Shown one piece after another: positions 1 to 64,000 of a DNA stretch of 64,000 nucleotides. Numbering within the stretch: position 1 is the first letter of the stretch; each line of letters opens with the position of its first letter. This DNA comes from Prevotella sp. (GTDB lineage: Bacteria; Bacteroidota; Bacteroidia; Bacteroidales; Bacteroidaceae): positions 124,001 through 188,000 of the forward strand of contig JAFVGZ010000027.1 of the NCBI GenBank assembly GCA_017478025.1, read 5' to 3'. Position numbers and translations under genes: made by a program. The notes below the pieces were generated by a model, which saw only the letters and a program-made list of their open reading frames with translations, was not told where the DNA came from and ran no database searches.

Positions 1-26
1 TTTTCAGACATAGTTAGTTTGTTTGT

Positions 27-212
27 TTAGTATAGTTGATAATAAAAAAAGTCGTCATAATGCATCTTTAACATCTGTTCCTCTAATGCCCTGAGGCATT
101 CCGGACACACGTCTCCAACTGCCTCAACAGGCTGTCTGTCAGTCTTTACGGAGCATCCGGTTAGTATCTGTCGGGCTGCTGACGGTCTTATGGAGCTCAT
201 CTCTGCTTGCAT
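27..212 (-). CDS. small hypothetical protein with a CPEC motif
   Basis: This is a 61-residue frame I do not recognise as a family. It contains C-P-E-C near residue 36 and another Cys near residue 20, and ends in an aromatic-rich tail (D-D-F-F-Y-Y). It has no obvious signal peptide or membrane segment. The argument for a real gene is that a good Bacteroidota -7 element (TAtcTTTG on the minus strand, 303-310) lies about 90 bases upstream with nothing else to serve, and a purine-rich stretch sits just before the ATG. It could be chance. Confidence 0.4.
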   Translation of the reverse strand: MQAEMSSIRPSAARQILTGCSVKTDRQPVEAVGDVCPECLRALEEQMLKMHYDDFFYYQLY

Positions 213-302
213 TTGACCCCCTGCTTAGCCCTTTTGCGGTCTTAGCTTGGTAAAAGTAGCGAAAATTCAACAGTCATTAACGCCTATTAAGGTAATTTGG
301 TG

Positions 303-310
303 CAAAGATA
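303..310 (-). promoter_or_regulatory. -7 promoter element TAtcTTTG
   Basis: Read on the minus strand this matches the Bacteroidota -7 consensus TAnnTTTG. I see no clear TTTG about 20 bases upstream. Its only downstream candidate is the 61-residue frame at 27-212. Confidence 0.5.
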
Positions 311-363
311 ATTAAAAATTGATAATGAGCAATTAATCGTACAGTTAAAAAACATTAAGAAAT

Positions 364-395
364 AAAAAAAACCGCAAGATTACACTATCCTGCGG
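364..395 (-). terminator. rho-independent terminator for the GH3 / Ig-like / DUF3108 operon
   Basis: On the minus strand a 9-bp stem (arms 387-395 and 372-380, one G-T type mismatch) is followed by a run of eight T (complement of 364-371). It lies about 70 bases after the DUF3108 stop codon, as expected for the end of that operon. Confidence 0.75.
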
Positions 396-416
396 CATTT
401 TTACAGCAAAATTACC

Positions 417-460
417 AAGGGTTGGTAATCGGGTTAACAAGGGTTGGTAATACGTTTAAG
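417..460. repeat. two tandem 22-bp units sharing AAGGGTTGGTAAT
   Basis: Two consecutive 22-bp units (417-438 and 439-460) begin with the identical 13-mer AAGGGTTGGTAAT and diverge in the second half. They lie between the DUF3108 stop codon and its terminator. The period matches the 22-bp arrays elsewhere in the window although the sequence is different. Confidence 0.7.
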
Positions 461-463
461 TCG

Positions 464-1231
464 TTACTTTATGGACGTGACAAAGGCTTTGGCGGTGCCG
501 AAGCGCAGGTTGAGATCCAGGCGGATGGGGATGTGGCGACGGTCGTCGGTGACGTAGAACTTCACTATTTCCTTCCACTTCCCGTTGTCTTTCTCGTTGT
601 ATGATATCTCAAGACAGGCGTATTTCTTGTTGTCATCACCCTTTATGGTCTTTCTGCCGTTGAGCACGAGGCGCGCCGTTGTGAGGCTTGAGCCACCGGC
701 TATATAGACCGTCTCGGCGTGGCCCACCTTCCAGCGTGACACGTCCATGCTCCTGATGCGCATGAAACTGTTTATCATGTCCGACACATTGCGCTCATAC
801 GTATGCTTCTCATTGATTATCTCACCGTCTGCCGTAAGGTGTCGCATGGTGGCGATGCTCTTGCTGCCCTGGTTGTTGTACCACACCTCATCAACGTAAT
901 AGCGCTTTCCCTCGCGCGCACCTTTCCTATAATATAGGGGCGAAAGGTCCAGGTCACAGAAGCTGGTGATGGTATCGCGCATGACGAAGAAGCGGTCTAT
1001 CTTGCGCGATGTCTGCGTGATCAGGCTGGTGCGAAACACGTTCTTGCCCCCATAGGTGGAGGGCTGGGTGGTCATAGTAGCCGTACCAGCCTTTATCCAA
1101 ATGAATTTCCAGTTGAAATAGAGCTGGTAAGATATCACCTCGCGGTCATTGAACGCGCGTGTCACGGCGTTGCCCTGCAAGGGTATCAGCAGCGTTATCA
1201 ATAGTATAAGAATGATTTGTGCCCTTCTCAT
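464..1231 (-). CDS. DUF3108 domain secreted protein
   Basis: This is a 255-residue protein with an N-terminal hydrophobic signal peptide (about residues 1-22, ending near G-N-A). The rest resembles DUF3108, a family of unknown function seen as periplasmic proteins, probably beta-rich with a lipocalin-like fold. The region Y-Q-L-Y-F-N-W-K-F followed by G-x-A-T-M and the late P-I-R-L-D-L-N-L-R-F-G are typical of the family. It is the last gene of a minus-strand series after the Ig-like lipoprotein (43-bp gap) and the GH3 protein, and is followed by a terminator. The three are probably co-transcribed; the shared function is unknown. Confidence 0.85.
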   Translation of the reverse strand: MRRAQIILILLITLLIPLQGNAVTRAFNDREVISYQLYFNWKFIWIKAGTATMTTQPSTYGGKNVFRTSLITQTSRKIDRFFVMRDTITSFCDLDLSPLYYRKGAREGKRYYVDEVWYNNQGSKSIATMRHLTADGEIINEKHTYERNVSDMINSFMRIRSMDVSRWKVGHAETVYIAGGSSLTTARLVLNGRKTIKGDDNKKYACLEISYNEKDNGKWKEIVKFYVTDDRRHIPIRLDLNLRFGTAKAFVTSIK

Positions 1232-1274
1232 TGTGTGTATCCTGTTTCTTGTTTGCTATGTGTAGTCTGTATTA

Positions 1275-3548
1275 TTACTGCAGATATTCGGGCAGAGGAA
1301 TGCCTTTCTCCTCAGCGCGCTTCTGGTTGCGGTTGCGAATTTCCTTCTTCTTCTCTCCCTTCTGCTTGGTCAGCTTGCCGGGCTTCTGTCGGTACAGGGG
1401 CGTTTCGGAGATGTTCCAGGTCTTGGTGATGTCCCATTTCTCCTTCAGCTCCACCTCTTTCGGGTAGTAATAGACCTCCTCGGGCTGCTGGTCAATGTAG
1501 TAATCACCGCTGTCCCATCGTCCGTTACCGTTGCGGTCCATGAAGGCGCGCAAATAGAATGTGCCGCCCTTGAGGTAGTATAGCTCCGCCGTTCCCTTTT
1601 CCACCACTGCCGATCTCACCACTCTGTCGCTGCTGTCGAGCACCTGCACCACCATCTGTGGCTTGCCCGCAGGCTGCACAGGGGCCGGCTCGGCATTGCC
1701 TTCTGCACCCTCAGCAGCCTCAGCTTCCGCATCCGAAGGCTGCTTTGCCGAGTTGCTCTTTGCCTTAATGGAGGATGACATAGCCGGTATGCCGGTGACA
1801 TTGACAAACAGAGAAGAGTATGAATCCAGCGGCAATACACGGATACCGGTCTTGTATGGGTCTGAGGTAGTGCCATAGACATCCTCGAATGCCAGCGTGT
1901 CAACCTCAAAGGAATAGTTGGCTCCAGGTATCCATTCAGTAAACATCTCCCACTCGCGGCTGAGGTTTCTCTGCGGATTGTCACCCATGTAAGGCAGTCT
2001 CTGCTCTACTGGCTGCAGGAAGAACTGCGTACGATACCATGTGGAGTCCTGTTCCACATAGAGATGTACCGCCGATGTGTCGATGCGCGCCATCGGTGTG
2101 GGGAATGTAATACGTACTATTCCATCGGGCGACATAGACCCCGGCACCTCATAATTGACCTTCAGCCTCCTTGGTGCGGGCAGGGTGTCAAGGGGTTCCA
2201 GGTCCCATTCCTCTTCCGGCACCTCGTCCCTGCGCAGGCGGGAGATGGTCTTCTCACGCGACTTCTTGCGCCTCTCCACCTCTTTCTGCCACTCTTCCTG
2301 CTGCTTGGCGCGCTCCTTCAGGCGCTTCTCCAGGCTCATCTTCGGCAGCAGCTCCAGCGTGTCAGTCTCCAGTTGCAGCACTCCTAGCGTATCGGTGATA
2401 AGCGTTGTCAGCTGTACAGCCAACGAGTCTTTCTCTATGAGTGTGGTGTCTTTTATCCAGTAAGTGATGGTATCGCCAAACTCTGACGGCTCTATGACAA
2501 GGGCTTCATCGGCGTTGAAGTTCAGGCCGCGAAGTGTGGGCAGTGCTGTCAGACGCGGTCCGTCATACTTCTGGAGCGCGGCTTTGGCCGTACTGTCGGT
2601 GCGGGCATAGTAGGCATCGATGCTGTCCTTGCTCAGGCCGGAGGTATATACTAACGTGAAGTGGTCCGTTTCTATGCGCTCTGACTTGAGGAAATAGCGC
2701 TCTGTCATGGAGTGGCTGAAGGCTCGCAGCACTATGTCATCGGGCTTGAAGTGGGTATATGGCACCCGGATGATGTCCTTGATGTGCAGCGTGTCACTCC
2801 AGATGGTGTCCTGCCTGATGTCGGGGAAGGCCGACGGCACGAACACATCGTGCGAGAAAGCCATCTGCTCGCCTCGCTGCGTGAAGCGTGAATCGCCGTC
2901 CATATCCATCACGGCACCTGCGGTGTATTGCCCGGGAGCCACACCGCGAATGATGAAATGGCCGTAACTGTCGGTGCGTGATACACGGACAAAGGCGGTA
3001 TCAGGCCCCTGAGCCAGGCTGTCCTTGGGGAAAAGTCCCACCAGTATGCCCTTCACCGGCTCCAGATCCTCGGCATTGAGCACGTAGCCCTCCACGGCCA
3101 GGGTGTCGATATGGTCGCCGGTGGAGAAGCTATAGGTGTAACTCGGCATTGAGTTTCCCTCGTTGTTATCGCTTATGGCGTCAGAGAAATCGATGGTATA
3201 GGTGGTGTTTTCTATCAGCGGGTCATGGAGAGTGATGTTGATGAAGCGTCCACGAGCCTTGATGTCGGGCACCTCTCTCTGTGGCGGAGAGAAGACAACC
3301 TTCTCCGCTACGTTGTCCACCTTGATAAATTCATCAAACTCTATGCGTATCTTCCGGCTCGTGACGTTCACCTCCCTGTCTGCGGGATAGGTGGCAATGA
3401 CGTGCGGCGGCACCTCGTCATACCATCCACCGTCGGGCGAACCCATGCGGGCACAGGATGTGACAACCAGCAGACACACCACCGCAACCACCGCCAGGGG
3501 CAGCAGACGGATAGCAAAAGTCAATATGTCACGCAGTGAATGTCTCAA
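1275..3548 (-). CDS. Ig-like (Big_5 type) domain lipoprotein
   Basis: This 757-residue envelope protein has a lipoprotein signal (hydrophobic residues 10-29, lipobox V-T-S-C). Residues about 45-135 look like an SbsA/Big_5 Ig-like domain: P-P-H-V-I-A-T-Y-P followed by the 'I-R-I-E-F-D-E-F' strand. A carboxypeptidase-regulatory-like strand set follows (V-E-G-Y-V-L-N-A...G-H-F-I-I-R-G-V-A-P-G-Q-Y, about 150-215). The middle (400-460) is charged and helical. The C-terminal region has another 'F-Y-L-R-A-F-M-D-R-N-G-N-G' strand near 680. Such proteins are common in Bacteroidota and their roles are mostly unknown; surface exposure is an inference. It sits 18 bases after the GH3 stop. Confidence 0.85.
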   Translation of the reverse strand: MRHSLRDILTFAIRLLPLAVVAVVCLLVVTSCARMGSPDGGWYDEVPPHVIATYPADREVNVTSRKIRIEFDEFIKVDNVAEKVVFSPPQREVPDIKARGRFINITLHDPLIENTTYTIDFSDAISDNNEGNSMPSYTYSFSTGDHIDTLAVEGYVLNAEDLEPVKGILVGLFPKDSLAQGPDTAFVRVSRTDSYGHFIIRGVAPGQYTAGAVMDMDGDSRFTQRGEQMAFSHDVFVPSAFPDIRQDTIWSDTLHIKDIIRVPYTHFKPDDIVLRAFSHSMTERYFLKSERIETDHFTLVYTSGLSKDSIDAYYARTDSTAKAALQKYDGPRLTALPTLRGLNFNADEALVIEPSEFGDTITYWIKDTTLIEKDSLAVQLTTLITDTLGVLQLETDTLELLPKMSLEKRLKERAKQQEEWQKEVERRKKSREKTISRLRRDEVPEEEWDLEPLDTLPAPRRLKVNYEVPGSMSPDGIVRITFPTPMARIDTSAVHLYVEQDSTWYRTQFFLQPVEQRLPYMGDNPQRNLSREWEMFTEWIPGANYSFEVDTLAFEDVYGTTSDPYKTGIRVLPLDSYSSLFVNVTGIPAMSSSIKAKSNSAKQPSDAEAEAAEGAEGNAEPAPVQPAGKPQMVVQVLDSSDRVVRSAVVEKGTAELYYLKGGTFYLRAFMDRNGNGRWDSGDYYIDQQPEEVYYYPKEVELKEKWDITKTWNISETPLYRQKPGKLTKQKGEKKKEIRNRNQKRAEEKGIPLPEYLQ

Positions 3549-3592
3549 CGCTAATTTGTTAATTTGTCAATTCGTTAATTCGTTAATTTGAA
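3549..3592. repeat. 8-bp AT-rich tandem repeat (TTAATTTG / TTAATTCG)
   Basis: About five consecutive octamers of the form TTAATTYG span the gap between the GH3 and Ig-like genes and run into the GH3 gene. The last residues of the GH3 protein (Q-I-N-E-L-T-N) and its stop codon are encoded by this repeat. A related TAACGAATT pattern follows polA at about 44735-44815. Confidence 0.7.
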
Positions 3593-5099
3593 TAAGCTCT
3601 TCGATGTGCTTGCGGGTGTTGGCCAGTCGCGGCACTTTATGCTGACCGCCGAGCTTGCCTTTGGACTTCAGCCATTCGTCAAAGAGCCCCTTGCGGGCCT
3701 TTACTATCTGCAGGCGTATCATGTTGATGTCCTTGTAGCGCTTTGCCTCATAGTCACTGTTCAGCTCCTGCAGGCGGCGGTCCAGGATGCTGGCAAAGGC
3801 ATTCAGGTCTGCCGGCTCGCGGCTAAACTCTATGAGCCACTGATGGTGGGGCGTCACTCCCTCGGCCCTGAACACCGGTGCAGCGGTATATTCACGCACT
3901 TCGGCACCCGTCTGCTGACACGCATACTGCAGGCCGCGCTCCGCATTATCCACTATCAGCTCCTCGCCAAAGGCATTGATGAAGCTCTTAGTGCGGCCGG
4001 TGATGATGAATTTATATGGTCTGACACTGGTGAAGCGCACCGTGTCGCCTATCATATACCGCCACAAACCGCAGGATGTGGAGATTATCATAGCGTAGTT
4101 CTTGCCTACCTCCACGCCGCTGAGCGGCACCACAAGGCTCTCGTCTTTCAGCTGTCCGCTGTCGTCAACGGCCTCCATGGGCGCAAACTCATAATAGACG
4201 CCATAGTCGAGCATCAGCATCATGGCGGGGTCGGCGGGGTCGTTCTGTATTCCGAAGAAGCCCTCAGAGGCGTTATAGGTCTCCATGTAGTGCATGTCGG
4301 GCTTCGTTATCAGCTGCTCGTAGGCTTTACGATACGGCGTGAAGGCGATGCCTCCGTGGAAGAATACCTCCAGATTGGGCCACACCTCCTCCAGATGCTG
4401 CTTGCCACTGAGCTCCATTACCCTTGTCAGCACCGACATCATCCACGATGGCACGCCGCTGAGGTTGGTGACATTGGCGTTCAGGCATTGGCGCGCTATC
4501 TTCTCGCGCTTCTCCTCAAAGTCGCTGATGAGGGCCGTTTTCTTGTCGGGCACACGCACCAGGTTTACCAGCGGGTTGATGTTCTCTATCAGTATGGCAG
4601 ACAAATCACCCACGAGCGAGCCCGCCACATTGTAGTTAGGGCTGTGCGAACCGCCCAGTATCAGGGCTCTACCGTCGAAGAGGCGCGACTTGGGATTGTT
4701 CTGCAAGTACCACACCACCACGTCGGTACCGCCGGCATAGTGGATGTCTTGCAGCCCCTCGCGGCTCACGGGGATGAACTTCGACTTATCATTCGTAGTG
4801 CCGCTGGACTTGGCATACCACTTCACCCTGCCCGGCCACAGCACGTCTTTCTCGCCGTGGCGCATACGATCGATGTAGCCTTTCAGCTCTTCGTAGGTGT
4901 TTACCCCTACCCTGCTGCGGAAAGTATCATAACTGTCGCCGCTGCTGACACCCCGCTCCTCACCGTACTGCGTCTGCGAACACTCCTTAAGGAGACGACG
5001 CAACACCCGGGCCTGCAATTCCTCAGGTCGGGTGAAATGCTGCTCCAGGTCTCGCTGACGAAGCCGGAACACCAACTTTGCTATGGATGTAATGCCCAT
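3567..5099 (-). CDS. GH3-family adenylating enzyme homologue
   Basis: This is a 510-residue member of the GH3 family. In plants these enzymes adenylate acyl acids such as indole-3-acetate and conjugate them to amino acids; the bacterial substrate is unknown. Visible signatures are the nucleotide-binding S-S-G-T-T-N-D-K-S (about 98-106), Y-N-A-S-E-G-F-F-G (about 270) and the C-terminal I-T-G-R-T-K-S-F-I-N-A-F-G-E-E. Length is normal. There is no signal peptide, so it is probably cytosolic. It is first in a minus-strand operon with the Ig-like lipoprotein and DUF3108. The last seven residues come from the AT-rich repeat, which probably shifted the original stop. Confidence 0.9.
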   Translation of the reverse strand: MGITSIAKLVFRLRQRDLEQHFTRPEELQARVLRRLLKECSQTQYGEERGVSSGDSYDTFRSRVGVNTYEELKGYIDRMRHGEKDVLWPGRVKWYAKSSGTTNDKSKFIPVSREGLQDIHYAGGTDVVVWYLQNNPKSRLFDGRALILGGSHSPNYNVAGSLVGDLSAILIENINPLVNLVRVPDKKTALISDFEEKREKIARQCLNANVTNLSGVPSWMMSVLTRVMELSGKQHLEEVWPNLEVFFHGGIAFTPYRKAYEQLITKPDMHYMETYNASEGFFGIQNDPADPAMMLMLDYGVYYEFAPMEAVDDSGQLKDESLVVPLSGVEVGKNYAMIISTSCGLWRYMIGDTVRFTSVRPYKFIITGRTKSFINAFGEELIVDNAERGLQYACQQTGAEVREYTAAPVFRAEGVTPHHQWLIEFSREPADLNAFASILDRRLQELNSDYEAKRYKDINMIRLQIVKARKGLFDEWLKSKGKLGGQHKVPRLANTRKHIEELIQINELTN

Positions 5100-5100
5100 T

Positions 5101-5172
5101 TGGGGTGCAAAATTAATAAAAAGAATTAAGATACAAAGAATTAAGAATTAAGAGTTATTGAGAATTAAGAGT
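5101..5172. repeat. AT-rich GAATTAA tandem spacer
   Basis: The gap upstream of the GH3 start holds six or so imperfect copies of GAATTAAG/A. Similar AT-rich short tandem spacers recur at 40660-40740, 49279-49330, 53793-53830 and 56275-56310, each between functional genes. Confidence 0.65.
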
Positions 5173-5175
5173 TCT

Positions 5176-5312
5176 TAACACCCATTGCACCCGTTGCAAC
5201 CCTCACACTTTTCACAACAACTCTTCCTGCTCTTCCCCTTTACGACATATCGCGCCACAAAGAAGAAGAGGCCCAAAACAACCCCAAGTAATATGTAACT
5301 GATGATATTCAA
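5176..5312 (-). CDS. FeoB-associated Cys-rich membrane peptide
   Basis: A peptide of about 45 residues is readable on the minus strand directly after feoAB, from a TTG start: one N-terminal membrane helix (I-I-S-Y-I-L-L-G-V-V-L-G-L-F-F-F-V-A), a basic stretch, then a Cys-rich tail C-C-E-K-C-E-G-C-N-G-C-N-G-C. This matches the small FeoB-associated Cys-rich proteins found beside ferrous-iron transporters, thought to assist Fe(II) transport at the inner membrane. My hand count of the span is one base short of a multiple of three. Either an end coordinate is off by one or there is a single-base shift near the AACAA run at about 5220; I favour an intact gene. Confidence 0.7.
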
Positions 5313-5335
5313 ACGCTGAAAACTAAAGTCCGAGA

Positions 5336-5414
5336 ATCTGCGATACCGTCGCAGATAACATCAAATGCCCCCTCATCAAGCCCTGTAACCGTGGCCAGTC
5401 TGCTGCGATGCCAT
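5336..5414. repeat. two short palindromes of the TGCGATNNCATCGCA type
   Basis: The feoAB to Cys-rich-peptide spacer holds a perfect inverted repeat with arms ATCTGCGA and TCGCAGAT (5336-5356) and a second, TGCGATGCCATCGCA (5400-5414). A similar palindrome lies inside metH near 51093-51112. They may act as partial terminators or mRNA-stabilising hairpins between the two Feo genes; this is inference. Confidence 0.55.
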
Positions 5415-5435
5415 CGCAGATTAACCGCAGCAAAT

Positions 5436-7814
5436 CTACCACACCGTCATCACCTGATAAGCCACAAACGCCACGATATAGGCTATGACGCACTGTGCCA
5501 CCACGACCATCAGCGCATCGCGGGTGCCGAGTTCACGCTTCACCGTTGCTATTGCAGCCACACAGGGGGTATAGAGCAGGCAGAATATGAGCAGCGATAT
5601 AACCGATGAAATGGACAAAACCTGCGTCAGAACCACCTCGCTGCCAAAGAGCACGGTGATGGTGCTTACCACACTCTCCTTTGCCAGGAAGCCTCCCACG
5701 AGCGATGTCGCTATGCGCCAGTCGTCAAAGCCCAGCGGTCTGAACAGCGGAGCAACGACAGAGGCCACCTGTCCCAGGATGCTCTGCGCCGAATCATCTA
5801 CCATATCAAGCCTGAAGGAGAATGTCTGCAGGAACCATATCACGATTGTTGCAAGGAATATGACGGTGAAAGCCCGCTGCAGGAAGTCGCTGGTCTTCTC
5901 CCATAGCAGCAGCATGGTGGTCTTCAGGCCCGGCATTCTGTAGTTCGGCAGCTCCATGACAAACGGCACCGGCTCGCCTTTGAAGGCCGTCCGCTTCAGG
6001 CACAGTGCCACGATGATGCCGGTCACGATGCCCAGCAGGTATAGCCCCGACATGACCCAGGCGGCCTGTCCGGGGAAGAAGGCAGCACAGAAGAAGGCAT
6101 AGATGGGCAGCTTGGCAGTGCACGACATGAACGGTGTCAGCATGATCGTAAGCCTTCGGTCTCGCTCAGAGGGCAGCGTGCGGCTCGACATGATGGCGGG
6201 CACGGAGCATCCGAAGCCCATCAGCAGCGGCACGATGCTGCGGCCAGACAGTCCCAGGCGGCGCAACAACTTGTCCATGACAAATGCTATGCGCGCCATA
6301 TAGCCCGAATCCTCCATCATGGAGAGGAAGAAGAACAGTATCACGATGATGGGCACAAAGCTTGCCACCGTGCCGCAACCGGCATAGACGCCGTCGATGA
6401 TGAGCGAACGCACCGTGTCGTTTACCTCCCAGGAGCGCATGGCAGAGTCGCTCGCGTCGGTAAACCACGCTATGGCATCTTCAAGCCAGCCCTGCATGGT
6501 GCCGCCCAGAACGTCGAACGTCAGCCAGAATATCATCGCCATCACCGCAATGAATACTGGCAAGGCAGTCCACCGGCCCGTCAGAATCCTGTCTATCCGC
6601 TCTGAGCGCCTGCTCTCCTTGCTCACATGCGGACGCACCACCGTCTTCTCACACAGTCGGTTGATGAACGCATAGCGCATATCGGCAATGGCAGCGGCAC
6701 GGTCCAGGCCGCGCTCCTCCTCCATCTGACACACTATGTGCTCTATACTCTCGCGCTCGTTTTCGCTCAATTTCAGCATTTTCTCCACCAGCGTGTCGCC
6801 CTCCACCAGCTTGGTGGCGGCGAAACGCAACGGTACATTGGCGCGCTGTGCATGGTCCTCGATAAAGTGCATGATGGCGTGCAGGCAGCGATGCACCGCA
6901 CCGCCGTTCTCGTCGGGCAGGCAGAAGTCCTGACGCACCGGCGTCTCCTGGTACTTTGCCACGTGCATGGCATGCTCTATCAGCTCCTCCACGCCCTCGT
7001 TTCTGATGGCAGAGATTGGCACCACAGGCATACCGAGCAGCTGCTCCATCTCGTTCACCATCACCGTACCGCCGTTGCCCGTCAGCTCGTCCATCATGTT
7101 GAGCGCAAGCACCATAGGGACATTGAGCTCCATCAGCTGCATCGTCAGGTAGAGATTGCGCTCCATGTTCGTTGAGTCAACAATGTTGATGATGCCGTGG
7201 GGGTGTGACTGCTGCAGGAAATTGCGGCTCACCACCTCCTCGCTCGTGTATGGCGAGAGGGAGTAAATGCCCGGCAAGTCAGTCACTTCGCTGTTCATGT
7301 GACCCCGAATAGCACCCGTCTTGCGGTCAACGGTGACGCCGGGGAAGTTGCCCACGTGCTGATTGGCACCAGTCAGCTGGTTGAAGAGTGTCGTCTTTCC
7401 GCAGTTCTGATTGCCCACGAGGGCGAACGAAAGCACCGTCCCGTCAGGCAGAGGGTGCTCATGCTTAGGGTCGTGATACTTGCCGCCCTCACCCAATCCC
7501 GGGTGCTGCAGGGGTGACAACCGCCCTACCGGAGAGAGTTGCGGGGACTGTTTACGGTCAGCATCACCCTCCCCACCCTCCAGTGGGAGCGGACAGGGCG
7601 ACACATCAATAGTGACAGCATCGGCCCGGCGAAGGGTCAGCGTATAGCCGTGCAGGGTCAGCTGCATCGGGTCGCCCATAGGGGCAAACTTCTCAAGCCT
7701 CACCACCGCACCGGGTATGAGGCCCATATCAAGTATGTGCTGCCGCAAAGCACCACTGCCACCGACGGCTGTCACCATCGCCGACTCGCCTATGTCAAGA
7801 TTACTGAGTTTCAT
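5436..7814 (-). CDS. feoB: fused FeoA-FeoB ferrous iron transporter
   Basis: This 792-residue fusion imports Fe(II) across the inner membrane. Residues 1-72 are the FeoA SH3-like domain. The FeoB part has the G domain (G1 G-N-Q-N-C-G-K-T, G3 D-L-P-G-I-Y-S-L-S-P-Y, G4-like N-M-M-D), then a long helical membrane region with the gate motifs (G-F-G-C-S-V-P-A and a later C-V-A-A-I-A-T). A FeoAB fusion is normal for Bacteroidota. Unusual here is a 45-residue Pro/Gly-rich linker (about 73-117) whose DNA resembles the C-rich/G-rich repeat module seen elsewhere in the window. A promoter lies at 7914-7945 and a duplicated 21-bp element lies in the leader. Confidence 0.95.
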   Translation of the reverse strand: MKLSNLDIGESAMVTAVGGSGALRQHILDMGLIPGAVVRLEKFAPMGDPMQLTLHGYTLTLRRADAVTIDVSPCPLPLEGGEGDADRKQSPQLSPVGRLSPLQHPGLGEGGKYHDPKHEHPLPDGTVLSFALVGNQNCGKTTLFNQLTGANQHVGNFPGVTVDRKTGAIRGHMNSEVTDLPGIYSLSPYTSEEVVSRNFLQQSHPHGIINIVDSTNMERNLYLTMQLMELNVPMVLALNMMDELTGNGGTVMVNEMEQLLGMPVVPISAIRNEGVEELIEHAMHVAKYQETPVRQDFCLPDENGGAVHRCLHAIMHFIEDHAQRANVPLRFAATKLVEGDTLVEKMLKLSENERESIEHIVCQMEEERGLDRAAAIADMRYAFINRLCEKTVVRPHVSKESRRSERIDRILTGRWTALPVFIAVMAMIFWLTFDVLGGTMQGWLEDAIAWFTDASDSAMRSWEVNDTVRSLIIDGVYAGCGTVASFVPIIVILFFFLSMMEDSGYMARIAFVMDKLLRRLGLSGRSIVPLLMGFGCSVPAIMSSRTLPSERDRRLTIMLTPFMSCTAKLPIYAFFCAAFFPGQAAWVMSGLYLLGIVTGIIVALCLKRTAFKGEPVPFVMELPNYRMPGLKTTMLLLWEKTSDFLQRAFTVIFLATIVIWFLQTFSFRLDMVDDSAQSILGQVASVVAPLFRPLGFDDWRIATSLVGGFLAKESVVSTITVLFGSEVVLTQVLSISSVISLLIFCLLYTPCVAAIATVKRELGTRDALMVVVAQCVIAYIVAFVAYQVMTVW

Positions 7815-7844
7815 CTGCTGTGTTTTTTTGGTAGGTTACATGAA

Positions 7845-7886
7845 TCATACCACGGTGGTGGTTCATCATACTACGGTGATAATTCA
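7845..7886. repeat. two tandem 21-bp units in the feoAB leader
   Basis: Units at 7845-7865 and 7866-7886 share TCATAC-ACGGTG-TTCA with five differences in 21 positions. They lie between the promoter and the feoAB start codon. A spacing of two helical turns suits an operator or a duplicated RNA element; I cannot assign a regulator. Confidence 0.65.
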
Positions 7887-7913
7887 TCAAACCCACTTTT
7901 ATTTCTTTGCCCG

Positions 7914-7945
7914 CAAAGTTAGCAAAACATTCTGACAGTAGCAAA
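7914..7945 (-). promoter_or_regulatory. feoAB promoter, TTTG-N20-TAacTTTG
   Basis: Read on the minus strand, TTTG (7942-7945) is followed after 20 bases by TAacTTTG (7914-7921). This is a full match to the Bacteroidota housekeeping sigma promoter and gives a leader of about 95 bases before the feoAB ATG. Confidence 0.8.
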
Positions 7946-8256
7946 ACAACTTACAACAAAACACAGTAAAAACGCAATAAAATACCTAAAAGTGACTAAT
8001 CCCACCACAAAATAGCAACCTCCCCCACCCATCATTCTACATTTTTCACGTCATAGTGCGCGGTAATTGAAAATAAGATTGTAACTTGAGGAATCTAATA
8101 TATTCTTGGGACTATTCCCATCCCCAATATAGCGCTTCTCTTGACAAAACGCACACTTAGTGTGGAAATCGTGTTAATATCTTCCTCAAATGCAGTTTAT
8201 TTGATATATTTTTTGTACCTTTGCAGCGTGAAATTTCACTTAATTACGTATTTATC
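7946..8256. promoter_or_regulatory. divergent intergenic region with the toxin-antitoxin promoter
   Basis: No gene is seen in these 311 bases between feoAB and the toxin-antitoxin pair. A -7 element TAccTTTG (8216-8223) stands 34 bases before the antitoxin start, without a well-placed TTTG at -33. A small palindrome, CACACTTAGTGTG (about 8152-8164), is a candidate site for autoregulation by the antitoxin. Confidence 0.55.
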
Positions 8257-8514
8257 ATGGCAACAATGACATTACCACAGACATCCCAAATAATAGTGAC
8301 GCTGGAAGACAACGCGCTGGTGGCTGACGTCAAGCGGGCACTGAAAATGATACGCGGCATAGCCTCAGTGCGTACCGCCACCATCAGTGATGACCGCACA
8401 ATCACTCCCGCCATGCACCGCTCCATCAACAAGGCTCGCCGCGAATATGCCAAGGGTGAGACTATCAAATGCAGCACCCCAGAGGAGATGCAGCGATATT
8501 TCGACAGCCTATGA
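8257..8514 (+). CDS. antitoxin partner of YoeB-type toxin
   Basis: This 85-residue protein begins at the ATG before A-T-M-T-L-P-Q, chosen because it follows the promoter at 8216-8223 with a normal leader. It is not a recognisable YefM; it has a short N-terminal beta segment and a helical, charged C-terminus (S-I-N-K-A-R-R-E-Y-A-K-G). Its stop overlaps the toxin start by four bases (ATGA), the usual coupling in toxin-antitoxin operons. The role as antitoxin is inferred from that position. Such pairs usually repress their own promoter. Confidence 0.75.
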   Translation: MATMTLPQTSQIIVTLEDNALVADVKRALKMIRGIASVRTATISDDRTITPAMHRSINKARREYAKGETIKCSTPEEMQRYFDSL

Positions 8515-8786
8515 CCTACACGATTGAGTTCTCCAAGGAGGCTGACCAGACGTTGCGCAAGTGGAAGAAGTCCAACCCCCAGCTCTTCAAGAAGGCGACG
8601 AAGATTCTGATGGACATCATGCAGCATCCCCGCACAGGTCTGGGCCACCCCGAAGCGCTTGTCGGAGGAAACGACGTGACCTATTCACGCCACATCACAG
8701 CCCATGACCGCATCATATACGACATCTACGACAACCGCGTCACGGTGCTTGTAATTCAAGCCGAGGAACATTACAACGACAAGTAA
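8511..8786 (+). CDS. YoeB/Txe family mRNA interferase toxin
   Basis: This 91-residue protein starts at the ATG overlapping the antitoxin stop; an upstream in-frame ATG at 8469 lies inside the antitoxin gene and is not used here. Family features are the N-terminal Y-T-I-E-F-S-K-E-A and helix K-A-T-K-I-L-M-D-I-M, the core 'L-V-G-G-N-D-V-T-Y-S-R-H-I' with the catalytic-type Arg, and the C-terminal E-E-H-Y with the conserved His/Tyr. YoeB toxins bind the ribosome and cut mRNA in the A site. Length is typical. Confidence 0.85.
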   Translation: MTYTIEFSKEADQTLRKWKKSNPQLFKKATKILMDIMQHPRTGLGHPEALVGGNDVTYSRHITAHDRIIYDIYDNRVTVLVIQAEEHYNDK

Positions 8787-9170
8787 TTTTTACCGCCCCA
8801 CCTCTTTACCCCTCAAACAAGTTAACCCCACAAATCCCGAATAACAAGTATAACAATCCCCCATGCCTCCGACCTCACTGACATATCGCCCCATGCAGAC
8901 CTCCTGCCTTCAATTAGGCAGCAGGGAGTGGAAGATAGCGGATGAGGAAAGGCCAGAAACAATCCATGGAGCCTGCATCAGTAACTTATACGGTGCAGGC
9001 TCCATGTTTTTTCTCTCCGTTTGTGGTGGCTATGCCGCGAATAATCCCTGCAGGATGTCATTTCTGACGGGCATTTCTTGCTGTTCCGCTTACCACTATA
9101 CTTGCCGTTAACCTGGACATATTCGGGTAAAATTTGATTTTTTTCTATTAATCATGCACGGATATGCTAA
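8787..9170. other. intergenic stretch with a hairpin of 13 bp
   Basis: No convincing gene lies here; an 82-codon frame at 8863-9111 has no family resemblance. The stretch contains a short hairpin (CTGCCT...AGGCAG, about 8907-8925), then a stem at 8965-8977 and 8994-9006 followed by six T. It could encode a small RNA of about 100-150 nt or simply hold the toxin operon terminator. Confidence 0.45.
8965..9012 (+). terminator. strong hairpin with T tract
   Basis: Perfect 13-bp arms (CATGGAGCCTGCA at 8965-8977 and its complement at 8994-9006) with a 16-base loop are followed by TTTTTT. This is an intrinsic terminator on the plus strand, about 180 bases after the YoeB stop. Confidence 0.75.
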
Positions 9171-9178
9171 CTTTTTTG

Positions 9179-9186
9179 TATTTTTG
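9179..9186 (+). promoter_or_regulatory. -7 promoter element TAttTTTG
   Basis: This matches the Bacteroidota -7 consensus and opens the structured non-coding stretch that ends at a hairpin plus T tract near 9518. No clear -33 TTTG is placed about 20 bases upstream. Confidence 0.55.
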
Positions 9187-9518
9187 CAGCAGATTTTAGG
9201 CTTGTAGCAATGATGCCCATTGAGGTGGGCGGAGCTGTAGGACTGGACACTACATAATGAAAAAGCATCACATAATGCTTTGTCAATTGGCTGATTGAAA
9301 CTACCACTCTCTATTATGTACCAAAGACAACGCAGATTATGATGCCACGGGTGTGCTATATGTATTCCCGTTGTGTGCGTGAAGGCTAGCCACGCCTTCA
9401 TAGCACACTTACGGGTGTATTAGCAATACGTTACGTGGGTATCACTCTGTTCGTCAGTACATAGGGCTGTGGTAGGTCTCAATCAGCAGACGGACAAAAG
9501 TGGATACCCACGTTTTTT
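9187..9518 (+). ncRNA. candidate structured RNA or long leader upstream of the BspA-like gene
   Basis: About 330 bases without a gene contain strong, nested complementarities. GTGTGCTAT (9351-9359) pairs with ATAGCACAC (9400-9408), enclosing TGAAGGC/GCCTTCA (9380-9386 / 9394-9400). ACGTGGGTATC (9433-9443) pairs with GATACCCACGT (9503-9513) around GTTCGTC/GACGGAC, and is followed directly by TTTTTT. With a promoter at its start and a terminator-like end it may be a free RNA, or an attenuating leader of the lipoprotein gene 106 bases downstream, for which I see no separate promoter. I could not match it to tmRNA, RNase P RNA or a known riboswitch. Confidence 0.55.
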
Positions 9519-9624
9519 GTTGTGTGGCTAATACAAACAAACTCAACTTTATAAATGACATGGAATAGGATAAACGTATTCTATTTCTACAAACTATGTT
9601 ACATACAAATTAAAACTAAAGACT

Positions 9625-11193
9625 ATGAAAGATTTTAGAACTTTTATGATGCTGATGCTAACACTAATGGCACAGACTTTATTTGTGGCCTGTGGTGGCG
9701 ACGATGATGACTCTACAGGTTTTGTTAACGAACAGATTACAATCGGTGATGATGGAAAAGCCTCTAATGGAGGCGTGTTCTCCAGTATTGATGACAAGAA
9801 TTTCTATCTTGATTACATCAAATATACAGTTACTGAAGGCCATCTTGCAGTTTCCGGTTATGACAAGTCTGGTTTTAAAGGGGAGGCTAGAATTGTCTCC
9901 AGTATTACGTACAAGGGAAATTTCTACGAAGTGTTAGAGATTGGAGATAAGGCTTTCTATGACTGCAAAGCCTTGGTTTCTATTTCTATTCCATCATGCG
10001 TTACGAGTATTGGTAAGTCTGCATTCCATAGTTGTTATGGTATTACTAATGTAACTATCCCCAACAATGTTACAAAAATCGGTGATTATGCGTTTGCTTA
10101 CTGCTATGGCTTAGTTTCCATTTCTATTCCAACAAGTGTTACGGAGATTGGCGAAAATGCTTTCATAGAGTGCAATGCGTTAACATCAATGGATATTAAA
10201 GATCTATCTGCATGGTGCAAAATTAATTTCCACAACTATCACTCTAATCCTTTAGCGCTTATACATCACTTGTATGTGAATGGTAAGGAAGTAGAAGATT
10301 TAATTATTCCAGACGGTGTAACAGGAATAAGTAGTTATGCATTCACACAATGCAACTACCTGAATTCTATTACGATTAACAAAAATGTAACTTTTATCGG
10401 CGATCATGCATTCTCTGGCTGTAGTGGCTTAACTACAATTACTGTTGAAGATGGCAATCCGAACTATGACTCAAGAGATAATTGTAATGCCATTATAGAG
10501 AAATCAACTAACACATTACTTGTAGGGTGTTCCAATACTGTTATTCCATTCAATGTTACCAGGATCGGATATTATGCATTTGAGGGCAGCAAACATTTAG
10601 GAAATTCTTTTACAATTCCCGCTAATGTGACCTCAATAGGATATAATGCATTTCTAGGATGTGATGGTTTGACCTCTCTCCGTATTGAAGATTCTGAACA
10701 AGAGTTGGAACTAGTAAACATTGGTTTACCTTACTCTTTGACAACACTCTATATTGGAAGAAATTTCACATTTCAAAATGGACATTATGACTATATGCCG
10801 TTCTCTCATCATGATCAATTAGAGTCCCTTACTTTTGGCAGTGGATGTACGGAAATTCCATCTAATGCTTTTGCGTACTGTAGCAGGTTGACTACTTTGA
10901 ACTTTCCTAATTCGATAACTTCCATTGGAGATCAAGCTTTTGAAGGCTGTAGTAACTTGACAACCATAACCTTTCCGAGTCGATTAGCTTATATAAACAG
11001 ATGGGCATTTATGGGTTGCGATAAAATAACAGCCATACACTGCATAGGAACAACACCTTCACAAGTTAATAGTGGAACAACCTTTGACTATATAATATAT
11101 GATAAAGCTACGCTATACGTTCCTCGAGGTTCCGTTGGAGCATATAAAGCTTCGGAGCCTTGGAGATATTTTATTAACATTATAGAAGAATGA
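9625..11193 (+). CDS. BspA-like leucine-rich repeat lipoprotein
   Basis: This 522-residue surface lipoprotein has a signal peptide ending in the lipobox L-F-V-A-C at residues 20-24, followed by G-G-D-D-D-D, the acidic Bacteroidota signal for export of lipoproteins to the outer surface. From about residue 95 it is built of 23-residue LRR_5 (BspA / Treponema type) repeats of the form I-G-x-x-A-F-x-x-C-x-x-L-x-x-I-x-I-P-x-x-V-T, at least ten copies. The C-terminus reads Y-V-P-R-G-S-V-G-A-Y-K-A-S-E-P-W, typical of these proteins. BspA homologues bind host matrix proteins or other cells; adhesion is inferred. The gene is more AT-rich than its neighbours, which may indicate transfer. Confidence 0.92.
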   Translation: MKDFRTFMMLMLTLMAQTLFVACGGDDDDSTGFVNEQITIGDDGKASNGGVFSSIDDKNFYLDYIKYTVTEGHLAVSGYDKSGFKGEARIVSSITYKGNFYEVLEIGDKAFYDCKALVSISIPSCVTSIGKSAFHSCYGITNVTIPNNVTKIGDYAFAYCYGLVSISIPTSVTEIGENAFIECNALTSMDIKDLSAWCKINFHNYHSNPLALIHHLYVNGKEVEDLIIPDGVTGISSYAFTQCNYLNSITINKNVTFIGDHAFSGCSGLTTITVEDGNPNYDSRDNCNAIIEKSTNTLLVGCSNTVIPFNVTRIGYYAFEGSKHLGNSFTIPANVTSIGYNAFLGCDGLTSLRIEDSEQELELVNIGLPYSLTTLYIGRNFTFQNGHYDYMPFSHHDQLESLTFGSGCTEIPSNAFAYCSRLTTLNFPNSITSIGDQAFEGCSNLTTITFPSRLAYINRWAFMGCDKITAIHCIGTTPSQVNSGTTFDYIIYDKATLYVPRGSVGAYKASEPWRYFINIIEE

Positions 11194-11246
11194 ACTACTA
11201 CGGATAGGCGTATCTAATAATGGATATTCTTGAAAGATCGGTGAAC

Positions 11247-11279
11247 TGAGCCTGCGATATAAAGTGGGCTCATTTTTTA
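11247..11279 (+). terminator. terminator after the BspA-like gene
   Basis: TGAGCC (11247-11252) pairs with GGCTCA (11267-11272), followed by TTTTTT, about 55 bases after the stop codon. Confidence 0.7.
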
Positions 11280-11294
11280 TGTTTCTCAAATAGC

Positions 11295-11641
11295 TCAAGA
11301 ATCCATTGTCTTTTGTATGCAAGCGTGCCTAAGGGCAGAGTAGGGTACGAAGATAGCGGGCACCTCGCTCAACGGCACACCCCTCACGTCCCTTTCCTCA
11401 TCATCAGCGGCTATCAGCCCTGGCTCCTTAGTCGCTTCAAGCGAGACAGTGGGCAATGCTTGCTGGTGACTCTTGCACTTTGATGCCACGTTTCTCGTAA
11501 TGACCTTCATCCAAGGCTCGGCCCACCTGACATCACGCAGCCTGTCAAACGAAAGTCTGTGGGACTCACAATCACCGCCTCATCCACCTCACGTTGCTTA
11601 CGAATCAGGCATTGTTTGATGACATCTTTACTGACACTCAT
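11295..11641 (-). pseudogene. possible decayed gene remnant
   Basis: On the minus strand an ATG at 11641 opens a frame of about 42 codons (S-K-D-V-I-K-Q-C-L-I-R-K-Q-R-E-V-D-E) that ends early. A second frame of 71 codons (11510-11295) follows in a different register. The first stretch resembles the N-terminus of the AAA ATPases with a DUF4143 domain that are abundant in Bacteroidota, which run to about 400 residues, so this would be a heavily deleted relic. The assignment rests on a short stretch and is tentative. No signal peptide or other domain is visible. Confidence 0.3.
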
Positions 11642-12402
11642 ATAAACTATATTTAATAAGAATCACACAATTTTATTAAGTTAGATTTAAAAAGTTAGGC
11701 ATTTTCTATCAAACAAAATTAATAAACACTGATTTTTTGCATTATTTTCACACTTTTTTTATCGCAAAGTTTAAGTGAAACAACCAAATTTTAACGGAAA
11801 AAGGTTATTGGACTAACCGATTTTTCGTGAATATCGGTTACTGCAATGAACGATTTGGGGCTTTGAGGTATTGGGGGCTTTTTGGTTTCTCTTGCCTCAT
11901 ACTGCACGGTTCCTTCATATAAAATGCTCGCTGATTACGTCCCTTCCCGCTACGGGGGAAGCCAGAGGGGGGCTGGGGGAATGTTGTTTTTGTCCTATCA
12001 TGGCAAAAGGCCCGCGATGATGTCGGGATTGCATCGCGGAGAGATGGAGTTGATATTGCGATGTAATAGACCTGCTTTTACCGGGTAAAAGACCTACTAT
12101 TACCGAGTAAAAGACCTGCTATTAGAGGGTGAAAGACCTGCTTTTGCAACGACCTGAATATGTGAGGGTTACAAAGGCGTTTTTCGGGTGTTTCCGCTTG
12201 GAGTGTTTCGCCGTTATCGGTGCTGCGTGCAGCAGGAGGGCGGGCAACCGCATTAGTTTTGTGCTATCAAGGGGGGCAATATGATGTAACTGCAACATAT
12301 TTAGACAATGACCCCATTGGTTGTGTCAGATTATCCAAGTGTATCTCAGGTGGTGATGTAATGTTACGTATTACAGTGCGCCCTGCGCCTCCGAAACCTG
12401 AA
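11642..12402. other. 760-base intergenic region with a G-rich module and a 22-bp array
   Basis: No gene is supported here. The first 200 bases are AT-rich. At about 11940-11980 lies a copy of the C-rich/G-rich module (on the minus strand AGCCCCC...TTCCCCC followed by a short loop and GGGAAGGGA). The array of four 22-bp units is at 12063-12150. Short open frames at 11882 and 12220 have no family resemblance. Confidence 0.6.
12063..12150. repeat. four tandem 22-bp units, core TAAAAGACCTGCTATTA
   Basis: Four units of exactly 22 bp (12063, 12085, 12107, 12129) share the core GTRAWAGACCTRCTWTTA, followed by a variable tetramer (for example CCGG, CCGA, GAGG). The same family recurs at 23760-23847 (opposite orientation) and 40756-40843 (mixed orientation), each time with four units. 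Confidence 0.9.
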
Positions 12403-14406
12403 CTATTCCGAAAAATCAAACGTCAGCTGCACGGCTTTCTGGGGGGCGGAGTCGGTAGGGGTACTGCTGGGGCTGAACTCCTGCAGGGAGGCTGAGATGG
12501 TGGCCTGGAGACGCTCGTAGTGATAACGGCGGAAGCCGGTGAGCTGGGCAGCCTGTGAGTGCAGGGACTTATACCAGGAAAGGAGTTTGCCGCAGGTGGG
12601 CAGATGATGCCGGCTGTTACAGTATTCAGCAAGTGTGCGGCAGCGCTTCAGGAACTGGAAATCACGCTCGCAGGTGGGATAGTCGTTAGGACTGATGTCT
12701 GACATAGCCTGCTGAAATCTCTGTAGTTCTTCGTCGGTGACACTCTTTATCTTGTTATATTTCCTGAGAGTGTAGTGCAGTGTCTGCTCTATGCCCTCCC
12801 TGCCCGTTGAGAAAGGCCACCTGCCATATTCCTTCAGGAAGCGGCGCATGCTGCGTATCGCTCCATCGACAGTGAGCGGCGAGGGCCAGAACTGCGGAGG
12901 ATACTGGCGGTCAAAGAGCCCGACGTAGTAGCGGCTCACCTCCGATTCGGGCTGAGCCTCATCCTTCTTCTCATTGACATCAATATAGAACATCAGCCGA
13001 CGTGTACTGACGGCGATGTAGATGCTTGTGTTGCAGCTCTTCATGGTTGTGGCATTCCTATGCTCCATCATCTGCCGGCACAGCGTCTCTGCCTTCACCG
13101 GCTCAGCGCTGTTCTCCAGAAGATGCACTGCCAAGTCGCCCAATGCGCCGGCAAACCGTTTCCACTCCTTGAGCTGATAGGTGGACTTGCTGCCTATGGC
13201 CTCGAAGCGCTCATCGCGCAGCATGTAGTTGCGCACGAACGAGCTCTCGGTGTGATGGTCATCGGGATGCAGCTGGCGAAACTCGTCGTAGATGTCGTTG
13301 ACGGTCATCGCCCGACCTTTGCGCTGCAAAATGCGATATATCTCCTCTGCATAGTTGATGCGGTTGGCGCGGAATATGATGTCGTCGTCCTCTGTCTCCA
13401 CCCCTTCAAACTGTGGCAGCACTTCCCTCAGAATACCTATGACGGCCTGATGCTCTGCCTCGCCGTGCTTATGCGTGAAGTATGGAGTGACGATGTCCTG
13501 CAGCGGCATGCGGCTGTCCGAGATGCGCTGCAGGGAGAACTCATGGCCCACGACGGCCAGCGCATTCTCAAAAGAAAAGCAGCTAAGGCTCTTGTCATAG
13601 CTGAAGAGCACGTCGGGCTTCTGCCAAGGCGTATCGGCATTGAGCCTGGTATTGGCCCTGCGCCCGTCAGAACGCAGAGAAACGATATGGTGCAACGTCA
13701 TCTGGCTGATGATGGCCAGCGCGGCATAGGAGTCGATGTCGTCCAGATGTTCCTTCTGCCGAAGCTCGTCCCAGTGTATTATCTCCTCTGTCAGCAACGG
13801 CTGATGCATAAACCCTGTGGCCTCCCAACGCTCTTCGCTCCACACCATCCCCGCATCGGCGGCGCGGACGACACTCATGGAGCCCAGCTGGCGCACTCTT
13901 TCACGCGTCATACCGTATTCCCGGCCTATCAAGTCAAACCGCCGGTGGCCTCCCACGATGCCGTTGGCCAGCGCAAAAACCTGAGAGTTTCGCTCCATAG
14001 TGTGCCGGAAATAGCGACAGGCGATGAAGAGCACGGGGAAACGACCTTCTGACTTCATGAACGAAGCAACGAAGGATTGCTCCCCATCCGTAAGGAAGGG
14101 ATAGTCAATGGCTATCAGCCTTTCCCATATTCCCTCCTGCTGACCGTTGATGATAGCCCGGTATTCCTGATAGAAAGCCTCAAGGAACCGGAAGACATGC
14201 TCTACTGTCATGTGTCCGGCACCCCGCCATTTGTATATGAGCGAAGGGTAGTTCAGATAGTCCTCAGCCTGCCTGTAGTTCCTGATATTTTTTACGATGA
14301 GGTTTCTTACTCTTGCATCGACAATGTCCGCTACCATGTGTTGGAATACATGCTGCAAGAGTCGGTCATTTTGCTGATTCTGAGGAGATAAAGAAAAACT
14401 GTTCAT
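12403..14406 (-). CDS. large DNA-binding protein with sigma-70 region 4-like and HARE-HTH-like domains
   Basis: I do not recognise this 667-residue protein as a named family. Around residues 155-180 it has F-D-L-I-G-R-E-Y-G-M-T-R-E-R-V-R-Q-L, a close match to the sigma-70 region 4 helix-turn-helix that reads the -35 (here -33) promoter element. Around 370-425 (R-I-L-Q-R-K-G-R-A-M-T-V-N-D-I-Y ending in F-E-A-I-G-S-K-S-T-Y-Q-L) it resembles the HARE/HB1 winged helix. No region 2 is visible, so it is not a complete sigma factor. The ends are helical and without known motifs. A regulator that competes for or modifies promoter recognition is plausible but inferred. It is preceded by DUF4298 on the same strand. 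Confidence 0.6.
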   Translation of the reverse strand: MNSFSLSPQNQQNDRLLQHVFQHMVADIVDARVRNLIVKNIRNYRQAEDYLNYPSLIYKWRGAGHMTVEHVFRFLEAFYQEYRAIINGQQEGIWERLIAIDYPFLTDGEQSFVASFMKSEGRFPVLFIACRYFRHTMERNSQVFALANGIVGGHRRFDLIGREYGMTRERVRQLGSMSVVRAADAGMVWSEERWEATGFMHQPLLTEEIIHWDELRQKEHLDDIDSYAALAIISQMTLHHIVSLRSDGRRANTRLNADTPWQKPDVLFSYDKSLSCFSFENALAVVGHEFSLQRISDSRMPLQDIVTPYFTHKHGEAEHQAVIGILREVLPQFEGVETEDDDIIFRANRINYAEEIYRILQRKGRAMTVNDIYDEFRQLHPDDHHTESSFVRNYMLRDERFEAIGSKSTYQLKEWKRFAGALGDLAVHLLENSAEPVKAETLCRQMMEHRNATTMKSCNTSIYIAVSTRRLMFYIDVNEKKDEAQPESEVSRYYVGLFDRQYPPQFWPSPLTVDGAIRSMRRFLKEYGRWPFSTGREGIEQTLHYTLRKYNKIKSVTDEELQRFQQAMSDISPNDYPTCERDFQFLKRCRTLAEYCNSRHHLPTCGKLLSWYKSLHSQAAQLTGFRRYHYERLQATISASLQEFSPSSTPTDSAPQKAVQLTFDFSE

Positions 14407-14498
14407 ACAAATAGGGTCTTTAACGGTTTTGATTCAAACTTTGGCGTTCGTATAGGGAAATAGAGAGTTCTTTTGGGGCTTAGAGAATATGCTGCGTT

Positions 14499-14789
14499 TT
14501 ACTTTGAGGCGAGTTCCTTTATCCTCTCCGCCAGTTCCCGATGGTCCGCGAGGAGGTTCCACAGGCCGTCTTCAGAGAGGACACCGCGCTTAAGGGTGGC
14601 GGGCAGTAGGCCGGCCTCATCGTCGGCAAAGTCGTTTTTCCACTCATCGCTGCCGTAATATGCATTGAGGGCGGCGAGGTCAACTTGCACGGCGGCGTAG
14701 TTCCTGAGAGCTGCCGAGAGCTCCGTCAGCGCAGCAGAAGCACGCTCCATCGACTGCTCCATTTTGGTAATCCTTTCTGTTTGTTCCAT
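14499..14789 (-). CDS. DUF4298 domain protein
   Basis: This 96-residue cytosolic protein matches DUF4298: an N-terminal coiled coil (R-I-T-K-M-E-Q-S-M-E-R-A) followed by A-L-N-A-Y-Y-G-S-D-E-W and the C-terminal L-K-R-G-V-L-S-E-D-G-L-W-N-L-L. Function is unknown. It lies 92 bases upstream of the two-HTH protein on the same strand and may share its transcript. Confidence 0.85.
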   Translation of the reverse strand: MEQTERITKMEQSMERASAALTELSAALRNYAAVQVDLAALNAYYGSDEWKNDFADDEAGLLPATLKRGVLSEDGLWNLLADHRELAERIKELASK

Positions 14790-14895
14790 AGTTCACATCG
14801 TTTCAGGTTTCGGAAATAGGTTGTTCGATATGGTGTAACAACTCCTGCGCAGGTTATGAGCGCCCACATTCCCCTGTGCGGAATTGGCTGATTCC

Positions 14896-15240
14896 TTAGT
14901 CAGGCATAATGGGCACCCACAGGTGGCGGTTCATATCCACATGGCCGTTGGGCTTGAACAGTACGCCTTCTGCCTCCAGCAGGGGTCGGTGGAGGCTCCA
15001 TCCCGGGGCGGTGCGCCCTTCTTTGTTGACCACACGATGGCAGGGCAGCTGCTCCGCGCCGGGCGTATATCTCAAGGTGCGCCCCACCATGCGCGAGTGG
15101 CTGGGCCATCCCGCGAGGGCGGCAATGTGTCCGTAGGTGGTAACGCGGCCGCGAGGTATCTGAGCAACGATATTCAGCACATCGTCGCAAAACACGCGTG
15201 CCTGCTCTGGCGACATCTTGTCAGGATAGTCTTTCATCAA
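14896..15240 (-). CDS. MGMT-family methylguanine-DNA methyltransferase (DNA-binding domain only)
   Basis: This 114-residue protein corresponds to the C-terminal domain of O6-alkylguanine transferases. It has the helix-turn-helix region G-R-V-T-T-Y-G-H-I-A, the 'arginine finger' R-M-V-G-R-T-L, and the active-site L-P-C-H-R-V-V with the nucleophilic Cys present. It is therefore not an alkyltransferase-like protein, in which that Cys is replaced by Trp. The N-terminal ribonuclease-like domain of Ada/Ogt is absent. It lies 57 bases after the AlkD-type gene on the same strand, suggesting a small alkylation-repair group. Confidence 0.85.
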   Translation of the reverse strand: MMKDYPDKMSPEQARVFCDDVLNIVAQIPRGRVTTYGHIAALAGWPSHSRMVGRTLRYTPGAEQLPCHRVVNKEGRTAPGWSLHRPLLEAEGVLFKPNGHVDMNRHLWVPIMPD

Positions 15241-15297
15241 CGGGACATTCTTTTAGGAGTGTTATAAATAACGTCATGTGAGGCATCACGGTGGGAA

Positions 15298-16182
15298 TTA
15301 GCATGCGCCGGTCCTGATGCTCATCCACTCTTTTCGCTCTGCCTCGGGCATCTTTTCGATGGCATAGCGCAGGGCGGTGCGTGGCATCTCGTGTGCATGT
15401 CGGCGCAGGAAGTCGCGCAGCAGGTCCATAGAGCAGCGCTTTCCCATCTCGCGGAGCATCCATCCCACGGCCTTGTGCATCAGGTCGTGGGGGTGGTGCA
15501 GGTGTATCTCAGCATAGCGCAGGCACCACGAGGGGTCGCCCACCTGCGATGTCTTCCATGTGCAGACGATGCTCATGCGCTGACGCCATAGGCAGGAGCT
15601 CGCAGCAAGGTCGTCGAGCACCTTTGTTTTGTAATCCTTACCGCCTAAATATGACGGCAGCGTGAGCCAATGGCCGAGTATCTTGGGGGCTGAGAGGTCC
15701 ACCAGATCCCAGTTGTTAGCGTGGTCAGCGTACTGCAGGTAGAGCTTTAGGATTTCGTCGCGCCCTCTGATGGCAGCCTCATCGTTCTCCAATCGCCTGG
15801 TCGAGAACCTCTCAAACCTTGATACGAGTATCAACAGACCGCACAATCTCACCTCATGCCAGCGGTTCGTCAGCAATGCCGGCACATCGTCCAAGGGGAA
15901 ATCCCTCGCTGCAAGGCGCACCACCTCGCGCGTCTGCGGCACCTTCAGCCCCAGGAACTCATCGCCCTCGCCATACTCGCCCGGGCCTGTCTTGAAGAAA
16001 CGCATCAGCACCTGCCGCTGCTCATCATTGCGCAGCGACTCCATGTAGGCTATAACATCAGCCGCCTCAGCGCCGCGCAGCGTGTCATCCCCACCGTCAG
16101 GGACACACCGCCACAACACATCACCACCGCCAACGGCAGCCTCATCATCCGACTCAACTATGTCATGATTACTGAGTTTCAT
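15298..16182 (-). CDS. AlkD-like DNA alkylation repair protein with a FeoA-like N-terminus
   Basis: Residues from about 44 onward form an AlkD-type HEAT-repeat alkylpurine glycosylase: F-F-K-T-G-P-G-E-Y-G-E-G-D-E-F-L-G, W-H-E-V-R-L-C-G-L-L, N-N-W-D-L-V-D-L-S-A-P and H-D-L-M-H-K-A-V-G-W-M-L-R-E-M-G. These enzymes remove bulky or charged N-alkyl bases. The first 40 residues do not belong to AlkD. They begin M-K-L-S-N-H-D-I-V-E-S and A-V-G-G, like the first residues of FeoA here (M-K-L-S-N-L-D-I-G-E-S...A-V-G-G), and 31 of the first 34 bases are identical to feoAB. The 5' end thus appears to be a copied feoAB start fused to alkD. The methyltransferase follows. Confidence 0.85.
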   Translation of the reverse strand: MKLSNHDIVESDDEAAVGGGDVLWRCVPDGGDDTLRGAEAADVIAYMESLRNDEQRQVLMRFFKTGPGEYGEGDEFLGLKVPQTREVVRLAARDFPLDDVPALLTNRWHEVRLCGLLILVSRFERFSTRRLENDEAAIRGRDEILKLYLQYADHANNWDLVDLSAPKILGHWLTLPSYLGGKDYKTKVLDDLAASSCLWRQRMSIVCTWKTSQVGDPSWCLRYAEIHLHHPHDLMHKAVGWMLREMGKRCSMDLLRDFLRRHAHEMPRTALRYAIEKMPEAERKEWMSIRTGAC

Positions 16183-16252
16183 ATACTTTTGGCTCTTTCG
16201 CTGAATGGATTTACGCCCTCAATTACTCTTTACTCATATTGGTAACCGCCTG

Positions 16253-16260
16253 CAAAGTTA
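16253..16260 (-). promoter_or_regulatory. -7 promoter element of the AlkD-like gene
   Basis: TAacTTTG on the minus strand, 71 bases before the ATG. Its surroundings (GCAAAGTTA) are similar to those of the feoAB promoter, which fits the copied 5' end, although the match is largely the promoter consensus itself. Confidence 0.55.
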
Positions 16261-16400
16261 ATCAAATAACTTGTAATTCTACTATCATACCCAAAAAAAC
16301 TTTCTCCACCGTCGTCTTTCTTGCCCTCTATGCAGGCTGGTTATGCAGGCTGGTTTGCGTTAATTCTCCGTAAAATGTGCGGAGTTTTCAGTTTTTTTTG

Positions 16401-16408
16401 TAACTTTG
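16401..16408 (+). promoter_or_regulatory. -7 promoter element of the RND efflux operon
   Basis: TAACTTTG stands about 135 bases before the adaptor ATG; the leader between them is largely filled by the four-unit repeat at 16442-16530. Confidence 0.6.
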
Positions 16409-16441
16409 CACACAATAGTATATCATACTATCCCCTACACA

Positions 16442-16530
16442 AACAGTATTATCTCTCCCATAGTAACAAGGATTATCCCTCCATAATAACTAGGATTATC
16501 CCTTATATTAACGAATTTTATCCCTCACAC
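16442..16530. repeat. four tandem units of 22-23 bp in the efflux-operon leader
   Basis: Units at 16442, 16464, 16487 and 16509 share TAACNAGGATTATCCCT, with the first and last more diverged. The array lies between the promoter and the adaptor start and ends 12 bases before the ATG. The same unit number and period occur at several other loci with different sequences. Confidence 0.8.
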
Positions 16531-16542
16531 TAACCATAGAAA

Positions 16543-17694
16543 ATGAAACAGAGATTATATCTTGTCCTAGCCATAGCATTGCTTTTGGGGGCATGTGGCA
16601 AGCAGCCTGCCAAGCGGCAGAACGTTGTCAAGGTGAAAACGATGAAGGTTGCTCCGGCGCGAGAGAGCGTGACACGCAACTATGTGGGCACGATAGAGGA
16701 GGAAGAGGGCGTGAATGTCAGCTTCAACAATATAGGTACCGTAGCCCGTGTGATGGTCTATGAGGGTCAGTTTGTGTCCAAAGGCCAGGCCCTTGCAGAG
16801 CTTGACGGGCGCAACATCCGCAATACGTACGCCATGTCTAAGACTACGCTGGACCAGGCGGAGGATGCCTACCGGCGCATGAAGAACCTCTATGACAAGG
16901 GAACGCTGCCCGAGATACGCATGGTAGAGATGGAGTCTAACCTGCAGCGCGCCCGCTCTGCCGAGGCTATCTCGCGCAAGAGTCTGGACGACATCGTGCT
17001 GCGCGCCCCGTGGAGCGGCTACGTGAGCAAGGTGAACGTGCATGAGGGTGCCAACGTGACACCCGGTGTCAGCGGCATTCATCTGGTTAAGATAGACCGC
17101 GTGAAGGTCTGCGTACCCATCCCCGAGCGCGAGATTGGGACGGTGAAAATGGGCGAAAGCCTGACATTCACCGTGACGGCGCTGGGCGACCGCACGTTCA
17201 CGGGACGCGTAGTGGCTCGCGGACTGACCGCCAACCCCATCAGCCACGCATACGATGTGCGTGCACTGGTGGAGAACAGAGACCACGCCCTGCTGCCCGG
17301 CATGGTGGCCAACGTGAAGCGGAGCAGCTCTTCCAACCATCAGATAGTCATACCGCAGCAGGCCGCGAGCATCGGCAGCAACGGCATCTACGTCTGGGTG
17401 GTGAAGGGCGGCAAGGCTGAGCGCCGACAGATTACCACGGGCGACATCATCAATGAGGGTGTCATCGTGGAGACAGGCCTCAGCGCAGGCGAGACTATCA
17501 TCATAGAGGGACAGGACAAGGTTAGCGATGGAGTGACGGTAGATGAGGGAAGAGGGAGGAAGGAAGATGAGGGAAGAGGGAGGAAAGTAGATGAGGGAAG
17601 AGGGGTGATAGATGAGGGAAGAAAGGATGAAGGAAGAAAGGATGAAGGAAGAGGGATGAAGGAAGAGAAAGGAGATAGGAGGGATGAGAGATGA
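16543..17694 (+). CDS. RND efflux periplasmic adaptor lipoprotein (HlyD/MFP family)
   Basis: This 383-residue adaptor has a lipoprotein signal with lipobox L-G-A-C (residues 15-18). It has the usual order of barrel-sandwich (lipoyl) half, alpha-hairpin (Y-A-M-S-K-T-T-L-D-Q-A-E-D-A-Y...Q-R-A-R-S-A), second lipoyl half (A-P-W-S-G-Y-V-S-K-V-N-V-H-E-G-A), and beta-barrel and membrane-proximal domains. It would link the inner-membrane pump to the outer-membrane channel. From about residue 330 the family fold ends and is followed by some 50 residues of D-E-G-R-G-R-K repeats encoded by a purine-rich heptanucleotide array. Its stop overlaps the pump start (ATGA). Confidence 0.92.
   Translation: MKQRLYLVLAIALLLGACGKQPAKRQNVVKVKTMKVAPARESVTRNYVGTIEEEEGVNVSFNNIGTVARVMVYEGQFVSKGQALAELDGRNIRNTYAMSKTTLDQAEDAYRRMKNLYDKGTLPEIRMVEMESNLQRARSAEAISRKSLDDIVLRAPWSGYVSKVNVHEGANVTPGVSGIHLVKIDRVKVCVPIPEREIGTVKMGESLTFTVTALGDRTFTGRVVARGLTANPISHAYDVRALVENRDHALLPGMVANVKRSSSSNHQIVIPQQAASIGSNGIYVWVVKGGKAERRQITTGDIINEGVIVETGLSAGETIIIEGQDKVSDGVTVDEGRGRKEDEGRGRKVDEGRGVIDEGRKDEGRKDEGRGMKEEKGDRRDER
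17538..17690. repeat. purine-rich 7-bp tandem array encoding the adaptor tail
   Basis: About 20 imperfect heptamers related to GATGAGG, GAAGAGG and GATGAAG run to the end of the adaptor gene and across the start codon of the pump gene. Because seven is not a multiple of three the encoded residues cycle through D, E, G, R and K. Confidence 0.8.
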
Positions 17695-20600
17695 GCGATG
17701 AGAAGAAAGCGGCACGCCGCGACCTTGTAGCGGCGGCAGTACACCATAAGAGCATCGTCATACTGCTCTGCGCAGTGATGATGGTGTCAGGTATTATATC
17801 CCTTGTTTTCATACCGAAGGATGAGTTTCCGGAGCTGGATTTGCCCTTCGGCGTGGTGGTGGGACTTTATCCCGGAGCCTCAGAGCTGGAGGTGGAGCAG
17901 CAGCTGACACGCCCCCTGGAGACTTTCCTGTGGACATTCAAGGAGATAGACAAGGCCCGTACATCCACCATCAGCCGCAACGGCATGAGCATCGCCCTCG
18001 TATTCCTGAAGGGAACGGGTGACCACACTGACTTCTGGAACAAGCTGAAGGAGCGCCTCCCCCTGCTGCGCACACAGTTGCCCAGCGGCGTGCTGGGCGT
18101 AGTGGCCAATGAAGACTTCGGCGATGTGTCGGCAATGCTTATCACCATAGAGAGCGAGCAGAAGACTTTCCGCGAGATGACCGAATACATGGACCGTCTG
18201 TGTGACCGTCTGCGCACCATCCCATCGCTTGCCAACATCTATCAACTGGGCAATCAGAAGGAGCAGATAGGCATCTATCTGGACCGCAACCGCCTACCGG
18301 CATACGGCCTGAATACGCCACTGGTGTATTCCAAACTGTCGGGCAACATGGGAACGATGGTTACCGGCAATCTGGACGACGGCAAATTGAGCCGCAATCT
18401 GCACATATTGCCAACGCTCAACACGGAGCAGGAACTGATGCAGACCATCATCTACAGTGACCCGGCAGGGGGAATAGTGCGCCTTGGAGACATTGCCGAC
18501 GTGCGCCGCGAGTACCCCACCATGAAGCGATACATCAAGAACAACGGACATCAGTGCATACTCTTGTCGCTACAGATGACCAAGGGCAACAACATCGTGA
18601 AGTTCGGCGAGGATGTAAAAGCTATCCTTTCCGACTTTGAAGCCACTCTGCCGCCCGAGGTGAACATCAACGTCATCTCAGACCAGAGTCAGGTGGTGGA
18701 GGATTCGGTGCGTGAATTCCTGTGGGAGATGCTCATCGCCATCATCTCGGTCATCATCGTCGTGATGCTCATGATGCCCCTGCGAGTGGCGGGAGTGGCC
18801 GTTGTCACCATCCCTATCACTATCTTCACGTCCATAGCGTGCTTCTACGTCTTTGGAATAGAGATCAACAGCATCACGCTGGCAGCCATGATAGTGTCGC
18901 TGGGTATGATTGTGGATGACTCAGTGGTGGTCATAGACAGCTATCTGGAGAAGCTTGACGAGGGCGTGCCACGGTGGCGCGCAGCCATAGAGTCGGCGCA
19001 GAAGTTCACCGCCAGCATCATAACAGCCACGCTCGCCATCTCCATCACCTTCTTCCCGCTGCTGTTTACCACCGAGAGCTTCGTACACAACTTCATCGAA
19101 CCCTTCCCCTACGGTCTCACGATAGTGCTGACGGTATCGGTGCTGGTGGCGCTCTTTGTGGTGCCTATCATAGAGTATTACTTCGTGCACGACGGTCTGA
19201 AGAGCTGCACACCGCGCATCCTGACCATCATGCAGGACTTCTACAACCGCCTTCTGGCCCATTGCATGCACCACCGACGCATCACGCTCGCCATTGGAAT
19301 GGCTGTGGTATTGCTTAGCCTGCTGCTCTTCCCGATGATACCGCAGAAGCTTATGCCGCGCGCCACACGCAGCCTTTTCACCGTGGATGTGGTGCTACCA
19401 TCGGGAACCGACATAACGCGCACAGCCGCCGTCACCGACTCGCTCGTGGACATACTGAGCCGCGATAAGCGTGTGACCAACATCACCACCTTCTATGGCA
19501 GCGGCTCACCGCGCATACACGCCGCCTTCTTCCCCGACTTTGGAGGCACACACTTCGCACAACTCATCGTGAATACCCACAGCGATAGCGAGATGCAGGA
19601 GATGCTTGACGAATATACGGAGCCTATGGCTAACTATTTCACCGACGCACAGGTGCTCTTCAAGGAGATAGCATACACTGATGCCCTCTATCCCATCATG
19701 GTGCGTCTGAAGGGCGACAACCTGGATTCTATGCGGGTAGCAGCCGACTCAGTGCTGACACGCCTGCGCCACAACCCCAAGCTGGTGACTGTGAGCAGCA
19801 ACTGGGGCACTACGCAGAGCCGCATCAACATAGCCCTGCACCCCGAGGAGGCTAATCGCATAGGCATGACAAAATCGTTGCTGGCGATGAACCTGGCGCT
19901 GAGGTATTCGGGCGGCATACCGGTATCAAGCATCTGGGAGGGCAGTACAGAGGTGCCCATAGTGCTGCGCGATGCTGACGAGGGCAAGCAGACCGTGGAA
20001 GCATTCAAGGATATCCGCGTCAGCGGACTGGTGCCCACACTGACCACAGTGCCCCTGACCCAAGTGGCCGGCATCACGCCCGACTGGAACAACGGCGCCA
20101 TAATACGAAGCAACGGCATACGGGAGACCGTCTGCTTTGCCACAATAAGCCGTGACGCAAAGGTGGCAACGCTGACAAAGGAGATATATGACGACCTGAA
20201 GACACTGCGACTGCCCGAAGGCATCACCATAAAGCAGGGCGGACAGGCCGAGACGGAGACCAGATACCGCCCGCAGATATACCTCGGAGTGGTGCTCGCC
20301 ATCATCATCATAGTGTTCATACTGCTCTTCCACCTGCGCAGCATACCGCTGATGCTCGTGCTGATGGGCTCGCTGATATTCTCCATTCCGGGAGGACTGA
20401 TAGGCCTCTTCCTGTCTGGATTTGAGCTGGGAGCCACGGCACTGCTCGGATATATCACCCTGATGGGCATCATTGTGCGCTGCGGCATCATCATGGTGGA
20501 TTATGCCGAGGAACTGAGACGCGACCAGGGACTGACGGCAGTAGAAGCCGCACAACTGTCGGCACAGCATCGCTTCCGCCCCATCTTCCTCACATCGGCA

Positions 20601-22124
20601 GCGGCATCGATGGGTGTCATACCTATGGTCTTAAAGGGCACACCGCTCTGGGGGCCTATGGGCATAGTGATATGCATCGGAGCACTCATCTCCATGTGTT
20701 TCATCGTCACCATGATACCGGCGGCCTATAGCCTCGTCATAAAAGAAAAGAAAATGACCACACCACAACCGACCCACTCTGAGGGTAGCGCTGCCAGGAC
20801 CACACTGTGCATCATGGCCCTCGCTATGCTGCTGCCGCTCACGGCATCGGCACAGAAGATTATGACGCTCAACGAGTGCATAGAGACAGCACGTGTGAAC
20901 AACATCAGCGTGCGCAACGCACAGAACGACCTGCTCATAGCACGTGAGCAGCAGAAGTTCGCACGCTCGAAGTACTACCCCACCGTGGCGGCATCAGCCA
21001 TGCATTTTGAGGCAACGGACTATCTCTTCAAGAAGCAACTCTTCAACGATGAGCTGCAAGAGGTGATCGAAGCACTCAACAAGGAGGTTAACCTCGGCTT
21101 TGACTTCTACAACATCTCCACACTGCAAAACGGCACCACAGCAGGTATCTCAGCAATTCAACCCATATACACAGGCGGACTGCTGACAAGCATCAACAAA
21201 CTGGCAGACCTGCAGGTGACGGCACGTAAGGAGATGCAGGAGATGACATACGACCAACTGGTGCAGCAGACGGAGTTCCTCTACTATATGCTGATGAAAC
21301 TGCACGGCAAGAGCCGCACCCTCACAAGCATGGAGGATGAGGTGGGCAGCATACTGAAGGATGCGCAGAACCTAGCCGATGAGGGCATAGTGAACAGCAA
21401 CGACGTGCTGAGCGTGGAGCTGAGGCAAAACCAACTGTCGGCCCTCCACCTGAGACTGGATAACGCCATAAACCTGGGACGGCGCGCACTGGCTAAGCAC
21501 ATAGGCCTGCCTAATGAGGATATAGACATCGATACCACCATCGTCACCGACATCGTGAAGCCCGATGAGCTGTGGGTGAACTCACTGAGCGCTATAGAGC
21601 TGCGCAGCGAGACACGCCTGCTGGACCTCAACGTGCAGAAATCGCAACTGGAGACCAAGATGGCGCGCGCCTCACAACGCCCCCTGCTCATACTGGGCGG
21701 CAACGCCGGAGGCTCATGGATCCTCAGCAAGGGACAGTTTCGCGGAGTGGGCGTGGCACACGTGAGCATTCCCCTCAGCGCCTTCTGGAGCGAGAGCCAC
21801 CGCATAAAGTATAAGAAGATAGAAGAACAGAAGGCACTGGACTTCCGCAAGGATAAGCGCGAGCTGCTGGACCTGCAGGTGCGCGACGCCTATGACAACC
21901 TGGACAACGCATACCGCCAGTTGGGCATAGCGGAGAAGAGCATACGCCACGCCAACGAGAACCTGCGCGCAAAACGCGAGATGTATATCAACGGCGTGAC
22001 AAACATGACCGTGCTCCTCGACGCGCAGCGCGAACAGCAGCAGGCCTACGACCAGCACACCGACGCCCTCTGCGACTATCAGCAGGCCAAGTCAACATAC
22101 CTCATCCTCACAGGCCGACGGTAA
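17691..22124 (+). CDS. RND efflux pump fused in frame to a TolC-like outer-membrane factor
   Basis: One 1477-codon frame covers two proteins. Residues 1-1021 are an RND permease: 12 membrane helices, two large periplasmic loops, and TM4 'G-M-I-V-D-D-S-V-V-V-I-D' carrying the proton-relay acids. From residue 1022 a Met begins a Sec signal-like stretch (C-I-M-A-L-A-M-L-L-P-L-T-A-S-A-Q) and an OEP/TolC domain of 456 residues (M-T-L-N-E-C-I-E-T-A...). The junction at about 20740-20757 is an A-rich run, AAAGAAAAGAAAATGACC. One A fewer would end the pump in TGA overlapping the TolC ATG, the same arrangement as at the adaptor-pump junction. Either a true fusion, which occurs in Bacteroidota, or a one-base slip. 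Confidence 0.9.
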   Translation: MSDEKKAARRDLVAAAVHHKSIVILLCAVMMVSGIISLVFIPKDEFPELDLPFGVVVGLYPGASELEVEQQLTRPLETFLWTFKEIDKARTSTISRNGMSIALVFLKGTGDHTDFWNKLKERLPLLRTQLPSGVLGVVANEDFGDVSAMLITIESEQKTFREMTEYMDRLCDRLRTIPSLANIYQLGNQKEQIGIYLDRNRLPAYGLNTPLVYSKLSGNMGTMVTGNLDDGKLSRNLHILPTLNTEQELMQTIIYSDPAGGIVRLGDIADVRREYPTMKRYIKNNGHQCILLSLQMTKGNNIVKFGEDVKAILSDFEATLPPEVNINVISDQSQVVEDSVREFLWEMLIAIISVIIVVMLMMPLRVAGVAVVTIPITIFTSIACFYVFGIEINSITLAAMIVSLGMIVDDSVVVIDSYLEKLDEGVPRWRAAIESAQKFTASIITATLAISITFFPLLFTTESFVHNFIEPFPYGLTIVLTVSVLVALFVVPIIEYYFVHDGLKSCTPRILTIMQDFYNRLLAHCMHHRRITLAIGMAVVLLSLLLFPMIPQKLMPRATRSLFTVDVVLPSGTDITRTAAVTDSLVDILSRDKRVTNITTFYGSGSPRIHAAFFPDFGGTHFAQLIVNTHSDSEMQEMLDEYTEPMANYFTDAQVLFKEIAYTDALYPIMVRLKGDNLDSMRVAADSVLTRLRHNPKLVTVSSNWGTTQSRINIALHPEEANRIGMTKSLLAMNLALRYSGGIPVSSIWEGSTEVPIVLRDADEGKQTVEAFKDIRVSGLVPTLTTVPLTQVAGITPDWNNGAIIRSNGIRETVCFATISRDAKVATLTKEIYDDLKTLRLPEGITIKQGGQAETETRYRPQIYLGVVLAIIIIVFILLFHLRSIPLMLVLMGSLIFSIPGGLIGLFLSGFELGATALLGYITLMGIIVRCGIIMVDYAEELRRDQGLTAVEAAQLSAQHRFRPIFLTSAAASMGVIPMVLKGTPLWGPMGIVICIGALISMCFIVTMIPAAYSLVIKEKKMTTPQPTHSEGSAARTTLCIMALAMLLPLTASAQKIMTLNECIETARVNNISVRNAQNDLLIAREQQKFARSKYYPTVAASAMHFEATDYLFKKQLFNDELQEVIEALNKEVNLGFDFYNISTLQNGTTAGISAIQPIYTGGLLTSINKLADLQVTARKEMQEMTYDQLVQQTEFLYYMLMKLHGKSRTLTSMEDEVGSILKDAQNLADEGIVNSNDVLSVELRQNQLSALHLRLDNAINLGRRALAKHIGLPNEDIDIDTTIVTDIVKPDELWVNSLSAIELRSETRLLDLNVQKSQLETKMARASQRPLLILGGNAGGSWILSKGQFRGVGVAHVSIPLSAFWSESHRIKYKKIEEQKALDFRKDKRELLDLQVRDAYDNLDNAYRQLGIAEKSIRHANENLRAKREMYINGVTNMTVLLDAQREQQQAYDQHTDALCDYQQAKSTYLILTGRR
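22047..22123 (+). repeat. 77-bp direct repeat, copy 1 (3' end of the TolC part)
   Basis: The last 25 or so codons of the TolC-like part are repeated at 23044-23120 with one mismatch (GACGCC versus GATGCC). The two copies bracket the RelE-type toxin-antitoxin module. Confidence 0.9.
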
Positions 22125-22195
22125 AGGGGGAGGAAAGAGCACTTGCCGACTGCAGCACTGAATAAATCCTACCTATACTGACTCAACCCCAATTG

Positions 22196-22249
22196 CAAGA
22201 GCCCTCACTGCCTGCACGCAACTGTTCTGTCAGGCAGTAAGGGCTCTTG
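22196..22249. terminator. 19-bp hairpin after the efflux operon
   Basis: CAAGAGCCCTCACTGCCTG (22196-22214) pairs with its near-complement at 22231-22249 (one mismatch). There is no T tract on either side, so it may be a bidirectional terminator between the efflux operon and the toxin-antitoxin genes, or an mRNA-protecting hairpin. Confidence 0.6.
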
Positions 22250-22318
22250 TATCGCATCTGCTCACACCCACCGCGCTAAAAAATTCAATGAAACCGCGAG
22301 AATGTCGGGAAAAAACAC

Positions 22319-22326
22319 TATCTTTG
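22319..22326 (+). promoter_or_regulatory. -7 promoter element of the RelE-type module
   Basis: TAtcTTTG lies 24-30 bases before the antitoxin start codon, at the usual distance. Confidence 0.6.
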
Positions 22327-22349
22327 CACCCAGAAACTCATAAACAATT

Positions 22350-22685
22350 ATGATTATGGCAACATCAACCGCAAGAATACAGCATGTCACACACACCATG
22401 AGCTACTATCGGAACATGGTGAAAGACATGGACAACAGCCAGAAACTGGAACTTATGGCAATCATCATTGACAGCATGAAATCCCCTGCCACCACTGACG
22501 AAGTGAATGACGAAGAATATCCCCTTCCCCGCTACACACTGAAGGAGATGAACGCCCTGCTTGATGAGGCAGAAGCTAACTTTGCAGCAGGCAAGGGCAT
22601 AGCCGATGAAGAAGCATGGGACAACTTGGACGATGAAATTGCCTGCCAGAAGCAGGAAGAAATGACAATGACAGAAACGGTATGA
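22350..22685 (+). CDS. antitoxin of the RelE/ParE-type module
   Basis: This 111-residue acidic, helical protein has no named family that I recognise. Two ATGs two codons apart (22350 and 22356) are equally possible starts. The central stretch (M-D-N-S-Q-K-L-E-L-M-A-I-I-I-D-S-M-K-S-P) resembles 'addiction module component' helices that bind toxin. The stop overlaps the toxin start (ATGA). Its role is inferred from that coupling. The gene lies inside the interval bounded by the 77-bp direct repeats. Confidence 0.7.
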   Translation: MIMATSTARIQHVTHTMSYYRNMVKDMDNSQKLELMAIIIDSMKSPATTDEVNDEEYPLPRYTLKEMNALLDEAEANFAAGKGIADEEAWDNLDDEIACQKQEEMTMTETV

Positions 22686-22993
22686 AAGTGATTTGGGATC
22701 CAAAGGCCATGAAGAATAGAGACCAAGTTGCCGACTATATCCGTCGGCAGTTCGGAGTCAGGCGCAAGATACAGTTTCTGCAAGAAGTACGCGAGGTGAC
22801 AAAGAAACTTTGCACCGCCCCCTACATTGGTACAATTGATCCTCTATTCGAAAACCGCGCCAGAACTTATCGTAGAGTCATTGTCAATGGTCTGAACAAG
22901 ATGGTTTATTTCGTTGAGGACGATGTAATCTACATCGCTGCCTTCTGGGATACTCGAATGAACGACGAGGAACTCGCCGCAAAGGTGGAATAG
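22682..22993 (+). CDS. RelE/ParE family toxin
   Basis: This 103-residue protein has the RelE/ParE fold order: N-terminal strand K-V-I-W-D-P-K-A, two helices (Q-V-A-D-Y-I-R-R-Q-F and I-Q-F-L-Q-E-V-R-E-V-T-K-K-L), then the strands Y-R-R-V-I-V-N-G-L-N-K-M-V-Y-F-V-E-D-D-V-I-Y-I-A-A-F-W-D-T-R. The ending 'A-F-W-D-T-R' is usual for plasmid-stabilisation-type RelE/ParE members. Whether it cuts mRNA or targets gyrase cannot be told from sequence. Confidence 0.8.
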   Translation: MKVIWDPKAMKNRDQVADYIRRQFGVRRKIQFLQEVREVTKKLCTAPYIGTIDPLFENRARTYRRVIVNGLNKMVYFVEDDVIYIAAFWDTRMNDEELAAKVE

Positions 22994-23043
22994 CATACAT
23001 AAATCCACACACTATGGTGGGCGGTATTTTTCCACATTTCTTA

Positions 23044-23120
23044 TACGACCAGCACACCGATGCCCTCTGCGACTATCAGCAGGCCAAGTCAACATACCTC
23101 ATCCTCACAGGCCGACGGTA
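23044..23120 (+). repeat. 77-bp direct repeat, copy 2
   Basis: This non-coding copy of the TolC 3' end has its upstream boundary 51 bases after the toxin stop. The sequence after it (GGTAGGGGGGAAAG) still resembles the one after copy 1, suggesting that it marks the right-hand end of an insertion of about 920 bp. Confidence 0.9.
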
Positions 23121-23134
23121 GGGGGGAAAGCGTG

Positions 23135-23536
23135 CTACATGATTAATGGTCGGGCAATGCGGTCAAACTCTTCAATCGGGATGGGCCGGAAACTGCGCAC
23201 AAGGGCTATGACTTCCACCTGACGGTTGAGGGCAAAGGTGCAGTCATTGAGGCGAACGGTGATGTCACAGAAGTCATTATAATTCCATCTCTGTTCAACG
23301 ATGGTATGCCCTCCGATTAATCTCTCAGAAACAAGATAATAGGAATGAATGCTGGCATGCCAGTCCTTGCAAACAACTTTCTCAACGTAAAACTTCTCTC
23401 CCTCCCTACACACGACCTCACTCTTCAGGAGTTTGCCTTCATGCATGACTCCTGACTTTTTTTGCTTCCTATCGATAATGATGGCCACTACGATAAAAAC
23501 AAGCGTAACCGACAATATCAATAAAACCTCACTCAT
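23135..23536 (-). CDS. hypothetical protein with one N-terminal membrane helix
   Basis: I do not recognise this 133-residue protein. Residues 3-21 form a membrane helix (V-L-L-I-L-S-V-T-L-V-F-I-V-V-A-I-I-I), followed by a basic stop-transfer stretch (D-R-K-Q-K-K). The rest is a mixed alpha/beta domain with three Cys. It is convergent with the RelE-type module and its right-hand direct repeat, and no operon partner is apparent. A spurious frame is unlikely given its length and amino-acid composition. Confidence 0.6.
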   Translation of the reverse strand: MSEVLLILSVTLVFIVVAIIIDRKQKKSGVMHEGKLLKSEVVCREGEKFYVEKVVCKDWHASIHSYYLVSERLIGGHTIVEQRWNYNDFCDITVRLNDCTFALNRQVEVIALVRSFRPIPIEEFDRIARPLIM

Positions 23537-23962
23537 ACAAATGACTTGAAATCAGCGTAGCCACATACTCATTCAGTGTAACTAATACCTGCGTCATAAT
23601 CCTAACATGTATGGTTTCTGAGCGCAAAGGTACGATAAATTTTTAATAAGAACAAGAATAAGAAAAGAAAATATATATCAAATGATAACGGCTTCATGGC
23701 ATTGGGCTACCGAAAAATAGGACAACCGGAAACGCGCTCATATTCAGGGCGTTGCAATGGCAGGTCTTTTAGGCTCTGATAGTAGGTCTTTTACCGACTA
23801 ATAGTAGGTCTTTTACAACGCAAAAGCAGGTCTTTCACCGTGTAAAAGACCTGCTTTCTCTACGCCCTCTGATTATCAGCATGTTACGAGTGCTATTTCC
23901 TCAGGCAGCTACTGTCCTATTTTTCTGTTGTCTAGGAGGGCTAGAGGGCCTGCCGAAAAGGA
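23537..23962. other. intergenic region with a 22-bp array
   Basis: No gene is seen in 426 bases between two minus-strand genes. It holds a possible minus-strand -7 element (CAAAGGTA, complement TAccTTTG, at about 23628) for the membrane protein gene, an AT-rich stretch, and the four-unit 22-bp array at 23760-23847. Confidence 0.55.
23760..23847. repeat. four tandem 22-bp units, core TAATAGTAGGTCTTTTA
   Basis: Units of exactly 22 bp start at 23760, 23782, 23804 and 23826 and begin GYAGGTCTTTYA. They are the reverse complement of the family at 12063. After the fourth unit an inverted partial unit (GACCTGCTTT) closes the array. Confidence 0.9.
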
Positions 23963-24364
23963 TTATTGGTTGTTAGGATTGGTCTGAGAAACGGATTCCT
24001 GATTCTCCCATTCCTCCCAATTAGTGTCGGAGAGATACTGGGAAATCTGTTCGTAAAGAGGGCGAAGGTCGTCTTCCACTACATATTTTACCTCGCTCTT
24101 CTCAATCTGATAATAATCGTGTACCAGCACATGACGCATTTTTTCAATCACACTCCACGGAGTGTCAGGGTGAGTTTCCTTGAAAAGGGGTGTCAATTTA
24201 TAGGCTGCTTCACCTACAATCTCGATACACTTGACAATGCCGTAATACTCAATGGCGGTATCCGACAAATCGTCCATTGACTTGTCTGTCATGAAGTTCA
24301 TTACGCGTTCTATTGCGTCCTTCATGTGTTCCAGACGCCCCTTATCTCTGACCGGCTCTCTCAT
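23963..24364 (-). CDS. HepT-like HEPN toxin
   Basis: This 133-residue, all-helical HEPN (DUF86) protein has the ribonuclease motif R-x4-H-x-Y as R-H-V-L-V-H-D-Y near residues 79-86. The Tyr is the residue that the cognate antitoxin modifies with AMP in the studied HepT-MntA pairs. The C-terminal 20 residues (E-N-Q-E-S-V-S-Q-T-N-P-N-N-Q) are polar and unlike the family. It overlaps mntA by 23 bases, so the two are translationally coupled. HepT cleaves RNA (tRNA in some systems) when unmodified. Confidence 0.88.
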   Translation of the reverse strand: MREPVRDKGRLEHMKDAIERVMNFMTDKSMDDLSDTAIEYYGIVKCIEIVGEAAYKLTPLFKETHPDTPWSVIEKMRHVLVHDYYQIEKSEVKYVVEDDLRPLYEQISQYLSDTNWEEWENQESVSQTNPNNQ

Positions 24365-24647
24365 ATATCAGTATTTTATCGCGGTTAGCACTATCCACGG
24401 CAAAAGGCAACAGGGTGCCATCGGTGACCAAATCAACGGGACGACGCAGCTTGTGCTCCAAATCGACTATCATTCCCGCATGCTTCATCAAGCTGACACG
24501 TGCATTCTTATCAAACTCTACCAACAAGTCCACATCGCTGTCAGGCCTCTCCTCACCACGGGCGTATGAGCCGAAGAGCCACGCCTTCAGGACGGGTTGC
24601 GTCTTGAAGTACTCGGCTATTGTCTCTGTCATGGTCTTGGTGCTCAT
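24342..24647 (-). CDS. MntA-like minimal nucleotidyltransferase antitoxin
   Basis: This 101-residue protein has the nucleotidyltransferase signature G-S-x10-D-x-D: G-S-Y-A-R-G-E-E-R-P-D-S-D-V-D (about residues 26-40), with the second-strand acidic region L-V-E-F-D. In HepT-MntA modules this enzyme transfers AMP to the toxin Tyr. It lies 30 bases after the MaoC gene on the same strand, so it may be read from that transcript as well. ATG at 24647 is taken as the start; a second Met five codons later is possible. Confidence 0.88.
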   Translation of the reverse strand: MSTKTMTETIAEYFKTQPVLKAWLFGSYARGEERPDSDVDLLVEFDKNARVSLMKHAGMIVDLEHKLRRPVDLVTDGTLLPFAVDSANRDKILIYERAGQR

Positions 24648-24677
24648 ACAGTGATTTGGGGCTTAGCAATGTATGCT

Positions 24678-25136
24678 TTAGTTGAAGTAGTATATGAAGA
24701 TGGCGATGCCTTCGATGGCTTTTTTGCCTGTCTCCTTAACATTCATGGTGAACTTGACTTCTGTCTTCACTGCGCCGCGGAGGTTGGCGATGCTGTGGAG
24801 GGAGGTGGTGAGGGATAGGCTCTGGCCGCTGAGCACGGGCTGACCGAATTTCATCTTGTCAATGCCGTAGTTGACGAGCATCTTTACGTTCTGCACATCA
24901 ACGATCTGTCCCCAGAGATATGGCAGGACGGAGAGTGTGAGGTAACCGTGTGCGATGGTGGTGCCAAACTGGCTCTCGGTCTTTGCGCGCTCTGTGTCAA
25001 CGTGTATCCACTGGTGGTCGAGCGTGGCATCGGCAAACATGTTGATGCGTTCCTGGGTGAGCTGAATGTAGTCTGATGTGCCCAGCTCCTTGCCCTCGTA
25101 TTGGGCGAAGTCTTCGTAACTTGTGATTGTAAGCAT
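24678..25136 (-). CDS. MaoC-family hot-dog dehydratase
   Basis: This 152-residue enzyme of the MaoC / (R)-specific enoyl-CoA hydratase family has the hydratase-2 motif A-D-A-T-L-D-H-Q-W-I-H-V-D with the catalytic Asp and His, and the following F-G-T-T-I-A-H-G-Y-L-T-L-S. It would hydrate enoyl-CoA or a related thioester in fatty-acid or polyester metabolism. The start M-L-T-I-T-S-Y-E-D-F is chosen because the 32 codons upstream that also stay open have no family similarity. It follows the sensor kinase gene at a gap of about 107 bases. Confidence 0.88.
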   Translation of the reverse strand: MLTITSYEDFAQYEGKELGTSDYIQLTQERINMFADATLDHQWIHVDTERAKTESQFGTTIAHGYLTLSVLPYLWGQIVDVQNVKMLVNYGIDKMKFGQPVLSGQSLSLTTSLHSIANLRGAVKTEVKFTMNVKETGKKAIEGIAIFIYYFN

Positions 25137-25243
25137 ATTTGTTAGTATTGATGGTTTAGTCTTTGATGGTCTCAGCCCCACCTCTGCCATTGCCAGTACG
25201 CTAAGAGGCTTGTGGGCCGTTGTGCGGCTCATGGGGCTTTTCT

Positions 25244-28081
25244 CTACAGCTCATCCCTATCAACCTTCAATTTGAGAGAGAATGTGGAGCCCTTGCCCTC
25301 TTCTGACTTGAGGCTGATGGTGGCATTCATGGCGTCTGCTATGGCTTGTGCCACGGAGAGGCCGAGGCCTGTGCCCTGCATGAAGTCGTCGAGCTTTACG
25401 AAGCGATGGAATATCTCCTGCTGCTTGTCTGCCGGTATGCCGCAGCCGGTGTCTTCGCAATATACGGTGAGCCAGCCGTCCTCGTATGTGTATCCCAGCC
25501 GTATGTGGCCAGTCTTGGTGAATTTTGATGCGTTGCCGGCGAATATCTCGAGCACCTGCATGATGCGGTCGTAATCGAGTGTCAGCACGAGGTGCTCCAT
25601 CGGGTTGACCATCTGAAGATCCACATTAGACTCTGAGGTGTTGATGAACCGCCTCATCTCCTTGGTGCTTATTTCGAATGAAACGGAGAAATCTACCTGT
25701 CGTGGGTGTAGCCTTATGCCGTCGGTGTCTATCATGGAGAGCTGCAAGATGTTGTCCACCATAGCAATCAGCATGGTGCAGCTGTGCATCATGATGCTGA
25801 CGTACTGTTCCTTCTCCTGTGGTGTGGCTACTCTCAGCTTGAGCAAATCAGCAAAGCCGTTGACGGCATTGAGAGGCGTGCGCAGTTCGTGCGTCATGTT
25901 TGCCAGGAAGACGGTCTTCTGTCTTCCGGAGTCTTGGGCCTTCTCCGTCTGTTCGCGCAGTTCCTGCTCTACCTTCTTGAACGCCGTGATATCCACCGCA
26001 ACGCCGAAGACACCGATGTGGCGCCCCAGATCGTCGTAGTCAGGCGTATAGTGCACCTCTAACCACCTGCCGTCTGGCAGCTCCATCACCTCGTTATGAG
26101 GGCCATCCTCCTTGCTGAGGTCTTCCTGGTTGCAGCCCAGCGGAACCTTGGTATCAAAGTTGAACAGGTCGCTGGATTTCTCGATGAAATCGTTACCTTT
26201 TTGCCAACGGAATGTGAACATGTTGCCCATGTGCAGCATGCGCTGCATCTCGTTCTGCATGTTTTGCATGCTCTGCTGTTCCTTGACATATTCCACAGAA
26301 TTATCCCTGGCCGTATTGTGTATCTCGGCAATATCTGACAGGTTGCGGATGATGATGGAGTATCCGAAGTTCTCTCCGTCCTTGCCCTCGATGCCGCAGA
26401 TTTTCATCTCTACCGGAGCATGCACGCCAAGCTCTGGGATATTAAAACGTGTGCACATCCATACGTTCATGCCTTTCTCCAGCAGCATGCCGCAATGGGC
26501 TATGAGCAACTGCTGCAGTGAGTTGGTGCGCAGGTAATTGAGTGGGGTACCTATCTTTCCTTTTGAGAGGAAGCGAATCATGGCGTTGTTACACCTTACA
26601 AAGTTGCCTGCCGCATTGTAATATAGTAGTCCGAGGTCGGTGATATCGGTGATAGAGGCAAAATCACCGATTATGCGGTTCAGCTTCTCCGTCTCTCGCA
26701 TCTGCTGCGTCTCATCGAGCACACAGATGTACAGATACTTCACCTTGCCCCTGCCATTGGTGACGATACGTGCATGTACGGCCACATTGCGCCACTGCCC
26801 CACCTTGCTGCTGTAGGGCCTCATGCGGAATCTTACCACCGGCATGTTGGTGCATCCCTCGTCCACCTCGTGACGTGCGCTGACGGCAAAGTGCAGGTCA
26901 TCAGGGTGTATGAGCTTCTCGTAGTCCGGGAAGCTGAGTCCCTTGGGCGGCAGGAAGTTGCCTGCCAGGTTGCTCACCCATTGTGTCGCCACGTTGATGA
27001 CCCATATCTGGCATGAGCTGATGTCCTCACTGTTGTCTATGATGGCAGAGAACTCATGCCTCAGGGTGCTGACGCTGATGTTGCGCTGTGTGATGACGGC
27101 CACAAAGATGAATATAACCGTCAGGGTAAGTAGGAATATGATGAGGGCAATGTCAATGGCTGTGTAGCCCGGGTTGACGTTCTCAGTGTCGGAGAGCCAG
27201 CGGTCGTGGATGGTGTCATAGAAGCCCGACTCTACCAGTCGCCTGAACTGCGCATCGAGTTCACGTACCAGAAGCGTGTCGCTGGCATAGAAGTGGAACT
27301 TTCCTGCCGGCACGTCGATGTCATCTATCTCCAGATTGTTTTCGCTATCATATGTCCGCTCCAGGTTGCGCAGGGCGTATTTGCCCCAGATGTAGTATTT
27401 TATCTTGCCGCTGGTGATGTCGCCAAGTGTGAGGTATGGGTTAATGGTCTTTATGACGCAGCTGCCTCCGTTGCGGTGCATGTCGCGCAGGTGTGTTCTG
27501 AGCCAGCGCTCCGCGTAGTCGTTCTCATAGCAATAGACTGTGTCTGTGGGCATGAGGAACTGTATGGATCGCAGCTGCAGCGTCTCCTTGAGGCGCATGA
27601 CGCCGATCTTGTACTCTGCCAGTGTCTCCTTTCCATAGACCACTCCGGGCTTGGTATCATTCTTCTGTATGTCTATCATCACCTGTGCGCGGCCTGCCTG
27701 CACCTCTGTCTTGGCCTGATGCCAGTCCATGAGGTGTATCTCGTAGGGCACGTGCATACGGTTGAATATCTCCCTCATGAGCTCTATCTGGAAGCCGTCA
27801 GGCTCTCCGTGGTCATTGATGAAGGCATATGGGCGGAACGCCCAGTCGCCCACGATGATGAGCGGGTGCTTCTTGGTGTAGCGTATGCCGAGCGGTGGAG
27901 CCGTCTGTCGCGCTTCTTCCATCTCGTCGTCATCGGTATTGGTGAGGGCATTGAGGAAGCTGCCACTGAGTACACGCGAGAAGAAGCCGTCGCTGGAGGT
28001 GCTGCTGCTGCGCCCATGCGGAGCTGCAAAGACAGACACCGCACCACACAATACGAAGAGTAGCACGCCCACCAGACACAC
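25244..28081 (-). CDS. membrane sensor histidine kinase with periplasmic solute-binding-like domain
   Basis: This 945-residue sensor starts at GTG with a signal peptide (C-L-V-G-V-L-L-F-V-L-C-G-A-V-S-V-F-A). Residues about 75-295 form an SBP_bac_3-like periplasmic domain (Y-A-F-I-N-D-H-G-E-P-D-G-F-Q). A membrane helix follows near 305-327, then PAS-type domains. The HisKA H-box N-M-T-H-E-L-R-T-P-L has its His near residue 731. The HATPase has its N-box (N-A-S-K-F-T), G1 (D-T-G-C-G-I) and G2 (G-T-G-L-G-L-S) intact. No receiver domain or response regulator is adjacent. It is a paralogue of the next upstream gene, whose H-box is degenerate. Confidence 0.9.
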   Translation of the reverse strand: MCLVGVLLFVLCGAVSVFAAPHGRSSSTSSDGFFSRVLSGSFLNALTNTDDDEMEEARQTAPPLGIRYTKKHPLIIVGDWAFRPYAFINDHGEPDGFQIELMREIFNRMHVPYEIHLMDWHQAKTEVQAGRAQVMIDIQKNDTKPGVVYGKETLAEYKIGVMRLKETLQLRSIQFLMPTDTVYCYENDYAERWLRTHLRDMHRNGGSCVIKTINPYLTLGDITSGKIKYYIWGKYALRNLERTYDSENNLEIDDIDVPAGKFHFYASDTLLVRELDAQFRRLVESGFYDTIHDRWLSDTENVNPGYTAIDIALIIFLLTLTVIFIFVAVITQRNISVSTLRHEFSAIIDNSEDISSCQIWVINVATQWVSNLAGNFLPPKGLSFPDYEKLIHPDDLHFAVSARHEVDEGCTNMPVVRFRMRPYSSKVGQWRNVAVHARIVTNGRGKVKYLYICVLDETQQMRETEKLNRIIGDFASITDITDLGLLYYNAAGNFVRCNNAMIRFLSKGKIGTPLNYLRTNSLQQLLIAHCGMLLEKGMNVWMCTRFNIPELGVHAPVEMKICGIEGKDGENFGYSIIIRNLSDIAEIHNTARDNSVEYVKEQQSMQNMQNEMQRMLHMGNMFTFRWQKGNDFIEKSSDLFNFDTKVPLGCNQEDLSKEDGPHNEVMELPDGRWLEVHYTPDYDDLGRHIGVFGVAVDITAFKKVEQELREQTEKAQDSGRQKTVFLANMTHELRTPLNAVNGFADLLKLRVATPQEKEQYVSIMMHSCTMLIAMVDNILQLSMIDTDGIRLHPRQVDFSVSFEISTKEMRRFINTSESNVDLQMVNPMEHLVLTLDYDRIMQVLEIFAGNASKFTKTGHIRLGYTYEDGWLTVYCEDTGCGIPADKQQEIFHRFVKLDDFMQGTGLGLSVAQAIADAMNATISLKSEEGKGSTFSLKLKVDRDEL

Positions 28082-28140
28082 TCTCCCACCCCGTCCGTGG
28101 GAGGGAGCAACAAGTGTCAGGATACTATGTAGGAATGAAT

Positions 28141-28250
28141 GTTTGATAACGTTGGGATGTTATATGTTGTTTATGATGTTTGTCGTAATGCTATGTCACG
28201 TTTAGCGTAATGATGTATGATGTCGTTTATTATCGTTTATTATACATTAT
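28141..28250. repeat. about five degenerate tandem 22-bp units
   Basis: Units begin at 28141, 28163, 28185, 28207 and 28229; the best-matched pair (28185 and 28207) share GTAATG-TATG-GT. The array lies in the leader of the downstream sensor kinase (minus strand). The sequence is unrelated to the other arrays; the shared property is the 22-bp period. Confidence 0.6.
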
Positions 28251-28282
28251 ATATATGTTACCTCCCCTGTGCACTCTTTTCA

Positions 28283-28322
28283 TCCCTCTCTCCCTCCCCC
28301 AGGGGAGGGCTGGGGTGGGGCT
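28283..28322 (-). repeat. C-rich/G-rich hairpin module without 9-bp repeats
   Basis: On the minus strand AGCCCCACCCCAGCCCTCCCC is followed by a short loop and GGGGGAGGGAGAG. It corresponds to the 5' module preceding the 9-bp repeats in mnmG, metH and mutS, but no CCGGAA units follow it. Confidence 0.65.
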
Positions 28323-28327
28323 CCTAT

Positions 28328-31162
28328 TTACAACGGTATCGTGAGATATATCGTAGTACCGTGTCCGGGTTCTGACTCCACTTCTATGGTGCCGTGTATC
28401 ATGTCCACGAGTGCCTTGCATATAGGCATCTCGAGACCTGACAGGTGTGCGTCCTGCTGCGTATATTCCACGTGGTGCATACCGATTTGGGGCTCGAAGA
28501 GAGTCTTCAGCTCGCCTGGCGGAATACCTTCGCCGGTGTCCTCTATGGCTATGTTCAGCATTTCGCGACGATAGATATAGCGCACGCTGACGGTGCCGTA
28601 GTTGGTGTATCGTGCAGAGAGTCCCACAGCCTCGGACAGTATTCGCGATAAGACTTTCTCATCGGCAACGATGGGCAGCGTGTCATAGGTGTTCTGCACG
28701 TTGTATGTCACTCCTAAGTGGCGGAAGCGGTCTATGCCCTCATTGATGCTGCGGGTGTATAGCTTGACGAAGTCCAGACCCTTGAGGTCCTGCTTCAGCA
28801 TTCCTGCCTCGATGCGTGAGAGCAGTAGCGTGTCGTCAGAGAGCTGTATCAGTCGCAGGGTGTTGACACAGACACTGTTGAGCAGCGGCAGCTCTTCACT
28901 GCCCTCCACAGAGGAGAGTTTCTCTATGTTCTGGCGCATGATGACGAGAGGCTGGCGGATAGAGTAAGACATATTCTTCAGGAAGTTCTGCTTTACCAGC
29001 TCAATATCTCGCGCCGTGATGGTCTCGCGCTCCAGTTCCTCCTGCATGCTGACGCGGTCGGTGATGTCGATACAGATGCTGAAATATCTTTCCACGCGGC
29101 CTGTATCATCGAGAATGGGGAAGAGGTTGACGTTGTGAGTGCGCAGCTGATCCCTGCCCCGGAAGTAGTTGCGCAGCGTGAAGGAGAGCTCCGCAGGCAC
29201 GCGGTCATCAACGTGATGGAAGGCGCGGAACATGGTCTGGAAGTCTCGCTCATCGACAACTTCCAGTATCTGGAGGAGTGAATAGACAGACAATTGTCCG
29301 GTGTATCTGTCGTATATGCCTATGGTATGGGTGGCGGGGTTGCAATAGAACAGGTTTATGAGCGTCTCGCGCAGTATGAAGTTGCGCCGCTTCAGGTAGT
29401 TCTGACACTCGGAGCGGAAGTAGTCAATCTTCTTCTGCTGTGCCCTCAGCTTCATGGTGGCCAGCACAAACTTCGTAATGTCGCGCACAAAGAGCATGTA
29501 GCCCAGTACCTGACCGTCGGAGGAGGTGGTGGTAGTGATGTGCACGTGGTAGTAACCGTCCTCCTGTTTGTCGTCATCTATAGGCATTACGCCCATGTCT
29601 GGAGCGCTCTCTATGCGCCTTATGGACAGTCCGAGCGGTATGTAGGGTGATACGCCCACGACATGAGAGGTGAAGCAGACGTCGTCGCCGAGCGACATGA
29701 GATCTACGCCCAGGTTGCTGCTGAAGTCATCCAGGGTGATGCCCTTGGAGAGCACGGACTCCTTGTCTTCTATGTCAAAGCGCTGCTGCAAGTGGGTATT
29801 GAGGTCCATCATGCGCCCGGAGGCATCAAAACGCATGATGCTGCCTATGGCCTGCTCAAACACTGTAGCCTGACGGCGGCGCATCAGGTGCTTGTTGTCA
29901 AGCATGGCCTTGGTGTCGGTAATGTCGTGTTGCAGGCCGAAGATGAGGTATATCTTGCCATAATCGTTGCGCATAGGCAGCAGACGCACCTCTGTATCTA
30001 ATATCTTGTTACGGTCGTTCTCATCATAGCAGCGCAGTTTGAAGTCGCTGACTTCTTTGTCGTGAGACAGGATATCGGTCACGTGTGAGTGTATGATGCT
30101 GAACTCCTCATCGGGATAGAAGCGTGAGAACTCATAGGTGGAGTACTCTCTGTCGGTCTCGCCCTCTAAGGACATCCATGAGTAGCGGCGCGATGAGGGA
30201 TAATATACCCACACACGCATCTTGCATGACGAGAGGATAAGCTCCATCTGCCACTTCTTATCGGTAAGTGAGTTGGTGGAATGGTGTATGCGGTAGCGGT
30301 GTAACAGGTAATTGAGCAGCAGCGCCAGCAGGAATACGATGACAGCTATGATAATGGCGTAGGTGGCATCGTTGTTCTTTGGCTCGGCATTAGGGCTCAT
30401 CCAGTGCTCTGTCAGCTCCTGCAGCTCCCCGTCGCGGTACATCAGCTCGCAGACGCTGTCAAGCTTTGCCAGCAGCACCGTATCGGCTGACATGAAGCGA
30501 TAGTCGCCCGAAGGGATATCTACAGGCACCACGCAAAAGTCATCGAGGTGGTATTTGTTCTTCACCCATCGGAGCATCATAATGTTCCAGACGGGGTATT
30601 CTTCTACTCTCCCATATCTCTCCAGTATCTCTGCCTCCATATTGTCGCCTGTCTTGAGCAGGCTGTCGGGGAAGCCGGCTTCCACCAGCTTGTGGTACGC
30701 GCGGCTGTTCTGTCGCACGTAGAATGGTATCGTGCGCAGTCGTTCGAGGGTCATAAGACCCACGGAGTCCTTCTTTGGCAGCAGGATGGCATTGTCAAAA
30801 TGCGATATTGTGAAGCGTCCGAAACGTCCTAAGGACGCATTATAGTCAGCCGAGACGCCCAATGACAGGTCAGCGGAATCGCTTTGCAGGTCGAAATGTG
30901 CCTGCTCCTGGTTGACGAGACGTACCTCGAAGGGTATCTTGAGGCGCGTCATGATGCTGCGCACCAAATCGACATTGAAGCCTTCGGGCTCGCCGTGGTC
31001 GTTAATAAAGGCATAAGGCCACTTCCTCCACGAGTCTTCGTAGATGAGTGGCCTTTCCTTAGTATATTTCCGCGTGCGCGAACCCACAAACGGTGCCGCC
31101 TCTGCAGCCATGAGGCAGCAGAGGATTATCAGCACTGTTATGAGTACGCGTCGCAGTGTCAT
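28328..31162 (-). CDS. sensor kinase paralogue with a degenerate H-box (probable pseudokinase)
   Basis: This 944-residue protein has the same plan as the preceding kinase: signal peptide, SBP_bac_3-like periplasmic domain (Y-A-F-I-N-D-H-G-E-P-E-G-F-N), a membrane helix near 270-290, PAS-type segments and a C-terminal HisKA/HATPase. The H-box reads N-M-S-Y-S-I-R-Q-P-L, with Tyr where the phospho-accepting His should be (about residue 731). The N-box Asn is replaced (S-E-A-V-G-L) and G2 has lost its glycines (S-G-L-E-M-P-I), while G1 D-T-G-E-G-I remains. It probably cannot autophosphorylate and may act with the intact paralogue. It starts only 9 bases after frdB. Confidence 0.88.
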   Translation of the reverse strand: MTLRRVLITVLIILCCLMAAEAAPFVGSRTRKYTKERPLIYEDSWRKWPYAFINDHGEPEGFNVDLVRSIMTRLKIPFEVRLVNQEQAHFDLQSDSADLSLGVSADYNASLGRFGRFTISHFDNAILLPKKDSVGLMTLERLRTIPFYVRQNSRAYHKLVEAGFPDSLLKTGDNMEAEILERYGRVEEYPVWNIMMLRWVKNKYHLDDFCVVPVDIPSGDYRFMSADTVLLAKLDSVCELMYRDGELQELTEHWMSPNAEPKNNDATYAIIIAVIVFLLALLLNYLLHRYRIHHSTNSLTDKKWQMELILSSCKMRVWVYYPSSRRYSWMSLEGETDREYSTYEFSRFYPDEEFSIIHSHVTDILSHDKEVSDFKLRCYDENDRNKILDTEVRLLPMRNDYGKIYLIFGLQHDITDTKAMLDNKHLMRRRQATVFEQAIGSIMRFDASGRMMDLNTHLQQRFDIEDKESVLSKGITLDDFSSNLGVDLMSLGDDVCFTSHVVGVSPYIPLGLSIRRIESAPDMGVMPIDDDKQEDGYYHVHITTTTSSDGQVLGYMLFVRDITKFVLATMKLRAQQKKIDYFRSECQNYLKRRNFILRETLINLFYCNPATHTIGIYDRYTGQLSVYSLLQILEVVDERDFQTMFRAFHHVDDRVPAELSFTLRNYFRGRDQLRTHNVNLFPILDDTGRVERYFSICIDITDRVSMQEELERETITARDIELVKQNFLKNMSYSIRQPLVIMRQNIEKLSSVEGSEELPLLNSVCVNTLRLIQLSDDTLLLSRIEAGMLKQDLKGLDFVKLYTRSINEGIDRFRHLGVTYNVQNTYDTLPIVADEKVLSRILSEAVGLSARYTNYGTVSVRYIYRREMLNIAIEDTGEGIPPGELKTLFEPQIGMHHVEYTQQDAHLSGLEMPICKALVDMIHGTIEVESEPGHGTTIYLTIPL

Positions 31163-31171
31163 AGACTTGCG

Positions 31172-31930
31172 TTAGTCAGACAACTTGGCACAGATGAACT
31201 CACGGTTCAGTCGTGCGATGTTAGCGATGGTCTCGTTCTTAGGACAAACGGCCTCGCAGGCACGGGTGTTGGTGCAGTTACCAAAGCCCAGCTCGTCCAT
31301 CTTTGCCACCATTGCCTTGGCGCGCTTGGCTGCCTCGGGGCGTCCCTGTGGCAGGAGAGCCAGCTGGCTGACCTTTGAGCTGACGAAGAGCATGGCAGAG
31401 CCGTTCTTACATGCAGCGACGCAGGCACCGCAACCGATGCACGTAGCGCAGTCCATTGCCTCGTCGGCATTCTGCTTTGGGATGAGGATGGCGTTGGCAT
31501 CCTGTGCCTGTCCGGCACGCACGCTGGTGTAACCGCCGGCCTGGATAATCTTATCAAAGGCGTTGCGATCTACCATACAGTCCTTGATGACAGGGAAACC
31601 GGCAGAGCGCCAGGGCTCTACGGTAATGGTGTCACCGTCGTTGAAGCGGCGCATGTAGAGCTGACAGGTGGTAGCGCCGCGCTCTGTCTTGCCGTGAGGC
31701 GTGCCGTTGATATAGAGTGAGCACATGCCACAGATGCCCTCGCGACAGTCATGATCGAAGACAAAGGGCTCCTGACCCTCGTTGATGAGCTCCTCATTGA
31801 GCATGTCAAGCATCTCGAGGAAGGAGGTGTCATCAGGCACATTCTTCATCTCGTGTGTATCAAAATGCCCCTTCTCCTTCGGGCCATTCTGTTTCCAGTA
31901 TCTTATAGTGAAGCTTATTGATTTAGCCAT
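31172..31930 (-). CDS. frdB: fumarate reductase / succinate dehydrogenase iron-sulfur subunit
   Basis: This 252-residue subunit carries electrons between the haem subunit and the flavoprotein. The N-terminal ferredoxin domain binds [2Fe-2S] through C-R-E-G-I-C-G-M-C and a later C (T-T-C-Q-L). The C-terminal domain has [14 protein letters not shown] and [12 protein letters not shown] for the [4Fe-4S] and [3Fe-4S] centres. It follows frdA by 7 bases. In Bacteroidota this complex works mainly as fumarate reductase in anaerobic succinate production. A sensor-kinase paralogue begins 9 bases downstream. Confidence 0.95.
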
Positions 31931-31937
31931 GATTCAA

Positions 31938-33917
31938 TTAGTTTTTGTAGTTACGGGTTTGTACCTTGATGATTTCATACTCTAAAGGCTCTTTTGAGAG
32001 TTCCGGAGCGGTGTCATCGTCCTTCTGATACTCCCATGCGCCAACATAGAAGAAGTTCTCGTCGTCGCGCTTTGCCTCGCCTTCCTCCGTCTGGTGCTCC
32101 TCGCGGAAGTGTCCGCCGCAGGACTCCTCGCGGTGCAGGGCATCGTAAGCGATGAGCTCGCCCATGAGGATGAAGTCACGAAGGTGGATAGCCTTATCCA
32201 GTTCCACGTTGAGACCTTCCTTCTTGCCAGGCACGAAGAGGTTCTCATTGAACTCCTTGCGCAGTGCTTTCAGCAGCTTCAGGCCTTCCTCAAGGCCGGC
32301 CTTGGTGCGTCCCATGCCGACGTGCTCCCACATGATGTGACCCAGCTCCTTGTGGATAGAGTCAACGGAGCGCTTGCCCTTGATGTTCAGCAGGCGGTCC
32401 ATCTCTGAGTCAACCTTCTTCTCGGCCTCTGCAAACTCAGGCAGGTCGGTGCTCACCTTTGGCCACAGAGCCTGGTCAGCGAGGTAGTTCTGTATGGTGT
32501 AAGGCAGTACGAAGTATCCGTCTGCCAGTCCCTGCATCAGCGCCGAAGCACCGAGACGGTTGGCTCCGTGGTCAGAGAAGTTGCACTCGCCGATAGAGAA
32601 GAGACCTGGGATGGTGGTCTGCAGCTCGTAGTCCACCCAGATGCCGCCCATGGTGTAGTGGATAGCGGGGAAGATCATCATTGGCTTGTAGTAGTCAATG
32701 CCATCGACTGTCTGCACGAACTCGCCTGGGTTGACGTCTGTTATCTCCTCATACATATCAAAGAGGTTGCCGTAGCGCTGGCGTATCTCGTCGATGCCGA
32801 GGCGCTGTATGGACTCAGAGAAGTCGAGGAACACGGCCAGACCGGTGTTGTTCACGCCGAAGCCCTTGTCGCAACGCTCCTTGGCGGCACGGCTGGCAAC
32901 GTCGCGTGGCACGAGGTTACCGAAGGCTGGATAGCGGCGCTCCAGATAGTAGTCGCGGTCCTCCTCGCGGATTTCCCAACCCTGCTTGGTGCCGGCCTGC
33001 AGTGCCTTAGCGTCCTCAAGCTTCTTTGGCACCCAGATACGTCCGTCGTTACGCAGTGACTCTGACATCAGTGTCAGCTTCGACTGGTTGTTGCCGTGCA
33101 CTGGGATACAGGTTGGGTGTATCTGAACATATGACGGATTGGCCATCATAGCACCCTTACGGTAGGCCTGGATTGCTGCGGTGCAGTTACATCCCATGGC
33201 GTTGGTAGAGAGGAAATAGGTGTTGCCGTAACCACCGGTGGCTATTACGACAGCGTTGGCGGTGAAGCGCTCCAGCTTGCCCGTCACAAGGTTCTTGGCT
33301 ATGATGCCGCGTGCGTGACCGTTGACGATTACCACATCCTCCATCTCATAGCGGGTGTAGAGCTTTACCTTACCCTTCTGCACCTCCTTGGAGAGTGAAG
33401 AGTAAGCGCCCAACAGCAGCTGCTGGCCGGTCTGTCCCTTGGCATAGAAGGTACGGCTCACCTGTGCGCCACCGAAGGAACGGTTGGCAAGCATGCCGCC
33501 GTACTCACGTGCGAAGGGCACGCCCTGTGCCACACACTGGTCGATGATATTGTTTGACACCTCTGCCAGACGATATACGTTGGCCTCACGGGCACGGTAG
33601 TCACCGCCTTTCACGGTGTCATAGAAGAGGCGATATACTGAGTCGCCGTCGTTCTGATAGTTCTTGGCTGCGTTGATACCACCCTGCGCTGCAATGGAGT
33701 GAGCGCGACGGGGAGAGTCCTGAATGCAGAAGTTCAGCACGTTGAAGCCCATCTCGGCCAGAGAAGAGGCAGCGCTGGCGCCTGCCAGACCCGTACCCAC
33801 AACGATGACGTCAAGCTTCAGTTTGTTCTTTGGATTCACCAGACGCTGGTGAGCCTTATAGTTGGTCCACTTTTCAGCTATCGGGCCTTCCGGTATTCTT
33901 GAATCTAATTTTTTCAT
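31938..33917 (-). CDS. frdA: fumarate reductase / succinate dehydrogenase flavoprotein subunit
   Basis: This 659-residue catalytic subunit has the FAD-binding Rossmann start [12 protein letters not shown]. It has the covalent-FAD region [12 protein letters not shown], the substrate-site Q-I-H-P-T, and [10 protein letters not shown] followed by [13 protein letters not shown]. It interconverts fumarate and succinate at the cytosolic face of the inner membrane. Length is that of the Bacteroidota / B. subtilis-type enzyme. It is the second gene of frdCAB. Confidence 0.95.
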
Positions 33918-33976
33918 ATCAAGATGTAATAGGATAGTCTTTTGTTGATGTTAATAATTTAATGGGTGAGGGTTTC

Positions 33977-34645
33977 TTACATCAAGCTCTCGCAATAGTA
34001 ATACAATACCACTGCAGCGAAGCCGCAGCAGAGGCAGGTTACGTATGCAATGCCGATGTACTTCCAGCGTATGAACCACAGTTTGCCATTCACGCCCATG
34101 CTCTGCATCATGCTCCAGAAGCCGTGAGCCAGGTGGAACCACAGTGCGCAGAGCCATACGAGATAGCAGATGACAAAGTAGATGTTAGAGAATGTCTGGC
34201 GTATCCAGTAGATACCGTCAGTGCTGTGAGCCAGATCGCCAGTGCCTGTGAGATCTACCAGCATCATGTTTGCCCAGAAATCCTTCAGGTGCATCACCAG
34301 ACCGATGAGCACCACGAGGCCGAGCGCCAGCATGTTCTGGCTCGCCCACTCTACCTTTGAGGGCTTGTCGGTAACGGCATAACGCTCGCTACCACGCGCC
34401 GCACGGTTCCTGATGGTCAGGATAAAGGCATAGACGATGTGGAGTACTCCCAGAGCAGCAAGGCCGACGGTTGCCGCTACAGCATACCAGTTGGCACCAA
34501 GCAACTCGCAAATCATGTTGTAACCCTCTTCGCTGAACAGGGCTGCAACATTCATTGCCATGTGGAACGTCAAAAACAATACAAGGCACAAGCCTGTTAC
34601 GGCCATGATAACCTTGCGTCCAATGGATGAATCAAATAACCACAT
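33977..34645 (-). CDS. frdC: fumarate reductase / succinate dehydrogenase cytochrome b subunit
   Basis: This 222-residue membrane anchor has five predicted helices and several helix-embedded His (for example H-M-A-M-N-V, L-G-V-L-H-I-V, L-V-M-H-L-K, L-W-F-H-L-A-H-G-F) that fit dihaem b ligands of the B. subtilis / Wolinella type. It exchanges electrons with menaquinol and anchors FrdAB. First gene of the operon, with a full promoter upstream at 34752-34783. Confidence 0.93.
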   Translation of the reverse strand: MWLFDSSIGRKVIMAVTGLCLVLFLTFHMAMNVAALFSEEGYNMICELLGANWYAVAATVGLAALGVLHIVYAFILTIRNRAARGSERYAVTDKPSKVEWASQNMLALGLVVLIGLVMHLKDFWANMMLVDLTGTGDLAHSTDGIYWIRQTFSNIYFVICYLVWLCALWFHLAHGFWSMMQSMGVNGKLWFIRWKYIGIAYVTCLCCGFAAVVLYYYCESLM

Positions 34646-34751
34646 AAGTTTTTTTGTTGTTAAGATAAAATGTATTTGTTTATATAAAGTTTTTGCTTTT
34701 CTCGCTACTACCCGTGCGCGTTAGTTATTAGATAGTCATAAGTAGGCGCAG

Positions 34752-34783
34752 CAAAATTAAACATTTTTTATCTATTATGCAAA
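34752..34783 (-). promoter_or_regulatory. frdCAB promoter, TTTG-N20-TAatTTTG
   Basis: On the minus strand TTTG (34780-34783) and TAatTTTG (34752-34759) stand 20 bases apart, about 107 bases before the frdC ATG. It is arranged back to back with the mnmG promoter. Confidence 0.75.
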
Positions 34784-34813
34784 AAAAAGGGCAGGAAATT
34801 AAAAAAAAAGCCT

Positions 34814-34821
34814 TACTTTTG
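34814..34821 (+). promoter_or_regulatory. mnmG -7 promoter element TActTTTG
   Basis: The element lies 22 bases before the ATG at 34843. It decides the start of mnmG: an upstream in-frame ATG at 34777 would precede the promoter. Confidence 0.65.
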
Positions 34822-34842
34822 CACCAAAATTCGTATAAAACA

Positions 34843-37116
34843 ATGAAACTCCACTATGATGTTCTGGTTATTGGCGGCGGTCACGCAGGCTGTGAGGCAG
34901 CTCGCGCAGCGGCCCTGATGGGTGCCCGCACATGCCTCGTGACTATCGATATGAACAAGATTGCACAGATGTCGTGCAACCCCGCAGTGGGTGGCATCGC
35001 CAAGGGACAGATAGTCCGCGAGGTGGATGCCCTCGGCGGAGGCATGGGAATAGTGACCGACACCACCGCCATACAGTTCCGTATGCTCAACAAGAGCAAG
35101 GGCCCCGCCATGTGGAGCCCCCGTGCGCAATGCGACAGAGGCCGCTTCATCTGGCAATGGCGCACCATGCTCGACGCTACACCGGGCCTCGATATATGGC
35201 AAGACCAGGCGGAGGAGATAATAAGTGAAGAGTTAAGAGTGGGAAGTGAAGAGTTAAGAGTGAAGAGTGAAGAATCAGGAGCTGAGAGGGAAGAGGGAAG
35301 AGTTAAGAGTGAAGAATCCCTCACGGACAACCCTTCATACAAAGGTAACTCAAATTCTTCACTCTTAACTCTTCACTCTTCACTTTCCTCTCTTCACTCT
35401 TCACTCCCCCGTCGCCGCGTAATCGGTGTCCGCACCATCTGGGGTTGCGAGCTGTATGCCCCGACGGTCATCATCACTGCGGGCACCTTCCTCAACGGAC
35501 TGATGCACATAGGGCGCAAGATGGTGCCGGGAGGACGCTGCGCCGAACCCGCTGCACTGCACCTCACGGAGAGCATCAACAGTATAGGAATACGCTCTGC
35601 ACGCATGAAGACAGGCACGCCGGTGCGCATCGACAGCCGCTCCGTGCACTTCGAAGACACCGAGGTGCAGCCCGGCGAGAACGTCACAAGCCTCTTCAGC
35701 TTCATGCCAAGCCCCCTCCCAGCCTCCCCTATGGGGGAGGAGACCGGAGCTGCCGGAATATCCGGAAAAACCGGAACTGCCGGAATATCCGGAAAACCCG
35801 GAACCGCCGGAACTGCCGGAACTGCCGGAAAGATCCTCTTACCCTGCTATACCTTCAACACCACACCGGAATGTCACGAGATTCTGCGCAGCGGGCTGGC
35901 TGACTCACCGCTCTACAACGGCCAGATCCAGTCCATCGGGCCTCGCTATTGCCCATCTATCGAGACAAAGCTGCATACTTTCCCTGACCGCGACCACCAC
36001 CCTCTGTTCCTCGAACCCGAGGGATTGAACACTAATGAGATGTACCTCAACGGCTTCTCGTCCTCACTACCAATGGACATACAGCTGCGGGCGCTACGGG
36101 CCATACCTGCCCTGCGCGACGTGAAGATTTACCGTCCGGGCTATGCGATAGAGTATGACTTCTTTGACCCCACGCAGTTACACCACTCGCTGATGTCTAA
36201 ACTCTGCGACGGACTGTTCTTTGCCGGACAGGTGAACGGCACGACGGGCTATGAGGAAGCTGCCGGACAGGGCATCGTGGCCGGCATCAACGCCGCTCTC
36301 TATGCTTCACATCTCGGTGCCGGCTCTGCCCACCAGACCCCGGACACCCACATCCCGTCGCTGACACTGCAGCGAGACGAGGCATATATCGGTGTCCTTA
36401 TCGACGACTTGGTGACGAAGGGCGTGGATGAGCCTTATCGCATGTTCACCTCCAGGGCGGAGTACCGCATCCTCCTAAGGCAGGATAACGCCGACACACG
36501 ACTGACGGAGAAATCGTACAAAACAGGTCTGGCATCCACAGAGCGCTACAAACGCTATAAGAGAAAGCAGGAAAAGATAGATGAAATCGTCAGATTCTGT
36601 AATGATTACAACATCAAACCCCGTCAGGTCAACGATGCGTTGAAATCGGCTGGTAGCACTCCTCTCAGCGTGGGATGCAAACTGCGCGAACTCATCGCAC
36701 GCCCCGACGTAGGGCTCTGGACACTCGCCGAAGCGCTGCCTCCACTGAAGCATCGCCTCCTTGCAGCAGAGGACACAGACCTCGATACCTGCAACGCAAA
36801 AAGCAACGATACACGAAGCGGAGCAGAAAGCGCTGCAATGGTGGCAATGAAGAACAGCAAGGCCGTTGAAGCTGCAGAAATAGAGCTGAAGTACGCAGGC
36901 TATATAGAGCGCGAAAAAGCGACGGCAGAGAAGATGCACCGATTGGAAAATATCCACATTCGCGGCCATTTTGATTACAACAGCATCCAGAGTCTCTCCA
37001 CCGAAGCGCGTCAGAAGCTCACCGCCATCGACCCCGCCACCCTCGCCCAGGCGTCACGTATCCCCGGAGTATCTCCTTCTGATGTCAATGTGCTGCTCGT
37101 ATTGATGGGCAGATAA
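34843..37116 (+). CDS. mnmG: tRNA uridine-5-carboxymethylaminomethyl modification enzyme MnmG with repeat-derived inserts
   Basis: MnmG with MnmE modifies wobble uridine in tRNA. The FAD-binding motif G-G-G-H-A-G-C-E-A opens the protein; N-P-A-V-G-G-I-A-K-G, T-G-T-F-L-N-G and the C-terminal Y-A-G-Y-I-E-R-E are family signatures. At 757 residues it is over 120 longer than usual (about 620-630). The excess lies in inserts: residues about 127-190, encoded by a purine heptamer array and its inverted copy; residues about 290-330, S-P-L-P-A-S-P plus Gly-X-Y triplets; and probably a further Ala/Ser-rich stretch near 645-675. FAD and Cys motifs outside them look intact, so it is probably functional. 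Confidence 0.95.
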   Translation: MKLHYDVLVIGGGHAGCEAARAAALMGARTCLVTIDMNKIAQMSCNPAVGGIAKGQIVREVDALGGGMGIVTDTTAIQFRMLNKSKGPAMWSPRAQCDRGRFIWQWRTMLDATPGLDIWQDQAEEIISEELRVGSEELRVKSEESGAEREEGRVKSEESLTDNPSYKGNSNSSLLTLHSSLSSLHSSLPRRRVIGVRTIWGCELYAPTVIITAGTFLNGLMHIGRKMVPGGRCAEPAALHLTESINSIGIRSARMKTGTPVRIDSRSVHFEDTEVQPGENVTSLFSFMPSPLPASPMGEETGAAGISGKTGTAGISGKPGTAGTAGTAGKILLPCYTFNTTPECHEILRSGLADSPLYNGQIQSIGPRYCPSIETKLHTFPDRDHHPLFLEPEGLNTNEMYLNGFSSSLPMDIQLRALRAIPALRDVKIYRPGYAIEYDFFDPTQLHHSLMSKLCDGLFFAGQVNGTTGYEEAAGQGIVAGINAALYASHLGAGSAHQTPDTHIPSLTLQRDEAYIGVLIDDLVTKGVDEPYRMFTSRAEYRILLRQDNADTRLTEKSYKTGLASTERYKRYKRKQEKIDEIVRFCNDYNIKPRQVNDALKSAGSTPLSVGCKLRELIARPDVGLWTLAEALPPLKHRLLAAEDTDLDTCNAKSNDTRSGAESAAMVAMKNSKAVEAAEIELKYAGYIEREKATAEKMHRLENIHIRGHFDYNSIQSLSTEARQKLTAIDPATLAQASRIPGVSPSDVNVLLVLMGR
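35221..35410. repeat. heptanucleotide array with inverted copy inside mnmG
   Basis: The left arm (35221-35320) consists of about 13 heptamers of the type GAAGAGT, TAAGAGT and GAAGAAT. The right arm (35355-35410) contains their reverse complements (ACTCTTC, ACTCTTA). The arms can form a long hairpin in DNA or mRNA. The array stays in frame and encodes about 64 Glu/Ser/Leu-rich residues. Confidence 0.85.
35710..35832 (+). repeat. C-rich/G-rich module plus ten 9-bp units inside mnmG
   Basis: The module AGCCCCCTCCCAGCCTCCCC, then a short loop and GGGGGAGGAG, is followed by ten units of NCCGGAANN (35743-35832). In frame they encode Gly-X-Y triplets (G-I-S, G-K-T, G-T-A and so on). Confidence 0.95.
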
Positions 37117-37167
37117 ACGCCCATTCACACCGGCTTACAAACATCACCGCCGTGACTTCCTGTAACT

Positions 37168-37255
37168 AAAACCGCGAAACGCTACGAATAAAATAGCGAA
37201 ACGCCATAATCAAAACAACGTAGTGCTACGACCAAAATCGCGAAATATCACGACC
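37168..37255. repeat. four tandem 22-bp units upstream of apt
   Basis: Units of exactly 22 bp begin at 37168, 37190, 37212 and 37234, each starting AAAA and sharing CGNRRNGCTACGANY with variation. The array ends 33 bases before the apt ATG. Confidence 0.85.
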
Positions 37256-37288
37256 GAAGAAAACAAATAAAACCTATAATATACTATT

Positions 37289-37819
37289 ATGAATAATCCG
37301 AAACTTATCAGCAAAGTAAGATGTATCCCCGATTTCCCAAAGCCAGGGATACAGTTCCAGGACATTACCCCACTCTTCAATGATTCTGAGTGCCTTCGCA
37401 TCATGCATGATGAAACCGTAGAGATGTACAAAGACAAAGGCATCACCAAAATCGTAGGCATCGAAAGCCGCGGTTTTCTGCTGTCCTCGTCGGTAGCGCT
37501 CACCCTTAACGCAGGTGTCGCTATATGCAGAAAGAAAGGCAAACTGCCCGGCAAGGTGGTGGAAGAAAACTTCGAAAAGGAGTATGGCAAGGACACCGTA
37601 TGCATGACGGAAGACTCCATCACGAGCGACGACGTTGTGCTCATCCACGACGACCTCCTTGCAACAGGCGGAAGTCTGAGGGCAGCCTACAACCTTGTAG
37701 CGAAATTCCACCCAAAGAAGATTTACATCAACGTGATCATAGAACTCACCCGCGACGGCCTTCACGGACGACAGCAGCTGGAAGACCTTACAGAAGTAAC
37801 CACCCTGCTACGCCTGTAA
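37289..37819 (+). CDS. apt: adenine phosphoribosyltransferase
   Basis: This 176-residue salvage enzyme converts adenine and PRPP to AMP. The PRPP-binding loop V-L-I-H-D-D-L-L-A-T-G-G-S lies near 112-124. The N-terminal F-P-K-P-G-I-Q-F-Q-D-I-T-P-L and the I-E-S-R-G-F base-binding segment are characteristic. Length is normal. It stands alone between a 22-bp array and the parS sites. Confidence 0.95.
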   Translation: MNNPKLISKVRCIPDFPKPGIQFQDITPLFNDSECLRIMHDETVEMYKDKGITKIVGIESRGFLLSSSVALTLNAGVAICRKKGKLPGKVVEENFEKEYGKDTVCMTEDSITSDDVVLIHDDLLATGGSLRAAYNLVAKFHPKKIYINVIIELTRDGLHGRQQLEDLTEVTTLLRL

Positions 37820-37820
37820 C

Positions 37821-37836
37821 TGTTCCACGTGAAACA
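37821..37836. promoter_or_regulatory. parS site (ParB-binding), exact match
   Basis: TGTTCCACGTGAAACA is identical to a chromosomal parS site of the consensus TGTTNCACGTGAAACA, bound by ParB/Spo0J during chromosome segregation near the origin. It starts one base after the apt stop codon. Confidence 0.85.
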
Positions 37837-37891
37837 CTGCACGCTGTTTCACACGGTTAAATCACTCAAATTAAGCACTTTTCAAGAAATA

Positions 37892-37907
37892 AGTTTCACG
37901 TGAAACA
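37892..37907. promoter_or_regulatory. second parS site, overlapping the uvrC start
   Basis: AGTTTCACGTGAAACA differs from the parS consensus only at the first base. The likely GTG start codon of uvrC (37900) lies inside it. Between the two sites a half-site (GTTTCAC, about 37856) is also present. Confidence 0.75.
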
Positions 37908-39834
37908 CAATGACGAGGAACGCATATCCCGTTTGAAGGGCATCGTAGCAGCAATGCCAGAGAAGCCCGGTTCGTATCAGTATTATGACGCGGACGGGGT
38001 CATTATCTACGTGGGGAAGGCCAAGAACCTGAAGCGCCGCGTCAGCTCCTACTTCCTCAAGGAGGTGGATCGCTTTAAGACGAAGGTGCTGGTAAGCAAG
38101 ATTCACAATATCTCCTACACCGTCGTGAACAGCGAAGAGGATGCATTGCTGCTGGAGAATGCGCTTATCAAGAAGTATAACCCACGCTACAACGTACTGC
38201 TGAAAGACGGAAAAACCTACCCTTCCATCTGTATCACAAACGAACAGTTTCCACGTATCTTTAAGACACGCACCATAAACAGGAAGTATGGCACGTATTT
38301 CGGTCCCTATTCCCACCTCGGAAGCATGTACGCCATCCTGGAGCTGATAAAGAAGCTCTATCATCCCCGCACGTGCAGGCTGCCACTAACCACTGAGGGG
38401 ATAGCCGCAGGAAAGTACAAAACGTGCCTGGATTACCATATCCACAACTGCGGCGGGGCGTGCATTGGGCGGCAATCACTGGAGGAATACCGCGAGATGA
38501 TAGACCGTGCACGCGAGATATTGAAAGGAAACACGCGCGAGGTGTCAAACCATCTCTTTGCCGAGATGCAAAAAGCCGCCGAAGAACTGCGCTTTGAGGA
38601 TGCCGAAGAGCTGAAGCAGAAATACCTGCTGGTGGAGCAATTCTGCGCCAAGAGCGAGGTGGTGAGCCATACTATCACGGATATTGACGTCTTTACAATA
38701 GACGATGATGACAACAAGCGCAACGCGTTCGTGAACTATATGCACGTCACAAACGGCACGATAAACCAGTCGTTCACCTATGAATACAAGCGAAAACTGG
38801 ACGAGAGCGACGAGGAACTGCTCCTGCAGGCCATCCCCGAAATACGCAGCCGTTTCCACTCTACGGCAAAAGAGATTGTGGTGCCGTTTGAGATAGACTG
38901 GCAATTGCCCGATGCTACCTTCTTCGTGCCGCAGAGAGGCGATAAGCACCACCTGCTGGAGCTATCGCTGATGAACTGCCGGCAGTACCGCATAGACCGC
39001 CTGAAACAGTCAGAAAAGCTCAATCCAGAGCAGCGTTTCACGCGTCTGATGAAGGAATTGCAGGAGAAATTGCAGCTGGAAAAGATGCCCTACACCATCG
39101 AACTCTTTGACAATTCCAACATCTCGGGTACCAATGCCGTTGCGGGTTGCGTGGTTTATAAGGGTATGCGGCCATCAAAGAAGGACTATCGCAAATACAC
39201 CATCAAGACCGTTGACGGCCCAGACGATTACGCCTCCATGCAGGAGGTGGTGATGCGGCGCTATGCACACCTCTCCGAGAAGGTCATCGTAGAGCCGTCA
39301 CAGGGTGCTCCAGAGGCCGCTCCGGACCTCATAATATGTGATGGCGGCATCGGTCAGATGCACTGTGTGGCAGAGGTAGTGTGGGGGCAGCTGGACATAG
39401 ACATCCCCATAGCAGGCCTGGCAAAGAATGATAGGCACCGAACACGCGAACTGTTGTCGCTCCACAGGCCCGCTGAGTGGTCTGAAAAGACCATAGAAGA
39501 GGCGCCTTACGACACCGTTCAGCTGAAGCCTGAGGATGAGCTTTTCAAGGTTCTGACGCAGATGCAGGACGAGGTGCACCGCTATGCCATCACGTTCCAC
39601 CGTGACAAGCGTTCACGCAGCGCCCTGCACAGCGAACTGGACGACATCAAGGGCATAGGACCGAAGGCGAAAGAAGCCATTCTGAAGCACTTCAAAAGCA
39701 TCAAAAAGTTGGCAGAAAAGGCAAACAATGACGAAGGAAAAGCGGAGATAATTTCCATTTTGGGTAACTCAAAAGGGCAGATTATCATCGATTATTTTCA
39801 GAAAAAACAGGCCGAAACACCCACTGAATCATAA
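37900..39834 (+). CDS. uvrC: excinuclease ABC subunit C
   Basis: This 644-residue endonuclease makes both incisions in UvrABC nucleotide-excision repair. An N-terminal GIY-YIG domain (P-G-S-Y-Q-Y-Y-D and I-I-Y-V-G-K-A-K-N-L-K-R-R-V), a Cys cluster (C-L-D-Y-H-I-H-N-C-G-G-A-C-I-G), the UVR helix (F-E-D-A-E-E-L-K-Q-K), the RNase H-like C-terminal nuclease (E-L-F-D-N-S-N-I-S-G-T, I-C-D-G-G-I-G-Q) and the final helix-hairpin-helix (I-K-G-I-G-P-K-A-K) are all present. The only in-frame start compatible with the family is the GTG inside the second parS site. Confidence 0.95.
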   Translation: MKHNDEERISRLKGIVAAMPEKPGSYQYYDADGVIIYVGKAKNLKRRVSSYFLKEVDRFKTKVLVSKIHNISYTVVNSEEDALLLENALIKKYNPRYNVLLKDGKTYPSICITNEQFPRIFKTRTINRKYGTYFGPYSHLGSMYAILELIKKLYHPRTCRLPLTTEGIAAGKYKTCLDYHIHNCGGACIGRQSLEEYREMIDRAREILKGNTREVSNHLFAEMQKAAEELRFEDAEELKQKYLLVEQFCAKSEVVSHTITDIDVFTIDDDDNKRNAFVNYMHVTNGTINQSFTYEYKRKLDESDEELLLQAIPEIRSRFHSTAKEIVVPFEIDWQLPDATFFVPQRGDKHHLLELSLMNCRQYRIDRLKQSEKLNPEQRFTRLMKELQEKLQLEKMPYTIELFDNSNISGTNAVAGCVVYKGMRPSKKDYRKYTIKTVDGPDDYASMQEVVMRRYAHLSEKVIVEPSQGAPEAAPDLIICDGGIGQMHCVAEVVWGQLDIDIPIAGLAKNDRHRTRELLSLHRPAEWSEKTIEEAPYDTVQLKPEDELFKVLTQMQDEVHRYAITFHRDKRSRSALHSELDDIKGIGPKAKEAILKHFKSIKKLAEKANNDEGKAEIISILGNSKGQIIIDYFQKKQAETPTES

Positions 39835-39856
39835 CAAAATAACATAAAGAAAACAC

Positions 39857-40660
39857 ATGGAAGAACTAACAAACATCATCGCCAAGGCGAGCGAGAACGA
39901 CACCGAGGACGTAAAGCGTTTCCTCTTTGGCAGCATCGAATACACAAGCCTGAAGTGTACTGACAGCGAAACGAGCATCATGCAGTTCGTGGAGCAGGTA
40001 AACCGTTGGGACAACGAGTGTCCAGACCTCCCCCACCCCGCCACAATCTGCGTCTATCCGTGCTTCGCGGAGATAGTAAAAGACAGCCTCGACGTAGAGG
40101 GTGTAGGCATAGCATGCGTGAGCGGTTCGTTCCCCTCATCACAGACATTCCTCGAAGTGAAGATAGCCGAGACTGCCCTTGCCATCAAGGACGGCGCAAC
40201 GGAGATAGATATGGTGCTGCCGGTAGGCAAATTCCTTAGCGGCGACGAGGAGGGAGTGAGCGATGAGATACGCGAAATGAAGGCCGTTTGCGGCGATGAA
40301 ATAGCGTTGAAAGTGATACTCGAAACGGGTTGTCTGGGCAGCGCAGAGAACATCCGCAAGGCCTCGTGGCTGGCTATGAACAGCGGTGCCGACTACATCA
40401 AAACCAGCACGGGCAAGGAGAAGATCGGTGCCACGCCAGAGGCGGCATATATCATGTGCCAATGCATCAAAGAGTACTATGAAAAGGAGGGCCGCATGGT
40501 AGGTTTCAAGCCCGCAGGTGGCATCAATACCAGCATGGATGCCATCATCTATTACACCATAGTAAAAGAGGTGTTAGGCGAGAAATGGCTAACCAACAGA
40601 CTGTTCAGATTAGGCACATCGAGATTGGCGGATATATTGATAAAAGAGATTGAGAATTAA
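39857..40660 (+). CDS. deoC: deoxyribose-phosphate aldolase
   Basis: This 267-residue class I aldolase splits 2-deoxyribose-5-phosphate into glyceraldehyde-3-phosphate and acetaldehyde in deoxynucleoside breakdown. Its Schiff-base Lys is in Y-I-K-T-S-T-G, the proton-relay Lys in V-G-F-K-P-A-G-G, and the strand T-E-I-D-M-V-L-P-V-G precedes them. Length is slightly over the usual 220-260. It follows uvrC by 22 bases. Confidence 0.95.
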   Translation: MEELTNIIAKASENDTEDVKRFLFGSIEYTSLKCTDSETSIMQFVEQVNRWDNECPDLPHPATICVYPCFAEIVKDSLDVEGVGIACVSGSFPSSQTFLEVKIAETALAIKDGATEIDMVLPVGKFLSGDEEGVSDEIREMKAVCGDEIALKVILETGCLGSAENIRKASWLAMNSGADYIKTSTGKEKIGATPEAAYIMCQCIKEYYEKEGRMVGFKPAGGINTSMDAIIYYTIVKEVLGEKWLTNRLFRLGTSRLADILIKEIEN

Positions 40661-40743
40661 AAATTAAGAATTCAAAATTCAGAATTATGAACTAAAAAAT
40701 TCTGCATTCTGCATTATGAATTATGAATTAAAAACTGTGCTTT
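40661..40743. repeat. AT-rich 7-9 bp tandem spacer
   Basis: Imperfect copies of GAATTAAAAATTA, GAATTCAAAATTC and ATTCTGCATT with internal inverted repeats fill the gap after deoC. It separates the convergent deoC and prenyl synthase genes and may double as a terminator. Confidence 0.55.
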
Positions 40744-40755
40744 CTGCATAGTAAA

Positions 40756-40843
40756 GTAAAAGACCTACTATTAGCGTCTAATAGCAGGTCTTTTACTGCC
40801 TAATAGTAGGTCTTTTACCGAGTAAAAGACCTGCTATTACAAC
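40756..40843. repeat. four tandem 22-bp units in alternating orientation
   Basis: Units at 40756 and 40822 read GTAAAAGACCTRCTATTA; those at 40778 and 40800 are inverted, CTAATAGYAGGTCTTTTA. The 22-bp register is kept despite the inversions. The last unit contains the stop codon of the prenyl synthase gene (minus strand). Confidence 0.9.
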
Positions 40844-41817
40844 GTCCTCATTATCACGTAGTTAAGATAGGCTTCGAAGGCGGGTTTCAGGGCGGGGTCT
40901 TTTACATAGGTGGCGATGAATTTCCGGGCTTCGGCGCCTATGCTTTCCATCTTTTGCCAGGCGTATTCTATGCCGCCATGCTCTTTGGTGTATGCCACAA
41001 GGCGGGCTATCTCTTCTGGTGTAGCCACGAGTTTCTTTACCCTCATGGCGATGCTTCTCATCTCCTCGTCGTTGTTGCTGAGCAGCACGTGTATCACCGG
41101 CAGGGTCAGCTTGCCCTCACGCATATCGTTGCCCGTGGGTTTGCCTATCTCCGCAGAGTCGTAATAGTCAAAGATATCGTCGCGTATCTGGAATATCGTG
41201 CCAATGTAATGCCCGAAATCCTGAGCTGCTCTCACATCGTCTTCCGTAGCGTTGACAGAGAGCGCTCCTAAGCGGCAGCAGGTCTCAAAGAGCGCCGCTG
41301 TCTTCTGATCTATCACGTCGTAATAATCCTCCTCCGTGATATTGTTCTGCCCTATGACTGAGAGCTGTTTTATCTCACCGTTAGACAGCTTGCATCCTAG
41401 GTCTGCAATGCTCTTGACCATACCGATCTTGCCGGTCTTGGCGACGCTTATCAGGGCCTGCGAGGTAATGAAATCTCCCGCAAGAACCGCCACTTTGTTG
41501 CCAAAAACAGAGTTGGATGAGGGCTGGCCTCTGCGCTCATCAGACTCATCCACCACATCGTCATGTATCAGCGAGGCGGTATGCAGCAACTCCAATCCAG
41601 CAGCAGCATGAAGCGTGACATCAGTCACACATCCGAAATTCTTGGCTATGAGGATAGTAAGCATAGGGCGCATACGCTTGCCTGAGCGCTTACGCACCTC
41701 GTTGAGCACCATAGACAGAGTCCCGTCCGTGTTGCTCAGGGCGGCATCAAAGAGCACTCCAAAGTCTTGGAGCTCCTGCTCAATGGGTTTACGTATTTGC
41801 TTCAGTATCTCGTTCAT
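40837..41817 (-). CDS. polyprenyl diphosphate synthase
   Basis: This 326-residue trans-isoprenyl diphosphate synthase carries the first Asp-rich motif as I-H-D-D-V-V-D-E and the second as I-R-D-D-I-F-D-Y, with the upstream G-K-R-M-R-P motif. It makes the long prenyl chain of menaquinone (octaprenyl-type; exact length not readable). The start M-N-E-I-L-K-Q-I was chosen over a Met 14 codons upstream because that stretch has no family similarity. The stop codon falls in a 22-bp repeat unit. Promoter at 41889-41896. Confidence 0.92.
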   Translation of the reverse strand: MNEILKQIRKPIEQELQDFGVLFDAALSNTDGTLSMVLNEVRKRSGKRMRPMLTILIAKNFGCVTDVTLHAAAGLELLHTASLIHDDVVDESDERRGQPSSNSVFGNKVAVLAGDFITSQALISVAKTGKIGMVKSIADLGCKLSNGEIKQLSVIGQNNITEEDYYDVIDQKTAALFETCCRLGALSVNATEDDVRAAQDFGHYIGTIFQIRDDIFDYYDSAEIGKPTGNDMREGKLTLPVIHVLLSNNDEEMRSIAMRVKKLVATPEEIARLVAYTKEHGGIEYAWQKMESIGAEARKFIATYVKDPALKPAFEAYLNYVIMRTL

Positions 41818-41888
41818 ATCTATGCGCCGCCAATCTCCAAGCATGCAATAAAATAGCACAGCGCTTGACCATTTGGCATTTCAACATG

Positions 41889-41896
41889 CAAAATTA
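41889..41896 (-). promoter_or_regulatory. -7 promoter element of the prenyl synthase gene
   Basis: TAatTTTG on the minus strand, about 72 bases before the chosen start. No matching -33 TTTG at the normal distance. Confidence 0.55.
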
Positions 41897-41950
41897 ATAA
41901 AAAAATTTTGATTTTCGGCACAAGACATGATTTTATTGAAAAATTATTAT

Positions 41951-41958
41951 TAATTTTG
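41951..41958 (+). promoter_or_regulatory. -7 promoter element of polA
   Basis: TAatTTTG, 68 bases before the polA ATG, divergent from the prenyl synthase promoter. A CCCCCTACCCTCTCGAGGGG stretch lies in the leader. Confidence 0.6.
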
Positions 41959-42025
41959 CCGAGAAAGTAACACCTGCCCCCTACCCTCTCGAGGGGTGCA
42001 GACAACGTATCACGCACAAAGAATC

Positions 42026-44734
42026 ATGAACAATAAACTCATCCTCCTTGATGCCTACGCCATCATCTATCGCAGTTACTACGCTCTCATCCGTGCCCCT
42101 CGCATCAACAGCAAGGGCCTGAACACGAGTGCCGTGATGGGCTTCTGCAACACTCTCAACGAGGTATTGCAGAAGATGAACGCCACGCACGTTGCCGTTG
42201 CCTTTGATCACGGCAAGACGTTCCGCCACGAGATGTTCCCCGCCTACAAGGCGCAGCGCGAAGAGACACCTGAGGACATACGCCTCTCCGTGCCTATCAT
42301 CAAGGATATCCTGACAGCCTATCACATCCCCGTGCTGCAGGTTGACGGCTATGAAGCCGATGATGTCATAGGTACTGTGGCACATTATGGCGCTGCCGAT
42401 GGAATGGACGTTTTCATGCTGACGCCTGACAAGGACTATGCCCAGCTGGTGACGGAGAAGATTCACATCCTCAGACCGCGTCACGGAGGCGGCTATGAGG
42501 ACATGGGGCCTCAGGAGGTGATGGAGAAGTATGGTCTGACTGACACGTCGCAGGTGATAGACCTGCTTGGTCTCATGGGCGATGCGAGCGACAACTACCC
42601 CGGCTGCCCGGGTGTGGGCGAGAAGACCGCAGCCAAGCTCATCAACGAGTTTGGCAGCATCGAGGGGCTCCTTGCGCGCACGAGTGAAATAAAAGGTAAG
42701 TTGCGCGAGAAGGTGGAGGGTGCCGTTGACGACATCATCATGTCACGCAAACTTGCCACGATACGCACCGACGTGCCGATGGACATCGACCTCGAGGCGA
42801 TGAAAGTGCATGAGCCCGACCTGGACCGACTGAGACAACTTTTCGACGAACTGGAGTTCAAAACCTTCGCCGACAAAATTCTCGGCACCTCAAACCCGCA
42901 ATCACAGCCAAAAACGACAAAAACAAAAAAGTCTTCAAAAAAGCAAACAGATGTTAATTTACAGCCTTCATTTTTCGACGAATTTGAGGCCGAGGGTACA
43001 GAAAGTTTCAAATTTTCGATGAAAATGGACGAATCCGAGCCTGTTTCGAGAGTGCAAACGCTTGATAATGTGGAAGATGTCCTCAAATTTTTGGGTAAAA
43101 TTTCTACCTATGAAAAAATCAATTCTAGCGTGGAAAGTGACCAAAAGGGCGGCATAGAGTGCAAAATGGTGGGAATCGCACTCGGAATCGACGAAGAGAC
43201 GACAGCATACATCCCTCTCCCCCCTACCCTGCCGAATCGCTACATCATAGTCAAGGAGCTCACCACACTTTTCGATGACGAGGAGAAGACGTGGGTCATG
43301 GAGAACGCGAAACTCGCCCTCCAGCTGCTGTGGCACGACGGCATCACCGTGAAAGGGCAACTGTGGGACACGATGGTGGCTCACTATCTCATCAACCCCG
43401 ACCTGCATCGCAACAAGGAATACATGGAGCGACCCTTCAGCAAAGACCTCGTCACCGTGCTGCCCAAACAGAAAGCGGAGCTGGAGGAGGGTCTCAGGTC
43501 AGGTGGCATGCTGCCGCTCTTTGAACAAGTGGAGATGCCGCTGGTGCCTGTGCTGGCTGAAATGGAGCTCAACGGAGTGAGGATAGACACGCAGGAGCTG
43601 CAGCGCGTGAACGATGAGATGTCTGCCCGGCTGTCACAGATAGAGCGCGAGATATACGAACTGGCCGACGAGACCTTCAACATCGCATCGCCAAAACAGG
43701 TGGCAGACATACTGTATGTGAAGCTGAAGATAACGGATAAGACCAAGAAGACAAAGACGAAACAGCTCTCGACAGCCGAGGAGGTGCTGCAACAGCTGCG
43801 CGGACGCCACCCGATAGTAGGTAAGATACTGGAATGGCGCGGGCTGAAGAAGCTCATCGGCACCTACGTGGAGGCGCTGCCGAAGCTCGTCAATCCACGT
43901 ACCGGACACATCCATACCACTTTCAATCAATGCGTTACGGCCACGGGGCGCCTCTCTTCCAGCGACCCGAACCTGCAGAATATCCCTGTCCGCACCGATG
44001 ACGGACGCGAGATACGCCGCTGCTTCATTCCGGAACCGGGGCAGGAGTTCTTCTCATGCGACTACAGTCAGGTGGAACTGCGCATCATGGCGAGCCTGTC
44101 AGAAGATGAACACATGATCAATGCCTTCGTCAAGGGGCAGGACATCCACGCCGCCACCGCCGCGAAGATATATCATAAGCAGATAGAAGAGGTGTCGAAA
44201 GACGAGCGCCGCAAGGCCAAGAGCGCCAATTTCGGCATCATCTATGGCATCAGCGCCTTTGGTCTGGCACAGGGATTGGACATCGATCGCCGTGAGGCAA
44301 AGGAGCTCATCGACGGATATTTCGAAGGCTTCCCAAAGGTGATGGCGTACATAGAAAATGCGAAAAAGCAGGCACAGGAAAACGGTTTTGCAAAGACAAT
44401 AATGGGACGGCGCCGCTATCTGCCCGACATCAACTCTCACAACGGCACCGTGCGCGCCTTTGCCGAGCGCAACGCAGTCAACGCACCCATTCAGGGCAGC
44501 GCTGCGGACATCATGAAACTTGCTATGGTACAGGTACATAGACGCATGAAGGCAGAGGGCCTGCAGGCCAAAATGATACTCCAGGTGCATGACGAACTGA
44601 ACTTCTCCTGCCCCCCTGAGGAGCATGAGCGTCTGGAGAAGCTCGTGAAAGAGGAGATGCAACGCGCCGCAGAGCTCACCGTGCCGCTCGTAGCCGACGC
44701 CGGCTGGGGCAAAAACTGGCTCGAGGCACACTGA
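42026..44734 (+). CDS. polA: DNA polymerase I with a degenerate proofreading domain
   Basis: The 902-residue protein starts M-N-N-K-L-I-L-L-D, after the promoter. The 5'-nuclease domain (residues 1-290) has its acidic residues (D-G-Y-E-A-D-D-V, D-K-D-Y-A-Q-L, G-D-A-S-D-N-Y-P-G). The polymerase domain has motif A D-Y-S-Q-V-E-L-R-I, motif B R-R-K-A-K-S-A-N-F-G-I-I-Y-G and motif C Q-V-H-D-E-L. The 3'-5' exonuclease region (about 340-510) lacks the usual F-D-T-E-T (here T-Y-E-K-I-N-S), N-x-K-Y-D and Y-x-x-x-D motifs, and the stretch after D-T-M-V-A-H-Y-L is shortened. It is AT-rich between 42890 and 43140. It probably fills gaps and removes RNA primers without proofreading. Confidence 0.93.
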   Translation: MNNKLILLDAYAIIYRSYYALIRAPRINSKGLNTSAVMGFCNTLNEVLQKMNATHVAVAFDHGKTFRHEMFPAYKAQREETPEDIRLSVPIIKDILTAYHIPVLQVDGYEADDVIGTVAHYGAADGMDVFMLTPDKDYAQLVTEKIHILRPRHGGGYEDMGPQEVMEKYGLTDTSQVIDLLGLMGDASDNYPGCPGVGEKTAAKLINEFGSIEGLLARTSEIKGKLREKVEGAVDDIIMSRKLATIRTDVPMDIDLEAMKVHEPDLDRLRQLFDELEFKTFADKILGTSNPQSQPKTTKTKKSSKKQTDVNLQPSFFDEFEAEGTESFKFSMKMDESEPVSRVQTLDNVEDVLKFLGKISTYEKINSSVESDQKGGIECKMVGIALGIDEETTAYIPLPPTLPNRYIIVKELTTLFDDEEKTWVMENAKLALQLLWHDGITVKGQLWDTMVAHYLINPDLHRNKEYMERPFSKDLVTVLPKQKAELEEGLRSGGMLPLFEQVEMPLVPVLAEMELNGVRIDTQELQRVNDEMSARLSQIEREIYELADETFNIASPKQVADILYVKLKITDKTKKTKTKQLSTAEEVLQQLRGRHPIVGKILEWRGLKKLIGTYVEALPKLVNPRTGHIHTTFNQCVTATGRLSSSDPNLQNIPVRTDDGREIRRCFIPEPGQEFFSCDYSQVELRIMASLSEDEHMINAFVKGQDIHAATAAKIYHKQIEEVSKDERRKAKSANFGIIYGISAFGLAQGLDIDRREAKELIDGYFEGFPKVMAYIENAKKQAQENGFAKTIMGRRRYLPDINSHNGTVRAFAERNAVNAPIQGSAADIMKLAMVQVHRRMKAEGLQAKMILQVHDELNFSCPPEEHERLEKLVKEEMQRAAELTVPLVADAGWGKNWLEAH

Positions 44735-44911
44735 CAAATTAGCGAATTTACGAATTCTTGCTTCACCTTTTTACGCAAGCGTCACAGAGTGCCGAGCGAA
44801 CAAATTAACGAATTACCCTTGTAGAAAGGATTAAACCACGATTTTCGTAAAATACTGCATCCAGAAAGATCATTTTCAAGATAAAGTTTTGGATGGAAAA
44901 GAAAAAAAACG
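44735..44911. other. spacer after polA
   Basis: This 177-base gap has AT-rich octamer-type repeats (AAATTARCGAATT at both ends of the first 85 bases) and no gene. I see no clear terminator. Confidence 0.45.
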
Positions 44912-44919
44912 TACCTTTG
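44888..44919 (+). promoter_or_regulatory. full promoter TTTG-N20-TAccTTTG
   Basis: TTTG at 44888-44891 and TAccTTTG at 44912-44919. The expected transcript start (about 44926) lies at or after the first ATG (44924), which favours the Met at 44939 as the start of the DUF6722 protein, or a leaderless message. Confidence 0.75.
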
Positions 44920-44938
44920 TACCATGGTTGAAAATGAA

Positions 44939-45133
44939 ATGAAACGAGAAATGGGAAAATGGCTGATGGACGTGGCCAAATACATGTTTACAGCCTTGCT
45001 TATTTCCTCTATCTTTGCGGATATGGAAGATCCCATTATTATCTATAGTGCTGTTTTTGCAGCTTTTATCCTTCTTTTTTGGGGATGGACACTGTATGGA
45101 AGTAGTTATAAAGATAAAAAAAGAAAAAAGTAA
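44939..45133 (+). CDS. DUF6722-like small membrane protein
   Basis: This protein of about 64 residues (69 if the ATG at 44924 is used) has two hydrophobic segments (Y-M-F-T-A-L-L-I-S-S-I-F-A and I-I-I-Y-S-A-V-F-A-A-F-I-L-L-F-W-G-W) and a basic C-terminal tail. It resembles the small DUF6722 membrane proteins of Bacteroidota, of unknown function. It is followed after three bases by a tiny membrane peptide and then a coiled-coil protein, apparently one transcript. Confidence 0.7.
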   Translation: MKREMGKWLMDVAKYMFTALLISSIFADMEDPIIIYSAVFAAFILLFWGWTLYGSSYKDKKRKK

Positions 45134-45136
45134 ATT

Positions 45137-45235
45137 ATGAATACAATAATTATCTCAACTTCTCTGGTAGTATTCGCAACAGTTGTCGGACTATACTACA
45201 TGTATCAAGACAAACATAACAGAATAGCAGAATGA
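45137..45235 (+). CDS. 32-residue single-pass membrane peptide
   Basis: The frame starts three bases after the DUF6722 stop and its own stop overlaps the next ATG (ATGA). It encodes one membrane helix (I-I-I-S-T-S-L-V-V-F-A-T-V-V-G-L-Y-Y) with a short charged tail (Q-D-K-H-N-R-I-A-E). The tight coupling on both sides argues that it is translated. No function can be assigned. Confidence 0.65.
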   Translation: MNTIIISTSLVVFATVVGLYYMYQDKHNRIAE

Positions 45236-45765
45236 AGAAACTACTGGTAATAATCATCATACTGCTTGTGGCGGTGCTGATGACGCAGACCGTTCCCGAC
45301 AAGAAAGCCCATAAGGAGGCTATGATGGAGGCGGTGAAAGAGTATGTAGCAGAAGAGGCTGATGAGCGATATGGCGACAATGTGCTCACCGGAATAGGCA
45401 AGAGCGTGGTGGTGAAAACCATTGAGGTGGTGCTCAATACAAAGCTGAAAGTAGATAACTATTACCTCTTTAATACTACGCACGTAAAGACGAACGGCGA
45501 GAAAAAGACTCTCTCGCTGGGCATTTTGGGCAACGTGATAACCTTTGACAAGGAGATGTTGCGCGAGAATCTGGAAGCTGCAGCAAAGGAAAAGGAGGAG
45601 GCAGCCGAAGAGAAAGCCGCTGCAAAAGCCAGCGAAAAGGAGCTGAAACGCCTGAAAAAGGAGCAGAAGAAGCGCGAGAAAGAACTGAAGAAAGAACAGA
45701 AACGCCGCGAGAAAGAGGCAAAAAAGAAGCAAAAGGAGGCTGAAAAACAGAAAAAACAACAATGA
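45232..45765 (+). CDS. DUF4359-like protein with a long charged coiled coil
   Basis: This 177-residue protein has an N-terminal signal anchor (L-L-V-I-I-I-I-L-L-V-A-V-L-M). A domain of about 100 residues (K-K-A-H-K-E-A-M-M-E-A-V... Y-Y-L-F-N-T-T-H-V...L-S-L-G-I-L-G-N-V) resembles DUF4359. From about residue 118 there is a nearly pure Lys/Glu/Arg/Ala coiled coil to the end. It overlaps the upstream peptide by four bases. The charged tail may bind nucleic acid or cell-wall polymer; this is a guess. Function is unknown. Confidence 0.7.
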   Translation: MKKLLVIIIILLVAVLMTQTVPDKKAHKEAMMEAVKEYVAEEADERYGDNVLTGIGKSVVVKTIEVVLNTKLKVDNYYLFNTTHVKTNGEKKTLSLGILGNVITFDKEMLRENLEAAAKEKEEAAEEKAAAKASEKELKRLKKEQKKREKELKKEQKRREKEAKKKQKEAEKQKKQQ

Positions 45766-45900
45766 ATGAATAGGCTCAGGAAACAGCAAAATAAAATGTT
45801 TTTAACATAATTATTTCATCATTGCATTGATATTAATCAATTTTGTGTATTTAATTACATTTTTTTTGGATTTTTTTTACATAGTTATGCAGTAAAAGCA

Positions 45901-45908
45901 TACCTTTG
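45901..45908 (+). promoter_or_regulatory. -7 promoter element of the beta-barrel protein gene
   Basis: TACCTTTG, 48 bases before the ATG. The leader is AT-rich. Confidence 0.65.
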
Positions 45909-45955
45909 CACTTGAAAGCGTAAATTAATGTTTAACTAATACAAAACAAAAGATT

Positions 45956-46633
45956 ATGAAAAAGATCATGATGATTGCAGCTATGATGATTGCTGCTCTC
46001 GGCGTAAACGCACAGAACGAGGTTGGCCAGTTCAGCATCATGCCTAAGGCTGGTGTTAATATCGCAACTCTGACTAAGGGTGAGAATACAAAGTCTCGCG
46101 TAGGTCTCGCAGCTGGTGTTGAGGTTGCTTACGGCGTAGCTAAGAACTTCGAGATCACAGGTGCTGTCCTCTACTCACAGCAGGGTGTAAAGGTTACTGA
46201 CATTGTTGGTGGCGAATATGACCTGGATGAGAATGATAACCTGATCGGTGGTAGGGTGTTCAATGGCGACGCTACTTTCAAGCTCGACCAGATCAACATT
46301 CCTATTCTGGCTCAGTACTACATCGTTAAGGGTCTTGCTATCAAGGCAGGTATCCAGCCTGGTTTCGCAGCTGTTAAGAAGATCGGCCTGAAGGGTAACT
46401 TCTATCAGGGCAGCGTTCAGGGTGGTAACGTTACTCCAGTTGACGAAACTTACAGCCTGAAGGGCGAGGGTGTTAAGGGCTTCCAGCTCGCTATCCCTGT
46501 AGGTCTCTCTTATGAGTTCGCTAACGTAGTGCTCGACGCACGTTACAACATCGGTGTAACAAAGGCATTCAAGGATGCTGACAGCAAGCACTCTGTATTC
46601 CAGATCACACTGGGTTACAAGTTCCCATTCTAA
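45956..46633 (+). CDS. outer-membrane beta-barrel (porin-like) protein
   Basis: This 225-residue protein has a signal peptide (M-I-A-A-M-M-I-A-A-L-G-V-N-A-Q) and alternating amphipathic strands ending in aromatic Y-K-F-P-F at the C-terminus, as in outer-membrane barrels (PorT/OmpW-like, probably eight strands). Its codon use is strongly biased to a small set (GGT, GTT, GCT, AAG), unlike its neighbours, suggesting high expression. It has its own promoter and a strong terminator. The substrate is unknown. Confidence 0.85.
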   Translation: MKKIMMIAAMMIAALGVNAQNEVGQFSIMPKAGVNIATLTKGENTKSRVGLAAGVEVAYGVAKNFEITGAVLYSQQGVKVTDIVGGEYDLDENDNLIGGRVFNGDATFKLDQINIPILAQYYIVKGLAIKAGIQPGFAAVKKIGLKGNFYQGSVQGGNVTPVDETYSLKGEGVKGFQLAIPVGLSYEFANVVLDARYNIGVTKAFKDADSKHSVFQITLGYKFPF

Positions 46634-46659
46634 GTCTATTGACACATCACATTATAAAG

Positions 46660-46690
46660 AAGGCAGGACGAAAATCCTGCCTTTTTTTTG
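46660..46690 (+). terminator. terminator of the beta-barrel gene
   Basis: AAGGCAGGA (46660-46668) pairs with TCCTGCCTT (46675-46683), and the T run continues to 46689. The end of the T run forms the -33 TTTG of the next promoter, so the two signals overlap. Confidence 0.85.
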
Positions 46691-46717
46691 TGTTTTCAAG
46701 AAAAAAAGCTAACTTTG
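46687..46717 (+). promoter_or_regulatory. subtilase promoter, TTTG-N19-TAacTTTG
   Basis: TTTG (46687-46690) and TAACTTTG (46710-46717) are spaced 19 bases. The subtilase ATG at 46724 lies at the expected transcript start, suggesting a leaderless or nearly leaderless message. Confidence 0.8.
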
Positions 46718-46723
46718 CACTTG

Positions 46724-49279
46724 ATGAGGAATTATCTGCTAACCATAACCATGCTCTTATCAGTCTGCTGCATGCCTGCCAGCGCGCAGGACTACAGCAA
46801 GATGTCGCGCTACGTCAGGGAGCGTGTGCACCGTCATATCTCCTCGTCAGCACTCCCCCACTCCACCTCGGCAGCCAAGGGAAACATAGATGAGCATCGC
46901 TATGACATAGCGACAAACGGAACAGGCACGGCCACAAACGAGACAGCCACCGCTGATAAAAACGGGACAGGAACGGCTAAAAGCGCGGCAAGCACGGCCA
47001 CAAGCGGAGCAAAAGCAGCGACAACCGTGACCGACGGGACTGACGGCATGGGCAAAAGCGGCGTTGGAGAGAGGCTGCTGGTGTTCGTTGAGTGCCCGGA
47101 GGATGTTGTGCGTCCGTGGTGCCTGAGCCACGCTGGAGGCATACACATTGCGCTGGTGCCGCTTGACAGCCTTGCAAAGCTCTCAGAAGACAACCGCGTG
47201 AGCCGCATAGAGGCCAATAAAAGACGCACGAAAACACTTAACGACCTCACCCAACAGAAGACCGGGACGGACAAGCTGCAGCAGGGTTTCGGACCGCTCC
47301 TGCAGGCTTTTGACGGCGAAGGAATACTCGTGGGCGTGCAGGACGTGAGTTTCGACATGGGACACCCCACCTTCCGCTCAAAGAAAGACGGGCGCCTGCG
47401 CATCGTCAGGATGTGGGATATGCTTGACAATGAGCCTAATAAACTCTATAACGACGGCTCCGATTTCCCCATCGGGCGGCTCTATAACACCCCCGAAAGC
47501 CTGGAGGCCAAGGACCATTCCACTGATGCCTACTTGCACTACCACGGCACTCATGTGGCAGGCATCGCAGCAGGCAACGGCTGCGACACGCCATACACGG
47601 GCATGGCACCCGAGGCAGACATCTATCTTGCCAGCACCATCATAAACTCTAACGACACCCTGCTGACACCAGAACAGAAGGAAAGCCTCACAGATGCCAT
47701 CTATATGCTGGCCTTCCAGAACATGTTCAACTATGCCGACAGCGTGGGTATGCCGTGTGTGGTAAACTTCAGCATCGGCGGTTCTTACGACATAGCCGAC
47801 AATGACCCTCTCACGGAGCGCTATGCCGAGGCCATCACCGGTCCGGGAAAGATTATCGTGGCCGCTGCGGGCAATGAGGCAACGAAGCGATATTTCCTGC
47901 CTAAACCGGCTGAGAAGGACACCGTAGGCGGCCTGTTCCTGCCTGAAAGCTCTGCCAAGGAACTGGCTCTCCACATCAGCGCCACCAGCCACATGGTGCT
48001 GAGGATTACCGACGTGAAGAATACCTCATTCAACAACAGCCACTCCTGGGGCCTGGGCTTCAGGGGCGGCGGCTCATATAGGGACGGCGAAACGGTAAAT
48101 CTGCTGCCCTGGAACGACTGGTATGAGTATGAGTCAACAGGTGACCTGGGCAAGGGAACCATCGTGAAAATCTTCAGCGGGCAAGACGGTTTCAACCCCG
48201 ACCGCGTGGGATATGACATCTACCTCACTCCCCCCGACAAGAGTTTCAAAAAGAATTCCTACGTCATAGAGATAATCGGTGAGGGTGCAGAGGCCTTCGC
48301 CTACGTGCAGGAGGGCGTCCTAGCAGAGTATCGCAGCACTAAATTCAACCTCGACGGAGCCGAGATAGGCGCCAGCATCAACTCCCCCGCTACCCTACCC
48401 TCCGTCCTCGCTGTTGGCAGCACATCGTGGCGCACATCGTTCGTCAACTATAAAGACCAAATCAAGACCGTGACAGCGGGCAAAGACGGCCTGCTGAGCT
48501 CATTTTCCAGCATTGGCCCAGCCCCCACCTGGTGCACCAAACCCGATTTCTGCGCACCCGGTCAGGCGCTCATATCATCGTTTAACAGCCACTTCATACA
48601 GAAGTATAACCCCGCCGTAGATTCATACATCGTGGATATCAACGGCACTCACAGCGACTACACAGGGCGCGACTACGGCTGGCTGGCACTCAGCGGCACC
48701 TCTATGGCATGCCCCGTAGCAACGGGCATCATAGCCCTCTGGCTGCAGGCAGACCCATCGCTGACTAAGGATCGCATCATGGAAATCATCGCCAAGACCT
48801 CACGCCAGCCCGACCCTGCCCTCTCCTACCCCAACGACCACTACGGCTATGGCGAGATAGACGCCTATCGCGGCATGCTTGAAGTGCTGGGAATGACCGG
48901 CATCCGCACCATCTCCCCCACCCCGCTCACCACCGCCACCGTGCGCCCCGACGGTAACGGCAACATCATCATCACCCTTAACGGTGCTGCCCCCGCCCCC
49001 ACTGCCACCGCCACCGCGCCTACCAGCACCGCCATCACCACCACTGCTGCCACTGTCATCGCGCCCAATACAGTGCCCGCTGGTTTGCCCAGCGGTTCCT
49101 CCAGCGCCTCCACCGGCAGCACCATCACCGTTTATGACACCGCCGGCCACATCGTGCGCCGCGCCGCTATCACCAGCACCACAGGCACCCACACGCCCAT
49201 CATCATTCCAGCGCAGGACCTGCACGGCATATTCGTAGTGCAGGTAGGCCAGCAAGGCAGCACCATCATAAGGCTGTAA
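46724..49279 (+). CDS. secreted subtilisin-like serine protease (S8) with type IX-like sorting tail
   Basis: This 851-residue secreted protease starts at the ATG directly after the promoter. The signal peptide (L-L-T-I-T-M-L-L-S-V-C-C-M-P-A-S-A) is followed by a Thr/Ala/Gly-rich linker (about 63-113) encoded by 21-bp repeats. The S8 domain has catalytic Asp207 (V-Q-D-V-S-F-D), His277 (H-G-T-H-V-A-G) and Ser660 (G-T-S-M-A-C-P). The Ser lies far from the His because of a beta-rich inserted domain, as in other Bacteroidota subtilases. A second Thr/Ala-rich linker (about 755-800) precedes a final beta domain ending G-I-F-V-V-Q-V, resembling type IX secretion signals. Confidence 0.9.
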   Translation: MRNYLLTITMLLSVCCMPASAQDYSKMSRYVRERVHRHISSSALPHSTSAAKGNIDEHRYDIATNGTGTATNETATADKNGTGTAKSAASTATSGAKAATTVTDGTDGMGKSGVGERLLVFVECPEDVVRPWCLSHAGGIHIALVPLDSLAKLSEDNRVSRIEANKRRTKTLNDLTQQKTGTDKLQQGFGPLLQAFDGEGILVGVQDVSFDMGHPTFRSKKDGRLRIVRMWDMLDNEPNKLYNDGSDFPIGRLYNTPESLEAKDHSTDAYLHYHGTHVAGIAAGNGCDTPYTGMAPEADIYLASTIINSNDTLLTPEQKESLTDAIYMLAFQNMFNYADSVGMPCVVNFSIGGSYDIADNDPLTERYAEAITGPGKIIVAAAGNEATKRYFLPKPAEKDTVGGLFLPESSAKELALHISATSHMVLRITDVKNTSFNNSHSWGLGFRGGGSYRDGETVNLLPWNDWYEYESTGDLGKGTIVKIFSGQDGFNPDRVGYDIYLTPPDKSFKKNSYVIEIIGEGAEAFAYVQEGVLAEYRSTKFNLDGAEIGASINSPATLPSVLAVGSTSWRTSFVNYKDQIKTVTAGKDGLLSSFSSIGPAPTWCTKPDFCAPGQALISSFNSHFIQKYNPAVDSYIVDINGTHSDYTGRDYGWLALSGTSMACPVATGIIALWLQADPSLTKDRIMEIIAKTSRQPDPALSYPNDHYGYGEIDAYRGMLEVLGMTGIRTISPTPLTTATVRPDGNGNIIITLNGAAPAPTATATAPTSTAITTTAATVIAPNTVPAGLPSGSSSASTGSTITVYDTAGHIVRRAAITSTTGTHTPIIIPAQDLHGIFVVQVGQQGSTIIRL
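46910..47038 (+). repeat. six in-frame 21-bp units in the subtilase gene
   Basis: Units start at 46910, 46931, 46952 (24 bp), 46976, 46997 and 47018, each opening GCNACAAVCG or similar. They encode seven-residue Thr/Ala/Gly-rich repeats (A-T-N-G-T-G-T, A-T-N-E-T-A-T, A-K-S-A-A-S-T). Confidence 0.75.
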
Positions 49280-49365
49280 CAAATTGAAAATTGAGAATTT
49301 ACAATTGAAAATTAACAATTGAAAATTTAGGATTAGCCGGTTCTGCGTCAATTTGGTTGGTAATT

Positions 49366-49579
49366 CGCCCTGAAAGGGCAAAAGCATATAGCCCAGGGCA
49401 GCGCCCTGGGTATGAACGCAAACCGTAATCACGCCCTGTAAGGGCAGCAGAAACGTCAACCCAAAGCGAAATCGTCTTTCTCGTTAATTGCTTCTGCTGC
49501 CCTTACAGGGCGAGACTACACACCCCAATCAATACCCAGGGCGCTGCCCTGGGCTATATGCTTTTGCCCTTTCAGGGCG
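49366..49579. repeat. 214-bp composite inverted repeat after the subtilase gene
   Basis: Two arms of about 88 bases (49366-49453 and 49491-49579) are near-complementary. Each contains smaller palindromes (CGCCCTGAAAGGGC, GCCCAGGGCAGCGCCCTGGG, GCCCTGTAAGGGC). The whole can fold into one long hairpin or a cruciform. It lies 86 bases after the protease stop, where a terminator would be expected. Interspersed elements of this sort are seen in many Bacteroidota. Confidence 0.85.
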
Positions 49580-49612
49580 TTTTGCTACCTGCTATATGCT
49601 TTTGACCCTTTT

Positions 49613-49743
49613 TTCGCACGTTGCTCATATTTAGCAGAGATTAGGCAAGGAAAGCCCGGAACAGGGCGTTGATTCTACTTCGCACATTGTTCATATTTGA
49701 CAGAACTCAGGCGAGCAAAGCCCGGAGCAGGGCGTTGTTCTAC
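49613..49743. repeat. two tandem units of about 66 bp
   Basis: Units at 49613-49678 and 49679-49743 share TTCGCAC-TTG-TCATATTT and AAAGCCCGGARCAGGGCGTTG. The repeat separates the large inverted repeat from the metH promoter and holds no gene. Confidence 0.75.
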
Positions 49744-49803
49744 TTCAGAAAGCTGAATAAGGAACTTTTTTATTGTTTTCTTGGCTGTTTGGGAAATTAT
49801 GCT

Positions 49804-49811
49804 TAATTTTG
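49804..49811 (+). promoter_or_regulatory. -7 promoter element of metH
   Basis: TAATTTTG, 143 bases before the ATG at 49954. I see no cobalamin riboswitch signature in the leader. Confidence 0.5.
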
Positions 49812-49867
49812 CATCATGGATTATTGTATGCGCACGCATGAGGGCAAAACAATATGTGAACGGAATG

Positions 49868-49954
49868 CAATATAACGCATAAACGGAATGCGATGCGACA
49901 CGTACAAATATCCGACACGACACTTACACAAATGCAATACGAAACATATCAATA
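49868..49954. repeat. about four degenerate 22-bp units in the metH leader
   Basis: Repeated elements of the form AATGCRATRYGACACRT recur about every 22-23 bases (AATGCAATATAACGCAT, AATGCGATGCGACACGT, ATATCCGACACGACACTT, AATGCAATACGAAACAT) up to the start codon. It is more diverged than the other arrays. Confidence 0.55.
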
Positions 49955-52900
49955 TGCGATATAGCCGACAGGACATAGAGAAACTACTGGATGAGCGGGT
50001 GCTTATCCTTGACGGTGCTACGGGTACCTACCTTCAGCAGTTTCAGCTGAAGGAGGAGGACTTCCGCGGCAGCCTGTTCAGCAGCCATCCCGTGCCGCTG
50101 AAAGGCTGCAACGATGTGCTGTGCCTGACGCAGCCTGAGCTGGTGAGGCAGATGCACCGGGCCTACATAGAAGCCGGAGCAGACATCATAGAGACCAATT
50201 CCTTTAACTGCAACCGCTTCTCACTGGGCGACTATGGCCTGGAGGACCGGGTGTATGAGATAAGCAAGGCTGCGGCGAGGGTTGCTAAAGAGGCAGCGAC
50301 AATTGCTAAAGAGGCGACGACGATTGCTAAAGATGCGGCAGAGGGAACCCCCACTCTATCTCCGCAGGAGGAACGCGGTGTGAGGGGCGCGGCTCTGGTG
50401 GCCGGCTCTATGGGCCCCACTAACAAGACTCTCTCCATCAGCGGCAACGTGAACGACCCCGGGGCGCGCGAGATATCATTCCAGGAACTCTATGACACCT
50501 ATCACGAGCAGGCGCGGGGCCTCATGGACGGCGGCGCCGATATGCTGCTCATAGAGACCGTCTTTGACACGCTGAATGCGAAATGTGCGATGAAGGCCAT
50601 CATAGACCTCTGTGCAGAGCGCGGAGAGGACATCCCCGTGATGGTCAGCGCTACGCTGAGCGATGCCTCAGGCCGCACGCTGAGCGGGCAGACGCTTGAC
50701 GCTTTCGTGGCATCCATGAGCCACGGTCCGCTGCTCTCCATAGGCCTGAACTGCGGCTTTGGCGCCAAGCAACTGCTGCCATATATCAGCCGCCTGGACG
50801 AGATAGCGCCCTGTCGCGTCAGCGTGCACCCCAATGCGGGACTGCCGAACGTCATGGGGACCTATGACGAAACGCCTGAGACCTTTGCCCAGGCTGCCCT
50901 TGCCACGCTCAGCAGCGGGAGCAGGATAAACATCTACGGCGGCTGCTGCGGCACTACGCCTGAGCATATCCGCGCCCTGAGAACGGTGGTGGAGGGGCTC
51001 AGCATACCTGCCGAACGGTTGGCGTGCCCAAAGAAGGCGGAGATAGCCCCAATGAGGCTGGCTGGGCTGGAGCTGCTGACGGTCGGGGGCGGTCGTTGCG
51101 ATGACATCGCAACACAAAGAACGAAAAACGCTGCCAATGAGGGGGCGGCTGACAAGGGCGGCGCGGCGCATGAAAAGAGTGGGGCATTTATCAATGTGGG
51201 TGAGCGTACGAACGTGGCGGGATCGGCGAAGTTTAAGAAGCTGATACAGGCGCGGGACTATGAGGCGGCGCTGAGCGTGGCGCGACAGCAGGTGGAGCGC
51301 GGCGCACAGGTGATAGACATCTGCATGGACGACGGCCTGATAGACGGCGTGGAGGCTATGACAACATTCCTGCGCCTCATTGCCGCAGAGCCCGATATAG
51401 CCCGCGTGCCAGTGATGATAGACTCGTCAAGGTGGGATGTCATCAAGGCCGGACTGGAGAATGTGCAGGGCAAGCCCATCGTCAACTCTATCTCGTTGAA
51501 GGAAGGCGAGGAGCCATTCCTGCGCAAGGCGCGCCACATAGCGTCTATGGGAGCCGCCACGGTGGTGATGCTCTTTGACGAAGAGGGTCAGGCCGACACC
51601 TACGAACGCAAGGTGACGGTGGCTCGCAGGGCGTATAAGCTGCTGAAGTACATAGGTTTCCCCACGGAAGACATCATCATCGACCCAAACGTGCTTGCCG
51701 TCGCCACTGGTATGCCGGAGCACGACGACTATGCGAAAGCGTTCATCAGGGCCTGCGCCACCATACACCAGGAGATGCCCGAGGTGCACATGAGCGGCGG
51801 CATCAGCAACCTGTCGTTCTCCTTCCGTGGCAACAACACCATCCGCCAGGCCATGCACAGCGTATTCCTGCACCATGCGATGCAGGCAGGACTGGATATG
51901 AGCATCGTCAATCCGGCGATGACGACAAGGTATGAGGAGATACCGGAGGAGATGCTAAGAGTGGTGGAGGAGGTGATAAAGCCAAGCCCCCTCCCAGCCT
52001 CCCCCCTAGGGGAGGAGACCGGAATGCCCGGAGTATCCGGAATATCCGGAGAAACCGCGACTACCCCCGCAGAGAGGCTGATAGAATATGCCGAAAAGGT
52101 GAAGGCTGCTGACGAGGCTCGCAAGGCAGCGGCGGCAGGGACTACGGCAACGCCAAAGAAAGCGGAGGAGACACCGCGCACGGTGAAGGAACGCATCGCC
52201 GCGGCTATGCTGAAGGGACTGACAGAGAATATAGAAGCTGACACAGAGGAGGCCTATAAGGAGGCCGGCACAGCCCTCGGAGTGATAGACAACTACCTGA
52301 TGCCCGCAATGGAACAGGTGGGGCAACTGTTCGGCGAAGGCAAGATGTTCCTGCCGCAGGTGGTGAAATCAGCCCGCGTGATGAAGAAAGCCGTGGCGGT
52401 GCTGGAGCCGTATATGGGAAGCCCCCTCCCAGCCTCCCCCAAGGGGGAGGGGACCGGAGTCACCGGATTATCCGGAAAGACCGGAATGCCCGGAATATCC
52501 GGATTATCCGGAAAAACCGGAGAAACCGGAACCGCCGGAACCGCCAGCACCTCTGGGGCTACTGTCCTGATGGCTACTGTCAAGGGCGATGTGCATGATA
52601 TCGGCAAGAATATCGTGGCGGTGGTGACGCAGTGCAATGGCTTCCACGTGGAGGATCTCGGCGTGATGGTGGATACACAGACTATTGTGGATACCGCGCA
52701 GAGGCATAACGTGGATGTGATAGGGCTGTCGGGACTCATCACTCCGTCGCTGGACGAGATGATAAAGGTGTGTGAGGAGCTGCAGCGCAGGGGTATGGCA
52801 ACGCCGGTCATCGTGGGCGGAGCAACTACGTCAGCGCTCCATACGGCGCTGAAGATGGCTCCGGCATATCCCAACGGCGTGGTGATACACTCACACTCCG

Positions 52901-53793
52901 CTGCCGACAATCCCGCTATCATACGGCGCCTCATAGCCCCTGACCGCGAGGAGTATATAGCTGAGCAGAAGAACCAGCAGCGCATCGTGAGGGAGAACTA
53001 CCAGCATGAGCAGGCAAAGAAGAAACCCCAGCTGAGCATCATGGAGGCGCGGCAGCGCAGACACCAGAAGAGGGTAGGGGAGGTGGCTATGCCAAAGGGC
53101 GATACCACGTTTGACCTGCAGGTGAAGGTGGCGGACATCAGGGAGCGCATCAACTGGAACTTCTTCTATCAGGCCTGGGGACTGAAAGGCGAGAACCGTC
53201 AGGGCGATGAGGCAAAGAAGCTGATGGCCGATGCCGAGGAGATGCTGAGGGTGATAGACGAGCGCATAACGCTGCTGGCAAAGGCACGCATACTGCCTGC
53301 CAACAGCAATGAGTATGACGACATAGTCATCAACTGCGACGGTGAGAAATATGCCATCAACATGCCGAGAAGCACAACGGAGGCAGACGAGACACTGTGT
53401 CTTGCCGACTATATCATGAGGGACGGAGTGGATTTCATCTGTCCATTCGTGGTAAGCGCGGGCGTGGGACTGAAAGCCCTGCAGGATGAGTATCGCAAGA
53501 ACAACGACGAATATAAGGCCATGATGGCCAAGCTGCTTTGTGACCGCCTGGCCGAAGCACTTGCCGAGCACCTCAGCGACCAGATGGAGTGGGGCGAGCG
53601 GCGCATCAGGTTTGCCTTCGGATATGGTGCCTGTCCCGACCACAAACCGAAGGAGCAGGTGTTCAGCATGCTCGGGGTGGGGGAGAAGGACGGACTGTCA
53701 CTCACATCAAGCTACATGATAGACCCCGGAGAGAGCATCTGCGGACTGATATTCGCAAATACGCCGGGGAGATATTTTAATGTTAATGCATAA
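49954..53793 (+). CDS. metH: cobalamin-dependent methionine synthase with repeat-derived inserts
   Basis: MetH transfers a methyl group from methyltetrahydrofolate to homocysteine via B12. The start M-R-Y-S-R-Q-D-I gives 1279 residues. Domains in order are homocysteine-binding (D-G-A-T-G-T near 16, zinc site G-G-C-C-G near 330), pterin-binding ([11 protein letters not shown]), B12 cap, B12-binding ([10 protein letters not shown], with the cobalt-ligand His) and the AdoMet activation domain (Y-M-I-D-P-G-E-S...F-A-N-T-P-G-R-Y-F). Inserts: 21-bp repeats plus [10 protein letters not shown] near residues 110-150; Ala/Gly-rich 390-415; Gly-X-Y elements at about 678-703 and 823-863, both between domains. 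metF follows. Confidence 0.95.
50281..50343 (+). repeat. three in-frame 21-bp units in metH
   Basis: Units at 50281, 50302 and 50323 read RTTGCTAAAGAKGCGRCG with small changes and encode [14 protein letters not shown] and I-A-K-D-A-A-E. They are followed by a C-rich/G-rich stretch (about 50347-50389) encoding [14 protein letters not shown]. Confidence 0.85.
51985..52062 (+). repeat. module plus about five 9-bp units in metH (first Gly-X-Y insert)
   Basis: The module AGCCCCCTCCCAGCCTCCCC with CCTA loop and GGGGAGGAG is followed by units at 52018-52062 encoding G-M-P, G-V-S, G-I-S and G-E-T. It sits between the pterin-binding domain and the B12 cap. Confidence 0.92.
52420..52542 (+). repeat. 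module plus ten 9-bp units in metH (second Gly-X-Y insert)
   Basis: The same module (52420-52452, loop and GGGGGAGG) is followed by ten units (52453-52542) encoding [15 protein letters not shown] and so on. It sits between the B12 cap and the B12-binding domain. Confidence 0.95.
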
Positions 53794-53854
53794 TGGATGA
53801 TGTACAATTTACAATGTACAATGTACAATTTGATGAAGAGGGATGAGAGATGAA

Positions 53855-53875
53855 CCTTGCGGGGAAACCGCAAGG
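53855..53875. repeat. GNRA-like stem-loop between metH and metF
   Basis: CCTTGCGG and CCGCAAGG form a perfect 8-bp stem with a GGAAA loop, 39 bases before the metF ATG. A TACAATGTACAATT tandem spacer precedes it (53800-53832). It may be an mRNA processing or stability element. Confidence 0.55.
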
Positions 53876-53913
53876 CACCCGAGGAGGGCATAAATCAGTA
53901 ACACAGAGAATAT

Positions 53914-54885
53914 ATGAAAGTAACCGACATAATAAATCAAGCGAAGGAGAGCGGCAAGGCGCGGTTTTCTTTTGAGTTGTTGCCACCGCTGAAGGGCGAT
54001 GGGCTGCATGGCGTGTTTGACGCTATTGACACTCTGATGCCTTTCAATCCGGCATTCATCAACGTCACCACCCACCGCGAGGAGATGAAGTATGTGGAGC
54101 GGCCCGACGGGCTGATAGAGAAGCACATAGTGCGTCGCCGCCCGGGAACCACCGGAGTGTGTGCACGAATAAAGCAGAAGTACGGCATAGAGGTGGTGCC
54201 TCACGTCATCTGCGGCGGGCAGACGAAGTACGACATCGAAGACCTACTCATAGACCTTGACTTCCTGAGCATCAAGAACGTGCTGGCCCTCAGAGGCGAT
54301 GCCATGCCCGGCACCACGCGTTTCAAGCCGACAGAGGGGGGACATGCACATGCCGATGCCCTGGTAAGGCAGATAAGCAACATGAACAACGGCATCTTCA
54401 TAGACGGTGAGCCCAACACATCGCACTGCTCTGAGTTCTGCATCGGCGTGGCGGGATACCCCGAGAAGCATGTGGAGTCACCCAACCATCTCACCGACCT
54501 GGGTTACCTGAAGCAGAAGATAGATGCCGGTGCAGAGTATATCGCTACGCAGATATGCTATGACGCCGACAAGATCATAGCCTTCCGCGACAAGTGTGCG
54601 GAGATAGGCATCGACGTGCCGGTGCTGCCGGGCCTGAAGCCATTCGCCACTAAATCACAGCTGACGGTGCTGCCGCAGACCTTTGCGGTGGATTTGCCAC
54701 AGAAGCTGGTGGAGAGCGTGATGAAGTGCCGCGACAATAACGACGTGAAGAAGGTGGGCATAGAGTGGGCCGTCATGCAGTGCGAGAAGCTGCTGAAGGC
54801 CGGTTTCCCCGTGCTGCACTTCTACACCATGACGCGCACCCAGCAGGTGCAGGAGATACTGAAATCCCTCAACCTGCCGCGCTGA
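53914..54885 (+). CDS. metF: methylenetetrahydrofolate reductase
   Basis: This 323-residue flavoprotein reduces methylene-THF to methyl-THF, the methyl donor for MetH directly upstream. Family features are F-S-F-E-L-L-P-P near the N-terminus, F-I-N-V-T-T-H (substrate region), V-L-A-L-R-G-D (FAD-contacting) and the C-terminal H-F-Y-T-M-T-R. Length is typical. It stands 120 bases after metH on the same strand and is probably co-transcribed. Confidence 0.95.
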   Translation: MKVTDIINQAKESGKARFSFELLPPLKGDGLHGVFDAIDTLMPFNPAFINVTTHREEMKYVERPDGLIEKHIVRRRPGTTGVCARIKQKYGIEVVPHVICGGQTKYDIEDLLIDLDFLSIKNVLALRGDAMPGTTRFKPTEGGHAHADALVRQISNMNNGIFIDGEPNTSHCSEFCIGVAGYPEKHVESPNHLTDLGYLKQKIDAGAEYIATQICYDADKIIAFRDKCAEIGIDVPVLPGLKPFATKSQLTVLPQTFAVDLPQKLVESVMKCRDNNDVKKVGIEWAVMQCEKLLKAGFPVLHFYTMTRTQQVQEILKSLNLPR

Positions 54886-54954
54886 GGGCCATGACCGAGG
54901 CGCAAAAGCAGAAGTCCTGACAAAGACTGTAACCTTATCAACAAAACAAATAAT

Positions 54955-56289
54955 ATGGAATCACAAAACGCTATCTATGATGCACGGCAACTGGGCAAGC
55001 CACGTATGGTAATCCTTGGCGTGCAACACCTTTTTGCTATGTTTGGTGCAACGGTTCTCGTACCGCTCATCACAGGTCTGGACGTATCGGTAACGCTGCT
55101 CTTTGCGGGCATCGGTACGCTGTTGTTTCACTTTATCTCTAAATGGAATGTTCCAGCATTCCTCGGCTCTTCCTTTGCCTTCCTGGGCGGTTATGCGTCA
55201 GTGAAGGAGATGGGAGTGGACCAGGGACTGACAGAGACGCTGGCTCTTGACTATGCCTGCCTGGGCGTAGCCTGTGCGGGACTGATGTATTTCATCATGG
55301 CAGCCCTCATCAAGTTCTTTGGCATAGAGAAGATCATGCACTATTTCCCGCCCGTAGTGACCGGCCCTATCGTCATAGCAATCGGTCTGGTGCTGTCCGG
55401 TTCGGCAATAGCCAACTGTCAGACCAACTGGCTGCTTGCCATCATAGCCATCGTGGTTGTGATATCCTCATCCGTGTGGGGCAAGGGGATAGTGAAGATT
55501 ATCCCCATACTGCTGGGTGTCATAGCCTCATACGTGATAGCTGCGCTGATGGGCGAAGTAGATTTCACCCCTGTCAGCGAGGCGGCATGGGTAGGTTTCC
55601 CCATAAGCAAGGATCGCACCGTCCTGGCAGTCTTTGAGGATGGCAACAGCACGCTGATGCTTTCCTCCATCCTTGCCATCATGCCAATAGCCTTTGCCAC
55701 CATCATGGAGCATATCGGCGACATGCTTGCCATCAGTTCTACGGTGGGCAAAGACTTCCTCACCCAACCGGGTTTGCACCGCACCCTGACCGGTGACGGT
55801 GTCGCCACAGCCGTCGCTTCAATGTTTGGCGCACCTGCCAACACCACATACGGCGAGAATACCGGCGTGCTGAACCTCACCAAGGTCTTTGACCCGAAGG
55901 TGATACGCATAGCAGCATGCATAGCCATCCTGCTGGCTTTCTGCCCTAAGTTTGCCAGCCTCATACAGCAGATGCCCGCCGCCACAATAGGCGGAGTGAG
56001 CCTCATACTCTATGGCATGATATCGGCTGTAGGTGTGCGCAACCTGATAGAGGAGAATGTTGACCTTAAGAGTTCACGCAATGTCTTTGTGGCAGCCCTC
56101 ATTCTGGTGCTCGCCATAGGTGTGAAGTATGGTGCCAATGACGACATCGCCATAGGCCCGATACACATCTCCGGCCTTGCCATAGCAGCCATCGTGGGCA
56201 TATTCCTCAATGCCATAATGCCCGGCAAGCTGGGCATGAAGGTTAAATCGTTCCACGGAAAGGACAAGGGGCCAATTCATAATTCATAA
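54955..56289 (+). CDS. uraA: uracil permease (UraA/NCS2 family)
   Basis: This 444-residue inner-membrane transporter has 12-14 helices. NCS2 signatures are G-V-Q-H-L-F-A-M-F-G-A-T-V-L-V-P near the N-terminus, E-H-I-G-D (substrate-binding Glu region), and G-D-G-V-A-T-A-V-A-S-M-F-G-A-P-A-N-T-T-Y-G-E-N. These identify uracil rather than xanthine or urate carriers, consistent with upp directly downstream. It imports uracil with protons. Confidence 0.93.
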   Translation: MESQNAIYDARQLGKPRMVILGVQHLFAMFGATVLVPLITGLDVSVTLLFAGIGTLLFHFISKWNVPAFLGSSFAFLGGYASVKEMGVDQGLTETLALDYACLGVACAGLMYFIMAALIKFFGIEKIMHYFPPVVTGPIVIAIGLVLSGSAIANCQTNWLLAIIAIVVVISSSVWGKGIVKIIPILLGVIASYVIAALMGEVDFTPVSEAAWVGFPISKDRTVLAVFEDGNSTLMLSSILAIMPIAFATIMEHIGDMLAISSTVGKDFLTQPGLHRTLTGDGVATAVASMFGAPANTTYGENTGVLNLTKVFDPKVIRIAACIAILLAFCPKFASLIQQMPAATIGGVSLILYGMISAVGVRNLIEENVDLKSSRNVFVAALILVLAIGVKYGANDDIAIGPIHISGLAIAAIVGIFLNAIMPGKLGMKVKSFHGKDKGPIHNS

Positions 56290-56310
56290 TGCATAATGCA
56301 TAATTTATAA
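56275..56310. repeat. AT-rich 9-bp spacer CATAATNCATAATG
   Basis: About four imperfect copies of ATTCATAAT / ATGCATAAT overlap the end of uraA and fill most of the gap to upp; the final codons of uraA come from this repeat. Confidence 0.6.
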
Positions 56311-56331
56311 ACCATAAATCATTATATATCC

Positions 56332-56994
56332 ATGAAGGTAGTAAACCTCGGAGAGAAAGACTCCGTTATTAATCAGTTTGTAGCCGAGCTACGCGATGTG
56401 AATATACAGAAGGACCGTATGCGTTTCCGTAACAACGTCAGGCGCATAGGTGCGTTGATGGCATACGAGATCAGCAAGACGCTGAGGTATGAGGAGGTGG
56501 CGGTGGAGACTCCGCTGGCTACGACCAACGTGAGAGTGCCATACGACAATGTGGTGATAGGCACGGTATTCAGAGCCGGTCTGCCTTTCCATGCGGGCTT
56601 CCTTGATATCTTTGACAAAGCAGGCAATGCCTTCCTCTCGGCCTATCGTTACTACACAGACCGCGAGTGTAACAACATCGACGTGCACATAGAGTATATC
56701 GCCACACCAGACCTGACGCATAAGACCTTCATCCTCGTTGACCCCATGCTGGCAACGGGTGAGAGCCTGGTATTGGCACACAACGCCTTCATCACGAAGG
56801 GCGTGCCGAGAAGGGTGGTCATGGCATCGGTAATAGCCACAGAAGAGGGCATAGCAAACCTGAATGAGAGGTTTCCTGCCAATGACATCGTGCTCTACAC
56901 TGCAGCCATCGACCCCATACTGAACGAGCGCAAGTACATCGTGCCGGGCCTGGGCGATGCCGGCGACCTGATGTATGGCGACAAGATGTCATAG
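56332..56994 (+). CDS. upp: uracil phosphoribosyltransferase
   Basis: This 220-residue salvage enzyme makes UMP from uracil and PRPP. The PRPP loop is V-D-P-M-L-A-T-G-E-S. Y-I-V-P-G-L-G-D-A-G-D at the C-terminus is the uracil-binding flexible loop, and the N-terminal L-R-D-V-N-I-Q-K-D-R-M-R-F-R is in place. It forms a transport-and-salvage pair with uraA, 42 bases upstream. Confidence 0.93.
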   Translation: MKVVNLGEKDSVINQFVAELRDVNIQKDRMRFRNNVRRIGALMAYEISKTLRYEEVAVETPLATTNVRVPYDNVVIGTVFRAGLPFHAGFLDIFDKAGNAFLSAYRYYTDRECNNIDVHIEYIATPDLTHKTFILVDPMLATGESLVLAHNAFITKGVPRRVVMASVIATEEGIANLNERFPANDIVLYTAAIDPILNERKYIVPGLGDAGDLMYGDKMS

Positions 56995-57002
56995 AAATCT
57001 GA

Positions 57003-57034
57003 TTTGGCTGTTTGCAAAAAAAGTAGTAACTTTG
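57003..57034 (+). promoter_or_regulatory. ychF promoter, TTTG-N20-TAacTTTG
   Basis: TTTG (57003-57006) and TAACTTTG (57027-57034) stand 20 bases apart, 40 bases before the ychF ATG, directly after the upp stop. Confidence 0.75.
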
Positions 57035-57074
57035 CATCTCGTTTAAGAAATTATAATAACAGAAAAGATACAAA

Positions 57075-58175
57075 ATGGCATTAAAATGTGGTATAGTAGG
57101 ACTGCCTAACGTGGGCAAGTCAACATTGTTCAACTGTCTGTCGAGCGCTAAGGCACAGGCAGCAAACTTCCCCTTCTGCACTATAGAACCTAACGTGGGC
57201 GTAATCACGGTGCCCGATGAGAGGCTTACAAAGCTTGCCGAGCTGGTACACCCGGGACGCATCGTGCCCGCTACGTGTGAGATAGTGGATATCGCCGGCC
57301 TGGTGAAGGGTGCATCAAAGGGTGAGGGCCTGGGAAACAAGTTCTTAGGCAATATCCGCGAGACCGATGCCATCATCCACGTGCTGCGCTGCTTTGAGGA
57401 TGAGAACATCACCCACGTTGACGGTACTATCAACCCCATCCGCGATAAGGAGATAATAGACACGGAGCTGCAACTGAAAGACCTTGAAACGATAGAAAGC
57501 CGCTATGCCAAGACGCAGAAGGTGGCTTCTACGGGCAACAAGGACGCAAAGGTGGAGCTGGCAGTGCTGACGGCCTACAAGGAATGCCTGGAGCAGGGCA
57601 AGAATGCCCGCACGGTAGAGTTTGAGTCGAAGGAGGAGCAGCAGGCCGCCAAGAACCTCTTCCTGCTGACCTCGAAGCCTGTGCTGTACGTCTGCAACGT
57701 CAGCGAGGCCGATGCGAAGGACGGTAACGAATGGACAAAAAAAATCGACGCCATCGCAAAAGATGAGGGCGCCGAGTCAATGGTTGTGGCAGCAAAAACG
57801 GAAGAAGACATCGCAGGCTTTGACAGCTATGAGGACAAGCAGCTGTTCCTGGAGGAGCTGGGACTGGAGGAGAGCGGCGTGAACCGCCTCATCAAGAAGG
57901 CCTACGCCCTGCTGAACCTGCAGACGTTCATCACCGCCGGCGAGATGGAGGTGAAGGCGTGGACCTTCAAGAAAGGCTGGAAGGCTCCGCAGTGTGCCGG
58001 CGTGATACACACCGACTTTGAAAAGGGCTTCATCCGCGCTGAGGTGATAAAGTATGACGACTACATGCAGTACAAGTCTGAGGCAGCCATCAAGGAAGCC
58101 GGCAAGCTCGGCATTGAGGGCAAGGACTACATAGTGCAGGACGGAGACATCATGCACTTCAGATTTAATGTTTAA
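57075..58175 (+). CDS. ychF: redox-regulated ATPase YchF (OLA1/Obg-like)
   Basis: This 366-residue P-loop NTPase of the Obg-like family prefers ATP. Walker A is G-L-P-N-V-G-K-S-T-L-F-N, G3 is D-I-A-G-L-V, and the non-canonical G4 is N-V-S-E-A-D. It ends in the TGS domain (A-W-T-F-K-K-G-W-K-A-P-Q-C-A-G-V-I-H). It binds ribosomes and is implicated in translation and stress responses. Own promoter; length exactly typical. Confidence 0.95.
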   Translation: MALKCGIVGLPNVGKSTLFNCLSSAKAQAANFPFCTIEPNVGVITVPDERLTKLAELVHPGRIVPATCEIVDIAGLVKGASKGEGLGNKFLGNIRETDAIIHVLRCFEDENITHVDGTINPIRDKEIIDTELQLKDLETIESRYAKTQKVASTGNKDAKVELAVLTAYKECLEQGKNARTVEFESKEEQQAAKNLFLLTSKPVLYVCNVSEADAKDGNEWTKKIDAIAKDEGAESMVVAAKTEEDIAGFDSYEDKQLFLEELGLEESGVNRLIKKAYALLNLQTFITAGEMEVKAWTFKKGWKAPQCAGVIHTDFEKGFIRAEVIKYDDYMQYKSEAAIKEAGKLGIEGKDYIVQDGDIMHFRFNV

Positions 58176-58186
58176 TGTAATACATT

Positions 58187-59062
58187 ATGAATTCTGAATT
58201 ACTATACATCCTCTGGAATCCCGATTTGATTATCTGTCACATCGGGCCGTTGGCCATACGCTGGTATAGCACCTGCTGGCTCTTAGGGCTACTGGGCTGC
58301 TATCTGCTGGTGAAGTACCTCTATCGTAAGCAGGGACTGTCCGACGAGAAGTTTGAACCGCTGTTCCTCTATTGCTTCGTGGGCATCCTCATCGGCGCAC
58401 GACTGGGTCACTGTCTGTTCTACGAACCCGCGTACTTCCTCTCCTCATGGCAACACATGGTGGAGATGGTGCTGCCTATCAGACAGGGCATCGACGGCTC
58501 GTGGCACTTCACCGGCTACGAGGGCCTGGCATCACACGGCGGTACCATAGGTATCATACTCGCGCTGCTGCTCTATAGCCGCAACCTGAAGGTGGGAATG
58601 TGGACTGTGCTGGACATCGTGTCTATCTCTGTCCCCATCTGCGCCAGCTTCATACGCCTGGGCAACCTGATGAACTCAGAGATTATCGGCAAGCCTACCG
58701 ACGTGCCCTGGGCCTTCATCTTTGAGCGCGTAGATAACCTGCCGCGCCACCCGGGACAGCTGTACGAGGCTATCGCCTACGCCTGCTTCTTCGTAGTGCT
58801 GTGGACGATATACCGCAAGACCAATGTCACCAGCCCCAACGGTAAGCAGCAGAGGAACCCGCTGATAGGCACCGGATTCTATTTCGGACTGGACATCCTG
58901 CTCATCTTCCTCTTCCGTTTCTTCATAGAATACACCAAAGAGGTGCAGGAAGCATTTGAGGCCAGCATGCCTATCGACATGGGACAGCTGCTCTCAATAC
59001 CCTTCATCCTGCTCGGTGCATACTACACCTGGCGCGGAATGAAAAAAGCAAAGCAAGCATAA
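58187..59062 (+). CDS. lgt: prolipoprotein diacylglyceryl transferase
   Basis: This 291-residue membrane enzyme transfers diacylglycerol to the lipobox Cys of prelipoproteins. The signature [13 protein letters not shown] and the N-terminal A-I-R-W-Y region are present. H-P-G-Q-L-Y-E-A and G-A-R-L-G-H carry further conserved residues. Seven helices are predicted. Several lipoproteins with lipoboxes are encoded in this window. It follows ychF by 11 bases. Confidence 0.93.
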
Positions 59063-59069
59063 TAACATA

Positions 59070-59114
59070 ACCGGAATACCCGGAATATCCGGAAAACCCG
59101 GACCCACCGGAAAA
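59070..59114 (+). repeat. five 9-bp units between lgt and mutS
   Basis: Five units of NCCGGAANN (59070-59114) without the 5' module fill the spacer, ending 12 bases before the mutS ATG. One unit is CCCGGACCC. Confidence 0.92.
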
Positions 59115-59126
59115 AACTATACCACA

Positions 59127-61922
59127 ATGGCAACAAAACCCGGCGAGCTGACGCCGATGATGAAACAGTTCTACAACCTCAAAGCCAAACACCCTGAGGC
59201 GTTGCTGCTGTTCCGCTGCGGTGACTTCTATGAGACCTATGCCAAGGATGCCATCGAGGCATCACGCATCCTCGGTATCACCCTCACCAAGCGCAACAAC
59301 GGTGCCTCGGTGGGCGATGCCATGGCGGGATTTCCACATCACGCCCTTGACACCTACCTGCCAAAGCTCATCCGTGCCGGGCGACGCGTGGCCATCTGTG
59401 ACCAGCTGGAGGACCCTAAGCTGGCCAAGAAGCTCGTAAAACGCGGCATCACAGAGCTCGTAACCCCCGGTGTGGCGATGAGCGACACTGTGCTCAACCA
59501 CAAGGAGAACAATTTCCTCTGCGCCCTGCACATGGGCAAGGGCACCATCGGAGTGGCTTTTCTCGATATCTCGACGGGTGAATACCTATGCGATCAGGGC
59601 AACGCCGAGTACGTACAGAAGATGCTCAGCAGCTTCGGACCAAAGGAGACGCTGATAGAACGCGGCCATCGCGGACAGGTGGATCAGCTCTTCGGCAATG
59701 GGGTGGGGGAGACATTCGAACTCGATGACTGGGTCTTCACCATGCAGACAGCCCTGCAGAAGCTCACGAAACACTTCCACGTGAAGAACATGAAGGGCTT
59801 CGGCGTAGCCAACCTGAGCGACGGCCTCATAGCCGCCAGCGCCATATTGCAGTATCTGGAATATACCCAGCACACGGAGATAGGCCACATCACCACGCTC
59901 AAACGCATTGATGCCAACCGCTACGTGAGGCTCGACAACTTCACGCTCAACAATCTGGAAATCCTGCAACCGCTGCACGAAGGGGGCACATCGCTGGTGG
60001 ATATCATCGACAATACCACGTCGCCGATGGGTGCCCGCATGTTGCGCCGATGGCTCATCTTCCCCTTGCGCGAGAAGAATGCCATCTGTGAGCGCCATGA
60101 TGCAGTGGACTATTTCTTCCGCGAACCCGAGAGCCGCGAGGTGATAGAGGAGGAGCTGCGCCGCATCGGCGACATGGAGCGCATTGTGTCACGCGTCGCC
60201 ACAGGCAAGGTGATGCCCCGCGAGGTGATGCAGCTGAAGCATGCTCTCACTGCCATCAAGCCCATCAGGGTGGTGTGCATGCAGGCCACGGGTGCTCCGT
60301 CAGCCGCAACAGGCAGCAACAGCGCCGAGACACCGGTGCTGAGAAGGGTAGGGGAGAGGCTTGACACACTCGACGAACTGCGCACTCACATAGAGCAATG
60401 GCTGGAGCCGGAGCTGCCGACACAGGTCAATAAGGGCGGGGTAATACGCACGGGAGTATGCCCGGAACTGGACGAGCTGCGACACATAGCCTACTCTGGC
60501 AAGGACTACCTGCTGCAATTGCAGAAGCGCGAAGTGGATAGGACAGGCATCATGAGCCTCAAGGTGGGCTTCAACAATGTGTTCGGCTACTATCTGGAGG
60601 TGCGCAATACGTTCAAGGACAAGGTGCCATCTGACTGGATACGCAAGCAGACACTGGCACAGGCGGAGCGATATATCACCGAGGAGCTGAAGGAATATGA
60701 GGAGAAAATCCTCGGGGCCGAGGAGCGCATCCTGGCTCTTGAGACCAAGCTCTACACGGAATTGGTGCAGTACGTGCAGCAGTTCATCAAACCGCTTCAG
60801 CAGGATGCCGTTGCCGTAGCCGAACTGGACTGCCTTATCTCCTTTGCCATCACAGCGGCACAGCACCGCTACGTGCGCCCCGTCATAGACAATAGCAGCG
60901 TCATAGACATCCGTCAGGGCCGCCATCCCGTCATAGAGACGAATATGCCGGTGGGAGAAGAGTATGTGCCAAACGATGTAACACTCCAAAGCCCCAGCCC
61001 AACAGCGACCGCCAGCCCCCTCCCAGCCTCCCCCCTGAGGGAGGAGACCGGAACTGCCGGAGAAACCGGAATATCCGTAAAACCCGGAAACACCGGAGAA
61101 TCCGGAACTGCCGGAACCTCCGGAGCCCCCGCCGATCCACCTCAGATAATCATCATCACCGGTCCTAACATGGCCGGTAAGTCGGCTCTGCTGCGCCAGA
61201 CGGCGCTCATAGTGCTGCTCGCACAGATAGGCTCCTATGTCCCCGCTGAGAGCGCACGCATCGGTATAGTGGATAAAATCTTCACCCGTGTGGGTGCCAG
61301 CGACAGCATCTCGACAGGCGAATCGACCTTCATGGTGGAGATGACAGAGGCCGCCAACATCCTTAACAACGTCACAGACCGCTCTCTGGTGCTCTTTGAC
61401 GAGCTGGGACGAGGCACATCTACCTATGACGGCATCTCCATAGCATGGAGCATCATAGAGCATCTCCACGAGCAACAGGGCTGCCGTGCACGCACGCTCT
61501 TCGCTACGCACTACCACGAGCTCAACGAGATGGAGAAGCACTATAGCCGCATCAAGAACTATAATGTGTCGGTGAAGGACATCAATGGCCGCATCATCTT
61601 CCTGCGAAAACTCGTCGCCGGAGGCAGCGAACACAGCTTCGGTATCCACGTGGCACAGCTGGCAGGCATGCCACCGTCCATTATTCGCCGCGCCAACGAA
61701 GTGCTGCAGTCGCTCGAAAAGGAAGGCAATGAGGTGGGCGCAGTAGGCAAGAAAGTGATGTCAGCAGCCTCAGCAGCACCCCAGCTGTCTTTCTTCCAGC
61801 TCGATGACCCAGTGCTCATGCAGATACGCGACGAGATATTGGGCATAGACATCAACAGCCTCACACCGCTCGAAGCACTCAACAAACTCAGTGAGATAAA
61901 GAAAATAGTCAACAACAAGTAA
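59127..61922 (+). CDS. mutS: DNA mismatch repair protein MutS with a Gly-X-Y insert
   Basis: This 931-residue mismatch-recognition ATPase has the N-terminal mismatch-binding motif C-G-D-F-Y-E-T-Y (F-x-E type), connector, core and clamp domains. The ATPase has Walker A G-P-N-M-A-G-K-S (about 679-686), Walker [13 protein letters not shown] and the following T-H-Y-H-E-L. An insert of about 40 residues ([13 protein letters not shown] then Gly-X-Y triplets, about 630-667) lies 12 residues before Walker A, in the loop joining the core to the ATPase domain. Usual length is about 860-880. The rest is conserved, so activity is likely. Confidence 0.95.
61013..61127 (+). repeat. module plus nine 9-bp units in mutS
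   Basis: The module AGCCCCCTCCCAGCCTCCCC with a CCTG loop and AGGGAGGAG is followed by nine units (61047-61127) encoding [18 protein letters not shown] and so on. In one unit the Gly codon has become Val (CCGTAA). Confidence 0.95.
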
Positions 61923-61940
61923 TTAAATCCACTCCACATT

Positions 61941-62645
61941 ATGAAAAGATTATCATTCCTCATCGTCGTGATGCTTATTGCACTCACTGCTTCGGCTCAG
62001 TACAAGAAGGTAAACTTTGCTGTGAACCGTTCCTCTGGTCTTGTTTCCAACATCCGCGTCAAGGGCGATCCCTACCGCATGAACTGGGTTCAGGAGTACC
62101 GTGACACCCTCGATCCCATGAGCCGTGCCTACCTCTGGGGTCAGGCGGTGAACATGCAGAAGCATGATCCGCAGAACCCAGTGAAGATTTCAAACACTGC
62201 CCGCCGCTGGACCACCAGCGAAGACATGGGGGAAGTCTTTACGTTCAAGAACGAATCGAAGGTGCCTTACGATATGTCTAACATGCGCATTGCAGTGCCA
62301 TTCAACTGCAATCCCGATGTGGGCTCAAGCAAACACCATCGCTGCGACATCACCGTGTCGCTCAACGACGGCAACAAGACCTACGTGAAGGCAGTGCGCC
62401 AGAGCGGGAAAGCCCCACACATAGCACTCATCGTAGAGAAGGGCACCATAGGGCGCTATGAGATGCTGGAGGTAGAAAAGCCTAACAGCGAAAACAACGG
62501 ACGCTACGTCCTCACCTTCTACCCCGAGAGCTACATCCTAAAACCAGGCAAGTCATACACCCTGCAGTGGACTATCTTCGTATATAACGACGAGGAGGAG
62601 TTCAACAAAGAGTTGAAGAACCACGGCTGGAAAGCAAAGAAGTAA
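61941..62645 (+). CDS. secreted protein of unknown function
   Basis: This 234-residue protein has a signal peptide (L-I-V-V-M-L-I-A-L-T-A-S-A-Q). The mature part appears beta-rich, for example V-F-T-F-K-N-E-S-K-V-P-Y-D and C-D-I-T-V-S-L-N-D-G-N-K-T-Y-V, which suggests an immunoglobulin- or jelly-roll-like fold. I cannot name a family. There is no sorting signal or lipobox. It starts 18 bases after mutS and is followed by the longest intergenic 9-bp array. Confidence 0.7.
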   Translation: MKRLSFLIVVMLIALTASAQYKKVNFAVNRSSGLVSNIRVKGDPYRMNWVQEYRDTLDPMSRAYLWGQAVNMQKHDPQNPVKISNTARRWTTSEDMGEVFTFKNESKVPYDMSNMRIAVPFNCNPDVGSSKHHRCDITVSLNDGNKTYVKAVRQSGKAPHIALIVEKGTIGRYEMLEVEKPNSENNGRYVLTFYPESYILKPGKSYTLQWTIFVYNDEEEFNKELKNHGWKAKK

Positions 62646-62786
62646 CCCCCTTCCAAAGGGGAAGGAGACCGGAAATACTGGAAATACTGGAAATACCGGA
62701 GACCCCGGAACATCCGGAATATCCAGAATATCCGGAATATCCGGAATATCCGGAGAAACCGGAAACTCCGGAAACTCCGTAAAAAC
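62645..62786 (+). repeat. module plus thirteen 9-bp units between genes
   Basis: A variant module (ACCCCCTTCCAAAGGGGAAGGAG, 62644-62667) is followed by thirteen units (62668-62784), mostly TCCGGAATA and ACTGGAAAT. It lies between the secreted protein's stop codon and leuS and is therefore non-coding. Confidence 0.95.
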
Positions 62787-62857
62787 CGCTATCAATAAAG
62801 AGATAAGTGTCAAGTGGTCTGCCACTGTGTGACAGACATAAAATAATAATAACTCCA

Positions 62858-64000
62858 ATGGAATATAATTTTCAGGAAATAGAAAAGAAATGGTTCGACT
62901 ATTGGACCTCGAACAAGACCTACAAGGTCGTTGAAGACACCACCAAGAAGAAGTTCTACGTACTCAACATGTTCCCTTACCCCAGTGGTGCGGGACTTCA
63001 TGTGGGTCACCCTCTGGGCTATATCGCCAGCGATATCTATGCCCGCTACAAGCGTCTGCAGGGCTATAACGTGCTCAATCCAATGGGCTATGATGCCTAT
63101 GGCCTGCCCGCTGAGCAGTATGCCATACAGACCGGCCAGCACCCCGAGGTGACGACGGTGCAGAACATCAAGCGCTACCGCGAGCAGCTGGACAAGATCG
63201 GCTTCTCCTTTGACTGGGACCGCGAGGTGCGTACATGCGACCCTGTCTATTATAAGTGGACGCAGTGGGCCTTCCAAAAGATGTTCAACTCTTTCTTCTG
63301 CCTGAAAGAACAGAAGGCGATGCCTATAGAGACCCTCATCAAGCGTTTTGAGACCAAGGGCACACAGGGCGACGACGGCAACACCATCAAGGTGGCATGC
63401 AGCGAAGAACTCTCCTTCACCGCAGAGGAGTGGAACTCCTGGGACGCCAAGAAACAGAGCGACGTGCTGATGAACTATCGCCTTGCCTTCATGGGCGAGA
63501 CGATGGTGAACTGGTGCGCCGGCCTGGGTACGGTGCTTGCCAACGATGAGGTTGTCGATGGCGTCAGCGTGCGCGGCGGCTTCCCCGTAGAGCAAAAGAA
63601 GATGCGTCAGTGGTGCCTGCGTGTCAGTGCCTACGCACAGCGCCTGCTCGACGGACTGGAGACGATACAGTGGAGCGAGTCTATCAAGGAGACCCAGCGC
63701 AACTGGATAGGACGCTCAGAAGGCACAGAGGTGGAGTTCCAGGTAGCGGACTCAACCAAGTCCTTCACCATCTTCACCACCCGTGCCGACACGATGTTTG
63801 GCGTCACCTTCATGGTCTTGGCACCTGAGAGCGACCTGGTGAAGGAGCTTACTACACCCGAGCAGCAGGCCGAGGTGGAGAAGTATGTGAAGTATGTGGC
63901 AGGCCGCACGGAGCGCGAGCGTCAGATAGACCACAAGGTGACGGGCGTCTTCTCAGGCTCATACGCCATCAACCCATTCACGGGCGAGAAGAATCCTATC
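62858..64000 (+). CDS. leuS: leucyl-tRNA synthetase, N-terminal part
   Basis: The gene starts [12 protein letters not shown] and runs off the right edge after 381 codons without a stop. The class I signature H-I-G-H-like [13 protein letters not shown] and the following [13 protein letters not shown] identify leucyl-tRNA synthetase. The start of the CP1 editing domain ([12 protein letters not shown] and [11 protein letters not shown]) is visible. The full protein would be about 920-950 residues. Confidence 0.95.

Follow-up and report, generated by a model that had tools for sequence, protein, structure and literature searches.

Insertions of a hairpin-array element within the window

How does one and the same repeat come to be read, in frame, within several housekeeping enzymes of a Prevotella species, and what could have generated the copies found there? 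Within the 64,000-nt stretch of DNA analysed here (“the window”), direct reading and measurement delimited an element in which a ~34-bp hairpin (AGCCCC...GGAGGAGA) precedes an array of the 9-bp unit CCGGANNNN, present 4-13 times; mnmG and mutS each contain one in-frame copy of the element and metH contains two. The relevant features are as follows:

34777..37116, + strand: mnmG (gidA; Pfam GIDA, E=1.5e-136), carrying the hairpin-array insert plus two other extra segments
35224..35406, no strand assigned: second mnmG insert, built from the 7-bp repeat AGTGAAG / TCTTCAC in inverted arrays (TRF)
35710..35743, + strand: hairpin in mnmG, 7-bp stem and 4-nt loop, read SPLPASPMGEE
35744..35833, + strand: array in mnmG, 10 units of CCGGANNNN, read Gly-X-Y
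49888..53793, + strand: metH (Pfam domains), with two hairpin-array inserts
50350..50391, + strand: further extra metH peptide (14 residues) resembling repeat-encoded peptide, opposite gaps in UBA2718, G138 and G001
51985..52018, + strand: hairpin, metH site 1, between the pterin-binding and B12 cap domains
52019..52054, + strand: array, metH site 1, 4 units of CCGGANNNN
52420..52453, + strand: hairpin, metH site 2, between the B12 cap and B12-binding domains
52454..52543, + strand: array, metH site 2, 10 units of CCGGANNNN
59071..59115, + strand: hairpin-less array in the leader of mutS, 5 units, 11 bp upstream of the mutS ATG
59127..61922, + strand: mutS (Pfam MutS I-V), host gene
61014..61047, + strand: hairpin in mutS, imperfect stem, read as 11 residues
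61048..61128, + strand: array in mutS, 9 units (8 exact), read Gly-X-Y, some twelve residues ahead of the ATPase P-loop
62645..62668, + strand: degenerate hairpin upstream of leuS
62669..62785, + strand: array upstream of leuS, 13 units (9 exact)

The gene downstream of the 62645-62785 copy we take to be leuS. An earlier note on this DNA had placed the hairpin and array in mnmG, twice in metH, in mutS and upstream of leuS, all of which was confirmed by reading and measurement, whereas the copy it had also claimed upstream of mutS turned out to be an array lacking the hairpin; its coordinates hold to within about a base, except that the end it gave for metH site 1 (52062) includes an extra degenerate unit.

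All four in-gene copies of the window are read alike, the hairpin as SPLPASP and the array as Gly-X-Y, and the idea that coding copies sit at domain junctions or in loops is borne out, as both metH inserts are placed between Pfam domains, and alignment with solved homologues shows a gap of four or no residues at the MutS and MnmG insert points. UvrA, like MutS, carries a segment too, and the proteins hosting the inserts are functionally unrelated. The second mnmG insert (35224..35406) encodes a different peptide (SEELRVKSEE...LLTLHSSLSSLHSSL), which is absent from the 14 aligned MnmG relatives; near its position, G141 and some other relatives carry different extra residues. A collagen function for the segments was considered and rejected, as they are short, contain few prolines and score under the Pfam cut-off: the collagen repeat had no match in MnmG, MetH or MutS at E<=1e-4, and its sole match, to the tRNA synthetase fragment L110:2-622, reached 25.4 bits (cut-off 27.2).

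Distribution of hairpins and arrays

Pattern searches of the genome returned 199 matches to three array units at 1 mismatch or fewer (overlapping positions, both strands) versus 1 for the reversed control, 139 versus 0 for four units, and 8 versus 0 for the hairpin, numbers so far above the controls that neither component can be attributed to chance. Exact three-unit matches are confined to 6 of the 43 contigs, with none before 159.7 kb on the window's own contig, a regional clustering that was counted against the explanation preferred below. At all 14 hairpin-array places recovered by pattern search in fetched DNA of the window genome the array lies 3' of the hairpin, and the same order was seen by eye in the mutS and degenerate leuS copies, which that pattern had missed; 10 of these 16 places are inside genes. 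Judged by eye, AGCCCC opens the copies and the variable array closes them, with no terminal inverted repeats apparent. The claim that all copies lie on the plus strand fails outside the window, the rest of the contig containing both orientations, with some copies running antisense to their host gene. In the window itself the minus strand has, near 28292-28325, a palindrome of similar general shape that lacks an array.

Each component also occurs without its partner, in other members of the genus as well; the junction of the two was found only in the window species and in UBA2718, and among 30 array sites inspected in further genomes, 29 have no hairpin. A single self-contained element was, thus, rejected, and the separate hairpins, separate arrays and two UBA2718 sites with an array and no hairpin indicate that the element is not indivisible. 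Further afield, the mnmG element had no match in E. coli genomes, plasmids or phages, IMG/VR yielded no exact pattern match, and Rfam gave 0 matches at the gathering threshold for positions 34000-64000 of the window. A wide-gap pattern scan of genome contigs returned at least 114 loci, most of them in GC-rich genomes and apparently unrelated; those having a C-tract before the match, together with ten chosen Bacteroidales or similar entries, were inspected, and two entries (UBA2718 and L287) were taken further.

Relatives and the sister species

No hairpin-array segment was found in the aligned relatives, all of the same genus (29 MutS, 14 MnmG and 8 MetH sequences), or in the aligned solved homologues; the same segments at the same positions in homologues throughout the order, which the earlier note had named as refuting its reading, were not encountered among these relatives. 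The segments are lineage-specific, dispersed and in frame, in support of the earlier interpretation. Some relatives, however, carry different repeat material at loops matching the window inserts, suggesting that where an insert lies is as important as what is inserted; the G001 MutS even has three degenerate 9-bp units, without a hairpin, at the corresponding loop, and the G040 MutS has a Gly-X-Y array of its own elsewhere in the protein.

UBA2718 (Prevotellaceae) is a sister species of ~85% DNA identity known from a separate assembly. It shares the mnmG site (8 units versus 10 in the window species), the second metH site (9 versus 10) and further insert sites, including the array at L105:2554 (11 versus 17), and unit content at the common sites is not conserved. 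Judged from the mnmG and second metH sites, with their differing unit numbers, the inserts are real and fast-changing across species, and for these two sites the separate assembly contradicts an artefact; mutS had no match in the UBA2718 draft.

The L105:2554 array belongs to a glycosyltransferase gene (L105:1884-3182) that contains another copy at 2227, absent from UBA2718 and G008 and opposite a gap in the G138 alignment (G001 was not resolved). The two copies align over 140 columns, 119 of them identical, with one unit missing, and the match takes in 15 bases to the left of the hairpin, 12 of which are identical. The copy at 2227 was gained in the window lineage, its source apparently being the copy 327 bp away. 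As to the “propagating element” of the earlier description, there is no sign of a dedicated propagation mechanism; the sole traceable gain resembles copying from close by.

Reading frames, unit content and folding

That every coding copy reads as Gly-X-Y is true within the window but not outside it, where coding copies also read Pro-Glu/Asp-X and Ser-Gly-X, and, in UBA2718, X-Pro-Asp; the L105:2554 array itself is read as Ser-Gly-X in the window species versus X-Pro-Asp in UBA2718. The proposal that the period and phase of GGA explain tolerance in genes is, therefore, insufficient as far as phase is concerned, and Gly-X-Y phase as the only cause was rejected, other frames being in use. At the coding sites examined, the frame in use is free of stop codons. 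Stop-bearing units number 0 of 109 in 13 coding Gly-X-Y sites versus 12 of 104 in 12 leader/intergenic stretches (Fisher p=1.3e-4), a contrast whose sorting into coding and leader sites is partly circular, and six Pro-Glu/Asp-X sites have stops in 0 of 60 units in their own frame versus 9 of 60 in the other. Four-letter unit ends are common to different sites, with 38 distinct words in 133 exact units versus 62 expected after shuffling of columns (minimum 53 over 2000 shuffles), within-array repeats contributing to the low observed number.

The hairpin uses one of the three frames in 9 of the 10 sense in-gene copies examined (~0.001 if frames were equal, with one other sense frame closed in 2 of the 4 window copies), so the insertion phase or the peptide may not be free. 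Folded alone as DNA, the hairpin is no more stable than its shuffles (z-scores of -0.78 to +0.38 for four C41-type hairpins and -0.97 for the C42 type), whereas the array alone (z -3.8) and the whole mnmG element (z -4.4) fold better than theirs.

Possible origin of the inserts

The explanation that we consider probable is that of a palindromic repeat of the general REP/RPE kind joined to a 9-bp minisatellite and kept only where the protein tolerates the insert. A dispersed palindrome (hairpin and short tail) would have been joined to the (CCGGANNNN)n minisatellite in the lineage of the window species and UBA2718; new copies would be made from nearby ones, by template switching or duplication, and perhaps also through an enzyme acting in trans, and the arrays would alter their length by slippage in 9-bp steps that keep the frame. 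Selection would then purge copies that break the protein, which would leave the survivors in loops and inter-domain linkers, translated as spacers of little constrained sequence. The frame preference of the hairpin, its poor folding on its own and the occurrence of arrays apart from hairpins speak, like the clustering, against this account. The array may have grown out of the tail of the hairpin, or the hairpin may have joined arrays that were there before. Hairpin and array may also have been joined or separated after insertion, the array possibly being the older at some sites, as the hairpin-less arrays of UBA2718 and other genomes and the units in the G001 MutS allow.

That a transposase acting in trans (RAYT/IS200-like or other) moves the copies as a non-autonomous mobile element, the array travelling with it like the minisatellite inside a MITE, seems rather unlikely, even though the hairpins are almost identical at many unrelated sites and Y1 transposases are present in 8 of the 17 genomes tested. 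No Y1 (IS200-type) transposase (PF01797) was found in the window genome (84.7% complete) or the UBA2718 draft, the 3' end is a variable array with no terminal inverted repeat to be seen, 12 of the 14 array-bearing hairpins have none of the strings GTAG, CGTC or their complements nearby (L105:2206 has CTAC and GACG, and L110:183 has CTAC), and the single traced copy brought flanking bases with it. More doubtful still is a dedicated linker-making repeat that remains active, its hairpin inserting copies of itself in genes with a preference for one frame, along with an array whose length changes stepwise; were this true, essential enzymes, including some of DNA repair, would gain linkers between their domains and readjust them as species diverge.

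That the inserts are adaptive, with variable Gly-X-Y or Pro-Glu-X linkers tuning domain spacing or giving reversible variation in MutS, UvrA, etc., has only a small chance of being correct: the frame preference of the hairpin, the inter-domain MetH copies, the segments in both MutS and UvrA, and the separate array of the G040 MutS would fit, yet the UBA2718 glycosyltransferase array is translated in a different frame, unit content is unconserved and the hosts have no function in common. Removal of the segments before function, at the RNA or protein level, is very improbable, as nothing direct speaks for it beyond the folding of arrays and whole element, and the stop-free frames of coding copies would be needless if these were spliced out or bypassed (an argument that leaves protein-level removal aside). 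An assembly or binning artefact can be dismissed almost entirely, for although both genomes are drafts and UBA2718 contigs C35, C97 and C14 terminate in or beside such repeats, two separate assemblies have common sites in syntenic genes, with reading frames intact.

On the preferred reading of a tolerated palindrome with its minisatellite, enzymes such as MetH and MnmG have had linker peptides added that are lacking in relatives, i.e., repeat DNA turning into protein. The sister pair amounts to a natural experiment, with segment-free, array-only and hairpin-array sites as well as one array in two frames, and makes both the passage from repeat DNA to protein sequence and the linker tolerance of essential enzymes testable. 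It also calls for caution, as predicted proteins from such drafts contain repeat-derived segments where assemblies break.

Comparison with known repeat families

The arrays behave as a minisatellite, with tandem units whose length differs between lineages at mnmG, metH site 2 and L105:2554. Porphyromonas gingivalis, a member of the same order as the window species, has a dispersed repeat with a minisatellite as well. This BrickBuilt MITE contains 23-bp units between a leader and a tail with small inverted-repeat ends and is always intergenic (PMC4596501), whereas the units here are of 9 bp and most places are intragenic. PARCEL repeats are protein-coding, show dyad symmetry and are thought to be mobile within and between genomes; they encode 25-residue amphipathic domains in ORFs without assigned functions (PMC2996958), whereas the repeats here encode spacers in housekeeping enzymes.

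The likeness to Rickettsia palindromic elements (RPEs) drawn in the earlier note is supported by in-frame insertion in conserved genes and by insert-free sites in relatives. RPEs are palindromic repeats of 100-150 bp found in frame and solvent-exposed in ORFs, different groups adjoining in orthologs, and the available part of their description does not mention a tandem array (PMC3767692). Compared by description, both are in-frame palindromes, the present one differing in its 34-bp hairpin, its 9-bp minisatellite and its occurrence in another phylum.

Intragenic REPs (GTAG- or CGTC-tagged) are short palindromes within ORFs, many of them in genes for replication and repair, uvrA and uvrB among these; they occur as dimers and clusters, their tolerance has been proposed to stem from flexible linkers or loops, and CGTC repeats have been reported from Bacteroidetes also, with no tandem 9-bp array in the sections available (PMC3733652). 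The window hairpin, in contrast, has no consistent GTAG/CGTC tag, and no RAYT-type gene was found, a weak test given the incompleteness of the genome. Among the papers listed by literature searches, titles and abstract openings disclosed no hairpin-array element in Prevotella or Bacteroidetes. REPs within genes, repair genes included, have been described before, and what is new is a variant joined to a fast-changing 9-bp minisatellite in a Prevotellaceae lineage.

Copies in the Window and in the Rest of the Genome

The hairpin-array copies that the earlier note had read in mnmG, metH and mutS (host genes identified by Pfam) are indeed present, as are the array standing alone in the mutS leader and the copy before leuS, and the reading of the sequence gave the following:

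mnmG (one copy), metH (two) and mutS (one), + strand: hairpin plus array of 9-bp units CCGGANNNN
mutS leader, + strand: array without hairpin
before leuS, + strand: degenerate hairpin plus 13 units

The four in-gene copies are read as SPLPASP (hairpin) and Gly-X-Y (array), and the unit pattern is far above chance expectation, with 199 overlapping genome-wide matches to three units (at most one mismatch) versus 1 for the reversed control, and 139 versus 0 for four units. A dispersed 7-bp repeat (TTCACTC / GTGAAGA) also lies in frame in mnmG (window 35224-35406), and residues ~661-690 of MnmG (gene at 34777-37116) form a third extra segment, AEDTDLDTCNAKSNDTRSGAESA, apparently non-repetitive and found in none of the aligned relatives.

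Twenty further stretches (~389 kb), picked for arrays or hairpins or for their location on the window's contig (C41), yielded hairpin-array copies both outside and inside genes; the host genes encode a histidine phosphatase, an amylase, a pullulanase (with a second, hairpin-less array), a glycosyltransferase (two copies, both antisense) and, read as a fragment only, a class Ic tRNA synthetase. Arrays without an adjacent hairpin, read as Pro-Glu/Asp-X, occur in an OstA-like protein, at the end of an exonuclease gene, in a second glycosyltransferase and in UvrA; the latter (L114:8434-11886, contig C15; 1151 aa) carries two hairpin peptides, the Pro-Glu-X array, a GDVGVLAxDKK segment three times and then an SLFT-type 7-bp repeat peptide. 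The array is 3' of the hairpin in all 14 hairpin-array places found by pattern, and 10 of 16 places (these 14 plus mutS and leuS, added by eye) are in genes. Array-less hairpins are numerous in the DNA read from this genome.

Exact 3-unit matches are confined to 6 of 43 contigs, mostly C41, where the first is at 159744, and C42; by a crude count, 7-bp repeats cluster along that stretch of C41 as well. All three kinds of repeat (arrays, hairpins, 7-bp repeats) are concentrated on C41 from ~156 kb onward and on C42 at 20-62 kb; up to 159.7 kb, C41 lacks exact 3-unit matches, and 7-bp repeats are few there. On C42, four hairpin-plus-tail units stand in tandem (L111:3605-3806, ~67 bp spacing), the last bearing a 9-bp array.

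Insert Sites in Relatives

In MutS the insert corresponds to a position between residues 603 and 608 of 7ai6 (E. coli MutS), and in MnmG to one between residues 246 and 247 of 3cp8; variable lengths in the alignments suggest that both positions are loops. The MetH inserts separate the pterin from the cap domain and the cap from the B12 domain. MutS was matched in 149 of 150 genus genomes searched, and most of the matches listed break near residues 621 and 670, the insert boundaries. The hairpin-array segment was found in none of the 29 best-scoring MutS relatives aligned, none of 14 for MnmG and none of 8 for MetH (a subset of the matches found). Other material occupies the same places in some relatives: SKSPLKGDLEG... 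in G111 MutS, KSPIPTSPEKGRGEA... at the second MetH site of G008, the 7-bp repeat in G001 MnmG, further segments in the MnmG of G169 and G141 and, in G001 MutS, SGKTGNNGV, encoded by three CGGA-like units spaced 9 bp with no hairpin. When five of these inserts were compared against DNA fetched from the genome carrying each, the G008 MetH insert had four similar places elsewhere and the G001 MnmG insert at least about a dozen, and the other three had none, save for a match between the two arms within the G111 insert. The 7-bp repeat is dense in G001 (L341), a related segment filling the MnmG loop that holds the hairpin-array in the window species.

A scan of named genomes found a sister species, Prevotellaceae bacterium UBA2718 (85% DNA identity over 8 kb of the window), which has the mnmG insert, the second metH insert and further sites in common, with differing units; at L105:7572 and L105:2554, in one of the further stretches, it has the array without the hairpin. 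The composite hairpin-array pattern matched in 10 of 398 genus genomes, and the window's junction with a preceding C-rich arm was seen only in the window genome and in G212, whose contig numbers and coordinates are those of UBA2718, the other eight being judged from context (four) or from the match alone (four). The context of G018 and G031 shows no hairpin, G215 has nothing hairpin-like, and G126, the L287 genome to judge by coordinates, has a different palindrome near an array.

Reading Frames and Extra Segments

At the 13 coding sites read as Gly-X-Y (nine from the window genome, four from UBA2718), 0 of 109 units have an in-frame stop, versus 12 of 104 units in leader or intergenic DNA (12 stretches, two being halves of one place; p=1.3e-4; per stretch, 0/13 versus 7/12), a test that is partly circular because sites were sorted by open frames besides homology. 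The six sites read as Pro-Glu/Asp-X (four from the window genome, two from UBA2718) have stops in 0 of 60 units when read in their own frame and in 9 of 60 when read as Gly-X-Y. Outside both comparisons stand three antisense sites (one stop in 37 units, Gly-X-Y frame), four TPR-protein arrays and four unclassified sites (L107:19130, L393, L402 and L404:3891). Of 10 sense copies examined, 9 share one hairpin frame, the odd one being the second UvrA hairpin.

Among reciprocal-best pairs, the window species has 18 extra segments of 10 aa or more versus 7 in G008, 13 versus 1 in G138, and 13 versus 2 in UBA2718 (one of these a run of unknown residues). This excess is biased upward, because a single insert may be scored as more than one gap and arrays were among the reasons for choosing the DNA. 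The changing units and frames of the hairpin-array inserts suggest that these may act as mere spacers.

Origin of the Copies

One gain can be traced:

L105:1884-3182: glycosyltransferase gene, copies at 2227 and 2554

The copy at 2227 is absent from UBA2718 and G008 and lies in an alignment gap against G138; it aligns with the 2554 copy over 140 columns (119 identical, a single 9-bp unit missing), and the likeness takes in 15 bases to the left of the hairpin. The copy was thus most likely gained in the window-species lineage, in frame, through copying of a stretch that reached slightly beyond the element. At 2554, the array is read as Ser-Gly-X in the window species versus X-Pro-Asp in UBA2718, a predicted peptide not conserved between the two.

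We favour a scheme in which new copies would arise by local copying, array length would change by slippage and harmful copies would be removed. It is possible, too, that some enzyme acting in trans moves the copies; a Y1 transposase (PF01797), present in 8 of 17 genomes tested, was found in neither the window genome nor UBA2718.

Hairpin and array also occur apart: a search of 59 other genus members found the hairpin pattern in 9 and the 4-unit array pattern in 12, though single array matches may be chance, the control having matched in two genomes without an array match. Of 30 array sites read (G036, G040, G059, G027, G009, G001 and the L287 genome, G126), one has a hairpin within 60 bases, and 15 lie in long open frames (homology-checked for G040 MutS only). 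The hairpin-less arrays at sites shared with UBA2718, together with the one in G001 MutS, would favour an order in which the array is the older part and a hairpin joined it later. The array could instead have been seeded by the hairpin tail: G026 and G003 hairpins have a common tail, AGTGCCTAACGGGAG, and CGG occurs in 12 of 14 of their tails versus 9% of background stretches.

Relation to Known Repeats

Published accounts describe intragenic REPs and RPEs, uvrA and uvrB cases included (PMC3733652, PMC3767692), CGTC-tagged REPs from Bacteroidetes (PMC3733652) and, in Porphyromonas, a MITE bearing a minisatellite (PMC4596501). As no paper listed by our literature search combines an intragenic hairpin with a 9-bp array, we regard the element described here as a new form of a known phenomenon.
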